The notes under the pieces: model-generated | Told to the model about the DNA's origin: nothing | What the model saw: the letters and a program-made list of their open reading frames with translations, nothing else | Database searches by the model: none | Translations under genes and position numbers: made by a program | IMG/VR virus record: IMGVR_UViG_3300033153_016044 | Location: 1-64,000 of that record | Direction: 5' to 3' (one strand) | From: a virus | DNA: 64,000 bases | In this document: piece by piece, positions 1-64,000 of the stretch | Position numbering within the stretch: position 1 is the first letter of the stretch | Layout of the letters: the number at the start of each line of letters is the position of its first letter

Positions 1-909
1 CTAAGATTCATTTAAGACCTCATTAATTAGCTCTTCCCAGGATGCCTTGCAGCTATCCCATGTAAATGGAGTAGTAAGCATGTGTTCTCTAGGGGAATAC
101 GTACTACTAAGAACTCTCTGTATTGCATGAGAAAACTTATCTACTGTGTGCTCGCCGTCTATTCTAATTCCCACATCCATATTAAAATGACTTGCTAGCC
201 AACCAGTATGTGTGCCTATGACTGGCCTGTTACATAAGGCTGCTTCAACTGTTGTAAGATGCAGGGTTTCTAGTGGTGAGCACATGATGCAAAAGTCTGA
301 CTCATTGTATAGTCTAACCATTCCCTGTTCGCTAACTCCACCAGGATAGTTTCTTACATTTGGTAGGTTAATTCTATAACCAGCCTTGGATATATAGATG
401 AACTCAATCATAGTGTTGGCTTTAGCTATCTCTTCGAATAACTTAGTATTCTTTGTAGAGTTGTAGTCGCCGACAAATATTCCTATCCTTTTAAACTTAT
501 CAAAGATGTCATTCCTTTGTCTAAAGCTAGCCATGGGCTTGAATAGATTTTGATTCACACCAATAGGGATTGTCCTGACGTGGTCAAACGCCTCGAACTT
601 GTCTCTAGTGAAGTCACTATTAAATACAATGCAATCAGAATTATTACACACATCTAGCTGCTGTTCATCTCTACCATAGTAGTCTTGAACTAATGCAATT
701 TGCTTACATGGTCTATTAATTGTTCTAAAAAACGTTCCATTTCTTATGATTAAAGTGCATTGTCCTGGGTCATTTTCTATTGTCTCAGCCAGCTTATTAA
801 ATGGCGTGCCAGTCTTATCGACTGTGCCATCTATCTCAAGCAGCATGTGCCAGAAGGTCTTAGTGTCAGGTATACAGGTAAGTAGGTCGTTAACTATCCA
901 GATGCTCAT
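1..909 (-). CDS. GT-B fold glycosyltransferase (GT4-like)
   Basis: Predicted to transfer a sugar from a nucleotide-sugar donor in the cytoplasm. The 302-residue product has a two-Rossmann-domain layout. The C-terminal half carries the GT4-type signature around SPLETLHLTTVEAAL, where the second Glu would contact the donor, followed by the usual NRPVIGT strand. It is short for the family (often 350-400), mostly at the N-terminus. The gene is complete, with its TAG stop on the first bases of the window. It starts 20 nt inside the end of the FkbM-type methyltransferase gene, so it is the last visible member of the sugar operon. Acceptor and donor are unknown. Confidence 0.8.
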   Translation of the reverse strand: MSIWIVNDLLTCIPDTKTFWHMLLEIDGTVDKTGTPFNKLAETIENDPGQCTLIIRNGTFFRTINRPCKQIALVQDYYGRDEQQLDVCNNSDCIVFNSDFTRDKFEAFDHVRTIPIGVNQNLFKPMASFRQRNDIFDKFKRIGIFVGDYNSTKNTKLFEEIAKANTMIEFIYISKAGYRINLPNVRNYPGGVSEQGMVRLYNESDFCIMCSPLETLHLTTVEAALCNRPVIGTHTGWLASHFNMDVGIRIDGEHTVDKFSHAIQRVLSSTYSPREHMLTTPFTWDSCKASWEELINEVLNES

Positions 910-1519
910 TATTAATCCAAACTGAGTCGTATTGAGTTCCGTGCTGTATTCTAGCTCCCGCTAATTTAAGCATCGTAAACCCTAGGGTCTTTAAGAAATT
1001 ACAAACTCCATCATGTAACATTTTCTGACCAGAGAAGTATGCAACAGTCTCGGTCTCAATGTGCATTATTTTAACTGTATCTAGTAAGTCACCCATGCCC
1101 TCGAAGACATCATAAGTTGCACCCTCTACATCTATCTTCATCATATCAATTGATTCATCTATTATATGTAGGAACTCAGAGTCTAATCTATAGCAGGGAA
1201 CAGTTCTTTGTTCTGTACCATAGATAGAACCTCTATCGTAGATACCGTGAATGCCATTAGTTGTCTTGACGTGAAAGGTTGTCTCTCCAGTATAGGATGA
1301 GATAACTTTATTAAGCCAAGCAATACCACTAGGTGAGTGTGCTTTGTAGTTTTCTTCTAGTCCCTCGTAAGCTACCACTTGAGCGTTAGGAAAACATTGT
1401 TTAAAGTAAACTGAATCTGCACCATCCAGTGCACCAACTTCTACTATAGTTTTGATTTCATCTTCAGAAAATTTGTTCTTTACAATCTGAATAAACTCTT
1501 CCATGCCTATATTAGCCAT
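890..1519 (-). CDS. FkbM-family SAM-dependent methyltransferase
   Basis: Likely O-methylates a sugar hydroxyl, as FkbM-family enzymes commonly do in glycan clusters. The 209-residue protein has SAM-binding motif I (VEVGALDGADS), an acidic residue at the next strand end (VAYEGLEEN), and the family hallmark MMKIDVEGATYDVFEG in the middle. Length is typical. The start ATG overlaps the stop region of the preceding methyltransferase gene. An AGGAG about 13 nt upstream is a rather distant ribosome site, and a second in-frame ATG five codons in is possible. The substrate is inferred only from the surrounding glycosyltransferases. Confidence 0.85.
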   Translation of the reverse strand: MANIGMEEFIQIVKNKFSEDEIKTIVEVGALDGADSVYFKQCFPNAQVVAYEGLEENYKAHSPSGIAWLNKVISSYTGETTFHVKTTNGIHGIYDRGSIYGTEQRTVPCYRLDSEFLHIIDESIDMMKIDVEGATYDVFEGMGDLLDTVKIMHIETETVAYFSGQKMLHDGVCNFLKTLGFTMLKLAGARIQHGTQYDSVWINNEHLDS

Positions 1520-2024
1520 TTCGCCAGTCCGCTCCTACTTTTCGTATTACACTAAGGCCATATGGAACAGGAATAGTAAGCAGTTCACAATTATATTTTT
1601 CTTTAATTTCTTTTGTAGCAAGGTAACAGTTTCCACTGTAGCCGGGTTTGGTTTGCTCTTTATTTAGAGGCCACGTATCATGAAGAAGCATTAGTCCCGT
1701 ATCATTTTTTAAATAGGGCCAAAAATTATCAACATCTTTTAAGACTGCCTCCTTGCTGTGGTCTGCATCTATAAACATCAAGTCTATATCCTCATGTATA
1801 TCTTCATTCCATAGCTCAGAAAATTCTTCAGTTGACATGGTATAGATGTTAAAATTCTCACCAGATAACTCATCTGTTTTTGGCTCCAGGTCTACACCAT
1901 ATAACCAATCCTGAACATGTGGCTTTACTTTATTAAACGTACTACAATCATAAGTCCCCAGCTCTACATAAACTTGAGGTTTAGTGTAGGATGCAATAAA
2001 TTCTATAAACTCTTCATGCTTCAT
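1512..2024 (-). CDS. Class I SAM-dependent methyltransferase (Methyltransf_24-like)
   Basis: A 170-residue Rossmann methyltransferase. SAM motif I is VELGTYDCSTF, the next acidic strand end is GVDLEPK, and the motif LMFIDADHSKEAVLKDV followed by GLMLLHDTW is characteristic of the group that includes cephalosporin-hydroxylase-like and macrocin-O-methyltransferase-like enzymes. In this context it most plausibly O-methylates a sugar. It overlaps both neighbours by a few bases, which fits a translationally coupled operon. Substrate specificity cannot be read from sequence. Confidence 0.8.
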   Translation of the reverse strand: MKHEEFIEFIASYTKPQVYVELGTYDCSTFNKVKPHVQDWLYGVDLEPKTDELSGENFNIYTMSTEEFSELWNEDIHEDIDLMFIDADHSKEAVLKDVDNFWPYLKNDTGLMLLHDTWPLNKEQTKPGYSGNCYLATKEIKEKYNCELLTIPVPYGLSVIRKVGADWRNG

Positions 2025-2194
2025 TCGTATTGCCTATAGTTTTCTTGACAGTATTTCTTAAAGGTATTCATAGTCATCCACTTCTTATCTCCACACACAT
2101 GGCACTCCCAAAAATGTCTTACAGGATTGGAGCACTGCACCATCTTACTTGCTATTATGTAAGTGTGAAACTTACAGGTCTCCGACTTCTGCAC
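2021..2194 (-). CDS. Small Cys/His-rich protein, possible zinc ribbon
   Basis: Not recognised. The product is about 57 residues if it starts at GTG 2194, or 69 from an upstream ATG at 2230. It contains TCKFH and then C...H..ECHVCGDKKW, enough Cys and His residues for one small zinc site. GTG 2194 is preceded by GGGGAG, though the 3-nt gap is short. The ATG at 2230 lies deep inside the preceding glycosyltransferase gene with no obvious ribosome site. The stop overlaps the next gene's ATG. Reality of the gene is supported by the coupled spacing only. Confidence 0.45.
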   Translation of the reverse strand: MQKSETCKFHTYIIASKMVQCSNPVRHFWECHVCGDKKWMTMNTFKKYCQENYRQYE

Positions 2195-2897
2195 TTTCTC
2201 CCCTTTGAAAATGGTAAGCAATGCTATCATTTACCATCACTCTTTTCATACCAAATTTTTGCTCAAGAAGTCCAAAGGTTATCTTATCACCTGGGATACC
2301 TCTCCAGTTCTTTCTCCAGCCTCCTGCTTTGTATAGTATTTCCTTTTTAAATAGGCATGGCATATAAGCTCCAACCCCTTCTACTACACTATCCTCTTTT
2401 ACTGAGTCTGCAAAAGTTTCAAATTCTTCTTTCTTAAAAGACGCTAATGTTTGTCCAAAGTTCTTAGAGATTAACCCTGGTAGGCTAGGCATTCTTTCAC
2501 TCTCAACTAGTCTACATGTAGGAATAAATTGGTCCAGGTTATACTTAGCTAGATTATCTAGCCAGTCATCTGTAAAGGCCATATCACTATTGACAAAGCA
2601 AATTGCTTCTGTCTCACATTCTATTAGGCAACGGTTCCATGCATTGTAAACATTCTGAATCCACCAGTCATCTGGATTATCATTTTTATGAACAACTATT
2701 TTTATTGGAGGGTCATAGTTATGAGATAGATAGGATGAGTATTCACTAGCCTTGATAATTACTTCAGTTGTAGCATCATTACATACTATTAAATAGCTAA
2801 CATTGTGCTCTTTAGAAGGGAAGCTAAGAAGAGACTTCATTACAAAGTCTAGGTATGCTGGACTCTTGTATATTAGTGTGGCTACTGTAATATCCAT
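2172..2897 (-). CDS. GT-A fold glycosyltransferase, family 2-like
   Basis: A 241-residue GT-A enzyme predicted to use a nucleotide sugar and a divalent metal. The N-terminus (DITVATLIYKSPAYLDFVMKSL) is the usual nucleotide-binding start. VNSDMAFTDDWLD contains the DxD-like metal site, and the later GGWRKNWRGIPGDKITF segment resembles the acceptor-side loop of this family. Length is typical of a minimal GT2 domain and no membrane segment is visible. It follows the UDP-GlcNAc 2-epimerase-like gene without a gap. Acceptor unknown. Confidence 0.8.
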   Translation of the reverse strand: MDITVATLIYKSPAYLDFVMKSLLSFPSKEHNVSYLIVCNDATTEVIIKASEYSSYLSHNYDPPIKIVVHKNDNPDDWWIQNVYNAWNRCLIECETEAICFVNSDMAFTDDWLDNLAKYNLDQFIPTCRLVESERMPSLPGLISKNFGQTLASFKKEEFETFADSVKEDSVVEGVGAYMPCLFKKEILYKAGGWRKNWRGIPGDKITFGLLEQKFGMKRVMVNDSIAYHFQRGESAEVGDL

Positions 2898-4096
2898 TAG
2901 AAACTCTTCCAGTTCTCTGCTCTGAATGCATTGGTTATTGCACGCCCACCTCTATAGAAGTTATTCTTTAATCTATCTAATAGGTCAGTTACAATAATAT
3001 CTGCGGCATTACCATCACCAAGGGAGAAGTTTGGATTTTTCTTTTGACTAATAACATAATCCGCAGCATGATAAATCTTGTGTGGTTTATCTGTCATTAC
3101 AGTAATTCCGCTCTTGAATGTCTCAGGTCTTTCTGTGCTCCTTCTTAATACAACACATGGAGTTCCAAGTAATGCAGTAGTTTCTTGGTTAGTTCCTGAA
3201 TCAGTGAACTCTATCAGTGCACCCTTTTCTAACATAACAAACTCAAAGAATCCAAGAGGTTTTGTAAATACAAAATTAGTAAGTCCATCACCACCTAGTC
3301 TTTTCTTAAATCTAGATTGTTCCATTAGTAGTTTGAGTCTAGGCATTAGGGGAAGGACAACTGGAATTTCATGACAACTTGCCCACTCGTTTATCTCCAT
3401 CATTAAATCCGCTGACCCTACATGGTCCTTCATTCGTTCATCTCTGTGCATTGTCATTAGTGCAAACTTCTTGTATTGCAAGCTAACTCCATCTTTTAAA
3501 ATGTATGAATCAAGTTCAAAATTTTTCATAGGGTCTACTGGCCAATTAAACCTATCCTTATATTCATCAAGAATATCTACAATAGTATTGCCAGTTACAA
3601 CGATTTTAGTAGGGTCAATCCCCTCCTGCACAAGCTTACACTTATAGTCATGCTGATAAGCATAGAGGACGTCGCTAACTCTATCTATGATTACTCTGTT
3701 GCGCTCCTCTGGCATTCTCCAGTCATGGCTACGCATGCCGGCCTCGACGTGAGCAATAGGAATGCCCATCTTAAGTGGAGTAATACATCCAATGACAGCA
3801 TTGGCATCTCCAAGGAACATAACCACATCTGGCTTACCCTCTTCTATTACTGGCTCAAGTTGACTAATAAGTTTGGAGTGTTGTTGTGGGTGTGAACCAG
3901 CCTTGGTGTCCAGGTTGAATTGTGGCTCTGAGATACCAAGCTCTCTAAAGAAAATCCCCTTGAGGTTCTCATCGTAGTGTTGTCCTGTGTAGACAAACTG
4001 CAGCTCAACCTTAGGGTGTGCTTTAAGTTTCTTAAGTATCAGACTAGAACGTATGAAGTCCGGTCGAATACCAAACACAGTCATGACTTTAAACAC
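2897..4096 (-). CDS. wecB: UDP-N-acetylglucosamine 2-epimerase (non-hydrolysing type)
   Basis: Predicted to interconvert UDP-GlcNAc and UDP-ManNAc, or the C2 epimers of a modified UDP-HexNAc, in the cytoplasm. The 399-residue length fits the family. Visible motifs are GIRPDFI near the N-terminus (family GTRPE), YTGQHYD, FLGDANAVIG, AHVEAGMRSHDWRMPEERNR with the His/Glu catalytic region, VTGNTIVD, and near the C-terminus FTDSGTNQE. It sits directly beside an RmlD-like reductase and an RmlC-like cupin, the same trio of activities found in UDP-FucNAc-type pathways. The exact product is an inference. Confidence 0.88.
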   Translation of the reverse strand: MFKVMTVFGIRPDFIRSSLILKKLKAHPKVELQFVYTGQHYDENLKGIFFRELGISEPQFNLDTKAGSHPQQHSKLISQLEPVIEEGKPDVVMFLGDANAVIGCITPLKMGIPIAHVEAGMRSHDWRMPEERNRVIIDRVSDVLYAYQHDYKCKLVQEGIDPTKIVVTGNTIVDILDEYKDRFNWPVDPMKNFELDSYILKDGVSLQYKKFALMTMHRDERMKDHVGSADLMMEINEWASCHEIPVVLPLMPRLKLLMEQSRFKKRLGGDGLTNFVFTKPLGFFEFVMLEKGALIEFTDSGTNQETTALLGTPCVVLRRSTERPETFKSGITVMTDKPHKIYHAADYVISQKKNPNFSLGDGNAADIIVTDLLDRLKNNFYRGGRAITNAFRAENWKSF

Positions 4097-4928
4097 TAAC
4101 TTTTGCCATCCATTTTGCCTGCTGTTCTAACATCTTATACATACCTAGAGGCTCTAGTAGTGAGTTGAGATTCATCCTTGTTCTCAGTGTTCTATTACAA
4201 GATTGTGCTGCTTCTGTGGGACTAACCTCAATGCCTAGCTCTAGGGTATCATTGATAAAAGTTAGCAGTTCAAACTTATTTACATCATTAGAGTATAGGT
4301 GATATAACTCCTTAGAATGTAGGTCTCTAAGCATAATGTCACAAATCATGGTGGAGAACTCAAGCGTGGTCAGACCATTCCAAATATGATTCGTATAGCC
4401 ATTGGTCGTCTTGCCTTTTTCTGACAAAAACCACTCTATAAGTGACCTTTTGTTGCCTCCCCACTCTGGTCCAATGATACTTGTTCTTAAGACCATGCAG
4501 TCTTCTGACTCACCTAAGCTTTTACTTTTGCCATAATTGTCTAGTGCGTTATGTGGGCTAGATTCAGTATAATAACCGTCTACTCCATCGAATACACAGT
4601 CAGTAGTGATATGAATAATCTTAGCACCAATATTGAAGGTATCATTCCATTCTACTAGGTCGTGAGGAAAGCATGCGTTAGTATAAATTGCCTCATTTAG
4701 CCTGGATTTATCGTTAAATACAGGCTTAATGGCACCTATACAGTTTACTATATAATCTGCATCTTCTAGTGCTGGAATCTTATTTAACAATGACGCCATG
4801 CAGTATGAGGGATTGACTAATAGTCCATCTTTTCTTGATATACCTTCTACTTTTATGCCATGCACTTCCATCACTCTCTTGAGCATGCCTCCAAGCATGC
4901 CGGTATCTCCAAGAACAACAGCTTTCAT
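4089..4928 (-). CDS. RmlD-like NDP-4-keto-6-deoxyhexose reductase (SDR)
   Basis: A 279-residue extended short-chain dehydrogenase of the RmlD substrate-binding type. It would reduce a 4-keto nucleotide sugar with NAD(P)H. The N-terminal cofactor loop is GDTGMLG (GxxGxxG). Catalytic residues are visible in HITTDCVFDG and YGKSKSLGE (YxxxK). It overlaps the epimerase gene downstream by 8 nt and the cupin gene upstream by ATGA. The cupin plus this reductase together resemble the two domains of CapF-type enzymes, here encoded separately. The sugar made cannot be fixed from sequence. Confidence 0.82.
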   Translation of the reverse strand: MKAVVLGDTGMLGGMLKRVMEVHGIKVEGISRKDGLLVNPSYCMASLLNKIPALEDADYIVNCIGAIKPVFNDKSRLNEAIYTNACFPHDLVEWNDTFNIGAKIIHITTDCVFDGVDGYYTESSPHNALDNYGKSKSLGESEDCMVLRTSIIGPEWGGNKRSLIEWFLSEKGKTTNGYTNHIWNGLTTLEFSTMICDIMLRDLHSKELYHLYSNDVNKFELLTFINDTLELGIEVSPTEAAQSCNRTLRTRMNLNSLLEPLGMYKMLEQQAKWMAKVSV

Positions 4929-5389
4929 CTATTATCGACTCCCCAAATATCTTTATTAACTGTCCAGATTAATCTATGGTCATCTGATTTTACCATATCA
5001 AATGTTAGAGTGGAATAAACAAGTATCTTTGTGTTATCTGTTAGACTTACGGCTCCATTATAGAAACCTGCCGGAATATAAAATAGCTGTGGCTTTCTTT
5101 CTGTAAGAACTACCGATGTTATATCCTCATCATTGTCCATATTCATGGCAGCAAGTTTCACTGCACCACTAAGCACGTGCATATAGGTGTCACCCCTGCG
5201 ATGACCATGCCACGCGCGCACCAGCCCCCTAGAATGATTCTCAACAACGTATGTTCTTTGAATCATGTCGCTAATTAGCTCATCTCTGACACAATAAACA
5301 AAGCCTCTGTCATCTTGATACATAGGAATGTCATAGACTTCGGGTCGCGTCTCTGTGTGCTGTGTAAAGTCTACTGCAGACTTACTCAT
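4925..5389 (-). CDS. RmlC-like cupin, nucleotide-sugar epimerase
   Basis: A 154-residue single cupin related to dTDP-4-dehydrorhamnose 3,5-epimerase. Family features are DDRGFVYCV near the start, GLVRAWHGHRRGD with the candidate catalytic His, FYIPAGFYNGAVS, and SDDHRLIW near the end, which matches the DDxxLxIxW region of RmlC. It probably epimerises a 4-keto-6-deoxy nucleotide sugar before reduction by the next gene. It lies between the NAD-epimerase and the reductase, with 4-nt overlaps on both sides, which argues for a fixed stoichiometric pathway. Confidence 0.78.
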   Translation of the reverse strand: MSKSAVDFTQHTETRPEVYDIPMYQDDRGFVYCVRDELISDMIQRTYVVENHSRGLVRAWHGHRRGDTYMHVLSGAVKLAAMNMDNDEDITSVVLTERKPQLFYIPAGFYNGAVSLTDNTKILVYSTLTFDMVKSDDHRLIWTVNKDIWGVDNR

Positions 5390-6333
5390 GATAGCTCCTT
5401 AATGAACTTTGCGTTGTTGTATTGTGTGAGCCAGGGGTTTTTAATCCGACCCTCTATTTTATACTTTGTTAGTATCTCTACGACTCCATCATCAAGAGAT
5501 ATTTTAGATTTAATTCCATGAGCCAGTGCCTTCAGGTTATCTACTTGGTAATTTCTAAGGTCCTCGAACTTCATATCTGTTACTTCTACTCCACCATTAC
5601 CATCTACTAAATTTAAAATGGTATTGGCTACGTCAGATATCTTATAGTTTTTGTGACTTAGAATAAAGGTACCAACTGTGTCTGTTGACACAGCCTCGGC
5701 GAAAATTCTTCCCGCATCTCTAACGTGCAGCATGGGACGCCATTGTTCTCCACCAAAGACAGTAAGCTTCTCTCCCTCACACGCCTTGAATGTTAAGATG
5801 TTTGCCACCAAATCAGAACGAATACGGCCAAAAGGGCTAGAAAGACCAAACAATGTGCCGAGACGATAAATAACATGATTAGCATGTCTACTAACGTGTT
5901 TCTCTGCATTTAATTTTGTCCCAGCATACAGGCTAAGTGGGTTAGTTTCGCTTTGTTCATCTAATATTTTGTTGTTGGCGCCATAGACAGAGCAGGTTGA
6001 TGCAAAGATTAGTCTTATCTCTTCTGGTAGCTTATCCGCCAGAAAGGCCACGAACTCTTCGTTAATACTGACTGTTTCTGTAGGGTTTGCCGAGCATGCT
6101 CCGTCCCCCACAAGGGCAGCGAGGTGGATTACTGCATCAAAACGCTCAGATTCAATAAGGAATTCAAACTCTGGACTTCTGATGTCGGTCTGCATAAACG
6201 TGACGCCCTGTCTCATATATGAATCTGTATACAGCAGACTATCTACAACAACAACATCATGATTTTCCTCTAAGAGAGTCTCAACTACTGAGTCACCTAT
6301 GTATCCCGCTCCGCCAGTAACTAGAACTCTCAC
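5386..6333 (-). CDS. NAD-dependent epimerase/dehydratase (extended SDR)
   Basis: About 315 residues from GTG 6333. The Rossmann loop is VTGGAGYIG. Catalytic residues are in STCSVYG and SLYAGTKLNAEK (YxxxK). The segment HLAALVGDGACSANP is typical of SDRs found in deoxysugar and LPS clusters. It would epimerise or dehydrate a nucleotide sugar. A longer reading from ATG 6354 adds seven residues, but GAGGAG lies 9 nt before GTG 6333 and the protein then begins with the usual VRVLVTGG strand, so the GTG is preferred. It is first of four consecutive sugar-modifying genes. Confidence 0.85.
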   Translation of the reverse strand: MRVLVTGGAGYIGDSVVETLLEENHDVVVVDSLLYTDSYMRQGVTFMQTDIRSPEFEFLIESERFDAVIHLAALVGDGACSANPTETVSINEEFVAFLADKLPEEIRLIFASTCSVYGANNKILDEQSETNPLSLYAGTKLNAEKHVSRHANHVIYRLGTLFGLSSPFGRIRSDLVANILTFKACEGEKLTVFGGEQWRPMLHVRDAGRIFAEAVSTDTVGTFILSHKNYKISDVANTILNLVDGNGGVEVTDMKFEDLRNYQVDNLKALAHGIKSKISLDDGVVEILTKYKIEGRIKNPWLTQYNNAKFIKELS

Positions 6334-6373
6334 TTCTCTCTGCTCCTCAGCCATGCTCTACTACTATAAGAGT

Positions 6374-6445
6374 TTACTTTCTCTCTCTGGTCACTTTTAG
6401 CTTGAACAATTTTAACAGGGCCGCCACAATAGCATAGCTTTTCAT
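6374..6445 (-). CDS. Possible 23-residue basic peptide
   Basis: A short reading frame, ATG 6445 to TAA 6374, fills most of the 108 bases between the serine protease gene and the epimerase gene. Its ATG overlaps the protease TGA as ATGA, the coupling pattern used by neighbouring real genes. The peptide has a short hydrophobic run (AIVAALLKLF) followed by a basic tail (KLKVTRERK). No family is recognised and chance is quite possible. Confidence 0.25.
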   Translation of the reverse strand: MKSYAIVAALLKLFKLKVTRERK

Positions 6446-7323
6446 ACATCGGCATTAGCTCTTTGCATATGCCACACTCTTTTGCATAGAACAGGGAGGC
6501 CAAAATAAACTCCTAGGTGACAGTTAAGTAAAATTAAAGACACAAGAAGAAAGGTCTGAAGTTGATAAGCTTTTGTATCTTCAATAGTCTGGATGTAATG
6601 TTCAGCATTATGCTCCATTAGATGAAGCCTAATACTAGTTGCTCCCATGTATCCAGACCACAATTGAGGACCAAATGGTCCGGCATCTCTTTTAATTATT
6701 ATTATACCAAGTAGTTGTCCGTCATCTTCTGTAAAGACTGGTCCACCACTATTACCAAACCAAATATTGAGAGTGGTCCTATCGTACATGGCAAACCCTT
6801 CTGCATCTGTGCTTTGATTTCCAAAAGTAATGTGGAGAGTTTCCCCGTTCGACCTTCCTATTGTATAAATCTTTTTGCCTGCACCAGTAAGAATGTGGTC
6901 TTCTAGAGAAACTAGCCTAATGTTAGACTTCATAGAAGTTTCTGGTTGGATTACAACAAAATCATATCCTTTTGCTACTCTTAATTTACCAGGAGGAGCA
7001 TATACTACTCTGCCTGTTAGAGAAAACTCTTCAGGATAATAGAACTTGAGCCGCACATCTCTTTCTCCAAAATCAATTCTTCCATTTCTATTTACATCTA
7101 CTACATGCTTTGCTGTAAGAATTTTTCCATTACTTATAAGAACACCTGTGCCTCCTCCATCGAAGCTTTTATCAAGAAGAACAGTAACCGCGCATGTAGC
7201 TGCAAACTGGTCTTCAAATTTTTCTTCTACATGAAAGGTAGGTCTATCTGGTGGGGTTAGAACTTCATATATAAAGACTAGGGACGACAAAAAGAAGAGA
7301 CTATAGAGTAAAGCTTTTTTCAT
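6442..7323 (-). CDS. Membrane-anchored trypsin-like serine protease with EF-hand-like loop
   Basis: A 293-residue S1-type protease. Residues about 4-22 form a signal anchor and residues about 250-275 are again hydrophobic. The protease domain should therefore face the periplasm or outer side. The catalytic triad is visible: His73 in TAKHVVD, Asp121 in GYDFVVIQ and Ser192 in FGNSGGPVF. Immediately after His73 is DVNRNGRIDFGE (76-87), a canonical 12-residue EF-hand calcium loop, placed where trypsins have their calcium-binding loop. Such proteases are unusual in phage genomes. The substrate may be a host envelope or virion protein. It overlaps the upstream glycosyltransferase gene by 4 nt. Confidence 0.85.
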   Translation of the reverse strand: MKKALLYSLFFLSSLVFIYEVLTPPDRPTFHVEEKFEDQFAATCAVTVLLDKSFDGGGTGVLISNGKILTAKHVVDVNRNGRIDFGERDVRLKFYYPEEFSLTGRVVYAPPGKLRVAKGYDFVVIQPETSMKSNIRLVSLEDHILTGAGKKIYTIGRSNGETLHITFGNQSTDAEGFAMYDRTTLNIWFGNSGGPVFTEDDGQLLGIIIIKRDAGPFGPQLWSGYMGATSIRLHLMEHNAEHYIQTIEDTKAYQLQTFLLVSLILLNCHLGVYFGLPVLCKRVWHMQRANADV

Positions 7324-8087
7324 TTTATTCTCATGGCAACTGGCGCTTGGAAAACCTGGTTGAAGTCAGCCTCCATTGGCTGAATCCTAAACCATTCCGG
7401 CTTAGACTTTGCTACACGCAGCGTGCGCTCATCTATTAGCCTATTAAGAGCCCAACCACTCTGTCCATGAGACCTATAAGTTAAATACTTGTCTACGATT
7501 CTATCATCACTTGAGAACCCGTAATGTATAACCTTTATGTCTGTTGTATCTATCCTATCTATTCCGTTGGGGTATTGCCTCTGGTGAAGTCCAGGTCTAT
7601 CATCATAATATAGTTCTCCTGTATTTTTCCACAGCCTACAGAACTCTCCATCGTTGTAAGAGTTGTCTAGTCTATAGAAAGATGGGTCTCTCCACAGGTT
7701 AACCTCTTTAAAGCCATAAGCATTACAGACGGCGTTTTCGCACACCTCTCTGATGCCTCCGCTCTCTCCCTTGGCCTCTACAACCTCGTCACAATCTAGC
7801 CAGAAAATCCAATCTGACCCAATTTCTACAGCTACCTCAAGCATTTTTTGCTTATGCTGTATTTCATTCTTAAAGTTATTCTTCTCACCATGTATAAATA
7901 TTATCTCCGACATATAACTATCCATATGGGAGCCTCTTGATAGATACTTTACTGTATCATCAGTGGAGCCATCATTATATACGATGAGTGTATCACAATA
8001 TCTTTTTACTGAGTCCATAAAGCGTGGAAGATTATTCTTTTCCATTTCGTTATAGATTTGGCATATTGCCGTTAACTTAAATGACAT
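7320..8087 (-). CDS. Family 2 glycosyltransferase
   Basis: A 255-residue GT-A enzyme. The N-terminal nucleotide-binding part has QIYNEMEKNNLPRFMDSV and YNDGSTDDT, and the metal site is WLDCDEVVE. The second half is rich in aromatic residues (CRLWKNTGELYYDDRPG) as in GT2 enzymes with a small acceptor domain. No membrane helix is seen. The ribosome site AGGAG lies 11 nt before the ATG and overlaps the stop of the GIY-YIG remnant. Donor and acceptor unknown. Confidence 0.85.
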   Translation of the reverse strand: MSFKLTAICQIYNEMEKNNLPRFMDSVKRYCDTLIVYNDGSTDDTVKYLSRGSHMDSYMSEIIFIHGEKNNFKNEIQHKQKMLEVAVEIGSDWIFWLDCDEVVEAKGESGGIREVCENAVCNAYGFKEVNLWRDPSFYRLDNSYNDGEFCRLWKNTGELYYDDRPGLHQRQYPNGIDRIDTTDIKVIHYGFSSDDRIVDKYLTYRSHGQSGWALNRLIDERTLRVAKSKPEWFRIQPMEADFNQVFQAPVAMRIK

Positions 8088-8101
8088 GTGTCCATACTCT
8101 C

Positions 8102-8212
8102 CTATGATAGATTTACAGTTCTGCCTATGTAATATCTCTGTCCGCAGATTATCTTATAGATGCAGCCAAAAGAAAAATCTTTTTTATTAGCCACTATACA
8201 GGTGAGCTTCAT
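8102..8212 (-). pseudogene. Truncated GIY-YIG endonuclease remnant (36 residues)
   Basis: A 36-codon frame, ATG 8212 to TAG 8102, occupies the gap between two glycosyltransferase genes. Its product includes CIYKIICGQRYYIGRT followed by VNLS, matching both signature halves of the GIY-YIG nuclease fold (GIY... then YIG.(S/T).NL) with an 8-residue spacing seen in some members. The remaining roughly 60 residues, with the catalytic Arg and Glu, are absent, because the TAG stop falls just after the YIG motif. The ATG overlaps the upstream stop as ATGA. Most likely this is the decayed end of a homing endonuclease. A short expressed peptide cannot be excluded. Confidence 0.65.
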
Positions 8213-9111
8213 ACTAGTAATTCTCTAACGATTGGGGCTAATGTAGTAACTATGGCCGGGTGTTTTGTAAATGGAAACAGTATTTGTTTTGGCCAGAAAT
8301 TAAATCCATATGTCATTCTATCTAGATTAGGCTTGTCTAATACTTCCCATCTTTCTTCTAGTCCTGTGACCCTAAGGTCTATCGCTTCTCCGTGTGTCCA
8401 TATATTATTCTTCCGCAGCTTCTTATCCATTGGACGCGCCCAGCCGTAGTGAACTATATTCTCATCGTAGTCACCAATGCACTTACGAATACAGCCCGGA
8501 TGACCAATATCTTCTCCTGGTCCTGTGCCCCACGCTTCGTCTGTCCACTTACCTAAAGATACAGCGCCTTCTGTTCTGTAGATTCTTGCGTGACCATATG
8601 AGCCTGTAAATCTCCCCTCATAAGAAGGAGGTATTCTCATACAAAGGAAGTCTGGCTTTTTAATTCCAGCCACCTCTTTAATAAGTCCTTCTGTCCAGTC
8701 TAGGCTGTTATTATATTGGTTCTGGTATAGTTCCCAGTGGTTAATTGTGAACATAGTCACGTCGTCTGGTAGTTCTCTGGCGTCCTGAGCTGCCTTCTGA
8801 GCACCCTTCATGTAGAATACGTCGTCTGCGTCTAGACGAATAAAGCGGCGGCACCCTTCGGCTCTGAGGGTCTGTATGGCCTCGTTCTTTGGCTTACTTA
8901 TGTCAAAGTCTTCGAGCTTACCATACTCAATTAAAATGAGCTTGCCAAACTTAATGTCTTTCTCAAACAATGTCTTTATTATTTTTAATGTATGGTCATC
9001 TGAACCAGTATCTACCACTACATAACAGTCCACATGTGGTAGTAGACTAGCTATCGTATAAGCTATGGTTGTCTGCTCATTCCAGCAGCAGGTGAGTGCT
9101 CCGACTTTCAT
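8209..9111 (-). CDS. Family 2 glycosyltransferase
   Basis: A 300-residue GT-A enzyme. Visible motifs are CCWNEQTTIAYTIASLLPHV, VDTGSDDHT, KNEAIQTLRAEG and IRLDADDVFYM, which supplies the metal-binding DxD. The C-terminal half contains WGTGPGEDIGHPG and HYGWARPMDKK, the kind of aromatic/His segment seen in GT2 enzymes that glycosylate small acceptors. It overlaps the C-methyltransferase gene upstream by 4 nt and the GIY-YIG remnant downstream by 4 nt. Soluble, with no transmembrane segment. Confidence 0.85.
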   Translation of the reverse strand: MKVGALTCCWNEQTTIAYTIASLLPHVDCYVVVDTGSDDHTLKIIKTLFEKDIKFGKLILIEYGKLEDFDISKPKNEAIQTLRAEGCRRFIRLDADDVFYMKGAQKAAQDARELPDDVTMFTINHWELYQNQYNNSLDWTEGLIKEVAGIKKPDFLCMRIPPSYEGRFTGSYGHARIYRTEGAVSLGKWTDEAWGTGPGEDIGHPGCIRKCIGDYDENIVHYGWARPMDKKLRKNNIWTHGEAIDLRVTGLEERWEVLDKPNLDRMTYGFNFWPKQILFPFTKHPAIVTTLAPIVRELLV

Positions 9112-10349
9112 TTTAACTCCGGCTCATGTGTTATTACCTTTAGTTCAGGAAAGAATGTAAGGAACTTGTATCCTTTATCTTGTAGCTTTGACATAATCAT
9201 ATCTGCAAAGTTCCATGCAAAAATAATAATGTAATCTACATCTTTGTCTTCTAGTGCAGAAGGAGACACAATAGGAATTTGTTTACCTGCAATGAATCTT
9301 CCTGCTCTTTCTGGAGATTCATCTACTATAAAATCAACTTGCTCCTTAGTAATGTCACATATATTACATAGCATGTTAGCTCGACCGGAGGCTCCGTATC
9401 CAACAATGGTGGCGCCCTCTTGTTTTAGTTCTTTTATTGTATTCTTAACTGTCTCTATATGATTTGTAACTTCATCACTAAAATCTTTAAACCATTCAGA
9501 GCTAGTCATTCCAGTATCGAATTCTTTCATTAGAAGTCTAGTTACTTTTTTTGGTATGCTTTCTACTTTACCATTCTTTACGTAGACTCTAATACTTCCA
9601 CAGTGAATTGGGATAAAATCATAATCAATTATGGTCATTCCAAAACTTGAAAACAATTTCCACAAAGCATTTAGAGAATAGTAATAAATATGCTCGTGAT
9701 AGATATTATCATATTGAATTTTCTCTATTAGGTCTTTAAGATAGGACACCTCAAAAACAAAGTAGCCACTTTTCTTGAGGGAATACTTGATTCCCTCAAC
9801 AACAGAACGGATATCTTCTATATGTGCAAAACAGTTATTAGAAACAATTAAGTCTGTTGAACTTTCGTCTATATACCTCTCTGCCTTTTCTAGATTAAAA
9901 TAATCATTTATAACATCTAACTCTTTGTCTATGGCAATCTTAGATATATTGACTGCTGGTTCAAATCCAGTCGCATCTATACCTAGTTTCATTAATGGCT
10001 CAAGCAACACTCCATCATTAGAGCCAATCTCAATAACTCTAGAATTAGAATCTAAATTAAATCTATTCTTAAGAAGCTTAGCTACTTTCTTAAAATGTCC
10101 ACTTAGTCCTATAGAACTCATATAGCGATAGTCTTTGAATAGCTTATCCGAATTAATTATGCTATCCGTTTGGACCAAATAGCACTCAGAACAAAATAGA
10201 ACATCTAAATTAAATAGCTCTTCTTCTTCTAGTTGGTCTTCACCTGGAAAGTATCCTGCCAGGGGGACGCTTCCGTACTTTAGTATAGAGAGCATTTCTG
10301 TATTGTCACATATAGCACAGGATTTTCTCTTTTTGTATACGTCGCTCAT
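9108..10349 (-). CDS. Nucleotide-sugar C-methyltransferase (NovU/TylC3-like)
   Basis: A three-part protein of 413 residues, the usual length of this family. Residues about 10-70 form a zinc domain with SCAICDN and FCSECYLVQ. The middle has the SAM-binding motif VIEIGSNDGVLLEPL and SNNCFAHIEDI. The C-terminal domain has VGYGASGRANMLCN and FIVDESPERAGRF, typical of sugar C-methyltransferases acting on 4-keto-6-deoxy nucleotide sugars. Its presence implies a branched-chain deoxysugar. It therefore links to the epimerase, cupin and reductase genes at 4089-6333, although no 4,6-dehydratase or nucleotidyltransferase is in the window. Confidence 0.88.
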   Translation of the reverse strand: MSDVYKKRKSCAICDNTEMLSILKYGSVPLAGYFPGEDQLEEEELFNLDVLFCSECYLVQTDSIINSDKLFKDYRYMSSIGLSGHFKKVAKLLKNRFNLDSNSRVIEIGSNDGVLLEPLMKLGIDATGFEPAVNISKIAIDKELDVINDYFNLEKAERYIDESSTDLIVSNNCFAHIEDIRSVVEGIKYSLKKSGYFVFEVSYLKDLIEKIQYDNIYHEHIYYYSLNALWKLFSSFGMTIIDYDFIPIHCGSIRVYVKNGKVESIPKKVTRLLMKEFDTGMTSSEWFKDFSDEVTNHIETVKNTIKELKQEGATIVGYGASGRANMLCNICDITKEQVDFIVDESPERAGRFIAGKQIPIVSPSALEDKDVDYIIIFAWNFADMIMSKLQDKGYKFLTFFPELKVITHEPELK

Positions 10350-11146
10350 CCGTGAAAAACCTCCATTTTATGCATAATGCTTGTGCCAGTTGTTGTAGGC
10401 CATGAGCATTCTATATTATATTTCTTACAATATCTTTCTGTATACCTGGGGTGCCAATCTATTTCAGTCTTCGCTCTGTATGCAGGCTTTTTCCAATTTA
10501 AATTATTGGACCACTTCTCCTGTATCCAATCTGCATTATTGCAACCAGCCCAGTTATTACTTTGGCTATACTCATGCTTTGTATGCTTAACGAAGTGACC
10601 AACTTCAGTCTTTCCTTCTTTGTGAGTAAAGTCATGTGACCTATCAACTCTATCTTTTAGTCCTGCCTCATACATTCTAAGCTGATAATCATTGTCCTCG
10701 TATCCTCCTCCATGGAACCTCTCATCAAACCAACCAACCTTACAGATTAAGCTTTTATGGAATACTACTGCACCGTAGGAGAATAGACAAATCATATCAT
10801 ATTTATTAGTGGCAATTTGTTCTTCCACATATTCAAGCCAGCCGGGTCTGAATTCTATATCATCATTACATAGCATAACCCAGTCTGTTGGACTATGTAT
10901 AATGGCTTTATTGTATAATCCACAGAGCCCGTGCTTATCAAATAGAGTTATTTCTTGTAAGCTATGCTTATATTCGTAAACAGGTCTACTTAGCTTTGGT
11001 GGTTCTGGTGCATCGTAGAGAATAGTTAGATGTGGTCTATTAACTCCTGCGATTCCATCATTTGTATTTTTATCTAAGGTCTCTACAAATTTAGAAATAA
11101 CTTCTGACCTATGTCGCGTAGGAACTGCTACACTAATATCCTTATG
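10346..11146 (-). CDS. Family 2-like glycosyltransferase
   Basis: A 266-residue GT-A protein from ATG 11146. An upstream ATG at 11176 adds ten residues, but the inner ATG gives the normal strand DISVAVPTRHRSEV and overlaps the preceding gene's TAA. Motifs are LCGLYNKAI (acceptor region), MLCNDDIEF (metal site) and GWFDERFHGGGYEDNDYQLRM, a GT2 hallmark with catalytic acidic residues. The C-terminus is rich in Trp, Tyr and Lys. No membrane segment. Sugar specificity unknown. Confidence 0.82.
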   Translation of the reverse strand, partial: HKDISVAVPTRHRSEVISKFVETLDKNTNDGIAGVNRPHLTILYDAPEPPKLSRPVYEYKHSLQEITLFDKHGLCGLYNKAIIHSPTDWVMLCNDDIEFRPGWLEYVEEQIATNKYDMICLFSYGAVVFHKSLICKVGWFDERFHGGGYEDNDYQLRMYEAGLKDRVDRSHDFTHKEGKTEVGHFVKHTKHEYSQSNNWAGCNNADWIQEKWSNNLNWKKPAYRAKTEIDWHPRYTERYCKKYNIECSWPTTTGTSIMHKMEVFHG

Positions 11147-11933
11147 CATCAGGAGCCTTAACAAGCTGTGGAGCATACTGAGACTGCATTGCTTGCTGCG
11201 CCATACTATCGTAGCGTCCTGTTTTTATGTATTCAAGAGCTAGCTCTTTGCATTTGTGTGCAGCCGCCGCCTCTTCTTCTTTTCTGTTTCCACTAATCTG
11301 GTTGGGGTGCACTCTGAATCCAGCAAGGATATTCTTAATTAGGGCGAAACGAGTAAATTCTGCTGCTCTGACACACCAATTAAAGTCCTCACAAATCTCG
11401 TGACAATAGTCTCCGACCTTATCCCATAATTCTTTTGTATACATAAATGACATACCTATATCGTAGCCATTAACTAGGTCCTGTGCTGGCTGTGGTTGAG
11501 TATGCTTAACTTCCTTAATGGCTCTATCGTTGTGGTCGATAAAAACAAAATCAGAATAAACAAAGTGAACATCCTGAGCCACTGTGGCCTGCAAGCATTG
11601 AGATAATGTTGCTAGGAAGCCTGGGAAATACAGGTTATCAGCACTGCACCATGTCATAAACTTACCCTTGGCTGCGTGGTGTCCCACGTTTAGTGCGCTC
11701 CCTGTTCCTCCATTCTCTTTCTCAAGATACCTAATACGTCGGTCAAAGAAGAACTTCTCAATAATAGACTTTGTGTTATCTATAGAGCCATCATTAACTA
11801 TTATGATTTCAAAATCACCCATGGGCTGCTTGATTAAACAGTCAAGAGTCTTAGCTATATACTTCTCTGCATTATACGCTGGAACTATTATTGAAACAAG
11901 CGGATTGTCGTTATCAATTTTGATTTCTATCAT
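11142..11933 (-). CDS. Family 2 glycosyltransferase
   Basis: A textbook GT2 domain of 263 residues. It has VSIIVPAYNAEKYIAKTLDCL, IIIVNDGSIDNT, ENGGTGSALNVG, and WCSADNLYFPGFL, where the usual DxD becomes SADN. HEICEDFNWCVRA supplies the acceptor-side acidic residue. The C-terminus is Ala/Gln-rich and low in complexity. It overlaps the zincin lipoprotein gene upstream by 4 nt. Soluble. Acceptor and donor unknown. Confidence 0.87.
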   Translation of the reverse strand: MIEIKIDNDNPLVSIIVPAYNAEKYIAKTLDCLIKQPMGDFEIIIVNDGSIDNTKSIIEKFFFDRRIRYLEKENGGTGSALNVGHHAAKGKFMTWCSADNLYFPGFLATLSQCLQATVAQDVHFVYSDFVFIDHNDRAIKEVKHTQPQPAQDLVNGYDIGMSFMYTKELWDKVGDYCHEICEDFNWCVRAAEFTRFALIKNILAGFRVHPNQISGNRKEEEAAAAHKCKELALEYIKTGRYDSMAQQAMQSQYAPQLVKAPDA

Positions 11934-12529
11934 TTCCAGTTCCTTATTACCTTTCTATAAACATACTTCATGTATTGAGGTCCACCATACTTGAGGGTAT
12001 GGTTCAAAGTATAGGCCATTTGCTCTGAGTATTCACCAACGCCGAATAAATCTGTAAGAATTCTGTCTGCAAATTTATTTACATATGCAGCGCGGCTTGG
12101 ATATTCTTTTTTAAACCTAGCCCACGCAGGCTTGAATTCTTCTACACTTACTAGGTCTATATCTCCATCTCTTGTCATATCATCTATGTGATGGAAGTAT
12201 TCATGTGCAAGAAGATAAACTCCGTTGTTCTTTAATCCTTTCATGTTAATGACAACCTTGCGACCCAAGCCTAATCGTGTTACAACAGCAAGCAGACTGG
12301 TCCAAACATTAACGCCAGCAACATAGCTGCCACCAAACGTAATGCCATCTATACTTGGTATGCCCTTAACTGCATCATATGCTTCATCAGTAAAGTAATA
12401 CTGCAGAGCGCTGTCTACAGTCTCGTGGTGAGGGGCTCGTCTTTGACTAATTGGAATGATGTGATTTATCTTTGTAATATGGGTAGCACAACCAGTAAAA
12501 AACATTAGAAAAACTAATAAATATCTCAC
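11930..12529 (-). CDS. Lipoprotein with zincin-type HExxH motif
   Basis: A 199-residue protein with a 12-residue hydrophobic leader ending FFTGC, an acceptable lipobox, so it is probably lipidated and exported. LLAHEYFHHIDD carries the HExxH zinc motif, and a downstream Glu in GEYSEQMAYTL could be the third ligand of a gluzincin. Family not recognised. It may be a metallopeptidase or an inactive relative that binds peptidoglycan or protein. It overlaps the VWA gene by 4 nt. These two plus the serine protease are the only clearly exported products in the island. Confidence 0.65.
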   Translation of the reverse strand: MRYLLVFLMFFTGCATHITKINHIIPISQRRAPHHETVDSALQYYFTDEAYDAVKGIPSIDGITFGGSYVAGVNVWTSLLAVVTRLGLGRKVVINMKGLKNNGVYLLAHEYFHHIDDMTRDGDIDLVSVEEFKPAWARFKKEYPSRAAYVNKFADRILTDLFGVGEYSEQMAYTLNHTLKYGGPQYMKYVYRKVIRNWK

Positions 12530-13230
12530 TTCTTTTTATTCCTTACTAGATAATAGCCTCCGTTGTAGGTATCACCTAGGTTCTTGAGGAATGTTTGGCA
12601 CTCTTGGTCTGGTCTCTTTACTTTGCTTGACCAGTATACCTTATTCTCTAATCCTATTGTGAGTATTGTTGCTGAGAATAATCCTTTTTCATTTCTCCAA
12701 TCTTGAGCATCTCTAATTATATTGTAGGAACTACGGTAGCCACTTCGCGTAACAGATTCAGTGAATCCACCATCAGTAATTAAAATGATAGTCAATGTTC
12801 TGGACATTGCATTATTTTTATTAAGTGGATTGCTGCTCTTAATGGCCATAGACATAGCCTTGTTGCCGTATGACCTTACCTGTTTGCTTTTAGATATCCA
12901 TCCGTAAAGTTTTTTTAATTCCTTCTCGCTCTTCTTGCCACCGGCTGAAATCCACGGATAGAACTTCTCGTTGTTCTTATCTCCAAATAAAATTGCAGAG
13001 AAATACCATTCATCTGAAACAAGTCTATTTGTTATAACTCTCCACGCTCTATAGAACTTAGTCTTAAGCCCCTTGCTGTTCCTCATGGTGCTGGAGCCAT
13101 CTATTACAAACACGATATTATTGGAAACAAACTTAGTAGGCAGAATTTCCACAAACTCTGTGTTGTGATGAGCGAAGACCGGGAGAACTAGCATTATATA
13201 GAAGATAATAGCAAGTAATTTACTTCTCAC
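12526..13230 (-). CDS. Secreted von Willebrand factor A (VWA) domain protein
   Basis: A 234-residue protein with a Sec-type signal peptide (basic start, hydrophobic 5-18, cleavage probably after PVFA). The rest is one VWA domain. The first strand NIVFVIDGSSTMRNSKG holds the metal-ion-dependent adhesion site as DxSxT in place of DxSxS, and TLTIILITDGGFTES holds the later MIDAS Asp. It would bind a protein ligand through a divalent metal in the periplasm or outside the cell. The start is GTG 13230. It is co-translated with the HExxH lipoprotein, suggesting that they act together. Confidence 0.75.
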   Translation of the reverse strand: MRSKLLAIIFYIMLVLPVFAHHNTEFVEILPTKFVSNNIVFVIDGSSTMRNSKGLKTKFYRAWRVITNRLVSDEWYFSAILFGDKNNEKFYPWISAGGKKSEKELKKLYGWISKSKQVRSYGNKAMSMAIKSSNPLNKNNAMSRTLTIILITDGGFTESVTRSGYRSSYNIIRDAQDWRNEKGLFSATILTIGLENKVYWSSKVKRPDQECQTFLKNLGDTYNGGYYLVRNKKK

Positions 13231-13681
13231 TTAGGAGACCCTTGCGCTTTAATATTTGTTCAACAAAAGACTCGAAGGAATATAGTGGGTCATCCATATA
13301 CTTTGCCTGGGCCTGTTGTGAATAGGCTACACCATGGACTCTAAAATTAATGGATGTCTTATCTCCTAGCGGTATAAAGGCTATCTGTCTTTGGTTAAAT
13401 GCTACGAGAGCAAACCCATCTATATCTTCCTTCTCATAGATAGATGACTTGTTTCTATTTTTCTTTAGTGAAAATTCATAGACTAGCTTCTGTGTCTTAG
13501 AAGCCTTGCGAGGCAAGTTAATAGTCTTAACCTGAATCTTAATCAAGTTGTCATTTACATCAGCCACTAGGTCATACTTAACCTTGGGCGGTGTGGTAAG
13601 ACAGACGTGACCGCGAGCTGTAATCTCTGCAGCTACTAGGTATTCTCCCGCCTGTCCCATAAAATGTGCGTCGTGTTGCAT
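13220..13681 (-). CDS. PD-(D/E)XK endonuclease, I-Ssp6803I-like family
   Basis: A 153-residue protein whose first half matches the small PD-(D/E)XK family that includes the homing endonuclease I-Ssp6803I. GQAGEYLVAAEITARGHVC gives the N-terminal helix with Glu, and KYDLVADVNDNLIKIQVKTI gives the catalytic D...(Q)xK core. It could be a free-standing homing endonuclease or a host-type nuclease. No intron is evident beside it. It overlaps the VWA gene by 11 nt and abuts the 66-residue unknown. Confidence 0.7.
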   Translation of the reverse strand: MQHDAHFMGQAGEYLVAAEITARGHVCLTTPPKVKYDLVADVNDNLIKIQVKTINLPRKASKTQKLVYEFSLKKNRNKSSIYEKEDIDGFALVAFNQRQIAFIPLGDKTSINFRVHGVAYSQQAQAKYMDDPLYSFESFVEQILKRKGLLSEK

Positions 13682-13881
13682 TAGTTTTCCTCAAATAGAT
13701 GAACATCGAATAGTGTATTAAAATCATCAAGACACTCCCAAGACAACAGCATTACTGTGCAGCCTCGCTTTCCTTTTACAAAGATAGATGCTCCATGCTC
13801 TGGCAGGTATCCAGTTATGGGAAACTCATCATCCTTTTTGAATATATCCCAATCTTTTGTTAGTGTTGCTATACCATGCAT
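13681..13881 (-). CDS. Uncharacterised 66-residue protein
   Basis: Not recognised. A small, probably soluble alpha/beta protein with a mixed charge pattern, aromatic residues in LTKDWDIFKKDDEF and a central SIFVKGKRGCTVMLLSWE strand-like stretch. Its start overlaps the stop of the methyltransferase gene upstream by 1 nt, and its stop overlaps the nuclease start in the same way. This supports a real, coupled gene. It might assist either neighbour, but nothing in sequence proves that. Confidence 0.5.
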   Translation of the reverse strand: MHGIATLTKDWDIFKKDDEFPITGYLPEHGASIFVKGKRGCTVMLLSWECLDDFNTLFDVHLFEEN

Positions 13882-14486
13882 TATTGTTTCTCAAAAATAA
13901 ATACGGCTCTAACTCTATGGTTAGTTGACCTACTAATTGCTATCTCTCCAACTCTTTTAAATTCTTCCTTACGATACATTGGCAGGACCATATCCATCCA
14001 GCATAGGTAGCCACCCTTGCGTAACACCTTGTAAGCTTCCTTCACTACCTTATTCCGATTCACCATGGGGTTCCCGTAGCGTAGTGCGTCCGACTCTGTA
14101 TATGGTGGGTCTGCTAGAATCAAATCGTAGTAATCGTTTTTGACATGCTCAGACATCTCTTCTGCGTTGCAGCATACGTCTGGACCAAGGTCAGGATTAA
14201 TATCAATCTTCAGCCCCCTATTCATATCACCCAGTGAGCCACTAAATAACTGTAGTGTTCTGCATTTAGCTACGTCTGGAAAAAGAGAATGAATTCTTTT
14301 TAAGTAAGAAGGAGGATAACTTCCGTGATACCCACTACCCTTGTAGTTATTGCCTATATTCCAGATGCCAAGCAACCATCCTTTATCATGCCACATAGAT
14401 GGATAATGAGGGAAGGTTCCATTGTATAATTTTACTCTTTCATCCATGGTATATTTCATGCTTCTAGCCAGATTTTCATACTTCAA
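13881..14486 (-). CDS. DNA methyltransferase-like protein with DPPY motif
   Basis: A 201-residue Rossmann methyltransferase. TLQLFSGSLGDMNRG is motif I-like. YYDLILADPPYTESDALRYG contains the DPPY motif that marks amino-methyltransferases acting on adenine or cytosine N4, or on glutamine or RNA bases. LRKGGYLCWMDMVLPM is the following strand. No separate target-recognition domain is visible, so it is small for a sequence-specific DNA methylase. It lies next to a PD-(D/E)XK nuclease two genes away, which invites a restriction-modification reading, though spacing and size give no proof. Confidence 0.65.
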   Translation of the reverse strand: MKYENLARSMKYTMDERVKLYNGTFPHYPSMWHDKGWLLGIWNIGNNYKGSGYHGSYPPSYLKRIHSLFPDVAKCRTLQLFSGSLGDMNRGLKIDINPDLGPDVCCNAEEMSEHVKNDYYDLILADPPYTESDALRYGNPMVNRNKVVKEAYKVLRKGGYLCWMDMVLPMYRKEEFKRVGEIAISRSTNHRVRAVFIFEKQ

Positions 14487-15528
14487 CCGTATTATAGAAT
14501 GGCTCCATTCTTTTTGTGCCCCAGAAGTCTTCCATCCACACTGCTATGTTAGGTAGCCTTGGCTTAGAGTAAATCTTATCCTCTTTCCAATTTTTGATTG
14601 GTATTCCTCTCTTGACTGCCGAAGAAGCCAGCAAATGATAACCTTCATCATTCGCATCTCTCTGTGGGTGACCATCTATCGCTGCAGGATGTGGTCCATC
14701 ATAGTGGAGGATTTCATTAAGGTCTTCTTTTCGGTTTACAAACTCATCTAGCTTAATATCAAACTCTGCACCAGCATTACCTCCACGTCCTTCAAACTTA
14801 GCTAGCTCACTGCGATAAAACTCTGCCTTCATCTTGTGAAACTCAACACCCTTTGCGTGACCATAGTGATATATATAGAGGCCAGGCATAGTAAACCTTA
14901 GCGTCTGCATTCCTGGGTCAAAGTATGTGCACTTGCCGTTAGGAAGTGTAGCAACTGGATGAGTATGGTATCTCATGCCAGGAACATACTTGATTATCCT
15001 TTGGTGCTGTGGCTGCCATTCGGGATGTGGTGCCCTGACGTGAGAAAAGTCTCTATAGAAATGCAGAAATGTTGGAATGATTTCTGAAGCCGAGGGATGT
15101 TTATGAATAGCCTGACGGACCCTCTCTATATCTCCCTCCATGTAGAACTCATCGGCATCTACTATGAATAGCCATTCGCCTTCTGTGGCTGCCTCAAGAA
15201 AGATTTGCTTCTGCTCTTCCAGTGACTTAAACGGTCGGTTAAGCGTATATAATTGAATCTTATTGTCGGGGTCAGGGAAATTTTTAATAATTTCCACAGT
15301 ATTGTCAGTGCTAGAACCATCAGGCGTAGCTCCTGGACGCCCCTCCACAGCACCCTCAACAATCCTAATGATGTCAAATTCATCATAGTTGTTTTTAAGA
15401 ACGTGCTCAATCCAATCCGCTTCATTGTGACATCCAATACATTTAACAAGCTTAATATTATTCAGCGCATAGTTTACATCTGTAAGAATCCTTGACATTT
15501 GATTAGACATTACAGGCTTCTTTCTCAA
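14476..15528 (-). CDS. Family 2-like glycosyltransferase
   Basis: A 350-residue GT-A protein. Motifs are VKCIGCHNEADWIEHVLKN, SSTDNTVEIIKNF, and EWLFIVDADEFYMEGD with the metal-binding DAD. The C-terminal third contains YHYGHAKGVEFHKMKAEFY, common in GT2 enzymes such as those annotated as lipooligosaccharide or protein glycosyltransferases. The start could be ATG 15528, or ATG 15510 just outside the preceding gene's stop. No strong ribosome site decides. It is soluble and overlaps the GT4 gene upstream. Confidence 0.8.
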   Translation of the reverse strand: MRKKPVMSNQMSRILTDVNYALNNIKLVKCIGCHNEADWIEHVLKNNYDEFDIIRIVEGAVEGRPGATPDGSSTDNTVEIIKNFPDPDNKIQLYTLNRPFKSLEEQKQIFLEAATEGEWLFIVDADEFYMEGDIERVRQAIHKHPSASEIIPTFLHFYRDFSHVRAPHPEWQPQHQRIIKYVPGMRYHTHPVATLPNGKCTYFDPGMQTLRFTMPGLYIYHYGHAKGVEFHKMKAEFYRSELAKFEGRGGNAGAEFDIKLDEFVNRKEDLNEILHYDGPHPAAIDGHPQRDANDEGYHLLASSAVKRGIPIKNWKEDKIYSKPRLPNIAVWMEDFWGTKRMEPFYNTVEV

Positions 15529-16600
15529 TGCATTCTAGGACGCTCTTAGTGGTGTTAGCCCAGGTCAATCCCTTGGCTGTTTCAATACCTGCAATATTTA
15601 ATCCTAACTGACCTGACTGCTTTCTTTCGTGAACAGTTCTCATGTGAGCCACTAGCTGTGCTAAATCAAAAGTAGCCCAGTCTCCTTGGCCGTTAAACCA
15701 TTTACCATCTATAGCAGGTTCCATTCCAGTAACGTCTAACATTAGAGAGTTCTCTTCTGTCAAGAACTGAGTGTGACCTGAATAGTTTGTAGAAATAATA
15801 TGAGCACCGCAAGCCATAAGCTCTGGAATCTCTAGGTTCCAGCCTTCTGCATGACTAGGGAACACACCGCAGTCTACATGGTTAAAGATTTTTCTAATCT
15901 GGTCGTGACTATCTAGTCTAGGGAAGAACTTAATATGCCCAACCATATTAGTGCTGGCATACTTCTGCTTCCATTGAAAGTTCTCGTGACCAATAAACGG
16001 ATTGTCGTTTATCATCCATAGCTCTACGTTATCACCTGGCTGAAAAGCTGCACAGAAAGCTGCAATTAATTCATCATGTCCCTTGCGCTTCTCCCACTTG
16101 CCCATGTTGATAAATATAGTAGTGTCCTTCTGCCAGTATGCTCTCTTGGCTCTCTCTGCTTCATCTACGAAGAAGATTTTAGGGTCTATACCTAGAGGAG
16201 CTACTGTTACTGGAACATCTATTCCATTTTCTTTAATTACATTCTTAGCCCAGTCCGAACATACAATAAGGTTGTCAACATTACTAAGGTTATGCATCTC
16301 TCTGTCATTGAATCTGTTCAGTTCAAAGATAGGCCACCCAATTCTAAGCCCCTTGCCCGGAAACATATCTAGCTCATATTGATGCCAAATTCTAAGAGAT
16401 GGCGCATTACTATTATATCTCTGGGCCCTAGCTATTGCATCATCAAACTTCTTTTGCAATTCATTATTGGCGGGCCAACTTACATTGCCAAGTGGGAAGT
16501 AAGCTACGTCGTGACCATCAGCTACTAGTGACTGAAATACATTACAACCAACAACACCATAGCCTAATGTGTTGATGGGTGAGATTAAATTAATATCCAT
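15503..16600 (-). CDS. GT4-family glycosyltransferase
   Basis: A 365-residue GT-B enzyme. The first domain has ISPINTLGYGVVGCNVFQSL and IVCSDWAKNVIKENG. The donor domain has FINMGKWEKRKGHDELI and the GT4 signature HAEGWNLEIPELMACGAHII, in which the two Glu residues are eight positions apart. Length is normal. It overlaps the next GT4 gene by 11 nt. Three GT4 genes in a row (15503-19384) look like successive steps of one glycan assembly. Confidence 0.87.
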   Translation of the reverse strand: MDINLISPINTLGYGVVGCNVFQSLVADGHDVAYFPLGNVSWPANNELQKKFDDAIARAQRYNSNAPSLRIWHQYELDMFPGKGLRIGWPIFELNRFNDREMHNLSNVDNLIVCSDWAKNVIKENGIDVPVTVAPLGIDPKIFFVDEAERAKRAYWQKDTTIFINMGKWEKRKGHDELIAAFCAAFQPGDNVELWMINDNPFIGHENFQWKQKYASTNMVGHIKFFPRLDSHDQIRKIFNHVDCGVFPSHAEGWNLEIPELMACGAHIISTNYSGHTQFLTEENSLMLDVTGMEPAIDGKWFNGQGDWATFDLAQLVAHMRTVHERKQSGQLGLNIAGIETAKGLTWANTTKSVLECIEKEACNV

Positions 16601-17750
16601 TAGACAACTTCCATTTTTTGTAGTAGTACATTATGCTATCTCTCATGTGTGTTCCAATCTTATCATAGGAAAAGTCCTCGACTCTATCCTTACATGATTT
16701 AATTCTATTAGACCACTTGGAGTTACTGCTATTTAATTGGTGATAGTTCCACTCGTGATATGCGTTCCTCATGGCACTTCTCAAACTAGAGGTGCTGGGC
16801 TCAGCCCAGTTATCATTTCCTGTATACATAAACTTATGTGGGTGAGGCATATCAAAACATGGACTCATGTCGTAATCCACGAGCCAACCACAGTCATCTG
16901 TGATGAACTCTGTTGGTCCACCCCAGTTAACAGCAATAGGAGGAACACCAAATCCCATCGCATCAAAGTGAGGAATGCCCCAGCCTTCTCCTCTACTAGG
17001 TAGCACGTAGCAATCTGAACTAGAATACAATCTATCAATTGACTCTTGTTTCAATACCTCGTGCACTAGGTATAGACTTGGATATGAGTCTATACGCAGT
17101 AACTCTTTAGCCTTATTAATTTGGTTGAGCATTTTCTGCTTGTGGTCAGCACCATCTGAGCTTCCGAAGTATACTTTTAGAATAAGCATCACATTATCTG
17201 ATGCTCTAAACTCACTGAAGTATGCCTTGAGCAATGCGTCCAATCCCTTCTTCTTGCTAATCTGACAGATGGCTAGGAACTTAAACTTACCACTACTATT
17301 GGGAATTTGAAATGGCTGTGCTTCAATATATCTACTCTTGTCAAATGTATGCTGAACCTTAACAATAGGAATGTGAACACCAGCCACTCTTGCGGCCCTG
17401 ACATTTTCATCGCAGGGAACCAGTGCTAGGTCCATAGTATTTATTTTCTCGACCCACTCTGTTGGAACTCTATCTGTCTCCCATGCAAAGTAGTTAACAT
17501 TAAACACGCCATCTTTTCTAACTGTCTCATTTGGAGTGGTGTGCTGGATGACTATGTCCACATTCTGAACATCTCTATTGAGAAGCTCTACCTCTCTAGC
17601 AGAAAACGGATGTTCTCCGCCATCGTAGCTTAATGTTCTTGTAACTAAATTACAGCCCACACTATCTAGTGCTCTTACATAATCTCTAGCAGCAGTAGCG
17701 TAGCCGCTGAAATCTTTTAGTGGTGCTGCATATAAAATCTTAGGACTCAT
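16590..17750 (-). CDS. GT4-family glycosyltransferase
   Basis: A 386-residue GT-B enzyme. DFSGYATAARDYVRAL is the N-terminal glycine loop, and FLAICQISKKKGLDALLKAY opens the donor domain. SRGEGWGIPHFDAMGFGVPP is the EX7E-type signature, with His-Phe-Asp replacing the usual second Glu region. This is a variation to note, since the second acidic position may be Asp. The C-terminus is rich in His, Trp and Tyr. No membrane segment. It shares a 4-nt overlap with the upstream GT4. Confidence 0.85.
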   Translation of the reverse strand: MSPKILYAAPLKDFSGYATAARDYVRALDSVGCNLVTRTLSYDGGEHPFSAREVELLNRDVQNVDIVIQHTTPNETVRKDGVFNVNYFAWETDRVPTEWVEKINTMDLALVPCDENVRAARVAGVHIPIVKVQHTFDKSRYIEAQPFQIPNSSGKFKFLAICQISKKKGLDALLKAYFSEFRASDNVMLILKVYFGSSDGADHKQKMLNQINKAKELLRIDSYPSLYLVHEVLKQESIDRLYSSSDCYVLPSRGEGWGIPHFDAMGFGVPPIAVNWGGPTEFITDDCGWLVDYDMSPCFDMPHPHKFMYTGNDNWAEPSTSSLRSAMRNAYHEWNYHQLNSSNSKWSNRIKSCKDRVEDFSYDKIGTHMRDSIMYYYKKWKLSNGY

Positions 17751-19384
17751 AGGAGTATACCTGCCAGTGAGGTGTTGTTAAATGAAAGACCTTGGCTTGG
17801 GTCGAATCCTCTAACTTCAAGCGACTTTTCCCACCTAATCCTTTCAAAGTTATTGTGTGTGGCTCCTTCATTTCTAAAGAATGACTCAACCGCTGCTCTT
17901 GAGGTCCCATTGGCCAGTGAGGTAACCCAATTGGTGTATCCCTCTTGGTCTGGTTCTCTACCAAGGATGAGCTGATAACAAGCAAGAACAAAGTTTTCAT
18001 TATTTAGATTGCCAGGAACTTGTCTTTTGTTTATAACTCTATACTCTGGTCGCCTATCCCAAGTTTTGTTTCTATCATCAATTTGAATCTCATCGAAGAT
18101 TTCCTCAAATTTCTCTGCAGTAGAACTCCAGTTATGAAGCTTTTCTGATACAGCCCTAGCCAGTTTGCCCAGCTTCTTTCTCTTCTTTGGATTGCAGAGC
18201 AGAAGCTTAAATCCATCTACCATACTTTGGACATCTGGTAGTGACCTTACTGCCATCGTCTCAGCTTCTGTATAGAATGTTCCAATGTCTATGCCCATTC
18301 CTCCACCATTCTCAACGTGGTCTTCCATAGCTGAGTAGTTAGAATATAGGCCAGGAACTCCACAGGATTTTGCTTCAACAATAGGAAGAGCCCAGCCCTC
18401 ACAAATAGCTGGCTGGACATATATATCCATCATGTTAAAAATTTCAGATAGTTCCTCGGTAGAGACACCACTATGTGTGTTGGGCATATGAGCCTTCATC
18501 TCTCCACAGAAGATGCACTTGCCTAGCCCTTTCTTTCCCTCACTAGGAATGAACCAAGAGAAGAAGCACCTGTGGCAGCCGTCACACTTATAGGTGAATA
18601 TGACATGACGATTGATTCCATTTCTTTCAATTAGCTCAGGTATATTCCAACCAACATCCGGCCAACTGGTGTGGCAAAGTAGAACAGACTTCTTAACTTC
18701 TCTTAGATGTCCATACTCTTTACGTAGCTGGGAGTATGCCTGAAACAGTTCGGGGAAACACTTGCGCTTCTGATTTCTCATCACTGTTCCTATAATCTTC
18801 AAGCCTTTTTGAATTCCCCAGTCTGACCTAATCTTATTCTTATCGCCAGGAGAAAAGGCTTCTAGGTCTACACCGGGACTAGTAACAGTCTTGACTACTG
18901 CACCTTGACCTTCTAATACCCTCTTGCCAAACCTACTATATGTAGTGACTACATCTGCCTTCTTGAATATATTATCTATCCAATCTTTTCTTTGTGGGGC
19001 GCTATCAACAGTTGGAGTAAGAACAACCTTAAAGTTATCTCTAAACTGAGACTTCATAATATGTTCTACCATCCATGGGTCTCGGGCATCGAAGACAATA
19101 TCAGGCTGGAAGTCTGCTACTACAGCATCGAACTTATAAACACCAAACTGATTTGTGGGTTTACTCTTGTATATATCTGCCTCCTGTTGGTTCTTAGGTA
19201 GATTACCGTAAAACTTCCAGGGTAGCGCGAGGGCGCTAGGGTCTGATGAATTACCATAGCTACCAAACTCTGCTATGGTATACTTGCCTGTGTTGTGGAT
19301 TCTTCTTATAATCTCTTTGTTGTACGTAGCAAAACCAGTTGAAAGCCAACTGGATTCTCCACAAAATAAAATTCTCTTTTTCAT
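17747..19384 (-). CDS. GT4 glycosyltransferase with inserted zinc ribbon and C-terminal DUF4214
   Basis: A 545-residue fusion, longer than a normal GT4 (about 380). The N-terminal Rossmann domain has FCGESSWLSTGFATYNKEI. A zinc ribbon (YKCDGCHRCFFSW, then KCIFCGEMK) is inserted at about residues 267-300, in the donor domain. The signature CEGWALPIVEAKSCGVP follows. Residues about 465-520 match DUF4214 (FVLACYQLILGREPDQEGY), a domain found in bacterial surface and secreted proteins and in some glycosyltransferases. It is the first enzyme of the island and follows the sigma-like gene by a 4-nt overlap. Confidence 0.87.
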   Translation of the reverse strand: MKKRILFCGESSWLSTGFATYNKEIIRRIHNTGKYTIAEFGSYGNSSDPSALALPWKFYGNLPKNQQEADIYKSKPTNQFGVYKFDAVVADFQPDIVFDARDPWMVEHIMKSQFRDNFKVVLTPTVDSAPQRKDWIDNIFKKADVVTTYSRFGKRVLEGQGAVVKTVTSPGVDLEAFSPGDKNKIRSDWGIQKGLKIIGTVMRNQKRKCFPELFQAYSQLRKEYGHLREVKKSVLLCHTSWPDVGWNIPELIERNGINRHVIFTYKCDGCHRCFFSWFIPSEGKKGLGKCIFCGEMKAHMPNTHSGVSTEELSEIFNMMDIYVQPAICEGWALPIVEAKSCGVPGLYSNYSAMEDHVENGGGMGIDIGTFYTEAETMAVRSLPDVQSMVDGFKLLLCNPKKRKKLGKLARAVSEKLHNWSSTAEKFEEIFDEIQIDDRNKTWDRRPEYRVINKRQVPGNLNNENFVLACYQLILGREPDQEGYTNWVTSLANGTSRAAVESFFRNEGATHNNFERIRWEKSLEVRGFDPSQGLSFNNTSLAGILL

Positions 19385-19737
19385 TCAATCACCTGGTAAG
19401 AAACCTTTTGTAAGTTTGCAAGCCTGTCCAGTGACCTTATTCTACTCTTCGCTAGTTTCTTTTCTATAGGCTTATTATTATGCTTGGCTGCCTTATATTT
19501 ACATAACATCATGAACGTCATTTTATCAAGGGACATGGGGTAGTTTAGCTCTGCAACAACAGTCAGAACTTCATGATACATACATCTCCAGGCATATGAC
19601 CTGAAGTTTTTTGCTGTTTCCCTTTTCTCAAAGGCACGCAATAGGCCTAGACATGCGGCCTGATAGCAGTCATCTCTTAGGTGGTATGGAACCTTCTTCA
19701 GGACTGAATAAATTAAGCTTTTGTATTCTTCTATCAC
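19381..19737 (-). CDS. Short sigma-70-like factor (region 2, no region 4)
   Basis: A 118-residue protein. Residues about 5-60 resemble sigma-70 region 2 (EEYKSLIYSVL, DDCYQAACLGLLRAFEKRE, FRSYAWRCMYHEVLTV), the part that binds the beta-prime coiled coil and the -10 element. SLDKMTFMMLCKYKAAK may be a fragment of region 3. Region 4, which reads the -35 box, is missing. The start is GTG 19737, with GGAG 7 nt upstream that directly abuts the 14-bp hairpin. It could redirect host polymerase to late phage promoters, or be a sigma-related regulator. The position between ssb and the sugar island is notable. Confidence 0.65.
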   Translation of the reverse strand: MIEEYKSLIYSVLKKVPYHLRDDCYQAACLGLLRAFEKRETAKNFRSYAWRCMYHEVLTVVAELNYPMSLDKMTFMMLCKYKAAKHNNKPIEKKLAKSRIRSLDRLANLQKVSYQVIE

Positions 19738-19748
19738 GTATATACTCC

Positions 19749-19780
19749 GGAAGGGAGAGCAGAAAACTGCTCTCCCTTCC
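19749..19780 (-). promoter_or_regulatory. Perfect 14-bp hairpin between ssb and the sigma-like gene
   Basis: Two 14-bp arms, 19749-19762 and 19767-19780, are exact reverse complements around a 4-base loop. In the transcript the loop is UUUU and the stem reads GGAAGGGAGAGCAG. There is no U-tract after the stem on either strand, so it is not a classic terminator. The stem starts 8 nt after the ssb stop and ends directly against the GGAG ribosome site of the sigma-like gene. It may protect the ssb mRNA end, be an RNase site, or tune translation of the sigma-like protein. Confidence 0.75.
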
Positions 19781-19788
19781 TGGCTATC

Positions 19789-20199
19789 CTAGAACGGCAG
19801 GTCGTCAATTGTTTCGGAGGTGCTGCTGGTAGTGGCGCTAACGACGGCTGCACTTGAACCATTAGAATCCTTACGGTTCTTGCCCACCTGAAGCTCTAGC
19901 ACATAAACCTTAAGTTTACTGCGCTTCTCGCCGGAGTCTCTAGTTGTCCACTCGTCTGTTTCTAGCCGACCTCTAATGTATACTTCGGTTCCCTTACCTA
20001 CACTTCTTTCAATATAATCAGCCTTTTGATTCCAAGCTTCACAATCTACAAAGGTTGGCTTATCAATCCACTTATCACCCTTCTTATATGAGCGATTAAC
20101 GGCCAGACGGATGGTGGCAACTCTACTGTCTCCACCAACTTCTTTAATCTCTGGCTCTTTAGTAGTGTGACCTACCAACATTACTTGATTTACATTCAT
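19789..20199 (-). CDS. ssb: Single-stranded DNA-binding protein
   Basis: A 136-residue bacterial-type SSB. The OB fold begins NQVMLVGHTTKEPEIKEV, followed by ATIRLAVNRSYKKGDKW, FVDCEAWNQKADYIE and VYIRGRLETDEWT. After a Ser/Ala/Thr-rich linker it ends ETIDDLPF, the acidic tip that recruits other replication proteins. It coats single-stranded DNA at the phage fork. It follows an unknown gene under the 20709-20736 promoter rather than lying in the helicase operon. Confidence 0.95.
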   Translation of the reverse strand: MNVNQVMLVGHTTKEPEIKEVGGDSRVATIRLAVNRSYKKGDKWIDKPTFVDCEAWNQKADYIERSVGKGTEVYIRGRLETDEWTTRDSGEKRSKLKVYVLELQVGKNRKDSNGSSAAVVSATTSSTSETIDDLPF

Positions 20200-20211
20200 T
20201 TTAAACTTCCT

Positions 20212-20691
20212 TTACGAATTCAAATTTACTAAAGACAAAAATGGAGATAAAACTCCAAATGAAATTGCTTCTCCGATGATATCCTCTGATAAGTTATCAT
20301 TCTCATCTATAAACTTTTCGTATAACTCTTTTACTTTAAGCTTCTTGAGTATAACATCAAAGTTTACAGTTCCTAGTTCTGGAGGATTGATAATAATTCC
20401 ATCAGTCTTCTCCCCTCCAGGGGTAACATAAATTACCTCGTCAGTATTTACGCCTTCCATTCTAAGGAAGGCCAACAGCTCTTCTGTTATTAAAGCCTCC
20501 GCTGCTAGCGGACTTATGGCTAGCGGCACCTGTGAGCCCGGACAAATCAGACCATTATCCCATCTCCATAATAACTTCGTGCCATCATATGACAACACTA
20601 CTCTATAACCATTTATATCACTAACCACAACGCATTGTGCTTTTGGTGGCGATAACTGAAGATAATTTAATATTCTGTTTCTACTTGACAT
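20212..20691 (-). CDS. Uncharacterised 159-residue protein
   Basis: Not recognised. The first half looks beta-rich (CVVVSDINGYRVVLSYDGT, LLWRWDNGLICPG), the middle has alpha-helical LAAEALITEELLAFLRMEG, and the C-terminus is helical and acidic. No catalytic motif or membrane segment is visible. It is the first gene after the best sigma-70-like promoter of the window, with an AGGAG ribosome site about 6 nt before the ATG. It heads the ssb/sigma/sugar operon. A role in DNA metabolism or early regulation is only a guess from position. Confidence 0.6.
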   Translation of the reverse strand: MSSRNRILNYLQLSPPKAQCVVVSDINGYRVVLSYDGTKLLWRWDNGLICPGSQVPLAISPLAAEALITEELLAFLRMEGVNTDEVIYVTPGGEKTDGIIINPPELGTVNFDVILKKLKVKELYEKFIDENDNLSEDIIGEAISFGVLSPFLSLVNLNS

Positions 20692-20708
20692 CTAGCTCTC
20701 CTGTTCTT

Positions 20709-20736
20709 ATTATACGCGGATTGAACAAGGTGTCAA
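20709..20736 (-). promoter_or_regulatory. Sigma-70-like promoter for the ssb/sigma/sugar operon
   Basis: On the minus strand TTGACA (20736-20731) and TATAAT (20714-20709) are separated by 16 bases. Both boxes match the sigma-70 consensus exactly. The bases before the -10 read CCGCG, echoing the TACGCG that precedes the -10 in the elements at 33799 and 31568. It lies in the 53-bp gap between the polymerase C-part gene and the 159-residue unknown. Confidence 0.8.
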
Positions 20737-20744
20737 TTACTTTC

Positions 20745-22313
20745 TTATAAATGTTCAATCGAATCTACTAGAAGACCAGTACCCTTATTATTATCGCTCT
20801 TCTTTCCTCTTATCAATACTGCCTTTCCTTCTTTAATAATCCAGCCCAGCTTATTGTATTGTCTAGAGAATACTGTCACACCATCCATCATATAGGTGGC
20901 GTCACTCACCTTCATAAAGCACATTAGATTTTGATTCTTATCTTTAATCTCTCTAATTTCCTCTATGATAACTCCTATACTTACTCTATCTCCATGCTTA
21001 AGACTAAGGAAATTTTGACATGTGGTATCCACATTCCAGTTATTGTATAGCTCAACCTCGCTACCGCTGAGTGGCATACCTAGGTGAAACTTTTCCCAAG
21101 CCAGAGCCATGCGTTTTCTGTTGCCGCCAAGGTCTCTTTTAATACCTGTCCATGAGCCCAGTAACTTTTCAATCCTGCCATTGCCACGAGGCACGCCATC
21201 TCTAATCAGCCCAGCCAACATATCATCAACAGGGACGTCATTAACACCATCGTTTTCAAACAGATAATTTCTTTCTCTATCTGTTAGCGTTAGGAGAAAA
21301 TCATACCTAGCCAGCAGCTTAACTCTATCTATAGGTATTGGGAGAGCACCGCACTTTATTAAAGACTGAACTACATTCTTCTTTACCTTACACTTGTCAA
21401 TAAATAGCTTCTTAAATAGTCCGTAGCTAGTATCAATTCCCTTTAGTTCCTTTATGGTCTTCAGAGATTTCTTACCCACCCCCTTAATATGACCCAGGCC
21501 AAACACCAAATCATTCTTCTCTGTGAATTCAAACTCACTATTACCAACCTCTACACTAGGGGGTAAGACATTAATCTTAAACAACTTAGCTTCATATACC
21601 AGCTGTTTAATTTCATCAAACTCATCCGGATTACTATCCGAGAACGCTAGCTTATTCTTGAAGAACTCTATAGGGAAGTGGACCTTGGCGTATGCTCCCC
21701 AATATCCAAGGAATGCGTAGCTAACAGCATGACTCTTATTAAATCCATAGCCAGCAAACTCTCTAATCCATGAGAAGATGGTTTCTGCTTTCTCTTTACT
21801 ATGTCCATTCTTAATAGACCCTTCAATGAATGCGGCCTCTACTTTCTCCATTAGAACAAGGTTCTTCTTGCCTACTGCCTTACGAGCCGTGTCAGCGTCC
21901 TGAAGAGAGAATCCTGCGAAGTCCGTGCAGATTCTCATAATCTGCTCCTGGTAGATGGGGACGCCCATGGTGTCCCTGAATATAGGCTCCAGCACAGAGT
22001 CAATATACTCTGGCTTCAGCTCCCCAGTCTTCGTCTTTACATAGGTGTCTGTAATGTTTAATATCTTGCCAGTCTCTGGGTCTTCTCTATACTCAGCTTC
22101 AAGACAGCCTGGCCTAATGAGACTGATGACTGCGGCCAGCTCTTCTATATTCTTAGGTTCAATCCTTTTGCAGAATCTTCTACCTAGCTGTTTCTCAATC
22201 TGAAAGAGCCCCTTGGTCAAGCCGTTACCTAGCAGGTCCCAGGCTGCGGGACATTGCAGATTCACTTTCTCAAAGTCTAGCTCCTCAAACTCACAACCAC
22301 AATCAAATTTCAT
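20745..22313 (-). CDS. dnaE: DNA polymerase III alpha, C-terminal part (fingers to OB fold)
   Basis: The second piece of a split replicative polymerase, 522 residues. It starts with a Cys-rich cap (DCGCEFEEL) and then continues the family alignment from AWDLLGNGLTKGLFQIE. Next come AAVISLIRPGC, VPIYQEQIMRICTDFAGFS and ARKAVGKK, then FAGYGFNKSHAVSYAFLGY (fingers and nucleotide pocket). A helix-hairpin-helix (LGHIKGVGKKSLKTI) and an OB fold from about residue 440 follow. It has none of the catalytic palm aspartates, which are in the 24044-25936 gene. Both parts together total 1,152 residues, close to a normal single-chain alpha subunit. Four genes lie between them. Confidence 0.9.
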   Translation of the reverse strand: MKFDCGCEFEELDFEKVNLQCPAAWDLLGNGLTKGLFQIEKQLGRRFCKRIEPKNIEELAAVISLIRPGCLEAEYREDPETGKILNITDTYVKTKTGELKPEYIDSVLEPIFRDTMGVPIYQEQIMRICTDFAGFSLQDADTARKAVGKKNLVLMEKVEAAFIEGSIKNGHSKEKAETIFSWIREFAGYGFNKSHAVSYAFLGYWGAYAKVHFPIEFFKNKLAFSDSNPDEFDEIKQLVYEAKLFKINVLPPSVEVGNSEFEFTEKNDLVFGLGHIKGVGKKSLKTIKELKGIDTSYGLFKKLFIDKCKVKKNVVQSLIKCGALPIPIDRVKLLARYDFLLTLTDRERNYLFENDGVNDVPVDDMLAGLIRDGVPRGNGRIEKLLGSWTGIKRDLGGNRKRMALAWEKFHLGMPLSGSEVELYNNWNVDTTCQNFLSLKHGDRVSIGVIIEEIREIKDKNQNLMCFMKVSDATYMMDGVTVFSRQYNKLGWIIKEGKAVLIRGKKSDNNKGTGLLVDSIEHL

Positions 22314-22885
22314 TAGAGACGCTCCAGTTTCAATTTCTTACCCATCCAGCATTCGAAGCACCTGGGCTCATACATATCTATTCCCCCTACTGCTACCTGG
22401 TCTGTATTATTAGTTTTCCTATATGTTCTAGTAGCGCTGCTTATCTTCTTGCACTTAGAGCAGACTGCCTTCAGACACACAATGTTATCTGCTAGAGATA
22501 GTAGGTCTGGCATAGCCCCGAATGGCATACCAGATGAGTCTTGTGCTAGCCCAGCGACTATGACATGAGTCCAACACATGAAGTCTCTAACTGTAGCTAT
22601 CAATTGGTTTCTATTAAAGAATTGAGCTTCATCGAATAAGAACACGTCAATACTTTGATATTTAGATAGTTGAGCAAAGCATTCGCCAACAACATTCTCT
22701 GTGTCTATTGCTATAGCAGGGAACTTATCTCCGTAGTGAGTAGCTATGCTATCAACACTATACCTATCATCATTCTTTGGTTTAAAAGCAACTACATCAT
22801 CACCGGCTATTGTGTGTGCTACGCCCTTGCTGATTAAAACAGAACTCTTGCCAGAAAACATAGGACCTGTAATGACCGTCAGCAC
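22313..22885 (-). CDS. tdk: Thymidine kinase (type II, TK1-like)
   Basis: Phosphorylates thymidine to dTMP with ATP. The 190-residue protein has the P-loop ITGPMFSGKSS, the Walker B-like VFLFDEAQFF with the catalytic Glu, and the lasso/substrate loop DQVAVGGIDMYEPRCFEC. A zinc site is formed by CSKCKK and RCFECW. Length and order are as in TK1-type enzymes. It is nested between the two polymerase genes with a 1-nt overlap on the polymerase side. With ThyX and dUTPase it builds the dTTP pool. Confidence 0.93.
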   Translation of the reverse strand: MLTVITGPMFSGKSSVLISKGVAHTIAGDDVVAFKPKNDDRYSVDSIATHYGDKFPAIAIDTENVVGECFAQLSKYQSIDVFLFDEAQFFNRNQLIATVRDFMCWTHVIVAGLAQDSSGMPFGAMPDLLSLADNIVCLKAVCSKCKKISSATRTYRKTNNTDQVAVGGIDMYEPRCFECWMGKKLKLERL

Positions 22886-23103
22886 TATTCACCCATCAAT
22901 TCTTTTCCGATTTTATTCTTATACCAATCGCCGAAAGTTTCTCTCTTCATTTGAATATTGTTACTTCCTATAATTCTTCTTTCGCCTTTGCCATGGCACC
23001 TCATAAAGCTGCACTTAATTTTCTCTTTAGGGTCAGACGCGATGGGCATCGCTGCCGTCCATGAACCGCCACATAGGTCACAGATATATTTATAGTTTGG
23101 CAT
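22885..23103 (-). CDS. FmdB-like small zinc-ribbon protein
   Basis: A 72-residue protein that starts MPNYKYICDLCGGSW, the usual opening of FmdB-type zinc ribbons, and has a second pair of cysteines at KCSFMRCHG. The C-terminus is basic and polar. Such proteins are of unknown function, and many phages carry one in their replication or nucleotide region. It overlaps the thymidine kinase gene by 1 nt and the nuclease-like gene by 14 nt. Confidence 0.7.
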   Translation of the reverse strand: MPNYKYICDLCGGSWTAAMPIASDPKEKIKCSFMRCHGKGERRIIGSNNIQMKRETFGDWYKNKIGKELMGE

Positions 23104-23587
23104 TTATATGCTCCACTCTATATGCGACGCCATCTTTTTCAATTACTTCTCTCTTTACTAATAGCATGCAGGTGGCAAATCTATCTCCACCATTGACACT
23201 TCTGAATTTAGAGATGTTGGCATCATCAAACAGATATGCTTTTAGGTCTTCTGTAATAAACATGTATAATGTAAATCCTTTGTCTCCGGGAACTACATAA
23301 AAAACTTCTTCTGCTTCTGTAGAAGATATCCCCGTGAGCTTACCTTTTTTATTATGAGTTTCGAAACATAAATTCCCTGTCTTCTGAGCCATCTTGTCAT
23401 ATTTGATTTCAACTCGATATGAAATACCGCTATTAGATGTGACCTCTATGTCTCCCTCTGACTGTCTTTCTTTTTCCAGGTCAGCTATAGTAACCTTATA
23501 CGGACCCTTGTGTAGCTTATTAAGAAATGTCTTTACTACATCTACTGCTACTTTTGAATCTTCTAAATCTTTTAAAAAGTGTCCCAT
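23090..23587 (-). CDS. Putative PD-(D/E)XK nuclease-like protein
   Basis: A 165-residue protein. SEGDIEVTS, then YRVEIKYDKMAQKTGNLCFE, resembles the nuclease core in which Asp and the E-x-K of VEIK bind metal, and the TGN-(hydrophobic)-E segment often follows in phage nucleases. The rest is alpha/beta with no other recognised motif. It could process replication intermediates. The assignment rests on the motif pattern alone. It lies between the dUTPase and zinc-ribbon genes, overlapping or abutting both. Confidence 0.5.
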   Translation of the reverse strand: MGHFLKDLEDSKVAVDVVKTFLNKLHKGPYKVTIADLEKERQSEGDIEVTSNSGISYRVEIKYDKMAQKTGNLCFETHNKKGKLTGISSTEAEEVFYVVPGDKGFTLYMFITEDLKAYLFDDANISKFRSVNGGDRFATCMLLVKREVIEKDGVAYRVEHINAKL

Positions 23588-24063
23588 TATGAAACTCCTG
23601 TACTTCCATATCCGCCCTCTCCTCTTTTAGAGATAGAGATACTATCAGTCCATGTAAAGTTTGCTTGAGGAGCCCTCTTAATAACAAACTGAGCCACTCT
23701 ATCTCCAGTCCTAACTGGAAATGGTTCTTTAGAACTGTTCTGTAGAATTACACCACACTTGCCTCTATATCCAGAGTCTATAGTTCCCGGTGAATTCAAT
23801 ACTGTGATGCCTTTTTTAAGAGCTAGACCCGACCTTGGTCTCACCTGAATCTCCCAGCCGTCTTCTATCTCCATCTTAAAGCCTAGGTCTAGTAAAGCTC
23901 TAGCTCCTGGTTGGATTACAGTCTCAGTTACACTACTTACATCTGCTCCTGCATCTCCAGGTTTTTTATATTCAGGCAACACAGCTTGCTCATGTGTTCT
24001 TTCTAATTTTACGCTAGGGTTTTTCCTCACGGCAATCTCAAAATCACTTTGCATCTTTTCCAT
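23587..24063 (-). CDS. dut: dUTP diphosphatase (dUTPase)
   Basis: Hydrolyses dUTP to dUMP and PPi, feeding ThyX and keeping uracil out of DNA. The 158-residue trimeric-type protein has all five motifs: DAGADVSS, RPRSGLALKKGI, GTIDSGYRGKCG, GDRVAQFVI and RGEGGYGSTG at the C-terminus. The start ATG 24063 overlaps the polymerase N-part gene by 20 nt, with AGGAG 11 nt upstream. A second in-frame ATG at 24054 is possible. Confidence 0.95.
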   Translation of the reverse strand: MEKMQSDFEIAVRKNPSVKLERTHEQAVLPEYKKPGDAGADVSSVTETVIQPGARALLDLGFKMEIEDGWEIQVRPRSGLALKKGITVLNSPGTIDSGYRGKCGVILQNSSKEPFPVRTGDRVAQFVIKRAPQANFTWTDSISISKRGEGGYGSTGVS

Positions 24064-25936
24064 TTCCGTTATGTCTCCTGTTTACATCTTCTTGAATTTG
24101 ATATAAAACATCCATTGTATTAAGTCCAAGAATATCTACCTTAAGATATCCAAGAGAATCTAATGTCTCTCCGTCCCACTCAGTAATAAGTTTCTTTTCT
24201 TTAGCATTCCATCTTAAAGGAATAGAACCTGTATCAAAAGATTCATCACTAATAACAATACCAGCGGGGTGCTGTCCAGAACTCTTTGGACAACCCTCTA
24301 GTCTGCCGGCGATACTGAATAGCCTGGGATACTTTTCTTGATACTCTTTTAGCTTATCATTCTTCTCTACTGCATCTTCCAGGTTCTTAACCTTTGTTAA
24401 TACATTACGAGTCATGACGTTGGCATCCTGGTGAGACATTCCCTTTCTTCCTAGAATCTTGGCAGTGTCCTTGAGTGCTGCCTTAGTAGCAAGAGTATTG
24501 AATGTTACCATCTGTGCTACTCTATCTTTTCCGAAGCGGTCCTCTATATATTTGACTACCTCACCTCTGCGGGCGCGGCTAACATCTATATCAATATCAG
24601 CCATAGAACCTTTACGTCCTATGTTGTAGAACCTCTCCCAAATAAGCCCATACTTAATTGGGTCAATTCCGGTAATTCTAAGAATATAACTAACAATAGA
24701 ACCCGCAGCAGAACCACGGCCTGGACCAACAGGAATATGCTGAGAACGGGACCAATTAACAATGTCCCAGATAATAAGAAAGTAGTCAGCAAGACGAGCG
24801 TCTTTAATATCTCGTAACTCTTTCTTAATCCTGGCCTTATGCTCCTCACAAGCTTCTTCAATCGGCGTACCATACCTGACTTCGTATCCGGACATAACAA
24901 GTTCAACGAGATAATTAAAGGATGTAAGGTCAATGACTTCTCCATTTTCATCTGTGTGCTCACAGCTCTTTGTAGCACAACCAGTTCCTTGATTAATGTT
25001 AGGAACGAATTCATACCTAGGAAGATGTAGCTTGTGCTTTATCTCTACGTCTCCTATGCGGTCAGCAATCTGAGCACTCATTTCTAGCTCTGCTTCAGTC
25101 ACAGTGCTCATGCGCTCTTCGCCGTCTTCTGTAGTAAGAGATTCTCTCAACATATGTTCGGCATTTTTTAGCCAATACTCTCTAGTAGAATAGTATGGGC
25201 GGAACTCTTTACCCTTGCCGTAGCCAACGGGCTTGTCGAAAGTATCCTTTGTTCTAATGGCCCAGATAGCCTCATGAACTTCAACATCATTTCTGTCAAT
25301 GTAATGAGCATCCTGACAGCCAACAATAGGAATATCTAGATGACCACCTAGCTGACGTAGCATCTTGTTAATCTCTGGCTGACAATTCAGTCCACCGTCT
25401 TGTGTCTCAAGATAGAATCTGTCACCGAAGATGCCCTTTAGTCTAAGAGCGTGCTCTGCAGCAACATCATAATTGCCTTCGTTGATATTCCATGGCACAA
25501 TGCCCTTGAGGCAGGCAGTAAGACATATAAGCCCCTCTCCGTATTGGTCCAGGTCATTGTAATCAACTCTGGCTGAGTAGTAGTATTTCTCATTAGCCTT
25601 TGTATTTAGAATCTTAATATTCTCCCACCCCTTTTGATTCATGGCAAGCATAATGATGTGGTGGTTTCGCGAAGCTCTTCTCTTATCTATCTTTGCTCTT
25701 GCCTTGTCCTTAGTATGGTCGTCTACCATATAAAATTCACAGGCTAGAATTGGTTTGATGCTTCTCTTCTTGCATTCCTTATAGAACTCTGGTACACCAG
25801 AGATGGTACCGTGGTCTGTTAGGGCTAGGGACTTGTGACCATACTCATCAGCTCTCTTGACTATATCTGGAATTTTAGATATAGCATCTAGTATGCTGTA
25901 TGAACTATGTAAGTGAAGGTGTGCCATCTCTGTCAT
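24044..25936 (-). CDS. dnaE: DNA polymerase III alpha, N-terminal part (PHP and palm)
   Basis: The first piece of the split replicative polymerase, 630 residues. The PHP domain (about 1-240) has HLH at 8-10, TDHG at 40-43, ACEFYM, NHHIIML and CQDAHYI. Most metal ligands appear kept, so it may proofread. The palm has GPGRGSAAGSIVSYIL, MADIDID with Asp447 and Asp449, and YLKVDILGLNTM with the third catalytic Asp601. The chain stops 29 residues later at NGNGKDAK, before the fingers. No intein motif is visible at the end. It is an intact gene with its own stop, followed by dut. Confidence 0.92.
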   Translation of the reverse strand: MTEMAHLHLHSSYSILDAISKIPDIVKRADEYGHKSLALTDHGTISGVPEFYKECKKRSIKPILACEFYMVDDHTKDKARAKIDKRRASRNHHIIMLAMNQKGWENIKILNTKANEKYYYSARVDYNDLDQYGEGLICLTACLKGIVPWNINEGNYDVAAEHALRLKGIFGDRFYLETQDGGLNCQPEINKMLRQLGGHLDIPIVGCQDAHYIDRNDVEVHEAIWAIRTKDTFDKPVGYGKGKEFRPYYSTREYWLKNAEHMLRESLTTEDGEERMSTVTEAELEMSAQIADRIGDVEIKHKLHLPRYEFVPNINQGTGCATKSCEHTDENGEVIDLTSFNYLVELVMSGYEVRYGTPIEEACEEHKARIKKELRDIKDARLADYFLIIWDIVNWSRSQHIPVGPGRGSAAGSIVSYILRITGIDPIKYGLIWERFYNIGRKGSMADIDIDVSRARRGEVVKYIEDRFGKDRVAQMVTFNTLATKAALKDTAKILGRKGMSHQDANVMTRNVLTKVKNLEDAVEKNDKLKEYQEKYPRLFSIAGRLEGCPKSSGQHPAGIVISDESFDTGSIPLRWNAKEKKLITEWDGETLDSLGYLKVDILGLNTMDVLYQIQEDVNRRHNGNGKDAK

Positions 25937-25937
25937 G

Positions 25938-26852
25938 TTATGCTCCTACCGTCGGTAGCTTCTTGCTTCGCTCTACTGCTGGTGGCAACACGAACCTACC
26001 ATTTACTGTATATTCCTGCTTGATTTTTCCACACTCATCATAACCTATGCACCAACTGCACTTGAATGACTTCTTTCTGACTGGGCTACATGCCGTAGCA
26101 ATCTTCCCGTAACAATCTTTAAGGAACTGTCTAGTCTTCTCATCATCCTCTCTATTAAAGATAACACTAACAGGTCCCTTCCTTAAATAATCCAGTGTCA
26201 TAACTACATAGTTATACTGTGGGAATAGTTCCTTTGCTACCATGCTATAGATACGCATCTGCAAATCCTTAAAGGCTGCATCTGTATTCTTAGTATAATT
26301 GCCAGTCTTATAGTCCCTGACCTCTAGGGTTTCTTCGTCTATCTCTGTCACCAAATCCATAAAGCCTCGGACCTTAAAGCCCTCATACTCTTTTTCAAAG
26401 GCAACCTCAGCACCAATTATCTTGCGATTCAGAACCGAGTCTGGTCTAATAATGGTATGCTCAAGAAGCTTAAGGTCATCTTCAAAGTTTGGCTTAGGAC
26501 AGCCCTCAAAATCCTCTACGCTTCTATTAGCTATAGAGCAGGTGTTGCCACTAGCTAGCCATTTACATTCAGCACAATTCTTTTCTACGGGGTGAGGGAA
26601 TCCTCTATTCGGCTTTCTGTCATCCCACTCCCAGACCTTGTGCTTTTCATAATAATTCTTCAGATGTTGGACATAATCCTTGCTGTCTTCTTTTACATAT
26701 AGCTCAAGAGCCTCGTGAACTGCACTACCCTTGTGTGTGGCTATAGAAGCACCCTTAAGCTCAGGCAGAGCTAGGTGATACTGTAGAAAGTATTTGAATG
26801 GACACGTCATGTATGTGTCCAATCTAGAGGCTGATAGATATTCAATTTTCAT
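25938..26852 (-). CDS. Cas4/AddB-type PD-(D/E)XK nuclease with Fe-S cysteines
   Basis: A 304-residue nuclease. YLSASRLDTYMTCPFKYFLQY and HKGSAVHEALELY open the fold. GFMDLVTEID and VRDYKTG form the catalytic D...DxK core, and DLQMRIYSMVAKE the later Gln motif. CSWCIGYDEC at the C-terminus plus Cys at MTCPF fit the one-plus-three cysteine pattern of Cas4/AddB iron-sulphur nucleases. An extra Cys-rich insert (NCAECKWLASGNTC) sits at about 95-125. Likely a 5' exonuclease in recombination. ATG 26852 is chosen because it overlaps the ThyX stop as TAATG with AAGGTGAG upstream. Confidence 0.85.
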   Translation of the reverse strand: MKIEYLSASRLDTYMTCPFKYFLQYHLALPELKGASIATHKGSAVHEALELYVKEDSKDYVQHLKNYYEKHKVWEWDDRKPNRGFPHPVEKNCAECKWLASGNTCSIANRSVEDFEGCPKPNFEDDLKLLEHTIIRPDSVLNRKIIGAEVAFEKEYEGFKVRGFMDLVTEIDEETLEVRDYKTGNYTKNTDAAFKDLQMRIYSMVAKELFPQYNYVVMTLDYLRKGPVSVIFNREDDEKTRQFLKDCYGKIATACSPVRKKSFKCSWCIGYDECGKIKQEYTVNGRFVLPPAVERSKKLPTVGA

Positions 26853-27649
26853 TACTGACACTCACCTTGGTGCATCTTTCTATATTGTTTCCAGCCAACA
26901 AAATTACCAGACCTATGTTCTGGATTCCTGGCGGCCAGCGCTACGTGTTCAAATGGGGACCAGTGTCCGTGACCACTACCTGTAAGCAGTCTCTCATGTA
27001 GAGTCAAGTCTTTGTCAATGTTTCTTTTACCATCATGAGTTAGGTAGGAAACACGAGCACATCTAGCAACGCTAATTTTCTTCTTAACGTCTAGTGGCAC
27101 ATCTTCTTCATCTTCCTGAACGTATGGCAAATGCCATATGCGCTGAACTGGCCTAGAATTTTCTCTCGCTTCAAACATCATGTTTGCCAAATGATGAATT
27201 TCTGGCTGAGCATCTTCATGCCTACGCAATCCATAGAAGTTATCCCACTCTGTGGCTGTGCAGATAACTGTTATGTTTTTCCATGGCTCTATAATACGAT
27301 TAACAATTTGTTTATGGGCATTTAAATTCTTTAGACAATGTGCATGATGAACTGCTTCGTCTCTAGCCTTCAGCCACATCTTCTTTGCAAGCTCAACCTC
27401 TTTAATCTCTTCCTTTGCAGCCATACCTCTTTTGTTCTTGCCCCAATAGACAGGCATGGCCGGGTCATTAAGAACCATATCTATCATCTTACGGGTAGGG
27501 ATAGCTCTACTGCTGGCTGCGTTTCTACTAAACATTCTGTGTGTCATAAACTCAGCATGAATAAAACGAGGATAAGTAAGCTCCATAGTTATTAGACGTG
27601 GTCCTGCTATACTAACTGAATCAAGAATAATCTCTGCCTTAAAACCCAT
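26852..27649 (-). CDS. thyX: Flavin-dependent thymidylate synthase
   Basis: Makes dTMP from dUMP with FAD and methylene-tetrahydrofolate. About 265 residues from ATG 27649. An ATG six codons upstream also lies inside the preceding gene. The ThyX signature appears as MTHRMFSRNAASSRAIP, a common phage variant of RHRxxSxNExSxR. Further support is WEPWKNITV-like IEPWKNITVICTATEWDNF, RHEDAQPEIHHLA and HGHWSPFEHVA. Together with dUTPase and thymidine kinase it shows independent supply of thymidylate. Confidence 0.93.
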   Translation of the reverse strand: MGFKAEIILDSVSIAGPRLITMELTYPRFIHAEFMTHRMFSRNAASSRAIPTRKMIDMVLNDPAMPVYWGKNKRGMAAKEEIKEVELAKKMWLKARDEAVHHAHCLKNLNAHKQIVNRIIEPWKNITVICTATEWDNFYGLRRHEDAQPEIHHLANMMFEARENSRPVQRIWHLPYVQEDEEDVPLDVKKKISVARCARVSYLTHDGKRNIDKDLTLHERLLTGSGHGHWSPFEHVALAARNPEHRSGNFVGWKQYRKMHQGECQ

Positions 27650-28172
27650 GCTTCTTCTGCTCTCCAAGATAAGTAAACGAATCTTTTGGTTCTGGATACT
27701 TCTCTATAATCTTAAGTGCCAACTTATCCATCTTATTAAAGAAGTCCTTAGGCGCCCTGGGTGGTCTATCATCTATGAACTTGTCACAAATCATTCCATC
27801 TCTCATTACAACTAGAGATGCAATAGCTTTCGTTATATGGTTCAAGCCACTATCAGGGTCTAAGTCTTCTCCCTCCCACCATTTATTAAGATGACGAAAG
27901 GTAGCATCCCTATATACGCTGGCACGTACACCATCAACACGATAATTATGTCTTCCATACTTCCTTGCTCCTTCCAGCATAGCACATCCAATCTCGGCTA
28001 TAACCGTTCCAGGCACGGTAGATATGGGAGCCTTCTTAACTCCTACTGAATCCTTGGGGTTAGTCTTCTTGCCTTCTGGTGTTTGCATTTTTCTAATGGC
28101 CTCGTTAATTATATCCAGGCTAACCTCGGGAAGCAGAGGAATGTTCCCTGGCCCCGGTCCGTATACCGGCAT
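27639..28172 (-). CDS. dATP/dGTP diphosphohydrolase-like (DUF5664/MazG-like)
   Basis: A 177-residue protein matching the phage family annotated as dATP/dGTP diphosphohydrolase N-terminal domain. Motifs are NPKDSVGVKKAPISTVP, MLEGARKYGRHNYR, YRDATFRHLNKWWEGEDLDPDSGLNH and AIASLVVMRDGM, an all-alpha fold with acidic and His residues for metal. It may trim the purine dNTP pool. Members are common in phages with ordinary bases too. It overlaps the start of ThyX by about 10-29 nt and abuts the 5'-nucleotidase gene. Confidence 0.75.
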   Translation of the reverse strand: MPVYGPGPGNIPLLPEVSLDIINEAIRKMQTPEGKKTNPKDSVGVKKAPISTVPGTVIAEIGCAMLEGARKYGRHNYRVDGVRASVYRDATFRHLNKWWEGEDLDPDSGLNHITKAIASLVVMRDGMICDKFIDDRPPRAPKDFFNKMDKLALKIIEKYPEPKDSFTYLGEQKKHGF

Positions 28173-28732
28173 TAAATTGCCTCTGCTAATAGGAAATCAT
28201 CCCAATCTTTAATTCTCTCAACATTATGATGTTCTATCTTTCTATTATAAGGATAGTCTACACAATAGATGTATGCCTCTGTGTGGTCAGCAATATCCAT
28301 TATGTTAGCATCTGAATCCTCAATGAAGACACCAATGTTAAGCTTGTTAATCAGTGGCGACTTAGAACCATCTGTAAAGAATAGGTTCTTACTAGATGGG
28401 AATCCATTCTCTCTGAGTGCAGCAATCGTATCTTGTCTAGCATACTCTGGCCGGTTGGTAATGTAAAAGATTTCATGACCACCACTCTCAATTCTCTCAA
28501 GCGCATCTATTGTTCCTGCCAAAACAGGCAAGGTTCTATATCCACCAGAGTAACCGAACTTGTGAAACTCATCAAAGAACTGTTCCTTGCTAAGACCTTC
28601 TGTTATCTTGTACCAATAGTAGTCAGTAATGTCTTCCTTTGTTAAGCTTAGATTGAATACATCATTAAGACGATTTATAAATACATCAAGGAAGTCAAAA
28701 CAAACTCCATCTAAATCTACTCCATACCTCAT
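28172..28732 (-). CDS. 5'(3')-deoxyribonucleotidase-like HAD phosphatase
   Basis: A 186-residue HAD-superfamily enzyme of the NT5C type, which dephosphorylates (deoxy)nucleoside monophosphates. Motif I is YGVDLDGVCFDF with the nucleophilic and acid Asp, motif II is FYITNRPEYAR, and motif III/IV is LNIGVFIEDSDANI. Length is normal. Next to thymidine kinase, dUTPase and ThyX it suggests balancing of the nucleotide pool. An alternative role as a polynucleotide phosphatase is less likely given its size. Confidence 0.82.
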   Translation of the reverse strand: MRYGVDLDGVCFDFLDVFINRLNDVFNLSLTKEDITDYYWYKITEGLSKEQFFDEFHKFGYSGGYRTLPVLAGTIDALERIESGGHEIFYITNRPEYARQDTIAALRENGFPSSKNLFFTDGSKSPLINKLNIGVFIEDSDANIMDIADHTEAYIYCVDYPYNRKIEHHNVERIKDWDDFLLAEAI

Positions 28733-29706
28733 GCGAAAATCTCCCTCGTCTTCTCTACTGTTAAATCTCCAACGTCTCCATTTTGTAGGTCAACAACTGA
28801 TACATTAAAGAATGCTTTTGCTGTATTGAACGCCGTCTGTGCGCCTGACCTACCAGCCGTGTCTGCATCTAGTGCAACTATTAATTTCTGTGCACCACAC
28901 TTCGCTAACAAGGCTATCTGTCCGTTGTGTAATTTTCTACCAAAGATTGCAACACCATTATGTATATCTGCATGCTCTAATCTAAGAACATCCAATGGCC
29001 CCTCTACCAAAATAACTTCTTTTGTATTCTTTATATGCGTGGCGGCCCTATCTATATTGAATAGGTTCTCTCCACCAATGAATCCTTTACTGTGAACCCA
29101 CTTAGGAATCTTTCTTTCTTTCCAGTTGGGAAAGAGAGTTCTACCCGTGAACCCTACTATCTGACTATAGATATTTCTAACTGGAACTATCAATCTATTT
29201 GACATTTGCTTGTAATCCTCAGAGGTAGTTCCAATCTGATAACTTTCAATTAATCCCTTGGGATATCCTCTGCCCTCTAGGTAAGGATGGTATAGGAGGT
29301 TCTTAAGTGCGCTCTCGGCATACACTCTTATTTCTTTTTTTGCTCTCTCCACAAACTTCTTGTTGGCACTAAGGTGTGCTGCCTCATCAATGTTAATGCC
29401 ATCTTCCTTAACAATGCTTTCTACAAACTTACAAGCATCTGGAAAACTACAATCTAAAACACCCATTACTAAACCGAACACATCTTTATTAAATCTATCA
29501 TGACAGCCACGAGAAAAGCACTGCCATAGTCCTTTTTCTAAATGCCAGGACCATGCGTCATCTCTATCCCCATTATGAATGGGGCAGGCTGCAGTAACAT
29601 ACTGATAGCGTTCTCTATAGTCAATTCTTAAAGCATCTAGAACACTGACTATTCTTTCTGATGCTATAGACCGCAGTGCTTCAATTTTCTTTCTATTCAT
29701 TACCAT
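28729..29706 (-). CDS. dnaG: DnaG-type DNA primase (zinc finger plus TOPRIM)
   Basis: A 325-residue phage primase. The zinc-binding domain has AACPIHNGDRDD and LWQCFSRGCHDRF. The TOPRIM core has EVILVEGPLDVLRLEH (acidic EG..D) and KLIVALDADTAGRSGAQ (DxDxAG). It lacks the bacterial C-terminal helicase-binding domain, as is usual for phage primases. It lays primers for the split polymerase. The start is ATG 29706, or ATG 29700 which overlaps the helicase stop as TAATG. No ribosome site decides. Confidence 0.92.
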   Translation of the reverse strand: MVMNRKKIEALRSIASERIVSVLDALRIDYRERYQYVTAACPIHNGDRDDAWSWHLEKGLWQCFSRGCHDRFNKDVFGLVMGVLDCSFPDACKFVESIVKEDGINIDEAAHLSANKKFVERAKKEIRVYAESALKNLLYHPYLEGRGYPKGLIESYQIGTTSEDYKQMSNRLIVPVRNIYSQIVGFTGRTLFPNWKERKIPKWVHSKGFIGGENLFNIDRAATHIKNTKEVILVEGPLDVLRLEHADIHNGVAIFGRKLHNGQIALLAKCGAQKLIVALDADTAGRSGAQTAFNTAKAFFNVSVVDLQNGDVGDLTVEKTREIFA

Positions 29707-31118
29707 TCACTTACGTTTGCCATTCTTGTTGTTGCTTGGTCTTCTAGGTTTTGCCTTAGTTTCTTAACCACTGTTACTATCTCCGAGTTGCGCTTATCTT
29801 CTTTGAACTGACCACATGATTTATCAAAGTGAACATTGACCCACTCGTTATATGCGTGGCCGCATCCGTTGCGTGCGAACCTAGCCTCTAGGACGTGTGT
29901 GCCCCTCGCTGGTCCATCCTCCTGCATCTCCTCTAATCTCTTAGGTCTGAGTATGGTAGCGGAATCTACATTCTCTACGATACGCCTAATGCCAATGTCT
30001 TCCTGCTTGTTAAGCTGACCCAGGGCCATGATTGGTATATTGAGATGCGCAGCGCAATCGTGCAGGCTAGACATCAGTAATCCAATTAGCTGATACTCCT
30101 GTAATCTATCTACGTCTGACGAATCCATAAGCTTAATATAGTCATAGATAACCAGCCCCTTGCCCTCATCTCCTATAATGGGTCCACCTAGATTCTTGTA
30201 TACAAACTTACGTATCATTGGGATAACACTATGAACAGAGCGGCCCGCGATATTTTTATAGAATAGAGGAGCGTCTTTGATTATATCAAATGCCTTCTTA
30301 ATCTTAGCTATCTGCTCTCTGTCGCTCTTCCACTCGCCGCCTTCAATAATATTGTAGGGAATGCCTGTCATGATTCCACATAGTCTCATCTGCTGCTGTC
30401 TAAGCTGAAGCTCGGTATCTAAATACAGAACTGGTTTCCTCTGTATCACCGCTGCTTGAAATGCAGACCACATAGACAACTGAGACTTACCTACCTTTGT
30501 GCTAGCAAAGATTCCTGTTATGGCTCCGTTACGGATATAACCAACGTCCTTCTGCCATCTAGGAAGACCTATATCAATACCCATGGCCCCCTCAAGGTCA
30601 GCATAGTTATTAATGGTCTCTTCAAAACCATCAGCTAAACACTTAACATCATCTTCTCCTGTATCAAGGTTCTTGAGCGAATCTAGAATACTAGTCTCGA
30701 CCATGTTGCGCATGTCTGAAGTCTTGCCATCCCATTCCTCAATATCATCCTTGAGGTCCTCGCACTTATTAATTAGAGCACGCTTAAGTGAGGCTTGTTT
30801 GACTGCTGCAACAAACTTAACAAAGTTACTGGCATTAATGTTCTGTTCGACTATGGCATCTATTAACTCGCCATTTAATGTGTGGTGGTAGAAGCCTTCT
30901 ACATTATTCTGCTCAGCTGTTGCAATAATGATATGTTTATCAATACTAATTGATTCTTCTGATACAATTAAATCTTTAATGATTCCATATATCAAGGCTG
31001 CACCTGTATTAACAAAGTCACCAGGCATTAACACATCATTAATAGTAAAGAATCTATCTGGTTCTTTAATAAGAATAGAAAGTATAGCTCTCTCAGCTGC
31101 GTGGGCTTCTATACTCAT
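29700..31118 (-). CDS. dnaB: Replicative DNA helicase, DnaB-like
   Basis: A 472-residue hexameric helicase. The N-terminal helical domain starts IEAHAAERAILSILI, matching DnaB. The RecA-like C-terminal domain has the P-loop GIFASTKVGKSQL, in which Ala replaces the first Gly of the usual loop. It also has VLYLDTELQLRQQQMR, the Walker B strand LVIYDYIKLMD, and ALGQLNKQED with the sensor Gln. AGGAGAG about 8 nt before ATG 31118 fixes the start. It overlaps the end of the preceding unknown gene by 26 nt. Confidence 0.93.
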   Translation of the reverse strand: MSIEAHAAERAILSILIKEPDRFFTINDVLMPGDFVNTGAALIYGIIKDLIVSEESISIDKHIIIATAEQNNVEGFYHHTLNGELIDAIVEQNINASNFVKFVAAVKQASLKRALINKCEDLKDDIEEWDGKTSDMRNMVETSILDSLKNLDTGEDDVKCLADGFEETINNYADLEGAMGIDIGLPRWQKDVGYIRNGAITGIFASTKVGKSQLSMWSAFQAAVIQRKPVLYLDTELQLRQQQMRLCGIMTGIPYNIIEGGEWKSDREQIAKIKKAFDIIKDAPLFYKNIAGRSVHSVIPMIRKFVYKNLGGPIIGDEGKGLVIYDYIKLMDSSDVDRLQEYQLIGLLMSSLHDCAAHLNIPIMALGQLNKQEDIGIRRIVENVDSATILRPKRLEEMQEDGPARGTHVLEARFARNGCGHAYNEWVNVHFDKSCGQFKEDKRNSEIVTVVKKLRQNLEDQATTRMANVSEW

Positions 31119-31560
31119 TCCTTACTCTCCTATCATATATCTTAGACATTACATATATCTTATTCTTTATTGTATCACACACAGGACGGAGCATTTCTAG
31201 TTTAGCTGTCTCTCTATCTAGGATGATTTTCTTCTTTTGAAGTATCTCATTCTTAGAGATTGCTATGGCTCGTCTTTCCTTTGCATGTGAAGCACCATAC
31301 TTACTAGCTAGTGGCGCCACCTCTATATCAAAAGACTCTTCTAGGTGTCGGACACGGGCAGAAATAATTCCAAGCTGACTATGTAGGTAAATATAATAGT
31401 TGGACAAAACAAGCATAAGCTCGTCAAACTGCTCTAGGTTAATTGACCTGACCTCACGGCCCGAAAACTGAATGGCTTCTTTAACCAAGTCAACTTCTTG
31501 GTTCTCTATATATACTAGACCAGCTTCTCTTCGCCAATCTGCTACGCTTTTATTACTCAT
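31093..31560 (-). CDS. Uncharacterised helical protein before the helicase
   Basis: Not recognised. 155 residues, mostly helical. The centre (LSNYYIYLHSQLGIISARVRHLEESFD) and C-terminal half (RRAIAISKNEILQKKKIILDRETAKLEML) look like long amphipathic or coiled-coil helices, and the end is strongly basic. It is the first gene behind the promoter-like element at 31568-31601 and overlaps dnaB by 26 nt. That position would suit a helicase loader or a replication accessory protein, but no motif proves it. Confidence 0.65.
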   Translation of the reverse strand: MSNKSVADWRREAGLVYIENQEVDLVKEAIQFSGREVRSINLEQFDELMLVLSNYYIYLHSQLGIISARVRHLEESFDIEVAPLASKYGASHAKERRAIAISKNEILQKKKIILDRETAKLEMLRPVCDTIKNKIYVMSKIYDRRVRNEYRSPRS

Positions 31561-31567
31561 GTTATAG

Positions 31568-31601
31568 ACCTCTACTTATAGTATACGCGTACATTATTGT
31601 T
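31568..31601 (-). promoter_or_regulatory. Promoter-like element, helicase/polymerase operon
   Basis: A 34-bp minus-strand element that is identical at 28 of 34 positions to the one at 33799-33832. It contains AACAATAA, then TACGCG, a -10-like TATACT, and GTAGAGG at the likely transcript start. It fills the gap before the 155-residue unknown and dnaB. The -35 region (CTGACT at 16-bp spacing) is poor, so an activator or a dedicated sigma factor may be required. Confidence 0.7.
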
Positions 31602-32004
31602 AGTCAGATAAGAGTTTATTTACAATTGTTTCTTCTTCGTCGTCTGCTCTAATCACCACCAATCTAATGTCGTTATATGTACACCATAAGGATTTCTTTC
31701 TATCTCTTGCTTGGGCTAACTTAAAGTTCTCTTGTGAGCCATGAAAGAAGTTGCTGTATTCATAGTGCTGTCTGCCCTGTGCTTCAACTGCTATTCTTTT
31801 TCTGGGTAAGAAGAAGTCAATATACAATCTGTCACCGGGGATATAGAATTCTTCTAGTATTACTTCATTGGGGAATACCCTATCTACAACTTCTCCTACG
31901 GAGAACTGAAAATTACTCTTGCAGTTATCAGAAGACCTCCGAGGCCATTTAGATGGTCGGAGGTCTATCTTGTAAATACGCCCCTCAGTTGAGAGGAATT
32001 TCAT
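31600..32004 (-). CDS. Putative endonuclease, Vsr/DUF559-like PD-(D/E)XK fold
   Basis: A 134-residue protein. LYIDFFLPRKRIAVEAQGRQHY matches the core of very-short-patch-repair and DUF559-type endonucleases, in which Asp of YIDF and Glu of VEAQG bind metal and the usual xK is replaced by xQ. The segment AQARDRKKSLWCTYNDIRLVVI is the following helix and strand. It directly follows recA (TAATG overlap), so a role as a recombination-linked nuclease, perhaps a resolvase, is plausible but unproved. Confidence 0.65.
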   Translation of the reverse strand: MKFLSTEGRIYKIDLRPSKWPRRSSDNCKSNFQFSVGEVVDRVFPNEVILEEFYIPGDRLYIDFFLPRKRIAVEAQGRQHYEYSNFFHGSQENFKLAQARDRKKSLWCTYNDIRLVVIRADDEEETIVNKLLSD

Positions 32005-33008
32005 TAGAATACTTCTTTAATCTTATCGGTAATACTCTTTTTAAATTCGACATCTGTTCTAAACATCTCGATAACTTTTGCTTGTCTGATTCTCTTCTCT
32101 GTTCCATCTTCTTGTGGCACCATATACCAACCATTACTGTAGGGCAGAATCCCCAAGTCTCTGGCGAACTCTAGCATATCTAGTTCTGAATCAATCCCCT
32201 TGCCATAGATGATAGGAAACTCTATCGTTATCTCAGGACGATTAACATTGTTCTTGACTATCTTTGCTCTTACTCTTTGGCCTATTTGGTCACCGTTGGC
32301 ATTTTTAATTCTACCTGCTGCTGGAGCAAATAGCTCTATGCGTTGAGCCGACCTATTCTTTATTGCCTTGCCTCCATGAGTGGTAGTAGATTTGCCAAAC
32401 ATAGCCATAGTAGAGGTTAGGTGGTTAAGGAATATTGTAACACACTTGTTGCGCGCGTTTATTCCTGTAAGCTTGCGTATCATCTTGTGACACAGCCTGG
32501 CTACCAGACCCATACTTTGCTTTTCGAAGTTCTCAGCGTCCTCTACTTCGGGCAGGAGGCCACCCACTGAGTCGAGCACGATTACACAGCCGGGATGTCC
32601 AACCATTAAGTCATACATCATATTCATGGCTTCTTCGCCAGTATCAGGATACAATATAGTGAAGTTAGTTCTATCAAATCCATCAATCATATCAAGCTGA
32701 GCTTCTCTTAGCTTATATTCTAAGTCTATATAAAAAACAAGCTTGCCCATCTTCATGGCGTTGGACGCCACCTCTAGTGCTAAGGTGGTCTTGCCCGTAG
32801 CGTTGGGAGCAAAGACTTCTACAAACTGCCCCTCTAAGAATGGTCTGCCAAGAGCCCAGTCTAACTTAATAGACCCCGTAGGTATATGTTTGAGTTCGTC
32901 ATCATTAAACTCCTTACCTATCTTAACCTTATCTCTCCACTCTTTTTTGAAATCATTAATATCAAAGCCCATAATTTCACTCACTTGTTCTTCTGCGCTA
33001 GTTGTCAT
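32004..33008 (-). CDS. recA: RecA/UvsX recombinase
   Basis: A 334-residue recombinase for homologous pairing and recombination-dependent replication. It has Walker A APNATGKTTLALEVA, the polymerisation and ATP-cap region ELKHIPTGSIKLDWALG, and Walker B GCVIVLDSVGGLLP. The L2-side segment is IFLNHLTSTMAMFGK followed by THGGKAIKNRSAQRIEL. It is slightly shorter than bacterial RecA, and the acidic C-terminal tail is reduced. It lies with the MazG-like gene and the nuclease in the first early operon. Confidence 0.94.
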   Translation of the reverse strand: MTTSAEEQVSEIMGFDINDFKKEWRDKVKIGKEFNDDELKHIPTGSIKLDWALGRPFLEGQFVEVFAPNATGKTTLALEVASNAMKMGKLVFYIDLEYKLREAQLDMIDGFDRTNFTILYPDTGEEAMNMMYDLMVGHPGCVIVLDSVGGLLPEVEDAENFEKQSMGLVARLCHKMIRKLTGINARNKCVTIFLNHLTSTMAMFGKSTTTHGGKAIKNRSAQRIELFAPAAGRIKNANGDQIGQRVRAKIVKNNVNRPEITIEFPIIYGKGIDSELDMLEFARDLGILPYSNGWYMVPQEDGTEKRIRQAKVIEMFRTDVEFKKSITDKIKEVF

Positions 33009-33352
33009 TTAATTGCCTCTTCTAATTTCTTTTGCGCTCTCACGCCTGCCTTTCTTCCTGCTGACTCAAATAGTTCATCATGACTAATGCCACATAGAGT
33101 TGCTATATTAAGACATACTACAATTACATCGCCCAATTCTTCCTTGACGGCCTGCTTGGGTGTTTGTCCCTTGCTTAAAATCTTCTTTATCTTATTCTTG
33201 CTCGCACCTGTAAATGCTATTACAGCCTCGGCAACCTCTCCTGCTTCTTCACCTAGCTTAAGTGCAGATACCAGAATGTTACTGGGCTTCTTTATCTTAA
33301 ACCACTTAGTGTATTCTTCATGGAACTTATTAAATCTATCTCTCAAATTCAT
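33005..33352 (-). CDS. MazG-like nucleotide pyrophosphohydrolase
   Basis: About 115 residues from ATG 33352, where GAGAAG lies 5 nt upstream. The longer reading from 33418 lies inside the upstream gene. The all-alpha NTP-PPase fold is marked by LKLGEEAGEVAEAVIAF (ExxE) and VKEELGDVIVVCLNIATL (ExxD), which bind magnesium. It probably hydrolyses (d)NTPs or an alarmone-type nucleotide, as phage MazG homologues do. It overlaps recA by 4 nt. Confidence 0.8.
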   Translation of the reverse strand: MNLRDRFNKFHEEYTKWFKIKKPSNILVSALKLGEEAGEVAEAVIAFTGASKNKIKKILSKGQTPKQAVKEELGDVIVVCLNIATLCGISHDELFESAGRKAGVRAQKKLEEAIK

Positions 33353-33764
33353 CGAGCTTCTCAAACAGTCCTTTCTTCCTAATAGAAAAACGAGGCTCAC
33401 GAAGGTCCACGACCTCACGAGTCTCGTTCTTTATTTCAGAAGTGTCTTTGGGTTGAGCTAGCCTAGAGTCCCTAGCCGATTCCTTTTGTAGGAAAAATTC
33501 TAACTGTGCGTAATCTGTAAAGGTATTAATTTGAACATTGTTAGCCACTGTCACAACAGCCTTAGGTCCATAGTTCTTAAGGAACTTTGACACTGCTCTA
33601 ACTTCTTTTGTATACAGGCCCTTCCAATACTTGTGTCTCCAAAAATATGGACGTAGACTAGTTAGTCCATACTGTCTTACTAGCATTAGTTCTGCTATGT
33701 AGGACCTGAGTTGCATTTTATGACCATCTGTGGTTTGAGATAACACTTTAATTTTCTTAGGCAC
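33336..33764 (-). CDS. Uncharacterised 142-residue basic protein
   Basis: Not recognised. The N-terminal half is basic and aromatic (ELMLVRQYGLTSLRPYFWRHKYW), the middle has VRAVSKFLKNYGPKAVVTVANN, and the C-terminus is charged and likely disordered. It could bind DNA or RNA. It is the first gene after the promoter-like element at 33799-33832, so it should be made early. It is translationally coupled to the MazG-like gene. Confidence 0.6.
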   Translation of the reverse strand: MPKKIKVLSQTTDGHKMQLRSYIAELMLVRQYGLTSLRPYFWRHKYWKGLYTKEVRAVSKFLKNYGPKAVVTVANNVQINTFTDYAQLEFFLQKESARDSRLAQPKDTSEIKNETREVVDLREPRFSIRKKGLFEKLDEFER

Positions 33765-33798
33765 TAGTACTTCTCCAATCTCTTTACTATAACTACTA

Positions 33799-33832
33799 AC
33801 CTCTACTAGTATGATACGCGTAATTTATTGTT
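33799..33832 (-). promoter_or_regulatory. Promoter-like element, recA operon
   Basis: A 34-bp minus-strand element near-identical to that at 31568-31601. It contains AACAATAA, TACGCG, TATCAT as the -10 and GTAGAGG as the probable start region. It fills the gap between the 77-residue unknown and the 142-residue unknown. Shared bases outside the -10 imply a specific recognition rule rather than chance. Confidence 0.7.
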
Positions 33833-33838
33833 TGTATG

Positions 33839-34072
33839 TTACTTTATCAAAAGCCTTCCAAGAAATGCGCCATGCTCTGGTGTAAACGGAACTACATAGA
33901 GTACCGTATTTCCCTTAGACATATCATGATTTCTAACTGCGTTAATCTTTATCCTTGTAACATCTCTATATTCTTCTGTTTCTTTTGCTTCTTGTCTAAT
34001 TCTAACTAGTGTAGCTTTTTTCATTCTTTGTTCATCACATGTTAGATAGTATTGTGGTTGCCCAACTGACAA
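33839..34072 (-). CDS. Uncharacterised 77-residue protein, possible TTG start
   Basis: Not recognised. The product is mixed alpha/beta with a basic middle (KKATLVRIRQEAKETEEYRD) and a C-terminal beta-like VLYVVPFTPEHGAFLGRLLIK. The longest frame starts with TTG 34072, which lies inside an inverted repeat and has no good ribosome site. An inner ATG at 34009 would give about 56 residues. It sits at the border between the tail module and the replication module. Confidence 0.5.
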   Translation of the reverse strand: MSVGQPQYYLTCDEQRMKKATLVRIRQEAKETEEYRDVTRIKINAVRNHDMSKGNTVLYVVPFTPEHGAFLGRLLIK

Positions 34073-34090
34073 CTTATTTTTAGGTTGTCA
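34067..34090. promoter_or_regulatory. 7-bp inverted repeat at the late/early module boundary
   Basis: TGACAAC (34067-34073) and GTTGTCA (34084-34090) are exact reverse complements around a 10-base AT-rich centre. A smaller dyad GTTGCCCAAC (34057-34066) adjoins it. The repeat overlaps the possible TTG start of the 77-residue gene. No T-run follows, so it is more likely an operator or a translation-control hairpin than a terminator. Confidence 0.5.
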
Positions 34091-34114
34091 TCTTTTTCTT
34101 GGTTTAATATTCAT

Positions 34115-35917
34115 TTATTCCTCATTCGCGGCGCATGGTCCGGTATCTTCGTAATCTGGTTCAGAGTTATTACCGCCACCACAACCAACTCCAATATTAA
34201 GTTCTGTATCAGGAGCATTAGAACAAGGAGCTTTGATTTTAACAGGAACACACTGGTCGCAATCAAACTCATTAAGTTTTTGTACGGTTATTGTAGAACC
34301 TGTGGGCTTAGGAACAGCAGGGGGCGAAATCGTTGGTATTGATGATTCACCTCCTATACCATCAATAGATGTCTCACATTCACAAGCAGCAAGAGCTGCA
34401 TTAATCTGTTGAACTAATATAATAAGGTCTGTTCCATGAGTAACTGCAATAGCAACGAGTGCTGCATTAATAGAAGCAGTTAGTCCAGCAAAAGCAGCAT
34501 TAATACTGACTGCAAGCTTTGATGCTGCTCCAACAGCACCACCAATTCCACCAACTAAAGCAGCATTATTACCATCTTGTCTACCTTTTAAATCTTCAGA
34601 GTAACTACTAATCTCAGTACATAAGCCATCTAATCTCATGATGGTATTTATATCATTAGTAACTAAAGTTTCACAGGCTCCAGCAATCAAAGAGCACTCA
34701 TCTATTGCAACAGCAGGCACCCATTCACATGGGGGTTTCTCTTCTGCTTCTCCAATCTCTCCTGGGTCATCATCGCAAGTAGGCAGTTCTTCGTCCATAA
34801 AGACCATCTCTCCAATGAACAATTTAGGCTTAGTTTTTAATGACGATGAATCACAACAAATTTCATCTCCTAAATCTGACAGACTTCTTCCGAACTTTAT
34901 AGGTCCGTCTATTTCGTTTTCTTTCCAGAAGTGAACAGTGCTTCTAATATCTATACCGATACTATCTCCTGTGGTTTCACCACCTAGGATATTTTCTTCT
35001 CCCTTTTTGTGACATGAATCATCCTCTTCAGATGCTTCCTTATGGGGAATAACAAAGACAGTTTTTAATTTAGCAGAACCATCTGTTTCTTCATCGAAAA
35101 AACTATGTTCTAAATGAGTCATTATTTCTGCTGTTTTCTGACCTTCTAGTTTTCCATTAGTCCCGTTAAGAGCAGTAGGTTGGCGAACCCACCATACATC
35201 TTCTAGCTTACCCTTTAGCCAAGGGAACCCTTCTCCTGCATCAGGATTAGTACTGAAGACAGTTGTTCCCAGCCCCTTGCTTTCGTGGTCAACGATAATA
35301 TCATTCCAAGCACCCCATACATTACGTCTTTCATCCCATCTTAAATCAACAGTTCCTACTTTCCATTGTGCTCTATCTAATTTTGCATCCTCTTCATTCT
35401 TTCTTGCATCATCAGCAGAGGGAAATAACGGCAACATGTCCTTTGTTCTACCGTAGCCCTGCGCCATCATAGGCGTTCTCATGCAGAGACCTCTGATATT
35501 AAATAGCTCACCGAAGGTACCAATCCGTGTTCTGGCAGTCTCTATATCGTCTCCACTAACTACATACTGAACTTGTTGTTGTTTCTTGGGGACAGGCACG
35601 AGTTCAGGACTAGGTTCTACTGGCGCCCATATATTGTCTGTATTTGTATTTGGAAATGCGGAAGCATATATTCCTTGAACCGTTATTGTACTCATGGCAT
35701 TTACAATCTTAAATCCATCTACTATAGATAGAAATGAATCCAAGGATGCACCATACGTATCTGACCATTTAGTCTCTAGCGTTCCTGGAGTATTTAGATT
35801 TATAATCATCGGTGCGTCTACGCCTTGCTCTAAGGCCCAGTCGGAACCGGCTATCGCGTATCCTGCTCTGGGTAAATTAATACCGAGCAGCTCATCTATA
35901 TTTTTTTGTTCTGACAT
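34115..35917 (-). CDS. Tail-tip/virion protein with Cys-rich C-terminal half
   Basis: A 600-residue protein at the end of the tail module. The N-terminal half looks beta-rich with no clear family. The second half has 15 of the 16 cysteines (for example EICCDSSS, AACECETS, FDCDQCVP) and many acidic residues. A Gly/Ala/hydrophobic helix of about 60 residues near residue 465 (GGIGGAVGAASKLAVSINAA) could be a coiled coil or membrane-active segment. It shares its start base with the stop of the hub-like gene. A distal tail component is inferred from position only. Confidence 0.55.
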   Translation of the reverse strand: MSEQKNIDELLGINLPRAGYAIAGSDWALEQGVDAPMIINLNTPGTLETKWSDTYGASLDSFLSIVDGFKIVNAMSTITVQGIYASAFPNTNTDNIWAPVEPSPELVPVPKKQQQVQYVVSGDDIETARTRIGTFGELFNIRGLCMRTPMMAQGYGRTKDMLPLFPSADDARKNEEDAKLDRAQWKVGTVDLRWDERRNVWGAWNDIIVDHESKGLGTTVFSTNPDAGEGFPWLKGKLEDVWWVRQPTALNGTNGKLEGQKTAEIMTHLEHSFFDEETDGSAKLKTVFVIPHKEASEEDDSCHKKGEENILGGETTGDSIGIDIRSTVHFWKENEIDGPIKFGRSLSDLGDEICCDSSSLKTKPKLFIGEMVFMDEELPTCDDDPGEIGEAEEKPPCEWVPAVAIDECSLIAGACETLVTNDINTIMRLDGLCTEISSYSEDLKGRQDGNNAALVGGIGGAVGAASKLAVSINAAFAGLTASINAALVAIAVTHGTDLIILVQQINAALAACECETSIDGIGGESSIPTISPPAVPKPTGSTITVQKLNEFDCDQCVPVKIKAPCSNAPDTELNIGVGCGGGNNSEPDYEDTGPCAANEE

Positions 35918-38325
35918 TATCCGAAATCTAACCCTCCTCCATTTAAACTAGAATCAGAGAACCCAATATGTGAACCAAATCCTTTATCCACATTTACATT
36001 ATGTCCGCTAATAAAACCAGCTTGTTGTTGTGGCAACACTCTGCCTCCACCATTGTTAACCATATAAGCTATAAGAGCTAACTCTTCTTTACTTATTTCA
36101 CCAAACTTTCTTGTATATGTTTGAAGTGAATAGCTAGTCTTAACTCCACCGTCACCAAAGCTTATACTAATAGAGTTTATATTTGAATTCTTTTCAAGAG
36201 AATCCCCAATGCTAAATTGAGGAAATCCTTCTACTTGAATGCTAGCAGAGAATGCCTCCTTCTGTAATGATGTAGCATTATCTACTTTTATCTGCATGGA
36301 TTCTATCATTGCTCCTATACTTCCAAATTCCCATGGAGCAAATCCATCATCCTGTATAATTTGAACCTTACCCTGAGAATCAGCTCCAAGATTACTTGAG
36401 AACACAGGACCATATCTAATATTTCTAGAACGTGTAGGTATATAGGCAAAGCTTGGCCCATAAGCAAAAGCGTGCACTCCAAAAAACGAAGAACCATAAA
36501 AAGCTATGTATCTACCATGAAGTTTTTCATGAGCTTCTATCGTACCTATGCCTCTGCCGTCTGCGATTTCTAAAGCATCCGACATTAATTTATTTTTTAG
36601 GGGTGTCTTCTCAAAAACACCTCCAGGAATAGTTACAACACCATCCTTATCTACCGTGCATGATACATACAGAGACGTTTTAACAGAACCAAATGGACTA
36701 GCAGATTCCTTATAAATATAACTAGCGGTATCTTTAATCTCTAAAGTTACATCATTGGGGTCATATGCATTAACTAATTTTAATACCAGAATAGCCTCTC
36801 CGGCATTAATAATTCTATTGACAAACGTGGAACCATAAACAATAGAATTTCTAGCAAAAGATTGTTGATTACCAAATAGTTGTGTTAAATTCTCTAGCCC
36901 CAGAGAGAATGCACCTCCAGCAGCTTCTGAGGAAAATTCTACATAAGCTTTAGTTCTTCCATCGTTCTGCCTAAAATATTCATTAGGGTCATCGTTTCCC
37001 CCTACTACATCTCTAGTCCACGCAGATTGAATTACCTCATCTAATATTGTATCATGAACAAATCTTTTTCCATATGAAGATTTTGCATGTGCTTCAAGTT
37101 TTTTATATACAGCTCCGACCTCGGCCCGCTTTGCTATTTTTAGCTTAAGTAAAGCAGCAGCTCTTTTTGTATTAAAAGTAGGGACTTTATCTTTATCATT
37201 AGGCTCGTCAACATCATTCAAATCTGCAATTAAACTTACTATGCCAGCTATATCATCATCTCCAAATCCAGGACCATATCTACTCATTCCAAAAGAACTT
37301 TCATTTGATTCTACTGTAGTTTTAGATTTTTCATTTCCTAACCACAGTTCCCACTGATGTTTTCCAGCTATTACTGCTATCATTTCATCTTCTGTCATTA
37401 TATAATTATTAAATCCACCTTCAATAGATAAGTCAATTGGCTCATTAGCCATACCTAATATTGCTACCTTAGTTAGATTCTCAAGTGGTGCACCCTGCAG
37501 GGCCATACAAGAAACTTCATTTCTAAGTTCTATCCCAGAGGTTGCAGTTATTACTCTCTCATCATGCTGGTCTAAGAAGCTTTGCAGGTCTATGTCTATA
37601 TTATCAGTAGACCTATCAATTACTTTTACAGTTACCTCTATGATGCCATCTGCTCTCTTCTCCGATTCAACAAACCAATCAAACGCATGTCTCTGTGACA
37701 AATCTTCTATTAGATTAGAAATGGGCGTTAGGTTTGTATTAACTCTGTGGTTGGGATTTACTATCGCTGCAACCTCGTCTAAATTAAATACATATCGCTC
37801 TCCAAATACATTGGCGATTTGTTGAGGAATAGGAATTACTGCAGTTCCAAATAAAACATTATCCCCCTTTAGGGCGCTAACTATTCTTTCGAATGGCATA
37901 CCAGATTGATTCCATCCAGATAAGTTAATAAGACCTGCTCCATAAGGACCATATATATCAAGGACGGAACAGCCAGTATTATTTATTGTATCTATGATTG
38001 CCTGAGAGCCCGGAGCAAGAATCACAGGAATAGATTTCATTATCTCTCTTGGGTCAGATACGGATACTCTAATTGTTCTTCCGGAAATATTAGTCACATC
38101 TATTTCATATCTAGTCAGCACACCAGAGAAGCTCCAGGAATCTCCCAGGGTTATTGTTTGAAAGGTTCCTACCTCCGGAAATTCAAATAATGCATCATCA
38201 TCTTCTACGATAGTCACAGAAGCTGTACTTGGACTAGTAGAAAGACCTAGACTATTAGATATGTTTTTTATATATGAACCGAGGAACTTATTTGCTCCCC
38301 CACCACCTAAATCAGTTGCCGTCAT
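35917..38325 (-). CDS. Tail hub/baseplate-like protein
   Basis: An 802-residue protein. Its first 350 residues resemble phage tail hub proteins in pattern: a beta-domain around SWSFSGVLTRYEIDV, then LTPISNLIEDLSQRHAFDWFVE, typical of the gp27/gp44-like fold. The later part has beta-rich stretches and SLQKEAFSASIQVEGFPQF, TSYSLQTYTRKFGE, which again recall hub proteins. It would cap the tail tube and hold receptor-binding parts. The assignment is from gene order and weak sequence resemblance. Confidence 0.6.
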   Translation of the reverse strand: MTATDLGGGGANKFLGSYIKNISNSLGLSTSPSTASVTIVEDDDALFEFPEVGTFQTITLGDSWSFSGVLTRYEIDVTNISGRTIRVSVSDPREIMKSIPVILAPGSQAIIDTINNTGCSVLDIYGPYGAGLINLSGWNQSGMPFERIVSALKGDNVLFGTAVIPIPQQIANVFGERYVFNLDEVAAIVNPNHRVNTNLTPISNLIEDLSQRHAFDWFVESEKRADGIIEVTVKVIDRSTDNIDIDLQSFLDQHDERVITATSGIELRNEVSCMALQGAPLENLTKVAILGMANEPIDLSIEGGFNNYIMTEDEMIAVIAGKHQWELWLGNEKSKTTVESNESSFGMSRYGPGFGDDDIAGIVSLIADLNDVDEPNDKDKVPTFNTKRAAALLKLKIAKRAEVGAVYKKLEAHAKSSYGKRFVHDTILDEVIQSAWTRDVVGGNDDPNEYFRQNDGRTKAYVEFSSEAAGGAFSLGLENLTQLFGNQQSFARNSIVYGSTFVNRIINAGEAILVLKLVNAYDPNDVTLEIKDTASYIYKESASPFGSVKTSLYVSCTVDKDGVVTIPGGVFEKTPLKNKLMSDALEIADGRGIGTIEAHEKLHGRYIAFYGSSFFGVHAFAYGPSFAYIPTRSRNIRYGPVFSSNLGADSQGKVQIIQDDGFAPWEFGSIGAMIESMQIKVDNATSLQKEAFSASIQVEGFPQFSIGDSLEKNSNINSISISFGDGGVKTSYSLQTYTRKFGEISKEELALIAYMVNNGGGRVLPQQQAGFISGHNVNVDKGFGSHIGFSDSSLNGGGLDFG

Positions 38326-38332
38326 TAATCAC

Positions 38333-40321
38333 CTATGTATTAGTGTATTTCCAGGTCACACTTCTAGTAAAAACAAGAGTCTGCCTATTGAACGAATATT
38401 GGTCTGCCGTTTTAAATGTCTTAGTCGCTACAGGTTGTTCTCCTCTAGAATTTGTAAGAGGAGTATTACTAATCAGTATATTAGATTCTGTAAGAGCTTC
38501 AAGTTCTAGCAGCCCTTGGTTTGTAGTATCTACTGAGCCACAATCGTTACCACTAGCCTGCATTGTATATGTAATCTTGAGGGTTTTTTGTGAGCCTGTT
38601 ACAGTCTCTTGGTCCTGAAGAATGGGGCCGGTTGCCTTTTGAGGAATAGGAATTTCAGCAACCACATCTGCTGGTAGTGTGTAGTTAACATCAATCTTCT
38701 CATCTCGAATACTTGGGTTGGCTGTAGTAAATCTATTATCAAACCTTGATGAATATGTCAATGTCCCGTTTAGTTTATTAAACCCCAAAGAAGTCTGAAC
38801 AGCGGAGGCCCCAAGACAAGTTCCAGGTGGGATAATTTCCAATGCTCTACTATTAATTAGTCCCTGAATACTAGAATAAAAGGCTCCAGATGCGGCAATG
38901 AATCTTTCAATGCTATTTGTGCCTAGCTCAGCAGCCAAGCCCTGAATGGTTCCATTCACAGTTACCGTAGTGGATGCATTCTCTATACTTTGCTCACGAG
39001 CAACCTGATATTCTTCTCTGTAAAGAGCGGTTCCTTGCTCTCTAAAGCTCCTGGTTAATGAGAATGATTTTGCAATTTCATCTCTTTGATAACTAACTGC
39101 TTCAATATTACCAGAGAGGGATGCATCAAAGAATGGTTCAACTGTTGAGTTAATAGGAAAGTTACTTGCGAAACAATAATCTATCGCTGACTGAATACCT
39201 GAATCACTAGCTAATCTTATCGACGCGGAGGTCGCTACAGTCTGTGAAACTGTTCCATCTTCATTCCTCTGTAGAGAATAGGAAATCGCCCGGCTTTCAA
39301 TCGGGTCATCGTTTATTACACCAAAAGTAATAGAGTAGCTTACCGTGCCGGCAAATCTATTTTCACTCAAAGATTTTGATGCTATGTCACTAGCGGTAAG
39401 AAATCCAATCTCAACAGCTACTACATTATTAAATCCATCTAATGCATTATTAAGTTTCTCTGTAGTAGTATCTCCGTAACCAAGAACGGTTCCATTAATA
39501 GTTAGAGATTCTACTAACACCCCTAAGTCATCTAGTTCATAAGACCTATCAATAGTTCTATCATCCTTATAGTTTCCGGAGGCCATAATCCAAGTTTCAC
39601 TAACAGCATAGGATGCATTAGTTTCATTGATACTCTCCGACCTAATATGATTAAACTCAAACAGGTTGTCAGCATCTACTACAGGGGGGAGGAATGGCGC
39701 AGTCAGGAATGCATACTGAGTTCTATCTAGCGTATCTACCCTAGCGAGGACGAACGTCTTTGCGTTATCCAAGGCTCCCATTCCATCTTGGTTAGATATA
39801 CCCACTGCACTTACACTGTGGCTTACAGCTATTGTATCATCTTCTTGTGTAGAGAAATCCCAGGACTCATCAAACTCACTAACCTTACAGTTAGCATCGA
39901 AGCCTTCTTCATACTCAAACTGAATAGAGTAATCTCTCTTCTGAACCATTTGGCTTTCTGGAAAATCTATAGATACAACTTTTGGAAACACGCTCAACAT
40001 CGGATAGCCACTGCCATCTACAATTAGAAGGTTGCCTCTATCTTCATCTAGAGCTGCACACAGTTGGTCAGATTTTCTATCAAGAAGCTCAAAGCAAGAG
40101 GCGTTAGGGTCTACTCCAGATAGAGCAGGTAGACTAGGAAGTAGTGTTCCAGTAAACGTAAGAGAATGTATAACCCCTAGTCTTGTTTCTACTCCGTCTT
40201 TTATTTTAGTTAACGTTTGTTTGCTATCTTGTATAAGCGGCACTGGACTAAAGCAATATGCTAGACCATCTGACTGTCTTACATAATACATTTGTGTGCC
40301 GGCATTAGGATTCGCACTCAT
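38333..40321 (-). CDS. Repetitive beta-sandwich tail protein
   Basis: A 662-residue protein of almost wholly beta character. At least two imperfect repeats are visible: SLTINGTVLGYGDTTTEKLNN followed by ALDGF, and STTVTVNGTIQGLAAELGTN followed by a similar helix. Each is preceded by polar strands such as SYELDDLG and EYQVAREQ. This TVNGTIQGL pattern is common in phage tail proteins of unknown detail. The order after the tape measure suggests a distal tail or tip role. No catalytic motif is seen. Confidence 0.6.
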   Translation of the reverse strand: MSANPNAGTQMYYVRQSDGLAYCFSPVPLIQDSKQTLTKIKDGVETRLGVIHSLTFTGTLLPSLPALSGVDPNASCFELLDRKSDQLCAALDEDRGNLLIVDGSGYPMLSVFPKVVSIDFPESQMVQKRDYSIQFEYEEGFDANCKVSEFDESWDFSTQEDDTIAVSHSVSAVGISNQDGMGALDNAKTFVLARVDTLDRTQYAFLTAPFLPPVVDADNLFEFNHIRSESINETNASYAVSETWIMASGNYKDDRTIDRSYELDDLGVLVESLTINGTVLGYGDTTTEKLNNALDGFNNVVAVEIGFLTASDIASKSLSENRFAGTVSYSITFGVINDDPIESRAISYSLQRNEDGTVSQTVATSASIRLASDSGIQSAIDYCFASNFPINSTVEPFFDASLSGNIEAVSYQRDEIAKSFSLTRSFREQGTALYREEYQVAREQSIENASTTVTVNGTIQGLAAELGTNSIERFIAASGAFYSSIQGLINSRALEIIPPGTCLGASAVQTSLGFNKLNGTLTYSSRFDNRFTTANPSIRDEKIDVNYTLPADVVAEIPIPQKATGPILQDQETVTGSQKTLKITYTMQASGNDCGSVDTTNQGLLELEALTESNILISNTPLTNSRGEQPVATKTFKTADQYSFNRQTLVFTRSVTWKYTNT

Positions 40322-40329
40322 ATTTTCTC

Positions 40330-43300
40330 CTAATTAATAAAACCAGATGGTAATGTGATTGAAAGTAACGGACAAAGAGGGAAGTTGTGAGATGGACATG
40401 CAGAAGAAGAACTTTCGGCAACTATACTTCCGATTAATGTTCCCCAAATTTCAGAACTAGGAAGACCAACACCAGTTAAGTATCCATGAATACTTGTAGT
40501 AATAATTCCACTTACTCCGAATACATAACCATGTATAGATGAAGAATTAAATCCCAACCCACTAGCATAACCATGAATACTACTTGGAATTTCATCAGAA
40601 GCATCGACAAAACCATGAATGGTCATATCGGCAGCTCCACTTAATACATACCCTTTAATAGTTGAGGTTGCAATAGGTGGCCGCTTAACATAGCCATGAA
40701 TAGCTTGCGCGCTAATCTCACCCTTTAGATATCCATGAAGAAAGTTAACACCAGGAACTACATTAGATGTAGATGGGTTACCCACTAGGCCACCACCAGA
40801 AGGAACAAGCCCCTCACTACCTAGATAACCATATATACTAGAGTTGGGATAATTACCCAATAGATATCCATGAACAGATATCGACCCTGACCCAATAGGT
40901 GGCAATACATATCCATAAATAGCCTTTTGGTTTGGACCGAGCCCAAAGATTCCTCCATCCCAACCTTGAGTAAAGCCGTGTCTAAACTTACTAGTAAACT
41001 CTCCAGACTCACCAGCTATATAACCATGAATAAGCTGAGCCCCAGTAAGGCCTTCTAGGTATCCATGAATATTATCTTGACTTGACATATCTCCGGAGCC
41101 AAAGCCTCCGATTAGGAAGCCATCGATTACAGAACTAACACCAGTAGGGTCTACGGGAACATTACCAAATAAATAACTATGAACTTGAGAGGTTGTTAAT
41201 TCATGTCCATGCAAAAACCCATGAATTAAACCAGAGGCTTCTGTTCCAAGACCTACTAAATAACCATCTCTAAATGATTGTTGTGGTAGACCAGACGGAA
41301 TATATCCATGAATAAATTCTGTAGCAATACCAGAACTAATTACATATCCATTTATACTACTTATCTCGAACGGACTTCCACCAGTCAAATATCCATAGCG
41401 CTGATGTCTTGGTCCAAATTCAATATCTACAGGGTCAAGACCGAATACACCATCAATCCAAGCAGCACCATAGGGATATAGAAGTCTGTCAGCAGGAATA
41501 TCATAGACGCCCTTTGTGTATACCCACTTTAAAGTTTGAGCCCCTGCAAGACTAGTAGAAAAAGTTTCTCTTTCTCCAAGTTCAGGAATGTTTGAGTTAA
41601 AAGCATCTAGAGTATGCCAATGCATATCTCCATAAGTTTCTTGAAGAACATTATCTATAAAGAATTCAATCTTATCATCTACGTGAACATCCGAACGTAT
41701 ATAAAATCCAAACTCTCTACCAGCACTGCCGTCTGGTAATCTTTCATCTATATTGACATCAATATCTACTTCCAGAATAGCAGAATGTCCTGGTTGTATT
41801 CCTCCGCTCGGTACTATCCTTAGTGGACTACCCAATCCAGAAGCATCTCCAATAGCCTCGCTTCTTATAGAAAATCCATCATCAGTTCCTCTTTGTGGAA
41901 ATACAAATGACCAAATTCCACTCTGTACAGTTCCATCAAAATCAACTGGAAGAGGAGTAGATGGCAAGAAATTTGTTCTAGTGGCATTACCACTTGCTAC
42001 AATTCCCCATTCAAAATCTCCAGATGTTCTCCAGCCTTCTGGTAGAGTCCCCTGTTCTTGTCTGAATGTTTGTTGTGTAGTTTGTAGTGGGCTTCTTACA
42101 ATCTGTCTGTTATATGGGGGCGGGTCAGAGGTCGAGTTAGACCATGTTACAACTTCTGGATTAGTAGCTGCTGGACCAAATAATTTAATTTCATATACTC
42201 TTGAACTACTTTGTATAGAGTTAAAAAATTGAAGTGTTACAAATTTTGCAGTAAATGGGTTAATGTTAAAAATTGGAACTAGCGATGCTACGTTTAAAGA
42301 TTCTGTAACAGTCTGTGTTCCAGCCATATATTTTTCTAATGAACTATTTTGTGGAGGAAGCGAACTAATTGCACCAGATGGTATTGTAAATAATCTAACA
42401 TGGTTTATTCCATCTAGTGTTCCCGATACAGCTATGCCGGGAGCAGACGTTGTTCCATTTCTTTGTAGTACCTCTACTCTTTCTATAGTTCTAATCTTGT
42501 CTAATTCAAGAGTTAATGTATAGCCATCTCTGACTCTACCATAGGTAGTATTATCATCATCAAAAAGATTAGGAGATTCTTCATAATGAGATGTGAACTG
42601 TACGTTAGTATATGCAGCAATGCCTGTAAAGATTTCATTGGCCGTGCCGGACGTAAGAGTATAGTCAATGGTAAATTCTGATTCTTGCCACCTACCTAAT
42701 GCGGGAGATTGTTCTACATCCCATACTGTTAAGATTCCACCAGAAGGATATGTTGAAACATGTCCCTGCGTAACTAGTAGTTCTTGCTTTGTGCCGCTGG
42801 CACCCGCGGGCTCTGTGGGATGCTTTAGTGCTTTAAATCCTCCCCAGAATAATGTATTGCTCCAGCCTCCAGTTTGAGATTGGCCCACAGATGCAGGATG
42901 TTTAAGACCCTTATCTTGGTCATCCATGGTAGGAAATACCCAGTTGCTTCCATCAAAGTCAGCCTTGAATCTTCCTATTGATTGTTTTCCCCATTCGTTT
43001 TTCTTTTGAAAATAGAATAAGAATTCTCCATCATCATTAAAAGAGAAGTCACAATTAGTTCCTTCTCCTGGGAAGTTATGTCTTGTTACACCTTCTCCTG
43101 AAAAATTATTAGGACCTATACCATACATATCGCCAGTGGGCACAATTCCAGATTGGATTAGTAATCCGCTTGTGCTACCATTAAGACTACCAGCTTTTGT
43201 TACCCAACTATTTTCTGTTCCATTTGCTATATCTTTTACATTTATATATTCATCTGTATCTTCTGTCCAGTGATAAATACTCTGACCTACCCCTCCAATT

Positions 43301-44106
43301 CCAGAAGAGCATACAACGGCCATGCCGTGACTTCCATTGAGTCCGCTGCCAATGGCCATGCTGGGACCAAAGCGCACCTCGTCTGATTCAATAGCTCTCT
43401 CATCAGGAGTTCCAAACCAGCCACCAAAATCTCTATGCCATGTTTTTAGTTCATTATCTTCTGCATCATAGTATGTAGCATACGATGTTTTAAGTCCGAA
43501 GATTTCCGATACATATATAATAGGGAATCCGCCACTTGCACCTGCGGCGATATCTCCAAACTGAAGAGGGTCCAAAGAGGGGGCTACATTATACGGCGTT
43601 CCCAATACGGCAGTAGTCATGTCATTAGCAGAATCTTTGACAATCATTTTTACTGCGGGGAAACTAATGCCGGCTACTTCACTAGCGAACGGATGTTCTT
43701 GCATAGTAAGTGAGCCCTGAAAGCCTTTAGCTAAATTTCCAGAATCACCAGCAGCAACTAGCCCAATAGGACCTATGCCGCTTGCTCTCGTCCAACCACC
43801 GCCTGGTAGCTTACCTACAAACTGATAGCAACCAGAGCCATTAAACCTGAAGCCACAATGTATATGACCACTCCTATCCATTACTGTATCAAAGTTATTA
43901 TGGATATGAAAGTCTTCTACTGGGAATAAAAGCTCAGGAGCACTCCATGATAATCCACCATTAGTAGATGTTATAAAATCAACTTCACTAGTTCCTGAAC
44001 CATAGGCTAGAAATATTTCATCATCATTGGGGTCTTGCCAAAAAGCCCTGCCCCACTGAGGGAGTCTCATATCTTGAGAACCCGTAGTGGCTATTGAAAA
44101 AATCAT
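40330..44106 (-). CDS. Large tail protein: sialidase-like, discoidin-like and HGY-repeat domains
   Basis: A 1,258-residue modular protein, probably receptor-binding or tail-tip. The N-terminal part has the Asp-box STNGGLSW, as in sialidase/BNR beta-propellers. Residues about 490-660 look like an F5/8 type C (discoidin) carbohydrate-binding domain, with NLFDDDNTTYGRVRDG, RTIERVEVLQRNG and VYEIKLFGPA. A beta-sandwich follows, and residues about 901-1232 are about 21 tandem HGY repeats. It ends with a short Cys-containing tail. Carbohydrate binding at the host surface is likely, and enzymatic activity is uncertain because catalytic residues cannot be identified. Confidence 0.7.
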   Translation of the reverse strand: MIFSIATTGSQDMRLPQWGRAFWQDPNDDEIFLAYGSGTSEVDFITSTNGGLSWSAPELLFPVEDFHIHNNFDTVMDRSGHIHCGFRFNGSGCYQFVGKLPGGGWTRASGIGPIGLVAAGDSGNLAKGFQGSLTMQEHPFASEVAGISFPAVKMIVKDSANDMTTAVLGTPYNVAPSLDPLQFGDIAAGASGGFPIIYVSEIFGLKTSYATYYDAEDNELKTWHRDFGGWFGTPDERAIESDEVRFGPSMAIGSGLNGSHGMAVVCSSGIGGVGQSIYHWTEDTDEYINVKDIANGTENSWVTKAGSLNGSTSGLLIQSGIVPTGDMYGIGPNNFSGEGVTRHNFPGEGTNCDFSFNDDGEFLFYFQKKNEWGKQSIGRFKADFDGSNWVFPTMDDQDKGLKHPASVGQSQTGGWSNTLFWGGFKALKHPTEPAGASGTKQELLVTQGHVSTYPSGGILTVWDVEQSPALGRWQESEFTIDYTLTSGTANEIFTGIAAYTNVQFTSHYEESPNLFDDDNTTYGRVRDGYTLTLELDKIRTIERVEVLQRNGTTSAPGIAVSGTLDGINHVRLFTIPSGAISSLPPQNSSLEKYMAGTQTVTESLNVASLVPIFNINPFTAKFVTLQFFNSIQSSSRVYEIKLFGPAATNPEVVTWSNSTSDPPPYNRQIVRSPLQTTQQTFRQEQGTLPEGWRTSGDFEWGIVASGNATRTNFLPSTPLPVDFDGTVQSGIWSFVFPQRGTDDGFSIRSEAIGDASGLGSPLRIVPSGGIQPGHSAILEVDIDVNIDERLPDGSAGREFGFYIRSDVHVDDKIEFFIDNVLQETYGDMHWHTLDAFNSNIPELGERETFSTSLAGAQTLKWVYTKGVYDIPADRLLYPYGAAWIDGVFGLDPVDIEFGPRHQRYGYLTGGSPFEISSINGYVISSGIATEFIHGYIPSGLPQQSFRDGYLVGLGTEASGLIHGFLHGHELTTSQVHSYLFGNVPVDPTGVSSVIDGFLIGGFGSGDMSSQDNIHGYLEGLTGAQLIHGYIAGESGEFTSKFRHGFTQGWDGGIFGLGPNQKAIYGYVLPPIGSGSISVHGYLLGNYPNSSIYGYLGSEGLVPSGGGLVGNPSTSNVVPGVNFLHGYLKGEISAQAIHGYVKRPPIATSTIKGYVLSGAADMTIHGFVDASDEIPSSIHGYASGLGFNSSSIHGYVFGVSGIITTSIHGYLTGVGLPSSEIWGTLIGSIVAESSSSACPSHNFPLCPLLSITLPSGFIN
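40411..41406 (-). repeat. About 21 tandem HGY repeats (coding)
   Basis: The C-terminal third of the 40330-44106 gene encodes a run of units of roughly 13-16 residues, consensus (I/F)-H-G-(Y/F)-(L/V)-x-G. Examples are IHGYLEG, IHGYVFG, VHGYLLG, IYGYVLP and FRHGFTQG. A few units are longer because of inserts. At DNA level the + strand shows recurrent CCATGAATA. A short-period beta-solenoid is a natural fold guess. Confidence 0.85.
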
Positions 44107-44115
44107 TTAATCATC

Positions 44116-47100
44116 CTATGTAAGGTTGCTTCCGCGAACTCTTGCTTTATTAGGCTTTCCTGTTCTAGGAGAATCCAAAAAGTGAACGAGACTAGCAGAC
44201 CCACCCCTATCTATCTCGGTCTGAACAAGTTTCGAAACAGTCTCAGCAATTACTTCTACCTGGTCTTCAAGTCCAGTTCCTATCAAGGCCTGCACTAGCT
44301 GCTCTGCGAATTCCTCTCCCTTAATTATACTTTCAATCTTAGCATTTAGCTCAAGCTCCATGGGGGCAACATTTACGTCTAGCTGGCCTTCGCTAAGTGC
44401 GGCGCTGAACTGAGTAACCCATAGCTGACAGGCCTCATCGAATTTTTCTTTGAAAGAATTAATAAAGTCTTCACGAGAAGCTTCGTCTATAATTAGCTTA
44501 GCCTGTTGTGCTTCTGCTAATTTCTTTCTTTGAATTGTGTTCTGTGTATGCTGTGCTGCCTGCTCTTGTTTATGTGCACTTGTAGCATTGAATAAGCTAT
44601 CCATCTTTGCATTAAACTGTTGCATAAAGTTTGCCGTCTTCTTTGCTGCATCCACTACTGGCTTATTGGCATCCGCAGTTTGTTGGCCTGCGGCGGCTAT
44701 TGCTGCAGATGTTTTTTCTTGCTGAACCAATAGGTGGTCAATTCCTGCAGAGATAAGAACATTGGGGTCTCTATCATCCGTGATTAGTCCTTCCTTAATA
44801 GCATCAAGCCTTTCTTTCTCTCCCTGCTGTAGTGAATACTGGGCTTTTAATTGCTCTAGGTTTTCTTTAGCAACAACTAGGGCTTCTGCGGTTAGGTTTC
44901 CGAATACTCCCTCTTTTTCAAACTGCCCCTCGTTAACCGAGACGATTCTTTCCATGGCTGCAATCTGTCTAGCTAGGGGGTCGTTCATTACATTAGAAAG
45001 GGCTTGTTCTAGTTTTCCCTTTTCGTCATTGGAAGCCGCTTCTCTAGCAGCATTAATTTCAGCAGCTAATGTTCCAGGAGAAAGAATTTCAGACAGAGCA
45101 GTCTTTAGGTCTGCAGAGCCCTCTCCTCCGTTAGTTTTATCAAGAAGCTCTCCAGCTAGTGCGCTAACTAAGACTTTATTAAAATCTTCTTCACTGTTAA
45201 CTAGTCCAGACCTCTGAGCAATAGCCTCCAGAGCCTTGCTATTAAGCCCAAGGTCATTTGCTAGGACTTCAAATTGACTTCCAAACTTACTTATGTCAGC
45301 ATCAGGGTCAGCTATTCGTGTCTTTATAGCTTCGGCAAAATCAAAGCCAAGCCTCTTAGATAACTGTTCTACGAGGCCACCCTCGTCTACTCTCTTGGCC
45401 TTCTGTGTTGATATGGCTGCTTGTGCTGCTCTAGACAATTCAACCTTTGGTGCTGCGGTGGCTGCTGTTGTTGAAGCCGTTGCTGCGGCTCTTTGGGCGT
45501 CTGCCTTAGAGAGGGTCTCTGCGGCGGCTGCCCTGAGCGCTTCTCCTGCATCCTTTAGTCTTTCATTATTATCTTTAACGGCACCCAGGCTGGTTATTGT
45601 TTTTTCTGCGGCTGCAGCTTGTTCACATGCTGCAGCAAAAGCTTTGTTCGCAGCGGTCGCCTGTGTTTCGGCAGCAACCCTTACGGCAGAGTCTGTTTCA
45701 GAACTAAGTCTTATATCTCCGCTAGCATCTATATTAAATTTTTCTGTTGCTATTCTTTTAATTTCGGCGGCCCCTAATTCTGTACTTATTCTAGCTGCTT
45801 CAGTAGCATTGGCTACGGCTGCTGCACCAGTAGCTAGGCTGGTAGTAAAACCACCCATGGCTTTAATCACGTCAACCCCACCTGTTGCTAGTGATTTTTC
45901 TAGTACTTTGATTCTATCTGCAATAAATGATTTCTTAAAATCTGACTCAAACTGCTCAGTAGTCTTTGCTGTTTCTAGTAGTCTTTTATTAAGCGCTGCG
46001 AATGCATCTTGGGCTTCAAAGAAAACTTTCGCTTCATCATCTGTTAATAAGTTAGGATTTATTCTTCCTTCTTTTAATTCGGTAGCTGCTATAAAAAGCT
46101 TAGCAACTTGAGCAAGAGAATCTCCCGTCCCATCGAGGCCAATCTGTCCACCACTAGCTACTGCAGCTATTGCTGAGGGGATTCCTTTTAGCAATGTTCC
46201 CACATCAAAATCTGTAGCAAGCTTTGATATGGTATTTTGTTGTCCCTCTAGTCTCCCTAATGTTTTAGATAAGTCCTGTAGAATAGCTGCATCTCTTTTT
46301 TGTTGACTACTACGAGATGTTGTCCGAGCCTCTAGTCCTATCGCGAATGCCTTCTTATCGGACTCTCCTACATTTCCCTTTCTAAGAGCAAATAATTCTT
46401 CTAGTGCACGTTTGATTACTGTTGGCTGACCACCAACCTTCACTTCTCTTGCATCCCTAATGTCTTTAAGTAAACTACTTACATTAACTAAAGAAGAAAC
46501 AATTTGTTTATCTCCCTCTGTAGCTTGCGGAATTTTAGTATCGAAACTATCTTTGAGAAGGCTTACTTGAGAGGCCACTTTTTCTAAATTTCTCTTAGTA
46601 TTAGTAGCGTTTGTTATTGCTGTATCAGCAGTTCCTTTTGTTGCAGCTACAATTGAAATTATTCCATCTAACTGCTTCAAGAAGGTTTCACTCTGGTCAT
46701 TCATGAGGCTTGAAATAACTTTTTCTTCATCAAGTAATTTGATTAATTCTAGTTTATTATCTTGTTGAACTTTTATTAGTTCGCTGACTTCATTAAGAAG
46801 GGCTTGTTCCTGAGTAATCTGCTCCTCTAGTAGTTTTGCATTTGGGTTTGCGGCAAGTCTTGCAAACAAAGATGTCAATTGTCCAGGAGTAATTCCTTCT
46901 ACTAGGCTCTTTCCTCTAGACTCTGCGACCTCGAACCCTTCAAAGATAGACTTTAGAGCCTCTCCACCTAGCTGTTTGTTTACCGTAGTAATAATCTTTA
47001 GTAGGCCCTTTTCAATATTGCCGCTATTTACTTTCGCTAATTGCAATACATCTTCAGACTCGAATAGCTTGAGAGAGTTTTCTAGAAACTCCTTTGGTGT

Positions 47101-50100
47101 CTTAATTAATTCTTCGCCAATCTTAACTTCCAAATCTATTCTCTTCTGCATGACGCTTAGCTCTTCTCCAATAAGGCTAATACGTTGTCTAACAAAATCA
47201 TTTTCTGTGCTAAGTAGATTCTTTCGAAGGCTAATCTCAGATTGTGCTAAGTTCTTTTGGACATCCAATAGCTGCTTGCTGGCAGTTATCTGGTCTAGCT
47301 GAAACTTTGTGCTCCTATCTAGGCCATCTTTGAATTGAGCGAATGGTCCACCAACGGCTGCTATGTTTGCCTTTATGCTATCCGCGGCTGCCCCAAGCTC
47401 TTCTAGAGATGGAACAATACCTATCTGTCCGAATTGTCTTTGTAGCAGGTCTCCTGCCTTCTTCGCGCCATCAACTAGTATTTGATTTCTTCGCCTAATA
47501 ATATCTCTTTGTTGCTTAATATTGAGGTCAGTGATATCTCTTACGGCTCCACCAGCAGTAGACTTTTCTGCTGATTTAATTCCCTGCTCTTGTAGCTGGA
47601 ATATATCCTTAAATATATCTGCCTCTCTTCCAATAAGCTCAACGATTTTTGCCTGACTATCTACGAGATTTTTAATCTGCTGATTGGCTGAAGATGAGAT
47701 ACTTTTAAATCTATCTACTTCAGTCTCGGCAACTTGTTCTCTAGCATCTAGGGCGGCCTGTGCTTTATCAAACCTAAAATTAATTACATCCAACTCTATA
47801 TTTGCTAGTTTGTTCTGCAATGCCAATCTGTCTTTTGTTAATTTCTTAACTGTCTGGGCATTTTGATTTTGAGTACCAGCAGAAACAATAGCTAAGGTGA
47901 CTTCACCAATCTGTCGTTTAATAGATTGTTTTTCTATAGCTAGTTGTCTTTCGTCTACTGTTGCGTTTATCTGTGCTTCAATTACTGGAGTAATTGCTAA
48001 GGTTTTATCTAGCGTTGCAAGCTCAGCTTTCTTGAGTAACTCTGAAACTTTACTTAATGTATTCTGCTCTTGCTTTATCTTTGAAATTCTTTCTTCAAAT
48101 TTAATCTGTTCCTCAAGCTGTGCATCCTCTGCTCTCTTTTGTTGAGATAGTATGATATTTAATTTACTCTGTGCTATCTTCTTTTGTTCTATTAAGCCTT
48201 CGGAACTAAGTTGGGCTTCAGTATTTCTTTTAATTCTAATGTCTAAATCTGCAATATCCTTCTGTAGCTGAAGAGATAGCTCCTGTCTTGCTGTAATTTT
48301 TTCTTGACCTTTAGCTTTTTCTTCATCTGCCTTTGCTTGGAGTTCTCTATCTCTTTCAATAGCCTTTCTTACCTTGGCTTTAATTTTTACTTCCTCAAGT
48401 CGTAGTTCATTACCAGCAGAGACCTGAGAGTTATAAGCAGCGGCTGCGCCAACCAGGGCTCCGACAAAAGCACCAATAGGCCCACCGACAGCAAACCCTA
48501 GAAGTCCACCAGTTAAAGCTCCTTGCAAACTAGTCTCTACTTCTTTACCAACATTTCCACCAATCGCTTTTCCAATAATTGGGGCTGCGAATAGGCCAGC
48601 TCCAATAAGGGCGGCTCCGACTCCTGTCTGAATTCTACGAGTACTTTTTCCACCAAGCACCCCTTGTCCACCTCTCACACTTGACTTAAGATTTGATTGA
48701 ATTCCTAGTCTTTGTTCTTCAAGAAGTTTCAATTCTACAGCTAATGCAACCTCTCTTGCTTTTAATTTATTTATATCTCTTTGGTTTACAGACCCAAACT
48801 TTGATATCGCAGCAAGCTCTGCAGCATTAACTACAAGCTCTCTTTCTTTTACAGATATTGCACTAGTTACGCCTACTATTGATGTTCTAAAGCTTAATAT
48901 TTGTTGCTCAGTAAGTAGTCCTTGCGCCCTAGCAGCGTTAGCTCCCTCTAAAAGATTCCCTTCAACTTGTATATTATTTATTATTTTGTCAGTGACTTCT
49001 GCTAGCTTCTGAGATGGCAATAGACCAGCAACAAAACCCTGAGATACAGCCCTTAGGGTAGGAGCTAATGCCGCAAAGGCAGCAGCAAATATTGGAGCAA
49101 CACCGCCTACAATATTAACAAAAGTATCGACGCCGCCTATAACGTCTGTTAATCCTCTGGTTGTAGCCTTTAGAAAACCAATTACTCCAGAATCATTTAC
49201 AAGCCCTTCTAGTGAGGCCTTTAGTTTTCCGAACTCTGCTGTCACAGTTCTTGATTGTGCTTCAGTTTCAGCCAGGAATCTCCTTAGAGTTCTTTCAATT
49301 CTTATGGCTTTAGTTTCTGTATTATTAAGTTTAGCGATGGAATCTTTAACTTCATCAACGTTACGTGCAAGACCAAGAATAACAGAGGCGTTTCTTTCAT
49401 CTGTGAACTGCGAGATAAAATCAATCGCAGACTGTTCACCTTTAAAGGAGTTAATAACCTCTAGAACTTTTACTAGAGCTTCGGGGCCAGCTAGCTGTCC
49501 TTCTTCAATAATATCAATGCCGGCGAACTCTTTAATTTCATCTGCACTCTTAGCGACACCAATGCTTAATTGACGAAGCGTCGTTCCTACTCGGGAGACA
49601 CTTGTCTGTGCAGCGTTAGAAGCTGAAGCCAGGAACTCAAGAGACTCAGCTACTGTAGCGCCCTGCACAGAACTGAAGGCACCACCAACTCTAGTTAGGC
49701 CTTCTGCAAGCTCTCCAGCACTGAAGGCACTTCGCTGAGACACCTCAGCTAGCTGTGCTGCTACAATAACGGCCTCAGAGCCTTCAAGTTGGAACTGGTT
49801 TAGAACAGAGTTCAAATCAGCAGTTAGCTTTTCAGCATTACCAAGTGGACCCTCTAGACGAAGTAGTCCTTCCACGGCCTGTGCGAATGGGTTTAGTTCT
49901 CCCGTCTCAGAAAAAGCCTCTCTGTTTACACGACCGGCAACTAATACAATGTCGGCAAGCTTAGAGACTTCAAGGCCTGTTTCTTTTGCGCGCTCTATCA
50001 AGAGCTTCTGAGTTTGAGCGGCAGCAAGAGTTAGAGCGACATACTGTTCTGTAACATTGTTTAGTCTATCAAAAGAGCCAACGAGAGCACTTGACTCCCC

Positions 50101-53100
50101 CTCTATACTTCCGAATGCTGTTCCTAATCTATTAACGCCAGCAGCAGCTCTATCTAATGTTTCAGGATTGAAGAAGGCAATTCTTGTAACTTGCTCATCT
50201 AGACGTATGATAACCTGAACAGCTTCTCTTAGAGAGCCAATTGCCTGGAAGATAAACGCAGCAGGACTAGCCCAGGCCAGCAATCTATCTGCAGCATTGG
50301 CTGCGGCAAAACCAAACTGGAAGGCAGCTTTCTGTCCAGACGTCATGCTAGCGGTTAGCCTATCTACTCGTGAGTTTGCCTTTCCAATGTTTCCTTGGTG
50401 AGCTTTTAGCTGAGTATTCACAGTAGCAAGATTGGCGTCTTCTTGTTTTAGAATAGAAACGAATTTTTCCTGAGTTTTAACATCTAGTTTCTGCCCAAAG
50501 TTTTGTAGTGACTTTAGGTCAAACGATTGCAGAGGTCCACCACCTCCGACTCTATTGTCTGAGCCCGTGGCTGTGCGACGATTTCTTTTTTCTTGTAGTG
50601 CTGCAGATTCTTGGGTAGCTTTTGCTAGGCGATTTTCTGCAGTAAATATATCATCTTCAGCCCTAACTATTTGTTCTTGCTTTGCTCTTGCTTCATTTGC
50701 AGCTTGCACTTGTTTCGAAAAAGCTACAGCTATTGCAGCCTCAGAAGAAAGGACGGATTCTTCTACGCTAGCTCGTTTAGCTAATAGACCTTCTAATTCC
50801 TGCTCAAGAGCTAATGCATTATCAAAATCAAAGGACTGTATTGAGTCTCGTATTTGATTTCTTAATAGTCCAATCGCCCTTACTAAAGATTGTTGTACGC
50901 CTCTAGCTTCACGATTTCTAGTCTCTGCGAATCTTACAGATTCTGATTGAGCGCCTTCCTCTTGTCTCAAGCCAGCGACCTGAGCACTTAATGCAACTAC
51001 GGCTTCTTTTGAAGCAGCTATAAGCGCAGAATTAACTGATTTTCTTTCTTCATTATTTGCTAGTATTTCCTTCTCTTCTGAAGAAAATGCATTTTGCAAT
51101 CCACCAGCAGCTCTCTTAAACACATCTGCTATAGCACGACCGGCATTAGCTATGGCTCCACCACCAATCTCTCCTGCTAGTTCGCTTGCATTGAAGGCAT
51201 TATTAATTCTATTGACAAGCTCTTGTGCCGCAGTTTCTTCTTTTGCTCTAATGGCAGCTATAGCACTATCTGATTGTGCGCGGTCTCCGGCTGCCTTTTT
51301 AATTTGTCTTCTTAGTGGCTTAGTTACATCATCGACAATCTCCTCACTTAGTCGAGGAAAGTCAGAAGTAATTTTGCTTAGAGCATTTTGTAAAAAGTCA
51401 GGGTCTAACAATTGGCCGGCTTCGCCGCCAGACTCAGCTATTTTACTAGCTAATCTCTTAGCTCCTCTTAGAGCTTCAGCATCTAAGGTTCTAGCAACGT
51501 TCTTACTTTCTTTAGTAAATTCTGTTTCAAAAGTTGTTCCAGCTCTAAGAATAGCTTGTTCAAGTATATCTGAAACATCTACGCCAGCCTGGTCTAAGAA
51601 AGCGATTTGTCCTGGGTCAGTTGCTGCAAGTATATTACGCCTTACAGTAGCGAGACCTTCTTCAAGAGTTTTGAATGGAGCACCATTTACGAACTGTGCT
51701 GCCGCAGCACCGGCTCCTTTCATACCGAACAATGTTCTTTTTAAAGTTTCCGCTAAATCAGCTTGTGCTGATTGAAGCTCTGTACTAGCCGTTTTTTGTA
51801 AGGCTGCACTAGATTCTCCTCTTCTGGAATCTGCTAATTGTTTTGTGCTGTCGGATAGCGCAGTAGTCTGCCTAGCAGCTTCATCTGTTGTAGCTTTAAA
51901 TATAGCCATAGATGAATCAATGTCTGCTACAGCAGTACCTGCCCCATCGACTCCTTCTCTAAAGCTTCTAATAGTTTGCCTAAGGTCTTTTCCAGTATTT
52001 AAAAAAGTTTGTCTGAATAATTTTACACCATCAATTATTTCTTTTTGAGTTCCATCTGGTATAATTCCTCTGACAACATTCTCCGTAGCAGAACTAAAGC
52101 CTACAGCCAGCTCTTCCATCCTCTGTCTTAGCGGCTCAATAGGCCTCGACAGAGTCGAAAGAGACTTGGCCGAATTCAGTAGTTGCTGAATTAGTTCAAA
52201 CTGAGCATCACTTAGCCCCTCTGTTGCACTAGCTCCTTGCCGGATACGATTCGCCTGCGCCAGCAAGTCGTCCTTTAGTAGTTGACCTGCTACCGCTCCA
52301 TCCTCTAGTATTTTATTAAACTTTCTGGACGCATTTCCTAGAGAGCTGGCATCAAGGTCAAAGCCATCCAGAGACTCCGTAGAACCAACGAGTCCTAATC
52401 TAAATCTGACTACAGCCTCGGTTCCCTTCTTTACTTGTTCTTTAAATTGTTCATTTATATCATCGTCTGAGATACCAAGAACAGATGCGCCGCCCGCTGC
52501 AGAATTCCTGGCTTCATCCTCTAGGTTTTTACGAACATCTCTTGTAGCATTAAGTCTGGCAAGAGCCTCATCTTTTGTCTGTATGATAACTACAGCTAAT
52601 GCCTCTTGTGCATCTGCCTGTTTTGTAGCGAGCCTGGCCTGCTCAATGATTGTTGCCTTTGTTTTTCTGACCCCCTCTAGGTTATCAGATATGGCAGCAA
52701 CCATTTCTTGAGTGACCAAGGAGCCATCCCTTAGAGCAAAGAAGATTGCTCGGTCAGCTTCTTCTGCTTTTGTTTGAAAGTTTCTTCTCTCGTTCTGGAG
52801 TCTATTAAGTATCTCTTGACTATTAAGCTGCTCAGAGGATATTGATTTTTGTTTTCTTTGTAGAACAGCAAGGTCAGATTGTAACTGGTTAGCTATATTT
52901 ATTTCTTCAAGTCTCTTCTGCTGCGCCTTTGCAATTAATACTGCAGACCTTTTAACTTGTGCGAACTCATCTTCGCTACCCTCAATGGCGCCTAGCCCAA
53001 GAACAACATCCTCTAGTCCCTGACTTAGTCTTCTAGCTTTTGTGAGCTGCTCTTTAGTTTCCGCAACGAACAACTGTTGGTTGCCTTTTATTTCATTCAG

Positions 53101-54066
53101 TTTGCTATTTAGAGAATCTTGTATTGCATTGAGGTCTGCAGCCTTTCTTACATTTAGGCCCCACTCTTTAGATATTTGTTGAATCTTATTTGTAAGACCA
53201 GCAGTAATAGGTATTTGATTTTCAACTCTAAAGGCATAGGCCTTAGACGCTCTGTTGGCGCGAGTAGCTAGGTCCTCAGCCTCCTTCGCGAGAGAGTTTA
53301 GAGCCCCCTGAGTGGCTGCCCTAGATGTCACTAGAGGAATAATCTCTCTAGCTACAGCTCTAGTCTTAGCCTCTAGCTGAGTTGATAGCTCTACCTCTCT
53401 TTGTCTGTGTATAAGAGCTGCCTTAATAGCTTTCTGTTCAATATCTGTATTAAGGCCCCCTCCGGTATCTAGGGACTCTTGGCGCTCAGGTAAAGAAAAA
53501 CTCTTTAATTTTTGGACTGCTGTTCCTGCTGCCCGAGAAACCTCTACCATATTTTTTGAGGTTGTTCCGAACGCGCTTCTTAGGTCTCCAAAACCTAGGT
53601 TTTCTGTTTGAGCATCTACTGCTGCTAATTTTCCCTGCAGTAAATCAGCCTGTTTCGACAGCCTATCAAAGCTAGCCCGTGCTCTATTTGTAACGCCAGT
53701 AAGTCCACCCTTTGATGCGTTGGCGGCTCTGAGCTGTCTTTGTTCCTCTGCTGTAATAGAAGCACCCTTAGCTTCTAGTTCAGTTATCTTGATTAAATTA
53801 TCGGCCCTCTTAGTCGCTGCGGCCGTAAGCTTGATAGAGGCGTCCTTGGCCTTCTTTGCTACTATCGCTAGCTCAGATTCAATTCCTTTTGACTTAGAGC
53901 TTTTCTGCCCAGACTTTCCACCAGGAGCAAACTTGCCACGTCCTCCTGTCTGAACATCAAGCTTTAGGGGGCGACCAAACTCTTTATCTAGAGCATCCCT
54001 AACGCCCTTAAGGGCACCCTTCGCTAAGTCGAATTCAATAATAAATGGAAGTTTTTCAGCCATCAT
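44116..54066 (-). CDS. Tail tape measure protein
   Basis: A 3,316-residue protein. It is largely coiled coil, rich in Ala, Glu, Gln and Lys, with long heptad-like stretches. Residues about 1350-1520 have the TP901-type tape measure core (EVSQRSAFSAGELAEGLTRV, FLASASNAAQTSVSRVGTTL). Residues about 1820-1880 form a Gly/Ala hydrophobic segment that could be a membrane-active helix for DNA entry. It sets tail length and would pass through the tube. Start at ATG 54066 or the adjacent ATG 54063. It follows a terminator, so may have separate transcription. Confidence 0.93.
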   Translation of the reverse strand: MMAEKLPFIIEFDLAKGALKGVRDALDKEFGRPLKLDVQTGGRGKFAPGGKSGQKSSKSKGIESELAIVAKKAKDASIKLTAAATKRADNLIKITELEAKGASITAEEQRQLRAANASKGGLTGVTNRARASFDRLSKQADLLQGKLAAVDAQTENLGFGDLRSAFGTTSKNMVEVSRAAGTAVQKLKSFSLPERQESLDTGGGLNTDIEQKAIKAALIHRQREVELSTQLEAKTRAVAREIIPLVTSRAATQGALNSLAKEAEDLATRANRASKAYAFRVENQIPITAGLTNKIQQISKEWGLNVRKAADLNAIQDSLNSKLNEIKGNQQLFVAETKEQLTKARRLSQGLEDVVLGLGAIEGSEDEFAQVKRSAVLIAKAQQKRLEEINIANQLQSDLAVLQRKQKSISSEQLNSQEILNRLQNERRNFQTKAEEADRAIFFALRDGSLVTQEMVAAISDNLEGVRKTKATIIEQARLATKQADAQEALAVVIIQTKDEALARLNATRDVRKNLEDEARNSAAGGASVLGISDDDINEQFKEQVKKGTEAVVRFRLGLVGSTESLDGFDLDASSLGNASRKFNKILEDGAVAGQLLKDDLLAQANRIRQGASATEGLSDAQFELIQQLLNSAKSLSTLSRPIEPLRQRMEELAVGFSSATENVVRGIIPDGTQKEIIDGVKLFRQTFLNTGKDLRQTIRSFREGVDGAGTAVADIDSSMAIFKATTDEAARQTTALSDSTKQLADSRRGESSAALQKTASTELQSAQADLAETLKRTLFGMKGAGAAAAQFVNGAPFKTLEEGLATVRRNILAATDPGQIAFLDQAGVDVSDILEQAILRAGTTFETEFTKESKNVARTLDAEALRGAKRLASKIAESGGEAGQLLDPDFLQNALSKITSDFPRLSEEIVDDVTKPLRRQIKKAAGDRAQSDSAIAAIRAKEETAAQELVNRINNAFNASELAGEIGGGAIANAGRAIADVFKRAAGGLQNAFSSEEKEILANNEERKSVNSALIAASKEAVVALSAQVAGLRQEEGAQSESVRFAETRNREARGVQQSLVRAIGLLRNQIRDSIQSFDFDNALALEQELEGLLAKRASVEESVLSSEAAIAVAFSKQVQAANEARAKQEQIVRAEDDIFTAENRLAKATQESAALQEKRNRRTATGSDNRVGGGGPLQSFDLKSLQNFGQKLDVKTQEKFVSILKQEDANLATVNTQLKAHQGNIGKANSRVDRLTASMTSGQKAAFQFGFAAANAADRLLAWASPAAFIFQAIGSLREAVQVIIRLDEQVTRIAFFNPETLDRAAAGVNRLGTAFGSIEGESSALVGSFDRLNNVTEQYVALTLAAAQTQKLLIERAKETGLEVSKLADIVLVAGRVNREAFSETGELNPFAQAVEGLLRLEGPLGNAEKLTADLNSVLNQFQLEGSEAVIVAAQLAEVSQRSAFSAGELAEGLTRVGGAFSSVQGATVAESLEFLASASNAAQTSVSRVGTTLRQLSIGVAKSADEIKEFAGIDIIEEGQLAGPEALVKVLEVINSFKGEQSAIDFISQFTDERNASVILGLARNVDEVKDSIAKLNNTETKAIRIERTLRRFLAETEAQSRTVTAEFGKLKASLEGLVNDSGVIGFLKATTRGLTDVIGGVDTFVNIVGGVAPIFAAAFAALAPTLRAVSQGFVAGLLPSQKLAEVTDKIINNIQVEGNLLEGANAARAQGLLTEQQILSFRTSIVGVTSAISVKERELVVNAAELAAISKFGSVNQRDINKLKAREVALAVELKLLEEQRLGIQSNLKSSVRGGQGVLGGKSTRRIQTGVGAALIGAGLFAAPIIGKAIGGNVGKEVETSLQGALTGGLLGFAVGGPIGAFVGALVGAAAAYNSQVSAGNELRLEEVKIKAKVRKAIERDRELQAKADEEKAKGQEKITARQELSLQLQKDIADLDIRIKRNTEAQLSSEGLIEQKKIAQSKLNIILSQQKRAEDAQLEEQIKFEERISKIKQEQNTLSKVSELLKKAELATLDKTLAITPVIEAQINATVDERQLAIEKQSIKRQIGEVTLAIVSAGTQNQNAQTVKKLTKDRLALQNKLANIELDVINFRFDKAQAALDAREQVAETEVDRFKSISSSANQQIKNLVDSQAKIVELIGREADIFKDIFQLQEQGIKSAEKSTAGGAVRDITDLNIKQQRDIIRRRNQILVDGAKKAGDLLQRQFGQIGIVPSLEELGAAADSIKANIAAVGGPFAQFKDGLDRSTKFQLDQITASKQLLDVQKNLAQSEISLRKNLLSTENDFVRQRISLIGEELSVMQKRIDLEVKIGEELIKTPKEFLENSLKLFESEDVLQLAKVNSGNIEKGLLKIITTVNKQLGGEALKSIFEGFEVAESRGKSLVEGITPGQLTSLFARLAANPNAKLLEEQITQEQALLNEVSELIKVQQDNKLELIKLLDEEKVISSLMNDQSETFLKQLDGIISIVAATKGTADTAITNATNTKRNLEKVASQVSLLKDSFDTKIPQATEGDKQIVSSLVNVSSLLKDIRDAREVKVGGQPTVIKRALEELFALRKGNVGESDKKAFAIGLEARTTSRSSQQKRDAAILQDLSKTLGRLEGQQNTISKLATDFDVGTLLKGIPSAIAAVASGGQIGLDGTGDSLAQVAKLFIAATELKEGRINPNLLTDDEAKVFFEAQDAFAALNKRLLETAKTTEQFESDFKKSFIADRIKVLEKSLATGGVDVIKAMGGFTTSLATGAAAVANATEAARISTELGAAEIKRIATEKFNIDASGDIRLSSETDSAVRVAAETQATAANKAFAAACEQAAAAEKTITSLGAVKDNNERLKDAGEALRAAAAETLSKADAQRAAATASTTAATAAPKVELSRAAQAAISTQKAKRVDEGGLVEQLSKRLGFDFAEAIKTRIADPDADISKFGSQFEVLANDLGLNSKALEAIAQRSGLVNSEEDFNKVLVSALAGELLDKTNGGEGSADLKTALSEILSPGTLAAEINAAREAASNDEKGKLEQALSNVMNDPLARQIAAMERIVSVNEGQFEKEGVFGNLTAEALVVAKENLEQLKAQYSLQQGEKERLDAIKEGLITDDRDPNVLISAGIDHLLVQQEKTSAAIAAAGQQTADANKPVVDAAKKTANFMQQFNAKMDSLFNATSAHKQEQAAQHTQNTIQRKKLAEAQQAKLIIDEASREDFINSFKEKFDEACQLWVTQFSAALSEGQLDVNVAPMELELNAKIESIIKGEEFAEQLVQALIGTGLEDQVEVIAETVSKLVQTEIDRGGSASLVHFLDSPRTGKPNKARVRGSNLT

Positions 54067-54074
54067 ATACCTCT

Positions 54075-54124
54075 AAAAAAATAAGCCATACATACAGATG
54101 TTGGTCCAACTGTAAGCATGGCTT
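54075..54124 (-). terminator. Rho-independent terminator before the tape measure gene
   Basis: On the minus strand, 15-bp arms 54110-54124 and 54083-54097 pair with one G-U and one U-U mismatch. They are followed by a run of seven U (54081-54075). It lies between the 232-residue chaperone-like gene and the tape measure gene. Partial termination would lower tape-measure mRNA relative to tube protein. Confidence 0.85.
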
Positions 54125-54143
54125 TGTTTAGTCCTTAAAGCTT

Positions 54144-54842
54144 TTACTTTGCGGTAGCTTTCGCTTTCTTCTTTCTTGTCTTACGTTTCTTTGTAGCCTT
54201 CTCTGGGACTACCTTAGTCTCTGCTATGAAACCATTTAGCCACTCGTCTTCTGGCAGCGCAGTTTCCGACAGGTCTTTAGGCAACGTAATACCTAGCGCC
54301 TTCTCATAGTTAATAATTAGAGCCTGTTTATAGCAGTCAGTGGTGATTTGCTCATCGAGCCTAGCGAGAAAATCCTTGAGACTATCAAAGACCTTTCTAC
54401 CTGTCTTATTATACACCACGCACTCACTGGCAAAGAACTGTGTTCTCATTTCGGATGCCATCGATTCTGCGGTATTATCTAGGACATTACTTCTAACGCT
54501 ATTAGAGTGATGCAGGCTACGCCTAGTCTGCTTAATCTCATCATAGAGAGAAATACTAGAGAGGTCTTTTTTCTTACATTCTTTTAATTGATTCTCAAGG
54601 TCAAACAACTTAACCTGCAAATCAACTACCTCCTTCTCTTGCTCATCTCCCCAAATTTCTCTATCTCTTAGAATTTTAAGGGCCTCGGCATTAGTCATAA
54701 CTCCTGCACGCATAGCCTTAGAGAAATACTCTCTATAAATAAAATCGCCTCTTGTTAGAACAACCTGGTTAAGATTACCGAACGTAACCTCTACCTCATT
54801 GTCATCCTTGTCCTTGCTTGTGAAAACCCTTTCCTCAGCCAT
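54144..54842 (-). CDS. Putative tail assembly chaperone-like protein
   Basis: A 232-residue protein directly before the tape measure gene, the place of tail assembly chaperones in siphophages. It has TRGDFIYREYFSKAMRAGVMT and NAEALKILRDREIWGDEQE, which resemble a conserved phage family, then charged helices, and ends in a strongly basic Lys-rich tail (KKRKTRKKKAKATAK). No frameshift site joining it to the previous gene is evident; the two genes have separate stop and start codons 1 nt apart. The role is inferred. Confidence 0.6.
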   Translation of the reverse strand: MAEERVFTSKDKDDNEVEVTFGNLNQVVLTRGDFIYREYFSKAMRAGVMTNAEALKILRDREIWGDEQEKEVVDLQVKLFDLENQLKECKKKDLSSISLYDEIKQTRRSLHHSNSVRSNVLDNTAESMASEMRTQFFASECVVYNKTGRKVFDSLKDFLARLDEQITTDCYKQALIINYEKALGITLPKDLSETALPEDEWLNGFIAETKVVPEKATKKRKTRKKKAKATAK

Positions 54843-54843
54843 C

Positions 54844-55152
54844 TTACTCTCCTAATTCTTCCGGCCTATTATCCGGATGCTCGAATCTAATTTGATACGG
54901 AATAAACTCGATATTGTATCTTTCTAATTCTATTTCCATATTTCTAATCTGGTTATTTCCTACACTTAATATTTTGCTGCGTATTCTTTTGAATCTCTCC
55001 TGCTCATCATCACTGAACTCATCCTCTATAGCAATTAATGATTCAACAAACGTCCGTTTAATCTTGTGTCTCATCGCAGCCTTCAACTTCTGTCTCGAAC
55101 CTTTAGAGTAATTATCTTCCTTCTTTTCAGTATGTTTTTCTAAATGACTCAT
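54844..55152 (-). CDS. Uncharacterised 102-residue helical tail-region protein
   Basis: Not recognised. ATG 55152 is chosen because AGGAGAG lies about 7 nt upstream. A longer reading to 55197 runs back into the preceding gene. The product is basic and helical at the N-terminus (SKGSRQKLKAAMRHKIKRT), then acidic helix (AIEDEFSDDEQERFKRI). It sits between the tail-tube and chaperone genes, so a tail-assembly function is plausible. Confidence 0.6.
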   Translation of the reverse strand: MSHLEKHTEKKEDNYSKGSRQKLKAAMRHKIKRTFVESLIAIEDEFSDDEQERFKRIRSKILSVGNNQIRNMEIELERYNIEFIPYQIRFEHPDNRPEELGE

Positions 55153-55153
55153 G

Positions 55154-56368
55154 TTATTCTCTCCTACCCTGCAGGGTTCCTCCCGGCTTCTTATCAACTA
55201 CGCGCTTACCAGTAAAGCCATCTGGTCTGCGAGCCTTTTTAAATACCACATCCTGCGAACCTATTACTCTTCTGGAATTACCATCCGACCTTAGGTCCTG
55301 CTCAGATATTACTCCGTACTTCTTAATCTTTCCTCTTTGATGAGCCAAGAACTTTTTCTGCAGTGGACCATTCAGGTCATTAACCTCAGCGGTAGTGGGC
55401 ACATATGTATCTTTTGCTATGCCCATCTTGGCTGACCTATTCATATCCGCCTGAGCCTGAGGGTTAGTAATAATGCCAACTTCAGAATGTCTCCAGATTC
55501 TCTTGCTTCCAGTCTTACCTATATTGCTCTTGCCAGACTCTGTGTCTTTCATCTTTCTCTTTTTCGCCTGGTCCTCGAACCATTTATCTAAGGCTTCGTC
55601 ATCATCTATTACATCTTGGCTTGGCCTATCCATTGATTCATATGCAACATCATAGACCTGACTCCAATAAACTAACGCGTCCTGGTCGTTGGTTAACTCC
55701 TTTAGTGGCTTTCCGAATAGGTCCCCAGATGCCTTGTATGCTGCCCATCTGAATCTCCAATTGGAAGACCTCGCCATTTCTCTTATCTGACCAACGGTAG
55801 TTTGTTTCTTATTAAAGACGGCAATGGTGGCATTCCTAATTAGCTTGTCATCTATTTCATTTAGGAAGTCTTCCCACTCAGGCCAGTATCTTTTGTCAGG
55901 GCTCCTATATAGAGAGGAGAAGATTGATGCATTAACTCTCTGCGTTCCGGCGTATGTCTCAAGAGAGTTAGTGAAGTGATTTGACTTTATATGTTCTTTC
56001 TTATTCAGCTCTTTTGTTAGTGTGTTCTTTAGCTTAAGGCTTAGCTTCTTCTCTCTCTTGCTAATATCTTCACCTAAAGTTTCATTAATTCTAGAGAGGC
56101 TAATCTTTAAGTTCTGAATTTCCTTATTATCCTTCTTTGTCCAGACGCCACATGTTTCCAAAAAAACAGCAAGCTCGCTAGAAGGCATGAGATTATTCTC
56201 TCTACCCTCAGCTAAAGCTTGCTCGTATATAAATTCAATCCAGATTTTGTCTTGTAATTCCAGGTCTTTTGAGATAAGAATTTTTTTCCTATTCTTACTG
56301 TCCTCGATACTAACATACCGTCTACCCCACAGTATATTATTTAATAGCTTCGAAGTCTCCGCTTTCAT
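55154..56368 (-). CDS. Uncharacterised 404-residue tail-region protein
   Basis: Not recognised. ATG 56368 follows AGGAGG at 5 nt. The GTG two codons earlier is too close to that site. The N-terminal half is helical with alternating charge (LEDISKREKKLSLKLKNTL-like pattern), the middle has Trp/Tyr-rich YWPEWEDFLNEIDDKL and SNWRFRWAAYKAS, and the C-terminal 130 residues are basic and Gly/Ser/Asn-rich, probably disordered. It lies immediately after the tube-gene terminator. It may be a tail assembly factor or a minor structural protein. Confidence 0.55.
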   Translation of the reverse strand: MKAETSKLLNNILWGRRYVSIEDSKNRKKILISKDLELQDKIWIEFIYEQALAEGRENNLMPSSELAVFLETCGVWTKKDNKEIQNLKISLSRINETLGEDISKREKKLSLKLKNTLTKELNKKEHIKSNHFTNSLETYAGTQRVNASIFSSLYRSPDKRYWPEWEDFLNEIDDKLIRNATIAVFNKKQTTVGQIREMARSSNWRFRWAAYKASGDLFGKPLKELTNDQDALVYWSQVYDVAYESMDRPSQDVIDDDEALDKWFEDQAKKRKMKDTESGKSNIGKTGSKRIWRHSEVGIITNPQAQADMNRSAKMGIAKDTYVPTTAEVNDLNGPLQKKFLAHQRGKIKKYGVISEQDLRSDGNSRRVIGSQDVVFKKARRPDGFTGKRVVDKKPGGTLQGRRE

Positions 56369-56380
56369 CACCGCCTCCTA

Positions 56381-56417
56381 AAAGGCAAAAGGGGGACGAG
56401 CTTACACCTCGCCCCCC
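56381..56417 (-). terminator. Rho-independent terminator after the tail-tube gene
   Basis: Minus-strand arms GGGGGGCGAG (56417-56408) and CTCGTCCCCC (56400-56391) pair over 10 bp with one G-U, around a 7-base loop. They are followed by UUUUGCCUUUU. It lies just after the tail-tube stop, a position where phages often uncouple abundant tube protein from downstream genes. Confidence 0.88.
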
Positions 56418-56435
56418 CCTGTTCCATATTCTTTA

Positions 56436-57569
56436 TTAGCTGAATGTGCTATGAGTAATAGTCAAATCGTTGAAGTTACTATAGTTGTAAGTAACTGTCA
56501 TGTTACCTCCACCAGCTTCACCACCAGCCATGTCAACAGACTGCAGGCGGTTCTTGGTGCCAAGGTTAATGTTCAGCCCCTCACACAAGCAAACAATGAT
56601 TTCTTCATTGACCGTGTTGTTGGTTCTATTACAATCCAAATCCTCAAAAGCGACAGCATCAATGAAGTCACCCTGAGACGTCACAACTTCAACAGAAGTG
56701 GTTACCTCAAGAGGGAATGTAACGAACTTAGTGAATGGTCTCTTCTTGCCAAGCTCGAAGATATCCTCACGACCAAGGTCGCTAGAGATTGTAATGGTCT
56801 GAATGTGCTCAACAATACCAGCCAGTGTTCCAGACGAACTAACGCCAGGAATCTGAGTAGGTAGTCTAGAACAATCTAGGTCAAAGCTCTCACGTCTCTG
56901 AACACCGGAACCAATAACCTGAGCATCCTCTAGGTTCTGGAACTGAAGTCCACCGGGGAAGCCCACGGGAGTAGCAGCATCAGATGCGCCCTCAGCAGGC
57001 AGTGCATCAGCAGCGCCAGTAACACCTTCGTAATCAGCCCAAATCTTATCGTTACCTACCAGAGTAATAGACTCTGTGAAGTTACCATCGACTGGGAAGG
57101 TATAGTTGACGGAACTAATGAACATTCCGGAACCAAGAACCATCGAGATTGGGTTTCCAGAAGCTCTAGTCTGCGTATCAGAATAGATGCTAATTGCGAC
57201 GTCAGTCTGGTAATCAGCAGTTCTATCTGTTAGTAGAGTAGTTCCTCGCTCAGTAGCCATGAACCAAAGAGGTTTCGTTCCATCAAGAACCTTCTCAACG
57301 GTAACCTCAATCTCAGGCTCTGCTTCAATGAACTCATAAATCTCCAACTGACCAAGCTCAAACACTTGCTCAAAGTTGAATGTAGTAGTCATACCAACAG
57401 ACTGTGCTCCACGAGCAACTTCCCAAAGGGGCTGGTTTCTGACTCCCGTAATTTCTACGTCTACGCCAGGCTGGATAACCACAACTTCGTTAGTTGGGTC
57501 GGCTCCACCACCTGCGTTATTTTTAAAGGCCACACTGTGTATGGCATAGAAAACTCTTTGATTTGGAAT
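56436..57569 (-). CDS. Major tail-tube protein, apparent ATT start
   Basis: About 377 residues from ATT 57569, or 365 from GTG 57533. The protein is beta-rich. SVGMTTTFNFEQVFELGQLE, VTVEKVLDGTKPLWFMAT, SDLGREDIFELGKKRPF and FVTFPLEVTTSVEVVTSQGD are typical of tail-tube proteins in large siphophages. GTG 57533 has no ribosome site, whereas GGAG lies 8 nt before ATT 57569. The extra residues PNQRVFYAIHSVAF resemble the N-terminus of such proteins. TAA closes the frame just before the ATT, so no canonical ATG or TTG start exists upstream. A strong terminator follows. Confidence 0.8.
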   Translation of the reverse strand: MPNQRVFYAIHSVAFKNNAGGGADPTNEVVVIQPGVDVEITGVRNQPLWEVARGAQSVGMTTTFNFEQVFELGQLEIYEFIEAEPEIEVTVEKVLDGTKPLWFMATERGTTLLTDRTADYQTDVAISIYSDTQTRASGNPISMVLGSGMFISSVNYTFPVDGNFTESITLVGNDKIWADYEGVTGAADALPAEGASDAATPVGFPGGLQFQNLEDAQVIGSGVQRRESFDLDCSRLPTQIPGVSSSGTLAGIVEHIQTITISSDLGREDIFELGKKRPFTKFVTFPLEVTTSVEVVTSQGDFIDAVAFEDLDCNRTNNTVNEEIIVCLCEGLNINLGTKNRLQSVDMAGGEAGGGNMTVTYNYSNFNDLTITHSTFS

Positions 57570-57581
57570 TTAATCTTCTCC
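57567..57581 (-). promoter_or_regulatory. Ribosome site GGAG with ATT start codon
   Basis: GGAG at 57581-57578 is followed by 8 bases and ATT at 57569-57567. This is optimal spacing. The in-frame TAA just before ATT excludes a longer frame. A second ATG (57583) overlapping GGAG opens a different frame and is not supported by its own ribosome site. Confidence 0.55.
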
Positions 57582-57597
57582 ATTGGTAGCTAAGGAA

Positions 57598-58275
57598 TTA
57601 TTCCTTCCTAGGTCTACTCTCTACGGAATCGCGAATTAATATCCACTCACTGAGTAACTTTGCGCCTTTACTTAAGTTACACGATTCACATGCTATCGTA
57701 ACATTATTAATACAATTTTGGCCGGCTCTTGATAAAGGAATAATGTGGTCTATAGTTAATTTAACTTCAACTTTTCCACAATACTCACAATACGGATGCC
57801 GGGCTAACAACTCTTCTATCTGTTTAAAGCTCAGGGTATTATTGCCATTTATTCTTGCCCACTCTCTTGTTCTGTGTGAGCTGGCTTTACTTTGGTTCCT
57901 AGCACGCTCAAGATTATTATGATACCAAGACTTCCAGTAATCTCTAATCCTTTGCCTATTAAGCTTTACGTATTCCTTATGTCTCTCTGAGATATATTCT
58001 TTATTATTAATACGCCAGGCCTTATCCTGCTGAGCTTTCTTTACCTTAGCTTCAGGCCTCTGTCTTAGTTCAGAACGACGTTTAAGAATCTCATCATTAT
58101 TTTCTTGGTAATGGTTCCTAACTCTAGCAATTACCTTTTCTTGATTGGCTAAGTAATATTCCTTATTGCAGGCTTTACACTTAGGCTGACGTCCATCGGT
58201 TTTATTGCGAGCATTCTTAGCAAACTTATCTAACTGCTTTGCTTTGAAGCATCTCGTGCATTTCTTAACGCGCAT
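57598..58275 (-). CDS. Free-standing HNH endonuclease
   Basis: A 225-residue HNH homing-type endonuclease. The N-terminus is a zinc module (KKCTRCFKAKQLDKFAKN, then KCKACNKEYY). A long basic DNA-binding helix region follows. The nuclease domain at about 160-210 has HPYCEYCG, LTIDHIIPLSRAG and NVTIACESCNLSKG (His-Asn plus zinc cysteines). It is inserted between a neck-type gene and the tail-tube gene, with 40 and 28 bases of flanking DNA. No intron or split gene is seen. Probably a mobile selfish element. Confidence 0.85.
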   Translation of the reverse strand: MRVKKCTRCFKAKQLDKFAKNARNKTDGRQPKCKACNKEYYLANQEKVIARVRNHYQENNDEILKRRSELRQRPEAKVKKAQQDKAWRINNKEYISERHKEYVKLNRQRIRDYWKSWYHNNLERARNQSKASSHRTREWARINGNNTLSFKQIEELLARHPYCEYCGKVEVKLTIDHIIPLSRAGQNCINNVTIACESCNLSKGAKLLSEWILIRDSVESRPRKE

Positions 58276-58315
58276 AGAATATTCGACCGTCCTTTCCTAC
58301 TATATAATACACCGC

Positions 58316-59242
58316 CTAGAAGTTCGGATACACCCTTATAAGAAAATTAATCTGTGTTCTTTCAATATTATAAAAAGGAGTGACTCTCCTGGAATCAATC
58401 TCGTCAATATAGATGCGTCTCCAGAAATGAGGACTACCCAAGTTGGCAAGCGTATCATAACTACTGAATGCTAGATTCTTATCGTTACGATAATCAAGGG
58501 GATAAGGAGCTGTATTAAAGTCTATGCCTAAGGCGACAACATGTTCTTGTGAACCAACCAAATCTTCTATCTGGTCCCTAGTATAGTCATCCCTAGCCCA
58601 TACGATAAGGGAGCCTTGTAGGTCTAGCCTGTTCGATGCGTTACCTAGCTCATAAGAGTCATAGCTCATTTGGGTTACGTCAATCATTACCATAGGAAGA
58701 GTTCTGCTGTTCTCTTCTGGGAACGTTATAACTCCTGTCTGGTATGGGTTGTCTTTATATGCAGTTTCAAAATAGAATTCTTTTTGTTCATTCTCAAACG
58801 TCGCAGCTAGGGCAACCGTTATTTCTTTATAGGAGAACTCTCCCTGAACAGTCGACGTCAGGGTAATGGGGGTGTCAAATATGACACGTCCGTTACGGTA
58901 GTCTAGAGCGTGTGAGAAGGCCGGATTAAAGCCCGGGGCTGCTGAGTCCTTTGGGTAGAATACACCGTCCACAGTGACCCCTGAGGCGACGAGAGGGGGT
59001 GTTGTTGTTGACTCTGTAGGTATGATTCCGCTCTCGTGAACCCACTCTTTAAATGCCGATTGCCAGACCCTCCCATCTGCATAGGAAAAGTCCGATACAT
59101 TAATCATCTCACTTATATCTCTGCTGTAAACATCAGTCTCGCCAGTAGATACGTCTGTGAAAAATCCATCCTTAAGGAATAGGTTATTCAGCCATAGGTC
59201 AAGGTTTGATTTGACCAAAGCTTTGCGTCTTAATCTCGGCAT
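58316..59242 (-). CDS. Probable head-tail connector or tail-completion protein
   Basis: Not firmly recognised. 308 residues. N-terminal helical part (ALVKSNLDLWLNNLFLKDG) then beta-rich sections, including NGRVIFDTPITLTSTVQGEF and GSLIVWARDDYTRDQIEDLV. The order (between minor neck genes and the tail-tube gene) fits a tail terminator or connector. Stop and start overlap with the 258-residue gene is minimal (1 nt gap). The identity should be treated as positional inference. Confidence 0.5.
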   Translation of the reverse strand: MPRLRRKALVKSNLDLWLNNLFLKDGFFTDVSTGETDVYSRDISEMINVSDFSYADGRVWQSAFKEWVHESGIIPTESTTTPPLVASGVTVDGVFYPKDSAAPGFNPAFSHALDYRNGRVIFDTPITLTSTVQGEFSYKEITVALAATFENEQKEFYFETAYKDNPYQTGVITFPEENSRTLPMVMIDVTQMSYDSYELGNASNRLDLQGSLIVWARDDYTRDQIEDLVGSQEHVVALGIDFNTAPYPLDYRNDKNLAFSSYDTLANLGSPHFWRRIYIDEIDSRRVTPFYNIERTQINFLIRVYPNF

Positions 59243-59243
59243 A

Positions 59244-60020
59244 TTAACCCTCCACGATACTGTTTCTGATACTCTTTGCTATTTTGTTTTTAAATGCTGC
59301 GGACCTTAAGGACTTACCTATCTCAGCTAGTAGCTTACCAAAGGTGTTAGCTCGCCCCCTGCCGCGAAATGTAAATTGCTGTGCAGGAATCTTCAGCTTA
59401 CCTACGGGGACCATGTGTCCAAGTCCGGTTCTAGAGAAGTTAGGATTAAAGTCAGGTCCTCCAGTTACGAAGGCAAACTCTGTTTCACCATCTGGGTATT
59501 CTCTTGTCTGCTCAGTGGGGACGCCATCTATGAGATTTTGCATCCATGAGATTTGAAAATCTGAATCCCCTCTCTTTCGAGATATATATGTTGACCTAAA
59601 GTTATTAAAGAAACTATCTAAATTAATCGTATATGTAATTCTTCCGAAGTTACCAGCTCTAGCCTTTCTAAAAGAAGACGATAGTGCTGCGATTCCTTTT
59701 CCTTTAATAGGCCTAAGCAATGTCCAGGCAGCATCTTCACCAGCATACTTTTGCGTTGATGGTCTGCCGGCCTGACTTCCTGTAGATGACTGACCAATTC
59801 CAAGAAAGCCAACCAGGTCATCCCCACCTTCGGGACCTCTGTCTGGTCTGAATAAATCTTGGTTATTATTAACAGTCTTTTCTATTTGACTTAGTGCTAA
59901 GTTCTCCACTGAAGCCTTTAGCTTCCTAGAAGAAAGACCTGCGAGTATAGCATCCCTTAAGATTTTTTCTGCTCTGTCCAAGTTTATTGAAGCACTAACT
60001 GATTCAGGTATCTTAGCCAT
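59244..60020 (-). CDS. Probable neck or minor tail protein
   Basis: A 258-residue protein, helical at the N-terminus (RAEKILRDAILAGLSSRKLKASV), then a Gly/Pro-rich linker and beta-rich domain with SFFNNFRSTYISRKRGD. The C-terminus is a basic helix (GKSLRSAAFKNKIAKSI). It resembles HK97 gp10-type head-tail proteins in layout but I cannot confirm homology. It abuts the zinc-containing gene upstream by 1 nt overlap. Confidence 0.5.
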   Translation of the reverse strand: MAKIPESVSASINLDRAEKILRDAILAGLSSRKLKASVENLALSQIEKTVNNNQDLFRPDRGPEGGDDLVGFLGIGQSSTGSQAGRPSTQKYAGEDAAWTLLRPIKGKGIAALSSSFRKARAGNFGRITYTINLDSFFNNFRSTYISRKRGDSDFQISWMQNLIDGVPTEQTREYPDGETEFAFVTGGPDFNPNFSRTGLGHMVPVGKLKIPAQQFTFRGRGRANTFGKLLAEIGKSLRSAAFKNKIAKSIRNSIVEG

Positions 60021-60547
60021 TATCTATTAACTACCTTCCACCAAGTTATGGCATAGAGAAGAGGAGCTTTACCGAAGCCAGTGCGCTTAGGCTCTCTAAA
60101 TAGTTCTACGTTAACCTCATCTATAGTCGCACCAACAGATTGTCTTAGGTGGTCTATCGAAGAGTAAACTGTCTTTGTTCTCACAAAGTTTGCCCCCTTT
60201 CTTCCTGGTGCAAAAGTCTCCTGTGTATTTCGTGTGCTCTCATTAAATGGCTCTTCTGTCCACCTAATGTTTGCCACGTATACTGTTTGATTATTCTCTA
60301 CTAAGAATCCTTGACCCTTACATGTCTCGCAAATCTTACCGTTTGTTCCAATGTATCTCTGGTAGGTTGAATTATATTTGCAGTTTACATCTGGGCATGC
60401 ACTTTTACTAGCAGGAAGATGAATAGTTATATCTCTTCCTAGTCCAACCAGCACTGTATCCATAGAGTTTTGAAATGCTGGTTTGAAGTCAATTAGATTG
60501 CCAGATGGCAAAGTAGGAAATGATTGAGAGTTTGGTATTATAGCCAT
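60020..60547 (-). CDS. Neck-region protein with DnaJ-like zinc finger
   Basis: A 175-residue protein. In the centre CPDVNCKY and CETCKGQGFLV give a Cys4 zinc site with the CxxCxGxG pattern seen in DnaJ-type ribbons. The flanking parts are beta-rich (DTVLVGLGRDITIHLPAS, QTVYVANIRWTEEPF). Similar zinc-bearing proteins occur among phage head-tail connectors. The end (LLYAITWWKVVNR) overlaps the next gene. A structural zinc role is more likely than catalysis. Confidence 0.6.
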   Translation of the reverse strand: MAIIPNSQSFPTLPSGNLIDFKPAFQNSMDTVLVGLGRDITIHLPASKSACPDVNCKYNSTYQRYIGTNGKICETCKGQGFLVENNQTVYVANIRWTEEPFNESTRNTQETFAPGRKGANFVRTKTVYSSIDHLRQSVGATIDEVNVELFREPKRTGFGKAPLLYAITWWKVVNR

Positions 60548-60552
60548 AAGGA

Positions 60553-60933
60553 TTACCAGATATCATATCCACAAGTTCTTTTAAGTTTTTCTATTATCAT
60601 TTCTTTTTTGTATGTCGCGCAGGGGCCGTATTCGCTATCAAAGAATTTACTTCTAGCGTCTCCCTTTCCTCTATTATCAAGCGCCTGTTCTCCATCCACA
60701 ACTCTAATGCCGATTTGGTCACTATTTAAATCATAGCTAAAGTCTCTCTGAGATAGTAAGCACTCAGACTGCATTAGAACTAAGTCTTCTAGTGTACCGT
60801 CCTGTGGTGTAATACATCCGGACGCATCAACAACAATTTCATCATTTGTATTAAATAGACACAACTCTCTATTAACTCTTCTTGCGGCCTTCCTTAAGAT
60901 GGCGAGTAGTTGTGCATCACTAAGTCTTGGCAT
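60553..60933 (-). CDS. Head-tail connector-like protein (gp6-like)
   Basis: A 126-residue mainly helical protein. The start MPRLSDAQLLAILRKAARRVN and the end KKEMIIEKLKRTCGYDIW are helices, separated by an acidic middle with VLMQSECLLSQRDFSYDL. This layout resembles small HK97 gp6-type connectors, and gene order agrees. No motif is diagnostic. Confidence 0.55.
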   Translation of the reverse strand: MPRLSDAQLLAILRKAARRVNRELCLFNTNDEIVVDASGCITPQDGTLEDLVLMQSECLLSQRDFSYDLNSDQIGIRVVDGEQALDNRGKGDARSKFFDSEYGPCATYKKEMIIEKLKRTCGYDIW

Positions 60934-60974
60934 CTTGCATCTCCTTTTCTAAATCTTTCGGTAAATTCAGCCAT
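60894..60974 (-). CDS. Possible 26-residue peptide overlapping the connector gene
   Basis: ATG 60974 is preceded by GAGGA at 5 nt, a better ribosome site than most here. The frame MAEFTERFRKGDARCQ... runs 40 nt into the start of the connector gene in another frame before TAA 60894. It may be a leader whose translation opens the connector start, or chance. Confidence 0.25.
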   Translation of the reverse strand: MAEFTERFRKGDARCQDLVMHNYSPS

Positions 60975-61000
60975 TACTATCCTCTATTCATTTTGTTATT

Positions 61001-63268
61001 TTAAGTTATAGTATTACCATCTGTAAATCCAACTCCCTCAATACTCATTGCAATCATGGTTAATTGACTACCTATAGACGTAGGCGTCATTTCCATAAAA
61101 ATAAAATCTCCTGCATAATAATCAGAAATATCAACTCCTGTAAATTCTGCGACTACAACATTAGACTTATTAGTAGATGGATTTGGCGTTACAATAGGAC
61201 TACTCGGTGGATTAATAGGTGTAAGGGAATCTGTTAGGGCAGCAACACTTATATCTCTTCCTATTGGAACCTTTCCTCCTGCCGGGTCTGCAATAAGATT
61301 TTCAACTGTCTCTGCCGGAACATAAAGCATTTCGATAGTGCTTGTACCACCACTAGAGTGAAAGCCATAATACAACTTTATAGTAACAGGATGGGCCGTA
61401 CATGTTCCTTGTGGTATAATCAGAAAAGACTCAACCGTATCTCCTGTATTATCTAACTTCCCCTTTTCAAGCTTCTGGTTCCACCCTGTCCCTCCTGCTC
61501 CTAAATCAATATCACTATTAGTTAAATTAGTGCCTTGCCACTTTACCTGAGATACATCAACATTTTTCGTCCACATAGCAAGACCTTTAGCTAAACGATT
61601 ACCTCGATTATTAATCGTTGTATGAGAAGGTATCAGCTTCATCCTTTCAAGTACAGGTGCTGTAGTTATGGTAGTGGCAATTCTTACACGCATCCAGTGA
61701 CCTAAAGTTCCGTTAATAGTCGTCTCAGGCCAAGTAGTACTCCCATCAATTCCTACAAATATTGATTCATCGCTACTTGCTCTAATAAATACATTATTAG
61801 CATATCTATACCCTTCTTCATTACTTACCGCCATTACATTAATTTCTGTCCAAGTATTTGCTGCTGTTTGAATTTCCCAAATATAAGTTCCACCAACACC
61901 TGCAATAGTTTGGTCTAACTCAACTCCCCAGGATTTAAGTTTATTCCCCGTATTATCTGTCCGGTTAGTACACCAAAGAATGCTGTGCCCCGCCGTTAAG
62001 CCTTGAAAAGAAAAAGTAGAACCCGACTTGCTTTCTGCTTCTACTGATTCATCAACAAACGTACTTCCATTATTACTTGGACTTGCTGTATTATCAGTTG
62101 TTAACACGGTATTATTTTTAGAATAGCTAATTCCCTCTCCAGCACTCCATCCACTTCCAAACTCTGGATGACCGATGGCCATCTTTGCTCCCCACAATTG
62201 CCAAGTAGCATTTTCTGTGTCATCAGACTTAGTAAAAAATGTCCATGCGTGGTCAGCATCAAACCATGTATCAGGAATACTAAACTTTGGCTCCATATGG
62301 AGAGATAGACGAACAGTACCCGTAGCTCCTGTTAATCCTGAATCAATAAGAATATTAAAGGTAGATGCTTCAAATAAACCCCCCGTTACTCGCACGTCCG
62401 CAGAATTATCTGAAATGCGAAGGGCATTTGTCATATTAAATAGGTTAACACCAATACCAATAAATATAGCGTCCAACACTTGTACGCCAGTTGTTATTGT
62501 TGGGGCTCCCATATTAGGATGAATGATTTGTCCTCTTGCTCCACCACTAAGCCTAATACCTACTGCCACTGCTCCAGCAGTTCCGGGTACATGGCACGAA
62601 TCAAGTGCTAGAACACCCGCAGTAGCCTCAATGATAGCATCACAATCTCCGGTCCCGTATCGAACTTCACTTGCGATAAGTTTGCCCGCGCCACTAAGCC
62701 GCAAACCAACACCATTCGCACCAGCGCCATTCAATGTTATATTTAATATCGTAGCAACCCCGGCAGCAGCAGTCACGGATACCGCTGGCACTGCATCAGT
62801 TGTCATCGTAACTGTGAATCCGTCTAACTTTCCTCCTGCGGCTACTGTCACCCTAGTTCCAGTAACTGCCGCACCGCTAATAGTGGTAACCGTCCAGCCA
62901 CCCTCAGACTGCAATACGACATCAGTAGGAACACTTAAGCCGCTCTCAGCGTATGTGCCTGGTCTCACGATTACAGCATCACCAGGCGCAGCAGCAGCAA
63001 GCGCGGCGGCAATCGTCAAATACGGAAGGTCAAGCCGATTAGGTAATGCTGTTCCATTATCTCCAGCCTTGTCTACCCAATTGATATTCGTAGTGGTTAA
63101 AACTGCAGTGGCTATTACTCCCGTTAAAGAAGCTTGGTCCACAAACGTTGGATTATTTTGGTCACTCCAAGCAAGCACTTGGCCTGGCCCTCCAACAACT
63201 ACAGTAGTACTATCACCATCTGTGAATGCCATTAGTCCACTAGTTGCGCTTTCTCCTTGCCATGTCAT
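61001..63268 (-). CDS. Beta-helix fibre or decoration protein
   Basis: A 755-residue protein from ATG 63268, chosen because it overlaps the preceding TAA as TAATG. The N-terminal 300 residues have DLPYLTIAAALAAAAPGDAV, VIVRPGTYAESGLSVPTDVV and Gly/Ala/Val-rich strand repeats, a pectate-lyase-like right-handed beta-helix pattern. The rest is beta-rich with Ser/Thr/Asn. No catalytic residues for a lyase are evident. Its position ahead of connector genes, not after the tape measure, favours a head fibre or decoration protein, although a tail fibre is possible. Confidence 0.6.
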   Translation of the reverse strand: MTWQGESATSGLMAFTDGDSTTVVVGGPGQVLAWSDQNNPTFVDQASLTGVIATAVLTTTNINWVDKAGDNGTALPNRLDLPYLTIAAALAAAAPGDAVIVRPGTYAESGLSVPTDVVLQSEGGWTVTTISGAAVTGTRVTVAAGGKLDGFTVTMTTDAVPAVSVTAAAGVATILNITLNGAGANGVGLRLSGAGKLIASEVRYGTGDCDAIIEATAGVLALDSCHVPGTAGAVAVGIRLSGGARGQIIHPNMGAPTITTGVQVLDAIFIGIGVNLFNMTNALRISDNSADVRVTGGLFEASTFNILIDSGLTGATGTVRLSLHMEPKFSIPDTWFDADHAWTFFTKSDDTENATWQLWGAKMAIGHPEFGSGWSAGEGISYSKNNTVLTTDNTASPSNNGSTFVDESVEAESKSGSTFSFQGLTAGHSILWCTNRTDNTGNKLKSWGVELDQTIAGVGGTYIWEIQTAANTWTEINVMAVSNEEGYRYANNVFIRASSDESIFVGIDGSTTWPETTINGTLGHWMRVRIATTITTAPVLERMKLIPSHTTINNRGNRLAKGLAMWTKNVDVSQVKWQGTNLTNSDIDLGAGGTGWNQKLEKGKLDNTGDTVESFLIIPQGTCTAHPVTIKLYYGFHSSGGTSTIEMLYVPAETVENLIADPAGGKVPIGRDISVAALTDSLTPINPPSSPIVTPNPSTNKSNVVVAEFTGVDISDYYAGDFIFMEMTPTSIGSQLTMIAMSIEGVGFTDGNTIT

Positions 63269-63969
63269 TAGATTATATTCCACTCCGTTCCGTTCCACAG
63301 AAGACAGTATGCCTGATAATTCTGTGCTAACAGAACCGTAGATACTCCATCTATAGTAACTCCACTACTGGGGGCTATAGTTATATTATTAGTATTTGCA
63401 CTACCGTCTCCATCTTTGATTATTAATTCTTGTCCGAAGAGTGGAACGCTAGGTAGATTTACGGTTGTAGGACCACCTGTCTTTACTATTACTCTATTAT
63501 TATCTGAATCTAGATTTATTATAGTTCCAGATGTAAAAATTTCTATCTCATTTGAAGGCTTCTTCCACTGTAGAAAATTTCCACTTGAGATACCGAGGAA
63601 CTGCCCAGGTATTCCAATTGGAAATCTTAACCACGATGGCCCTGCTCCAGACGCAACAATTATATCTCCAACTACAGGAGATGCCACCACTGTATCAAGG
63701 TGAACAGAAGATAGTAGATTATGTGGACCAATTCCACTAGCGCCTGCACCAGATGCAGACGGAGCCCACTGACTTCCATCAAACGTCAGTACATCACCAA
63801 ACACAGGGATGGCAGTAGAAACTGACTGCCCCTGTAGTCCAATGACTAGTAAATTATCTATAGGACCAGTAACATCTCCGTTAGGAAATTCCCAATCTGT
63901 TCTTGCAATACCTCCGCCAATATTGATGGTCCAAAAAGCACCACTTGGAGCGTACCCTGCCCAGGACAT
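63268..63969 (-). CDS. Fibre-like structural protein
   Basis: A 233-residue low-complexity Gly/Ser/Thr/Val-rich protein. GPHNLLSSVHLDTVVASPVV followed by GDIIVASG is a motif that I recall from phage fibre and decoration proteins. The C-terminal part NNITIAPSSGVTIDGVSTVLL followed by YCLLWNGTEW is a beta-rich tail seen in similar proteins. Start ATG 63969 has AGAGGAGG about 5 nt upstream. It is probably a virion fibre or part of the same structure as the next gene. Confidence 0.55.
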   Translation of the reverse strand: MSWAGYAPSGAFWTINIGGGIARTDWEFPNGDVTGPIDNLLVIGLQGQSVSTAIPVFGDVLTFDGSQWAPSASGAGASGIGPHNLLSSVHLDTVVASPVVGDIIVASGAGPSWLRFPIGIPGQFLGISSGNFLQWKKPSNEIEIFTSGTIINLDSDNNRVIVKTGGPTTVNLPSVPLFGQELIIKDGDGSANTNNITIAPSSGVTIDGVSTVLLAQNYQAYCLLWNGTEWNII

Positions 63970-63992
63970 ATGTCCTCCTCTTAGCTAAAATA

Positions 63993-63998
63993 GATTAT
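63993..63998 (-). promoter_or_regulatory. Possible -10 box at the window edge
   Basis: TATAAT on the minus strand about 25 bases upstream of the 63969 ATG. The expected -35 region lies outside the window, so it cannot be checked. The box could also be a chance match in AT-rich DNA. Confidence 0.3.
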
Positions 63999-64000
63999 AG

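Follow-up and report, generated by a model that had tools for sequence, protein, structure and literature searches.

A phage sugar island with a glycosyltransferase core beside dnaE and a possible role in virion protein glycosylation

An uncultivated phage lineage appears, from its sequences, to keep a core of two GT4 glycosyltransferases and one GT2 glycosyltransferase fixed beside dnaE, within a larger island of sugar genes. We assign a probability of just over one half to a reading in which this island provides phage-owned, lipid-free glycosylation in the host cytoplasm, with a virion protein as the most likely acceptor. Environmental phages commonly carry glycosyltransferase clusters, and the target of these clusters (host O-chain, DNA, or virion) is argued over; comparison of about 40 relatives separates the conserved core from the variable part. 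The window analyzed here comprises bases 1 to 64,000 of a linear virus record (G000) of 97,729 bp (97.7 kb), in which the island occupies positions 1 to 19,384 of the minus strand, as far as the record reaches.

Results

The ten glycosyltransferase genes of the original prediction are all real open reading frames, and every one lies on the minus strand. Searches of the entire record with PF00534 and PF00535 place six GT2 and four GT4 enzymes within positions 1 to 19,384 and find no further member of either family in the other 78 kb. Nine of the ten pass the Pfam gathering cut-off. The first of these, a GT4 (1 to 909; PF13692/PF00534), is barely above it and is 70% identical to its counterpart in the closest relative, a sister phage described below; the tenth enzyme, a GT2 (2172 to 2897), scores 19.6 bits with PF00535 against a cut-off of 23.3, and its sister orthologue is 73% identical. 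The remaining GT2 genes outside the core are located at 7320 to 8087 (PF13704, PF00535), 8209 to 9111 (PF00535; 80% identical in the sister), 10346 to 11176 (PF00535; diverged from the sister's, at 42%), and 11142 to 11933 (PF00535, E 4e-29). The GT4 at 15503 to 16600 (PF00534) is confined to the close clade. As read from the sequence, the E-x7-E (or E-x7-D) motif of the GT4s and the DxD-like motifs of the GT2s are apparently intact, and a hydropathy scan detects no hydrophobic segment in any of the ten, as had been predicted.

The predicted sugar-modifying genes were likewise borne out by Pfam and PDB comparisons. They encode a non-hydrolyzing UDP-HexNAc 2-epimerase (2897 to 4096; PF02350, TIGR00236 above cut-off, with WbpI/CapG types nearest in the PDB), an RmlD-like sugar reductase (4089 to 4928; PF04321), an FdtA/RmlC-like cupin sugar isomerase or epimerase (4925 to 5389; PF05523 and PF00908), and an extended-SDR sugar-nucleotide enzyme of the NAD-epimerase type (5386 to 6354; PF01370). 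The top PDB match of the last is 6vo6, the GDP-heptose C4 dehydrogenase Cj1427 of C. jejuni; in the alignment it bears an STCSVYG motif and not the STDE-type motif of 4,6-dehydratases. The product of the gene at 9108 to 10349 is a sugar 3-C-methyltransferase of the TylC3/TcaB9 type, with PF08421, PF13489, and PF08484 all above cut-off; aligned to 4rv9 and 5t64, it contains a zinc-binding N domain, a SAM domain, and a C-methyltransferase C domain with the active-site segment IYHEH. Of the predicted FkbM-type enzymes, one belongs to that family (890 to 1519; PF05050, TIGR01444; 90% identical in the sister) and likely carries out sugar O-methylation, but the other is a SAM methyltransferase of the Methyltransf_24 family (1512 to 2024; PF13578). 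Gene packing is tight, with overlaps at 19 of 22 junctions, although the 4-nt overlap said to be predominant occurs in only 8. A promoter scan found 56 sites against 56.3 expected and is thus uninformative.

Calling the whole stretch a sugar island holds for these genes but overlooks five others within the same 19 kb. These encode a trypsin-like protease with two membrane segments (6442 to 7323; PF13365 and hydropathy; kept also in locus L024 and the relative G007), a putative lipoprotein-like protein with the metallopeptidase motif HEYFHH (HExxH) (11930 to 12529; 61% identical in the sister, with a relative in G007), an exported VWA-domain protein (12526 to 13230; weak PF13519, N-terminal hydrophobic segment), a PD-(D/E)XK protein (13220 to 13681; PF11645), and a DPPY-type methyltransferase likely to act on nucleic acid (13881 to 14486; DPPY motif, weak PF13847, PADLOC MTase_II; 91% identical in the sister). 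The sister retains all five, which are therefore not random insertions; no tie to the glycan was seen. The PADLOC matches of the trypsin-like protein reflect generic protease-domain similarity.

The record starts with the stop codon of its first glycosyltransferase gene, and the island is therefore cut at base 1. What lies beyond can be judged from relatives. The sister phage (G001, 69,697 bp; loci L007 and L019-L021) carries nearly the entire island in the same order at 42-91% identity, with one additional GT2 and one additional methyltransferase. Leftward of the island it encodes a HAD protein, a mannose-6-phosphate-isomerase-like cupin, and a GDP-mannose 4,6-dehydratase (GMD; E 6e-126). From terminase through the island, the record is collinear with a 177-kb relative (G007), which beyond that point encodes the same dehydratase together with a UDP-sugar dehydrogenase, a glutamine synthetase, a sulfotransferase-like gene, and a weakly matching nucleotidyltransferase. 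PF16363 matches of GMD strength occur in the sister as well as in G003, G007, and G009-G017, eleven longer relatives measuring 148-183 kb; our record, G008 (44.6 kb), and G002 (22 kb) give only the weaker NAD-epimerase-type match. Because the sister and all eleven of these relatives carry GMD, we reject its absence here as a property of the phage, and the sequences make truncation of the record the most likely explanation. The original prediction had proposed to look for a nucleotidyltransferase, a 4,6-dehydratase, and a flippase; GMD is present in the relatives and the nucleotidyltransferase, weakly, in G007, but no flippase was found. Given the strong family matches and the syntenic sister orthologues, the island, judged by its sequence, is far beyond chance.

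A scan with the aligned protein encoded at 17747 to 19384 retrieved 43 virus contigs, the longest measuring 182 kb, and a dnaE homologue is present in the fetched stretch of every one. The order dnaE, GT4-DUF4214 (17747 to 19384), GT4 (16590 to 17750; PF00534), GT2 (14476 to 15528) is found in 26 of the 43; six more have the same order with genes interposed (ssb, a second dnaE half, or a third GT4), so that 32 of the 43 contigs, all from uncultivated phages, have the core next to dnaE, and dnaE and both GT4s were seen in another six. All of these counts are lower bounds, as some stretches stop where the contig does and homologues were called at a BLAST threshold. The GT4-DUF4214 protein (PF00534 and PF13946) contains an inserted zinc ribbon (C267, C270, C290, C293) and a C-terminal DUF4214 in the alignment; its structural model, of moderate quality (pLDDT 69), confirms a GT-B fold and nothing more, with the chlorovirus glycosyltransferase 3oy2 among the fold matches. 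A 158-kb contig in a Hydrogenophaga MAG bears a relative of this protein, the only hint at the host, a weak one on which no claim here is based. No isolate with the same core was found: a tblastn search of 50,697 phage records gives no match for the core GT2, and the sole match of GT4-DUF4214 is Tetrasphaera phage TJE1 at 23%.

The outer sugar genes, by comparison, are restricted to the nearest relatives. The 3-C-methyltransferase is absent from the sister and from G007, yet eight contigs from other, unrelated phages have homologues 52-60% identical to it; several of these contigs also carry the NAD-epimerase/cupin/RmlD triad, a 2-epimerase, and GMD. From this distribution, set against the lineage-wide core, it follows that the periphery moves between phages and the core stays.

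The absence of lipid-linked export genes extends beyond the window. Neither the initiating transferase PF02397 nor the Wzx flippase PF01943, both encoded in loci of the Wzx/Wzy type, is found in 12 records in which positive controls were detected. These profile negatives carry some risk, since the same search overlooked a weak G007 nucleotidyltransferase that is recovered by hmmscan; a scan for membrane segments provides an independent check. No protein with at least four hydrophobic segments is encoded in our record, the sister, or G007, and among 1,982 proteins of related and comparison loci (some overlapping) the only one is tape-measure-like, whereas E. coli WecA, WzxE, and WzyE show 10-11 segments (WecF shows none). 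There is thus no convincing multi-membrane-segment protein among some 2,000 proteins of relatives, and the predicted lack of Wzx, Wzy, and initiator holds for the record, the sister, and the 177-kb relative. Nor does the island resemble a serotype-converting gtr cluster of temperate phages with its integrase and GtrA/Gtr(type) membrane proteins: it encodes no multi-TM protein, and integrase PF00589 is missing from the four records searched, all classed as linear and often fragments.

These negatives bear on the main rival to a virion protein acceptor, namely that the phage enzymes extend or rebuild lipid-linked glycans of the host surface (O-chain or capsule) through the host's own initiator and flippase, blocking superinfection or changing receptors during infection. 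O-antigen glycosyltransferases are often soluble too, the host could supply both missing steps, and three exported proteins are encoded within the island (6442 to 7323 and 11930 to 13230). Comparable pelagimyophage clusters are moreover read as O-chain modification (PMC7029224). Against this, the 12 records encode neither a membrane step nor a carrier step, lasting serotype conversion is unlikely given that the four records searched yielded no integrase, and the core GT2 resembles SunS. We consider host-surface remodeling unlikely on balance, though a serious contender.

The structure of the core GT2 (14476 to 15528; PF00535) was predicted from 27 sequences with a pLDDT of 88. Its top Foldseek matches are SunS/ThuS (E 3e-11 to 1e-9; next family 7e-7), and superposition by VIA ranks these highest as well, with Z scores of 15.4 (rmsd 4.2, 227 aligned) and 15.3 as compared with 13.7 for the next family. 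The SunS-type fold spans model residues 3-338. SunS and ThuS are cytoplasmic peptide S-glycosyltransferases that put sugars on peptides. A profile of the core GT2 matches GmaR at 1.5e-5 and nothing else convincingly; GmaR, a GlcNAc transferase, glycosylates flagellin (PMC9638930). In NCBIfam, four members of the core GT2 family match SunS at weak scores, and several match no other family. The fold, profile, and NCBIfam matches all reflect a single resemblance, and the fold occurs in other GT2s as well, but the matches point to a polypeptide acceptor; at 16-18% identity to SunS/ThuS, with other GT2 families close behind, the predicted fold does not fix the acceptor. The enzyme may work like SunS, but we do not file it as SunS because its score for the SunS family TIGR04195, 18.1 bits, is far below the cut-off of 350. 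A mucin-like acceptor was rejected, as no dense Ser/Thr stretch stands out in the Ser/Thr content of the predicted proteins.

The likeness to SunS and GmaR suggests a polypeptide without saying which, and the sugars could instead disarm or activate a host protein or a phage effector. The core does adjoin the replication module and not head or tail genes. Ten glycosyltransferases and a full sugar supply would nevertheless be costly for a regulatory modification, and the fast variation of the outer sugars suits a surface under selection; we regard a non-virion protein target as improbable.

Glycosylation of phage DNA against restriction, already ranked lower in the original prediction, was rejected as highly improbable: no supporting gene was found, a thymidylate-synthase-type hydroxymethylase is missing from the 12 records (positive controls were detected) with ThyX present instead, the glycosyltransferases outnumber those of known DNA systems, and we know of no DNA glycosylation system that needs this many sugar enzymes. 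A search for a TET/JBP dioxygenase gave no match in four records, nor did its positive control. In favor of DNA, the island adjoins replication genes, and phage glycosyltransferases are able to attach several glycans to DNA as hypermodifications (Pyle et al., 2024, as cited in PMC12619734).

Discussion

We return to virion protein glycosylation as the preferred reading. Ten soluble glycosyltransferases, a conserved core, the missing carrier step, and the SunS-like GT2 argue for protein glycosylation in the cytoplasm, and the record and its relatives bear out part of the original prediction, namely a phage-owned soluble pathway with a deoxy, C-methylated sugar and no export genes. In the proposed mechanism, the pathway would run in the cytoplasm without a lipid carrier. 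The SunS-like core GT2 would be the first transferase, placing the first sugar onto protein, and the core GT4s would then extend the chain. Outer genes would add clade-specific deoxy-, amino-, and methylated sugars supplied by GDP-mannose and UDP-GlcNAc routes; the enzymes encoded for this are the HexNAc C2-epimerase, the reductase, the cupin isomerase, the extended-SDR enzyme, and the 3-C-methyltransferase, to which the relatives add GMD. Less certainly, the acceptor would be at least one abundant virion protein synthesized in that cytoplasm, so that particles would be released with a glycan coat that varies rapidly from one relative to another.

A more specific proposal, which we advance only tentatively, is that the lineage keeps a carrier-free protein glycosylation machine, consisting of a SunS-like initiator and two GT4s, with exchangeable outer-sugar cassettes that recolor the virion. 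If true, this would be a phage counterpart of bacterial serotype switching that differs even between close relatives. Virions with changing phage-made glycans would matter for the serology of phages, for how they bind receptors, and for how they compete with one another. The core GT2, a single soluble enzyme, lends itself to expression and to direct assays with phage proteins.

Phage virion glycosylation and viral glycan clusters are known already. New are the zinc-ribbon/DUF4214 GT4, the SunS-like GT2, the exchangeable outer cassettes, and, as far as gene order indicates, an uncultivated phage lineage with its glycosyltransferase core fixed beside dnaE. The core GT2 shares a soluble GT2 fold with SunS/ThuS over nearly its full length, and SunS/ThuS and GmaR act on polypeptides in the cytoplasm; the core GT2 differs in that neither a bacteriocin precursor nor a flagellin was seen among its neighbors. 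Mycobacteriophages carry glycans on capsid and tail-tube proteins (Freeman et al., 2023, as reported in PMC12619734). There, too, phage-encoded enzymes are thought to decorate virion proteins, and the island shares their several phage-encoded soluble glycosyltransferases; it differs in its ten glycosyltransferases with a sugar-nucleotide supply and in belonging to an unrelated, uncultivated lineage. Chloroviruses glycosylate their capsids in the cytoplasm with virus-encoded enzymes including GMD (PMC5408694), and thus resemble the island in combining virus-owned glycosyltransferases with GMD; the Megavirinae (mimivirus group) resemble it in combining theirs with a 2-epimerase/reductase set (PMC5408694, PMC10117803). 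Both are eukaryotic giant viruses with another gene set, and their acceptor, capsid or fibril, is proven. Pelagimyophages are, like the phages described here, environmental phages with many glycosyltransferases and sugar genes in a hypervariable region (PMC7029224); in the available part of that study the region holds tail-fiber genes and no conserved glycosyltransferase core is described, whereas here the core is fixed beside dnaE.

Features of the island and of related genomes

The core glycosyltransferase that adjoins dnaE in most members of this lineage of uncultivated phages (window 17747-19384) has a GT4 domain interrupted by a zinc ribbon (C267, C270, C290, and C293), which is invariant in four relatives, and a DUF4214 domain at its C-terminus. 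A relative of this protein is encoded on a 158-kb contig (L127) that looks like a phage genome of the same lineage; its binning in a Hydrogenophaga MAG gives a weak hint at the host.

The sugar island also contains a membrane-anchored, trypsin-like protease (window 6442-7323) and, at 11930-13230, two further proteins, of which one resembles a lipoprotein and carries an HExxH motif and the other is exported and has a VWA domain. All three are retained in relatives and may target the host envelope. A 497-aa protein (L006:9463-10956) combines a GHKL-type ATPase domain with a C-terminal HExxH-like motif and has a 34% identical relative in G007, the 177-kb genome collinear with the record from terminase to island. 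The G007 island carries glutamine synthetase and sulfotransferase-like genes (L132:3875-4864 and L132:13072-13722, respectively), and its head and packaging genes include an NKWYS-domain gene (L135:14775-15512) and a second sulfotransferase-like ORF (L136:1981-2616), the latter without a Pfam match and judged similar by eye.

In G003, a longer relative, the GDP-mannose 4,6-dehydratase match (53483-55444) lies in two pieces within a single 692-aa ORF, and the ∼320 residues between them look like an intein or similar insertion. The NAD-epimerase of the sister genome reads as a 470-aa ORF (L019:17476-18888) with an HNH endonuclease domain ahead of the epimerase.

DNA polymerase III alpha is encoded in the window by two genes (24044-25936 and 20745-22313), one for the PHP and catalytic N-terminal part and the other for the C-terminal part, separated by nucleotide-metabolism genes. 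This split is common to the record, the sister, and G007, whereas locus L025 of G003 encodes a single DnaE of 1157 aa.

Follow-up and report, generated by a model that had tools for sequence, protein, structure and literature searches.

C-family DNA polymerases copy bacterial chromosomes and are regarded as single chains, barring inteins. In a 97,729-base IMG/VR virus record, DnaE appears in two genes with four others between them, raising the question of whether the two products form one replicase or are the remains of a broken one. The window, that is, the whole stretch of DNA analysed, comprises 64 kb of the record.

Two DnaE genes and the linker between them

The six genes form one overlapping chain on the minus strand, in the order DnaE-N, dUTPase, PD-(D/E)XK-like protein, zinc-ribbon protein, thymidine kinase (TK), and DnaE-C (Table 1). 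Successive overlaps from DnaE-N to DnaE-C are 20, 1, 14, 1, and 1 nt, and TK ends where DnaE-C begins, in a common TAATG.

Table 1. Features of the split dnaE locus (positions in the 64-kb window)
Feature	Position	Strand	Details
DnaE-N: PHP (residues 6-180) and palm/thumb (342-604)	24044..25936	-	630 aa; PF02811, PF07733
dUTPase	23587..24063	-	PF00692, E 2.9e-25; overlaps DnaE-N stop by 20 nt
PD-(D/E)XK-like protein, 165 aa	23090..23587	-	fold inferred from GD...ExK signature
Zinc-ribbon protein, FmdB-like, 72 aa	22885..23103	-	PF09723, E 6.2e-5, under cut-off; phrog_1076, E 0.002
Thymidine kinase, GTG start	22313..22885	-	PF00265, E 1.9e-36
DnaE-C: fingers (11-170 and on), HhH (246-324), OB fold (about 448-521)	20745..22313	-	522 aa; PF17657, PF14579, weak PF01336
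Cys5-x-Cys7 and Cys21, possible metal site	22251..22313	-	new N-terminus of DnaE-C

DnaE-N matches the Pfam families PHP (E = 2.5e-43) and DNA_pol3_alpha (E = 8.6e-77). The palm catalytic triad, Asp447, Asp449, and Asp601, is aligned and invariant, and only 29 residues follow Asp601, so that Pfam and alignment agree with an earlier sequence-only reading that the gene holds the PHP domain and all three palm aspartates and ends 29 residues past the third. Its PHP site carries nine of nine canonical ligands (HHDHEHCDH). DnaE-C matches DNA_pol3_finger (E = 1.3e-37) and HHH_6 (E = 2.2e-11); the sequence match to the OB fold is weak (E = 3.3e-4, below its cut-off), and in the predicted model the OB-fold strands are present and full-length Pol III alpha is matched. 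The DnaE-N model (pLDDT 90.7, pTM 0.90) has Taq Pol III alpha as its top structural match (E = 8.3e-49), and that of DnaE-C (pLDDT 93.0, pTM 0.86) has M. tuberculosis DnaE1 (E = 1.6e-24). The alignments used for folding included fused homologues and excluded three rows from named phage records; both models are of monomers, whose confident folds are uninformative on pairing. The Asp triad and N-terminal PHP domain of DnaE are thus followed by its fingers, HhH, and OB regions on a second protein, the single chain being replaced by two genes with four between. At 630 and 522 aa, the products add up to the 1,152 residues noted before.

The complementary coverage of known DnaE proteins locates the break. 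Aligned to Taq DnaE, DnaE-N covers 6-632 and DnaE-C, from its residue 11 onward, aligns from 642, leaving about 9 residues uncovered; on phrog_405 the two halves correspond to 41-619 and 623-1075. By these alignments, the cut sits in the palm-fingers linker, with almost no DnaE sequence lost. DnaE-C begins about 10 residues ahead of the resumed homology. The earlier assignment of fingers, HhH, and OB fold to this gene stands, but the point of resumption proposed with it, GLTKGLFQIE, does not, given that homology restarts about 20 residues earlier.

Of the names given before to the four intervening genes, dUTPase and thymidine kinase are backed by Pfam, the zinc ribbon by a weak match under its cut-off, and the nuclease-like gene by a PD-(D/E)XK-like signature. 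The dUTPase is retained in the slot between the halves across the window's clade, and the zinc-ribbon gene is kept in relatives. The PD-(D/E)XK-like protein has no match in Pfam; its Asp46, Glu60, and Lys62 are invariant in seven relatives. On the DnaE-N side, the neighbours are genes for a PD-(D/E)XK nuclease, ThyX, a dATP/dGTP diphosphohydrolase, an NT5C-like protein, a primase, a DnaB helicase, RecA, and a MazG-like protein, and past DnaE-C lie those for SSB and a sigma-like protein.

A single DnaE chain could still be restored if a split intein, RNA splicing, or ribosomal bypass connected the halves post-transcriptionally or post-translationally. Cyanobacterial DnaE is itself encoded by two genes, a split intein situated in the fingers region ligating the two products; a paper on its distribution is cited in PMC3919608. 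Inteins and intein-like pieces also exist in viral DnaE genes of relatives. The window shares the two-gene encoding with the cyanobacterial system and differs from it in the break point and in having no intein: the facing ends extend just 29 and about 10 residues past the conserved cores, too short for intein halves, and contain no intein blocks, while the inteins of relatives lie elsewhere, at the GPGRG and FNK sites. Splicing is therefore unlikely, as the sequence-only reading held. Moreover, no Rfam intron is matched within the window, the four conserved intervening genes have their own starts and constraint, and the content of the slot differs among other phages. Taken together, joining in any of these forms is very improbable.

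Recurrence of the break in viral contigs

An error of sequencing or assembly has to be considered for any single metagenomic record of an uncultured virus. Its probability here is negligible, because the same break recurs in independent contigs from many data sets, which contradicts the suspicion that a sequence error had divided one gene and which, along with the complementary Taq coverage, establishes a genuine two-gene DnaE broken between palm and fingers. Scans of viral contigs recovered both the break and the order of dUTPase, nuclease-like, zinc-ribbon, and TK genes in L002, L003/L006, L004, L005, L040, L279, L281, and L284, L002 being 79-83% identical to the window. L286 keeps the break as well, and dUTPase-like and nuclease-like genes were detected in its gap; some members of the window's clade have an additional slot gene, such as the LAGLIDADG gene in L040. 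A further scan of viral contigs (A4), for which divergent split C-halves were aligned as the query, found 79 of 79 further loci split at the identical linker; having been chosen by similarity to a split sequence, this sample is uninformative on how frequent splitting is across viral DnaE as a whole.

In total, 90 distinct split loci, the window included, were compared. In 79 of them the slot holds a DnaQ-like exonuclease gene, with L171 adding one more by profile match; these genes match RNase_T (PF00929) in the examples scanned and phrog_192, 'DNA polymerase exonuclease subunit'. Other slots contain genes for uracil-DNA glycosylase (UDG; L036, L125, L126, and L171), a macro domain protein (L036), RNase HII (L048), zinc-ribbon-like proteins (L041 and L048), and HNH-type proteins, the slot genes of loci without a profile scan being named from sequence similarity. 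Hence, the two-gene DnaE first noticed here is real, but it extends beyond a single phage and its four inserted genes: the break is clade-wide and a DnaQ-like gene is its usual occupant.

A cellular origin of the break was rejected on the cellular contigs (genome_contigs), 79 of whose best 80 loci have a fused DnaE; in the remaining one, L266, the bases around the joint are masked. No named phage of the clade was found. In a 50,697-record phage collection, nothing is near the window (best about 32% for the C-half and 36% for the N-half), nor is anything nearer than 30% to the C-half of L042, and no close DNA match to the window's region was found. The same palm-fingers linker is also broken in an isolated virus, Rossellomorea phage phiT1 (PV767480), in which gp20 (PHP and palm) and gp18 (fingers onward) are separated by a 49-aa gene; its C-half gene contains no Cys element.

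Probable assembly of the halves and the Cys element

Given that the split is real, the halves may constitute one enzyme or may be decaying or have separate jobs, leaving the host polymerase to copy the phage genome. Decay of the PHP site in many relatives speaks for the latter, against which stand the palm DDD, intact in 222 of 222 compared sequences, and the strong constraint on both halves. Between the window and L002, dN/dS is 0.068 for DnaE-N and 0.048 for DnaE-C, and both are under strong purifying selection. The halves also always occur together, in the same operon, and the phage has its own helicase, primase, and SSB. A full-length polymerase encoded elsewhere, which would have undermined the case for a split replicase, was sought in the 97.7-kb record, possibly incomplete, and its polymerase genes amount to one palm and one fingers gene, with neither PolA nor PolB found. 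The related records of L004 (177 kb) and L286 (167 kb) likewise have one palm gene each. Separate or decaying halves are accordingly improbable. The evolutionary distances of the two halves are correlated (r = 0.915), as shared descent alone predicts.

The replicase is probably composed of two proteins, DnaE-N and DnaE-C, that re-associate non-covalently, as suggested by selection, co-conservation, phiT1, and the precedent of 43A and 43B described below. Because the genes overlap, both halves would be synthesised in one place; each is predicted to fold independently, and the palm-fingers surface, normally within one chain, would be re-formed as a contact between two chains without a peptide bond. 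The pair would then presumably have polymerase activity.

The new N-terminus of DnaE-C may contribute to this assembly. Its cysteines are laid out as C-x-C, a spacer of 13 to about 30 residues, and a third Cys right ahead of the conserved WDL helix. This pattern begins 49 of the 90 distinct split C-halves and is found in none of 175 fused linkers (96 viral and 79 cellular), counts that overstate the evidence because related sequences are not independent. The third Cys, present in 47 of 47 aligned CxC rows, substitutes the usual Asp of IPLDD. Strict co-occurrence, sought as evidence for a four-Cys zinc site, extends to three Cys; a fourth ligand may be Cys432, the best candidate, which lies ahead of the OB fold and also turns up in sequences lacking CxC and in fused relatives. 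In the window's clade, the element occurs in the window, L002, L040, and L279 and not in L003, L004, L005, L281, L284, or L286. The proposal that the N-terminus is an interface or zinc element thus gains conserved cysteines in about half of the split C-halves, but loses generality from their absence in part of the window's own clade, which indicates that the element is not essential for assembly in general. Plausibly, it acts as a metal clasp that steadies the new N-terminus and is dispensable in some members; residues 1-20 of the DnaE-C model have a mean pLDDT of 81-89.

Compared with single-chain bacterial and phage DnaE (Taq 2HPI, M. tuberculosis 7PU7, and phrog_405), the window's polymerase has the same domain order from PHP to OB, the same Asp triad, and the same nine-residue PHP site, and differs in its two genes, the break in the linker, the Cys element, and the lack of a C-terminal tau-binding region past the OB fold. 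Two-polypeptide phage replicases are known from the split gene 43 (PolB) of T4-like phages, where the 43A and 43B products of phage 25 purify together and carry out polymerisation (PMC2988022). Re-association without splicing is established there and probable here. In contrast to the window's lineage, a large clade whose slot holds metabolic or fidelity genes, 43A and 43B belong to an unrelated polymerase family, and their split is linked to a seg endonuclease or an untranslated insert. A C-family polymerase made as two phage proteins is also known from group 2.2 jumbo phages, in which a minimal accessory split Pol III has been described (Iyer et al. 2021, PMC7824862). Unlike the window's polymerase, which has full domains, one operon, and no PolB beside it in the record, where it is the only replicase found, the jumbo-phage enzyme is minimal, lacks other Pol III domains, and has its genes far apart, beside a PolB. 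A literature search, with incomplete coverage of subscription journals, returned no description of a clade of full-domain, intein-free, two-gene C-family replicases with a variable slot. It appears, then, that the principle of a split replicase is known but this full-domain C-family lineage is undescribed. A natural palm-fingers break that is stable and recurrent would demonstrate that the fingers need not share a subunit with the catalytic centre, and would supply natural parts for split-replicase studies; phages of this kind meanwhile risk being annotated as having a broken polymerase.

Origin of the break and proofreading

In maximum-likelihood trees of palm and fingers, the sampled viral splits except phiT1 form one clade (support 100/99 in the careful tree), within which ten fused viral relatives are nested. 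Grouping all splits of the clade together is rejected by the AU test (p = 0.015), and grouping its fused members together is not (p = 0.079). The rejection leaves two histories, repeated breaks or a single break followed by one or more re-fusions, and the Cys element common to split lineages tentatively favours the second. As phiT1 falls outside the window's clade, its DnaE was broken at this linker independently.

How the gene was first broken is a separate matter, on which a mobile homing endonuclease that has since disappeared or given way to other genes offers a possible though rather unlikely answer. It draws on the LAGLIDADG gene in the L040 slot, the HNH genes in L050, L155, L170, and others, and Bacillus phage KLEB27-3, in which an HNH gene separates parts of DnaE close to the break point seen here, as well as on T4-like phages, for whose split genes a homing endonuclease origin has been proposed (PMC2988022). 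Most slots, however, hold DnaQ or nucleotide-metabolism genes without an endonuclease, and that of phiT1 holds the 49-aa gene only. Such an origin concerns the cause of the break and leaves the two-subunit reading of the present enzyme as it is. More broadly, it may tentatively be proposed that a major lineage of uncultured phages ancestrally possessed a two-subunit C-family replicase, its catalytic palm and its fingers being separate proteins kept together by the native interface plus a metal clasp acquired with the break, its slot collecting genes for fidelity and nucleotide metabolism (DnaQ exonuclease, UDG, dUTPase, and RNase HII), and its halves later re-fusing at least once.

The state of the PHP site varies with the presence of DnaQ. 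Nine of the split N-halves scored have a slot without a main-cluster DnaQ, and eight of them keep nine of nine PHP ligands; the ninth, L171, has eight ligands, with DnaQ present by profile. Among the 77 split N-halves with a slot DnaQ, 38 have eight of nine ligands (the seventh, Cys, being replaced by His) and 34 have four or fewer. This link between PHP decay and DnaQ is a tendency, since fused relatives with DnaQ elsewhere in the record may keep all nine ligands (L023, L038, and L039) or may not (L044). No DnaQ-type exonuclease was found in the window's record, which may be incomplete, or in those of L004 and L286, and proofreading by PHP is on this ground presumed for the window's phage. 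The simplest reading of these sequences is that the window's clade would proofread through PHP and most others through DnaQ. The slot, with its DnaQ, UDG, dUTPase, and RNase HII genes, together with the tendency of PHP to decay alongside DnaQ, makes the evolution of proofreading testable.

Inteins or intein-like inserts in the halves of the split polymerase

Within the window's clade, comprising its nearest split relatives, several DnaE halves carry an intein or intein-like insert, located at the GPGRG site of the N-half (PHP and palm) in loci L005 and L284, and at the FNK site of the C-half (fingers onward) in L040, L284, and L286, with those of L284 and L286 deduced from a gap in the profile match. 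None of the inserts in these four loci is located at the split joint, the palm-fingers linker between the two halves.

Other break points in viral DnaE

The separation of the PHP domain in one open frame from the palm-fingers in another, found in L026, L033, L056, L068, L076, and L080, is a second recurrent break point of DnaE. In a further five loci (L008, L011, L101, L108, and L110), the break in DnaE falls immediately ahead of the PDID motif of the catalytic site. An intein-block-like tail, for example, ETVVFVHEVVEGDEIIRY, closes the upstream ORF, and the following one begins nearby. This looks like a split-intein arrangement at a palm site.

DnaE is also found in pieces in named phages. 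In Bacillus phage vB_BauM_KLEB27-3, two pieces are separated by an HNH endonuclease gene and, given that the break falls within the conserved FQIE stretch, it possibly reflects an intron or endonuclease insertion. Alicyclobacillus phage KKP_3916 has four pieces, annotated as hypothetical proteins.

Other genes of the window

The extended series of sugar- and methyl-transfer genes shares its strand with the replication genes, and an HNH or homing-endonuclease-like gene adjoins RecA.

Coordinates of insert-bearing regions, DnaE pieces, and other window genes
Feature	Locus	Positions	Detail
Region with insert, N-half	L005	4649-7900	GPGRG
Region with insert, C-half	L040	7992-10385	FNK
KLEB27-3 DnaE	L034	3923-8293	
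KKP_3916 DnaE	L029	1384-7998	
Gene series	window	1-19384	glycosyltransferase, methyltransferase, sugar-nucleotide enzyme genes; trypsin-like protein
Endonuclease-like gene	window	31600-32004	phrog_559, phrog_9084
Single open frame	window	44116-54066	3,316 aa; adjoining frame 1,258 aa
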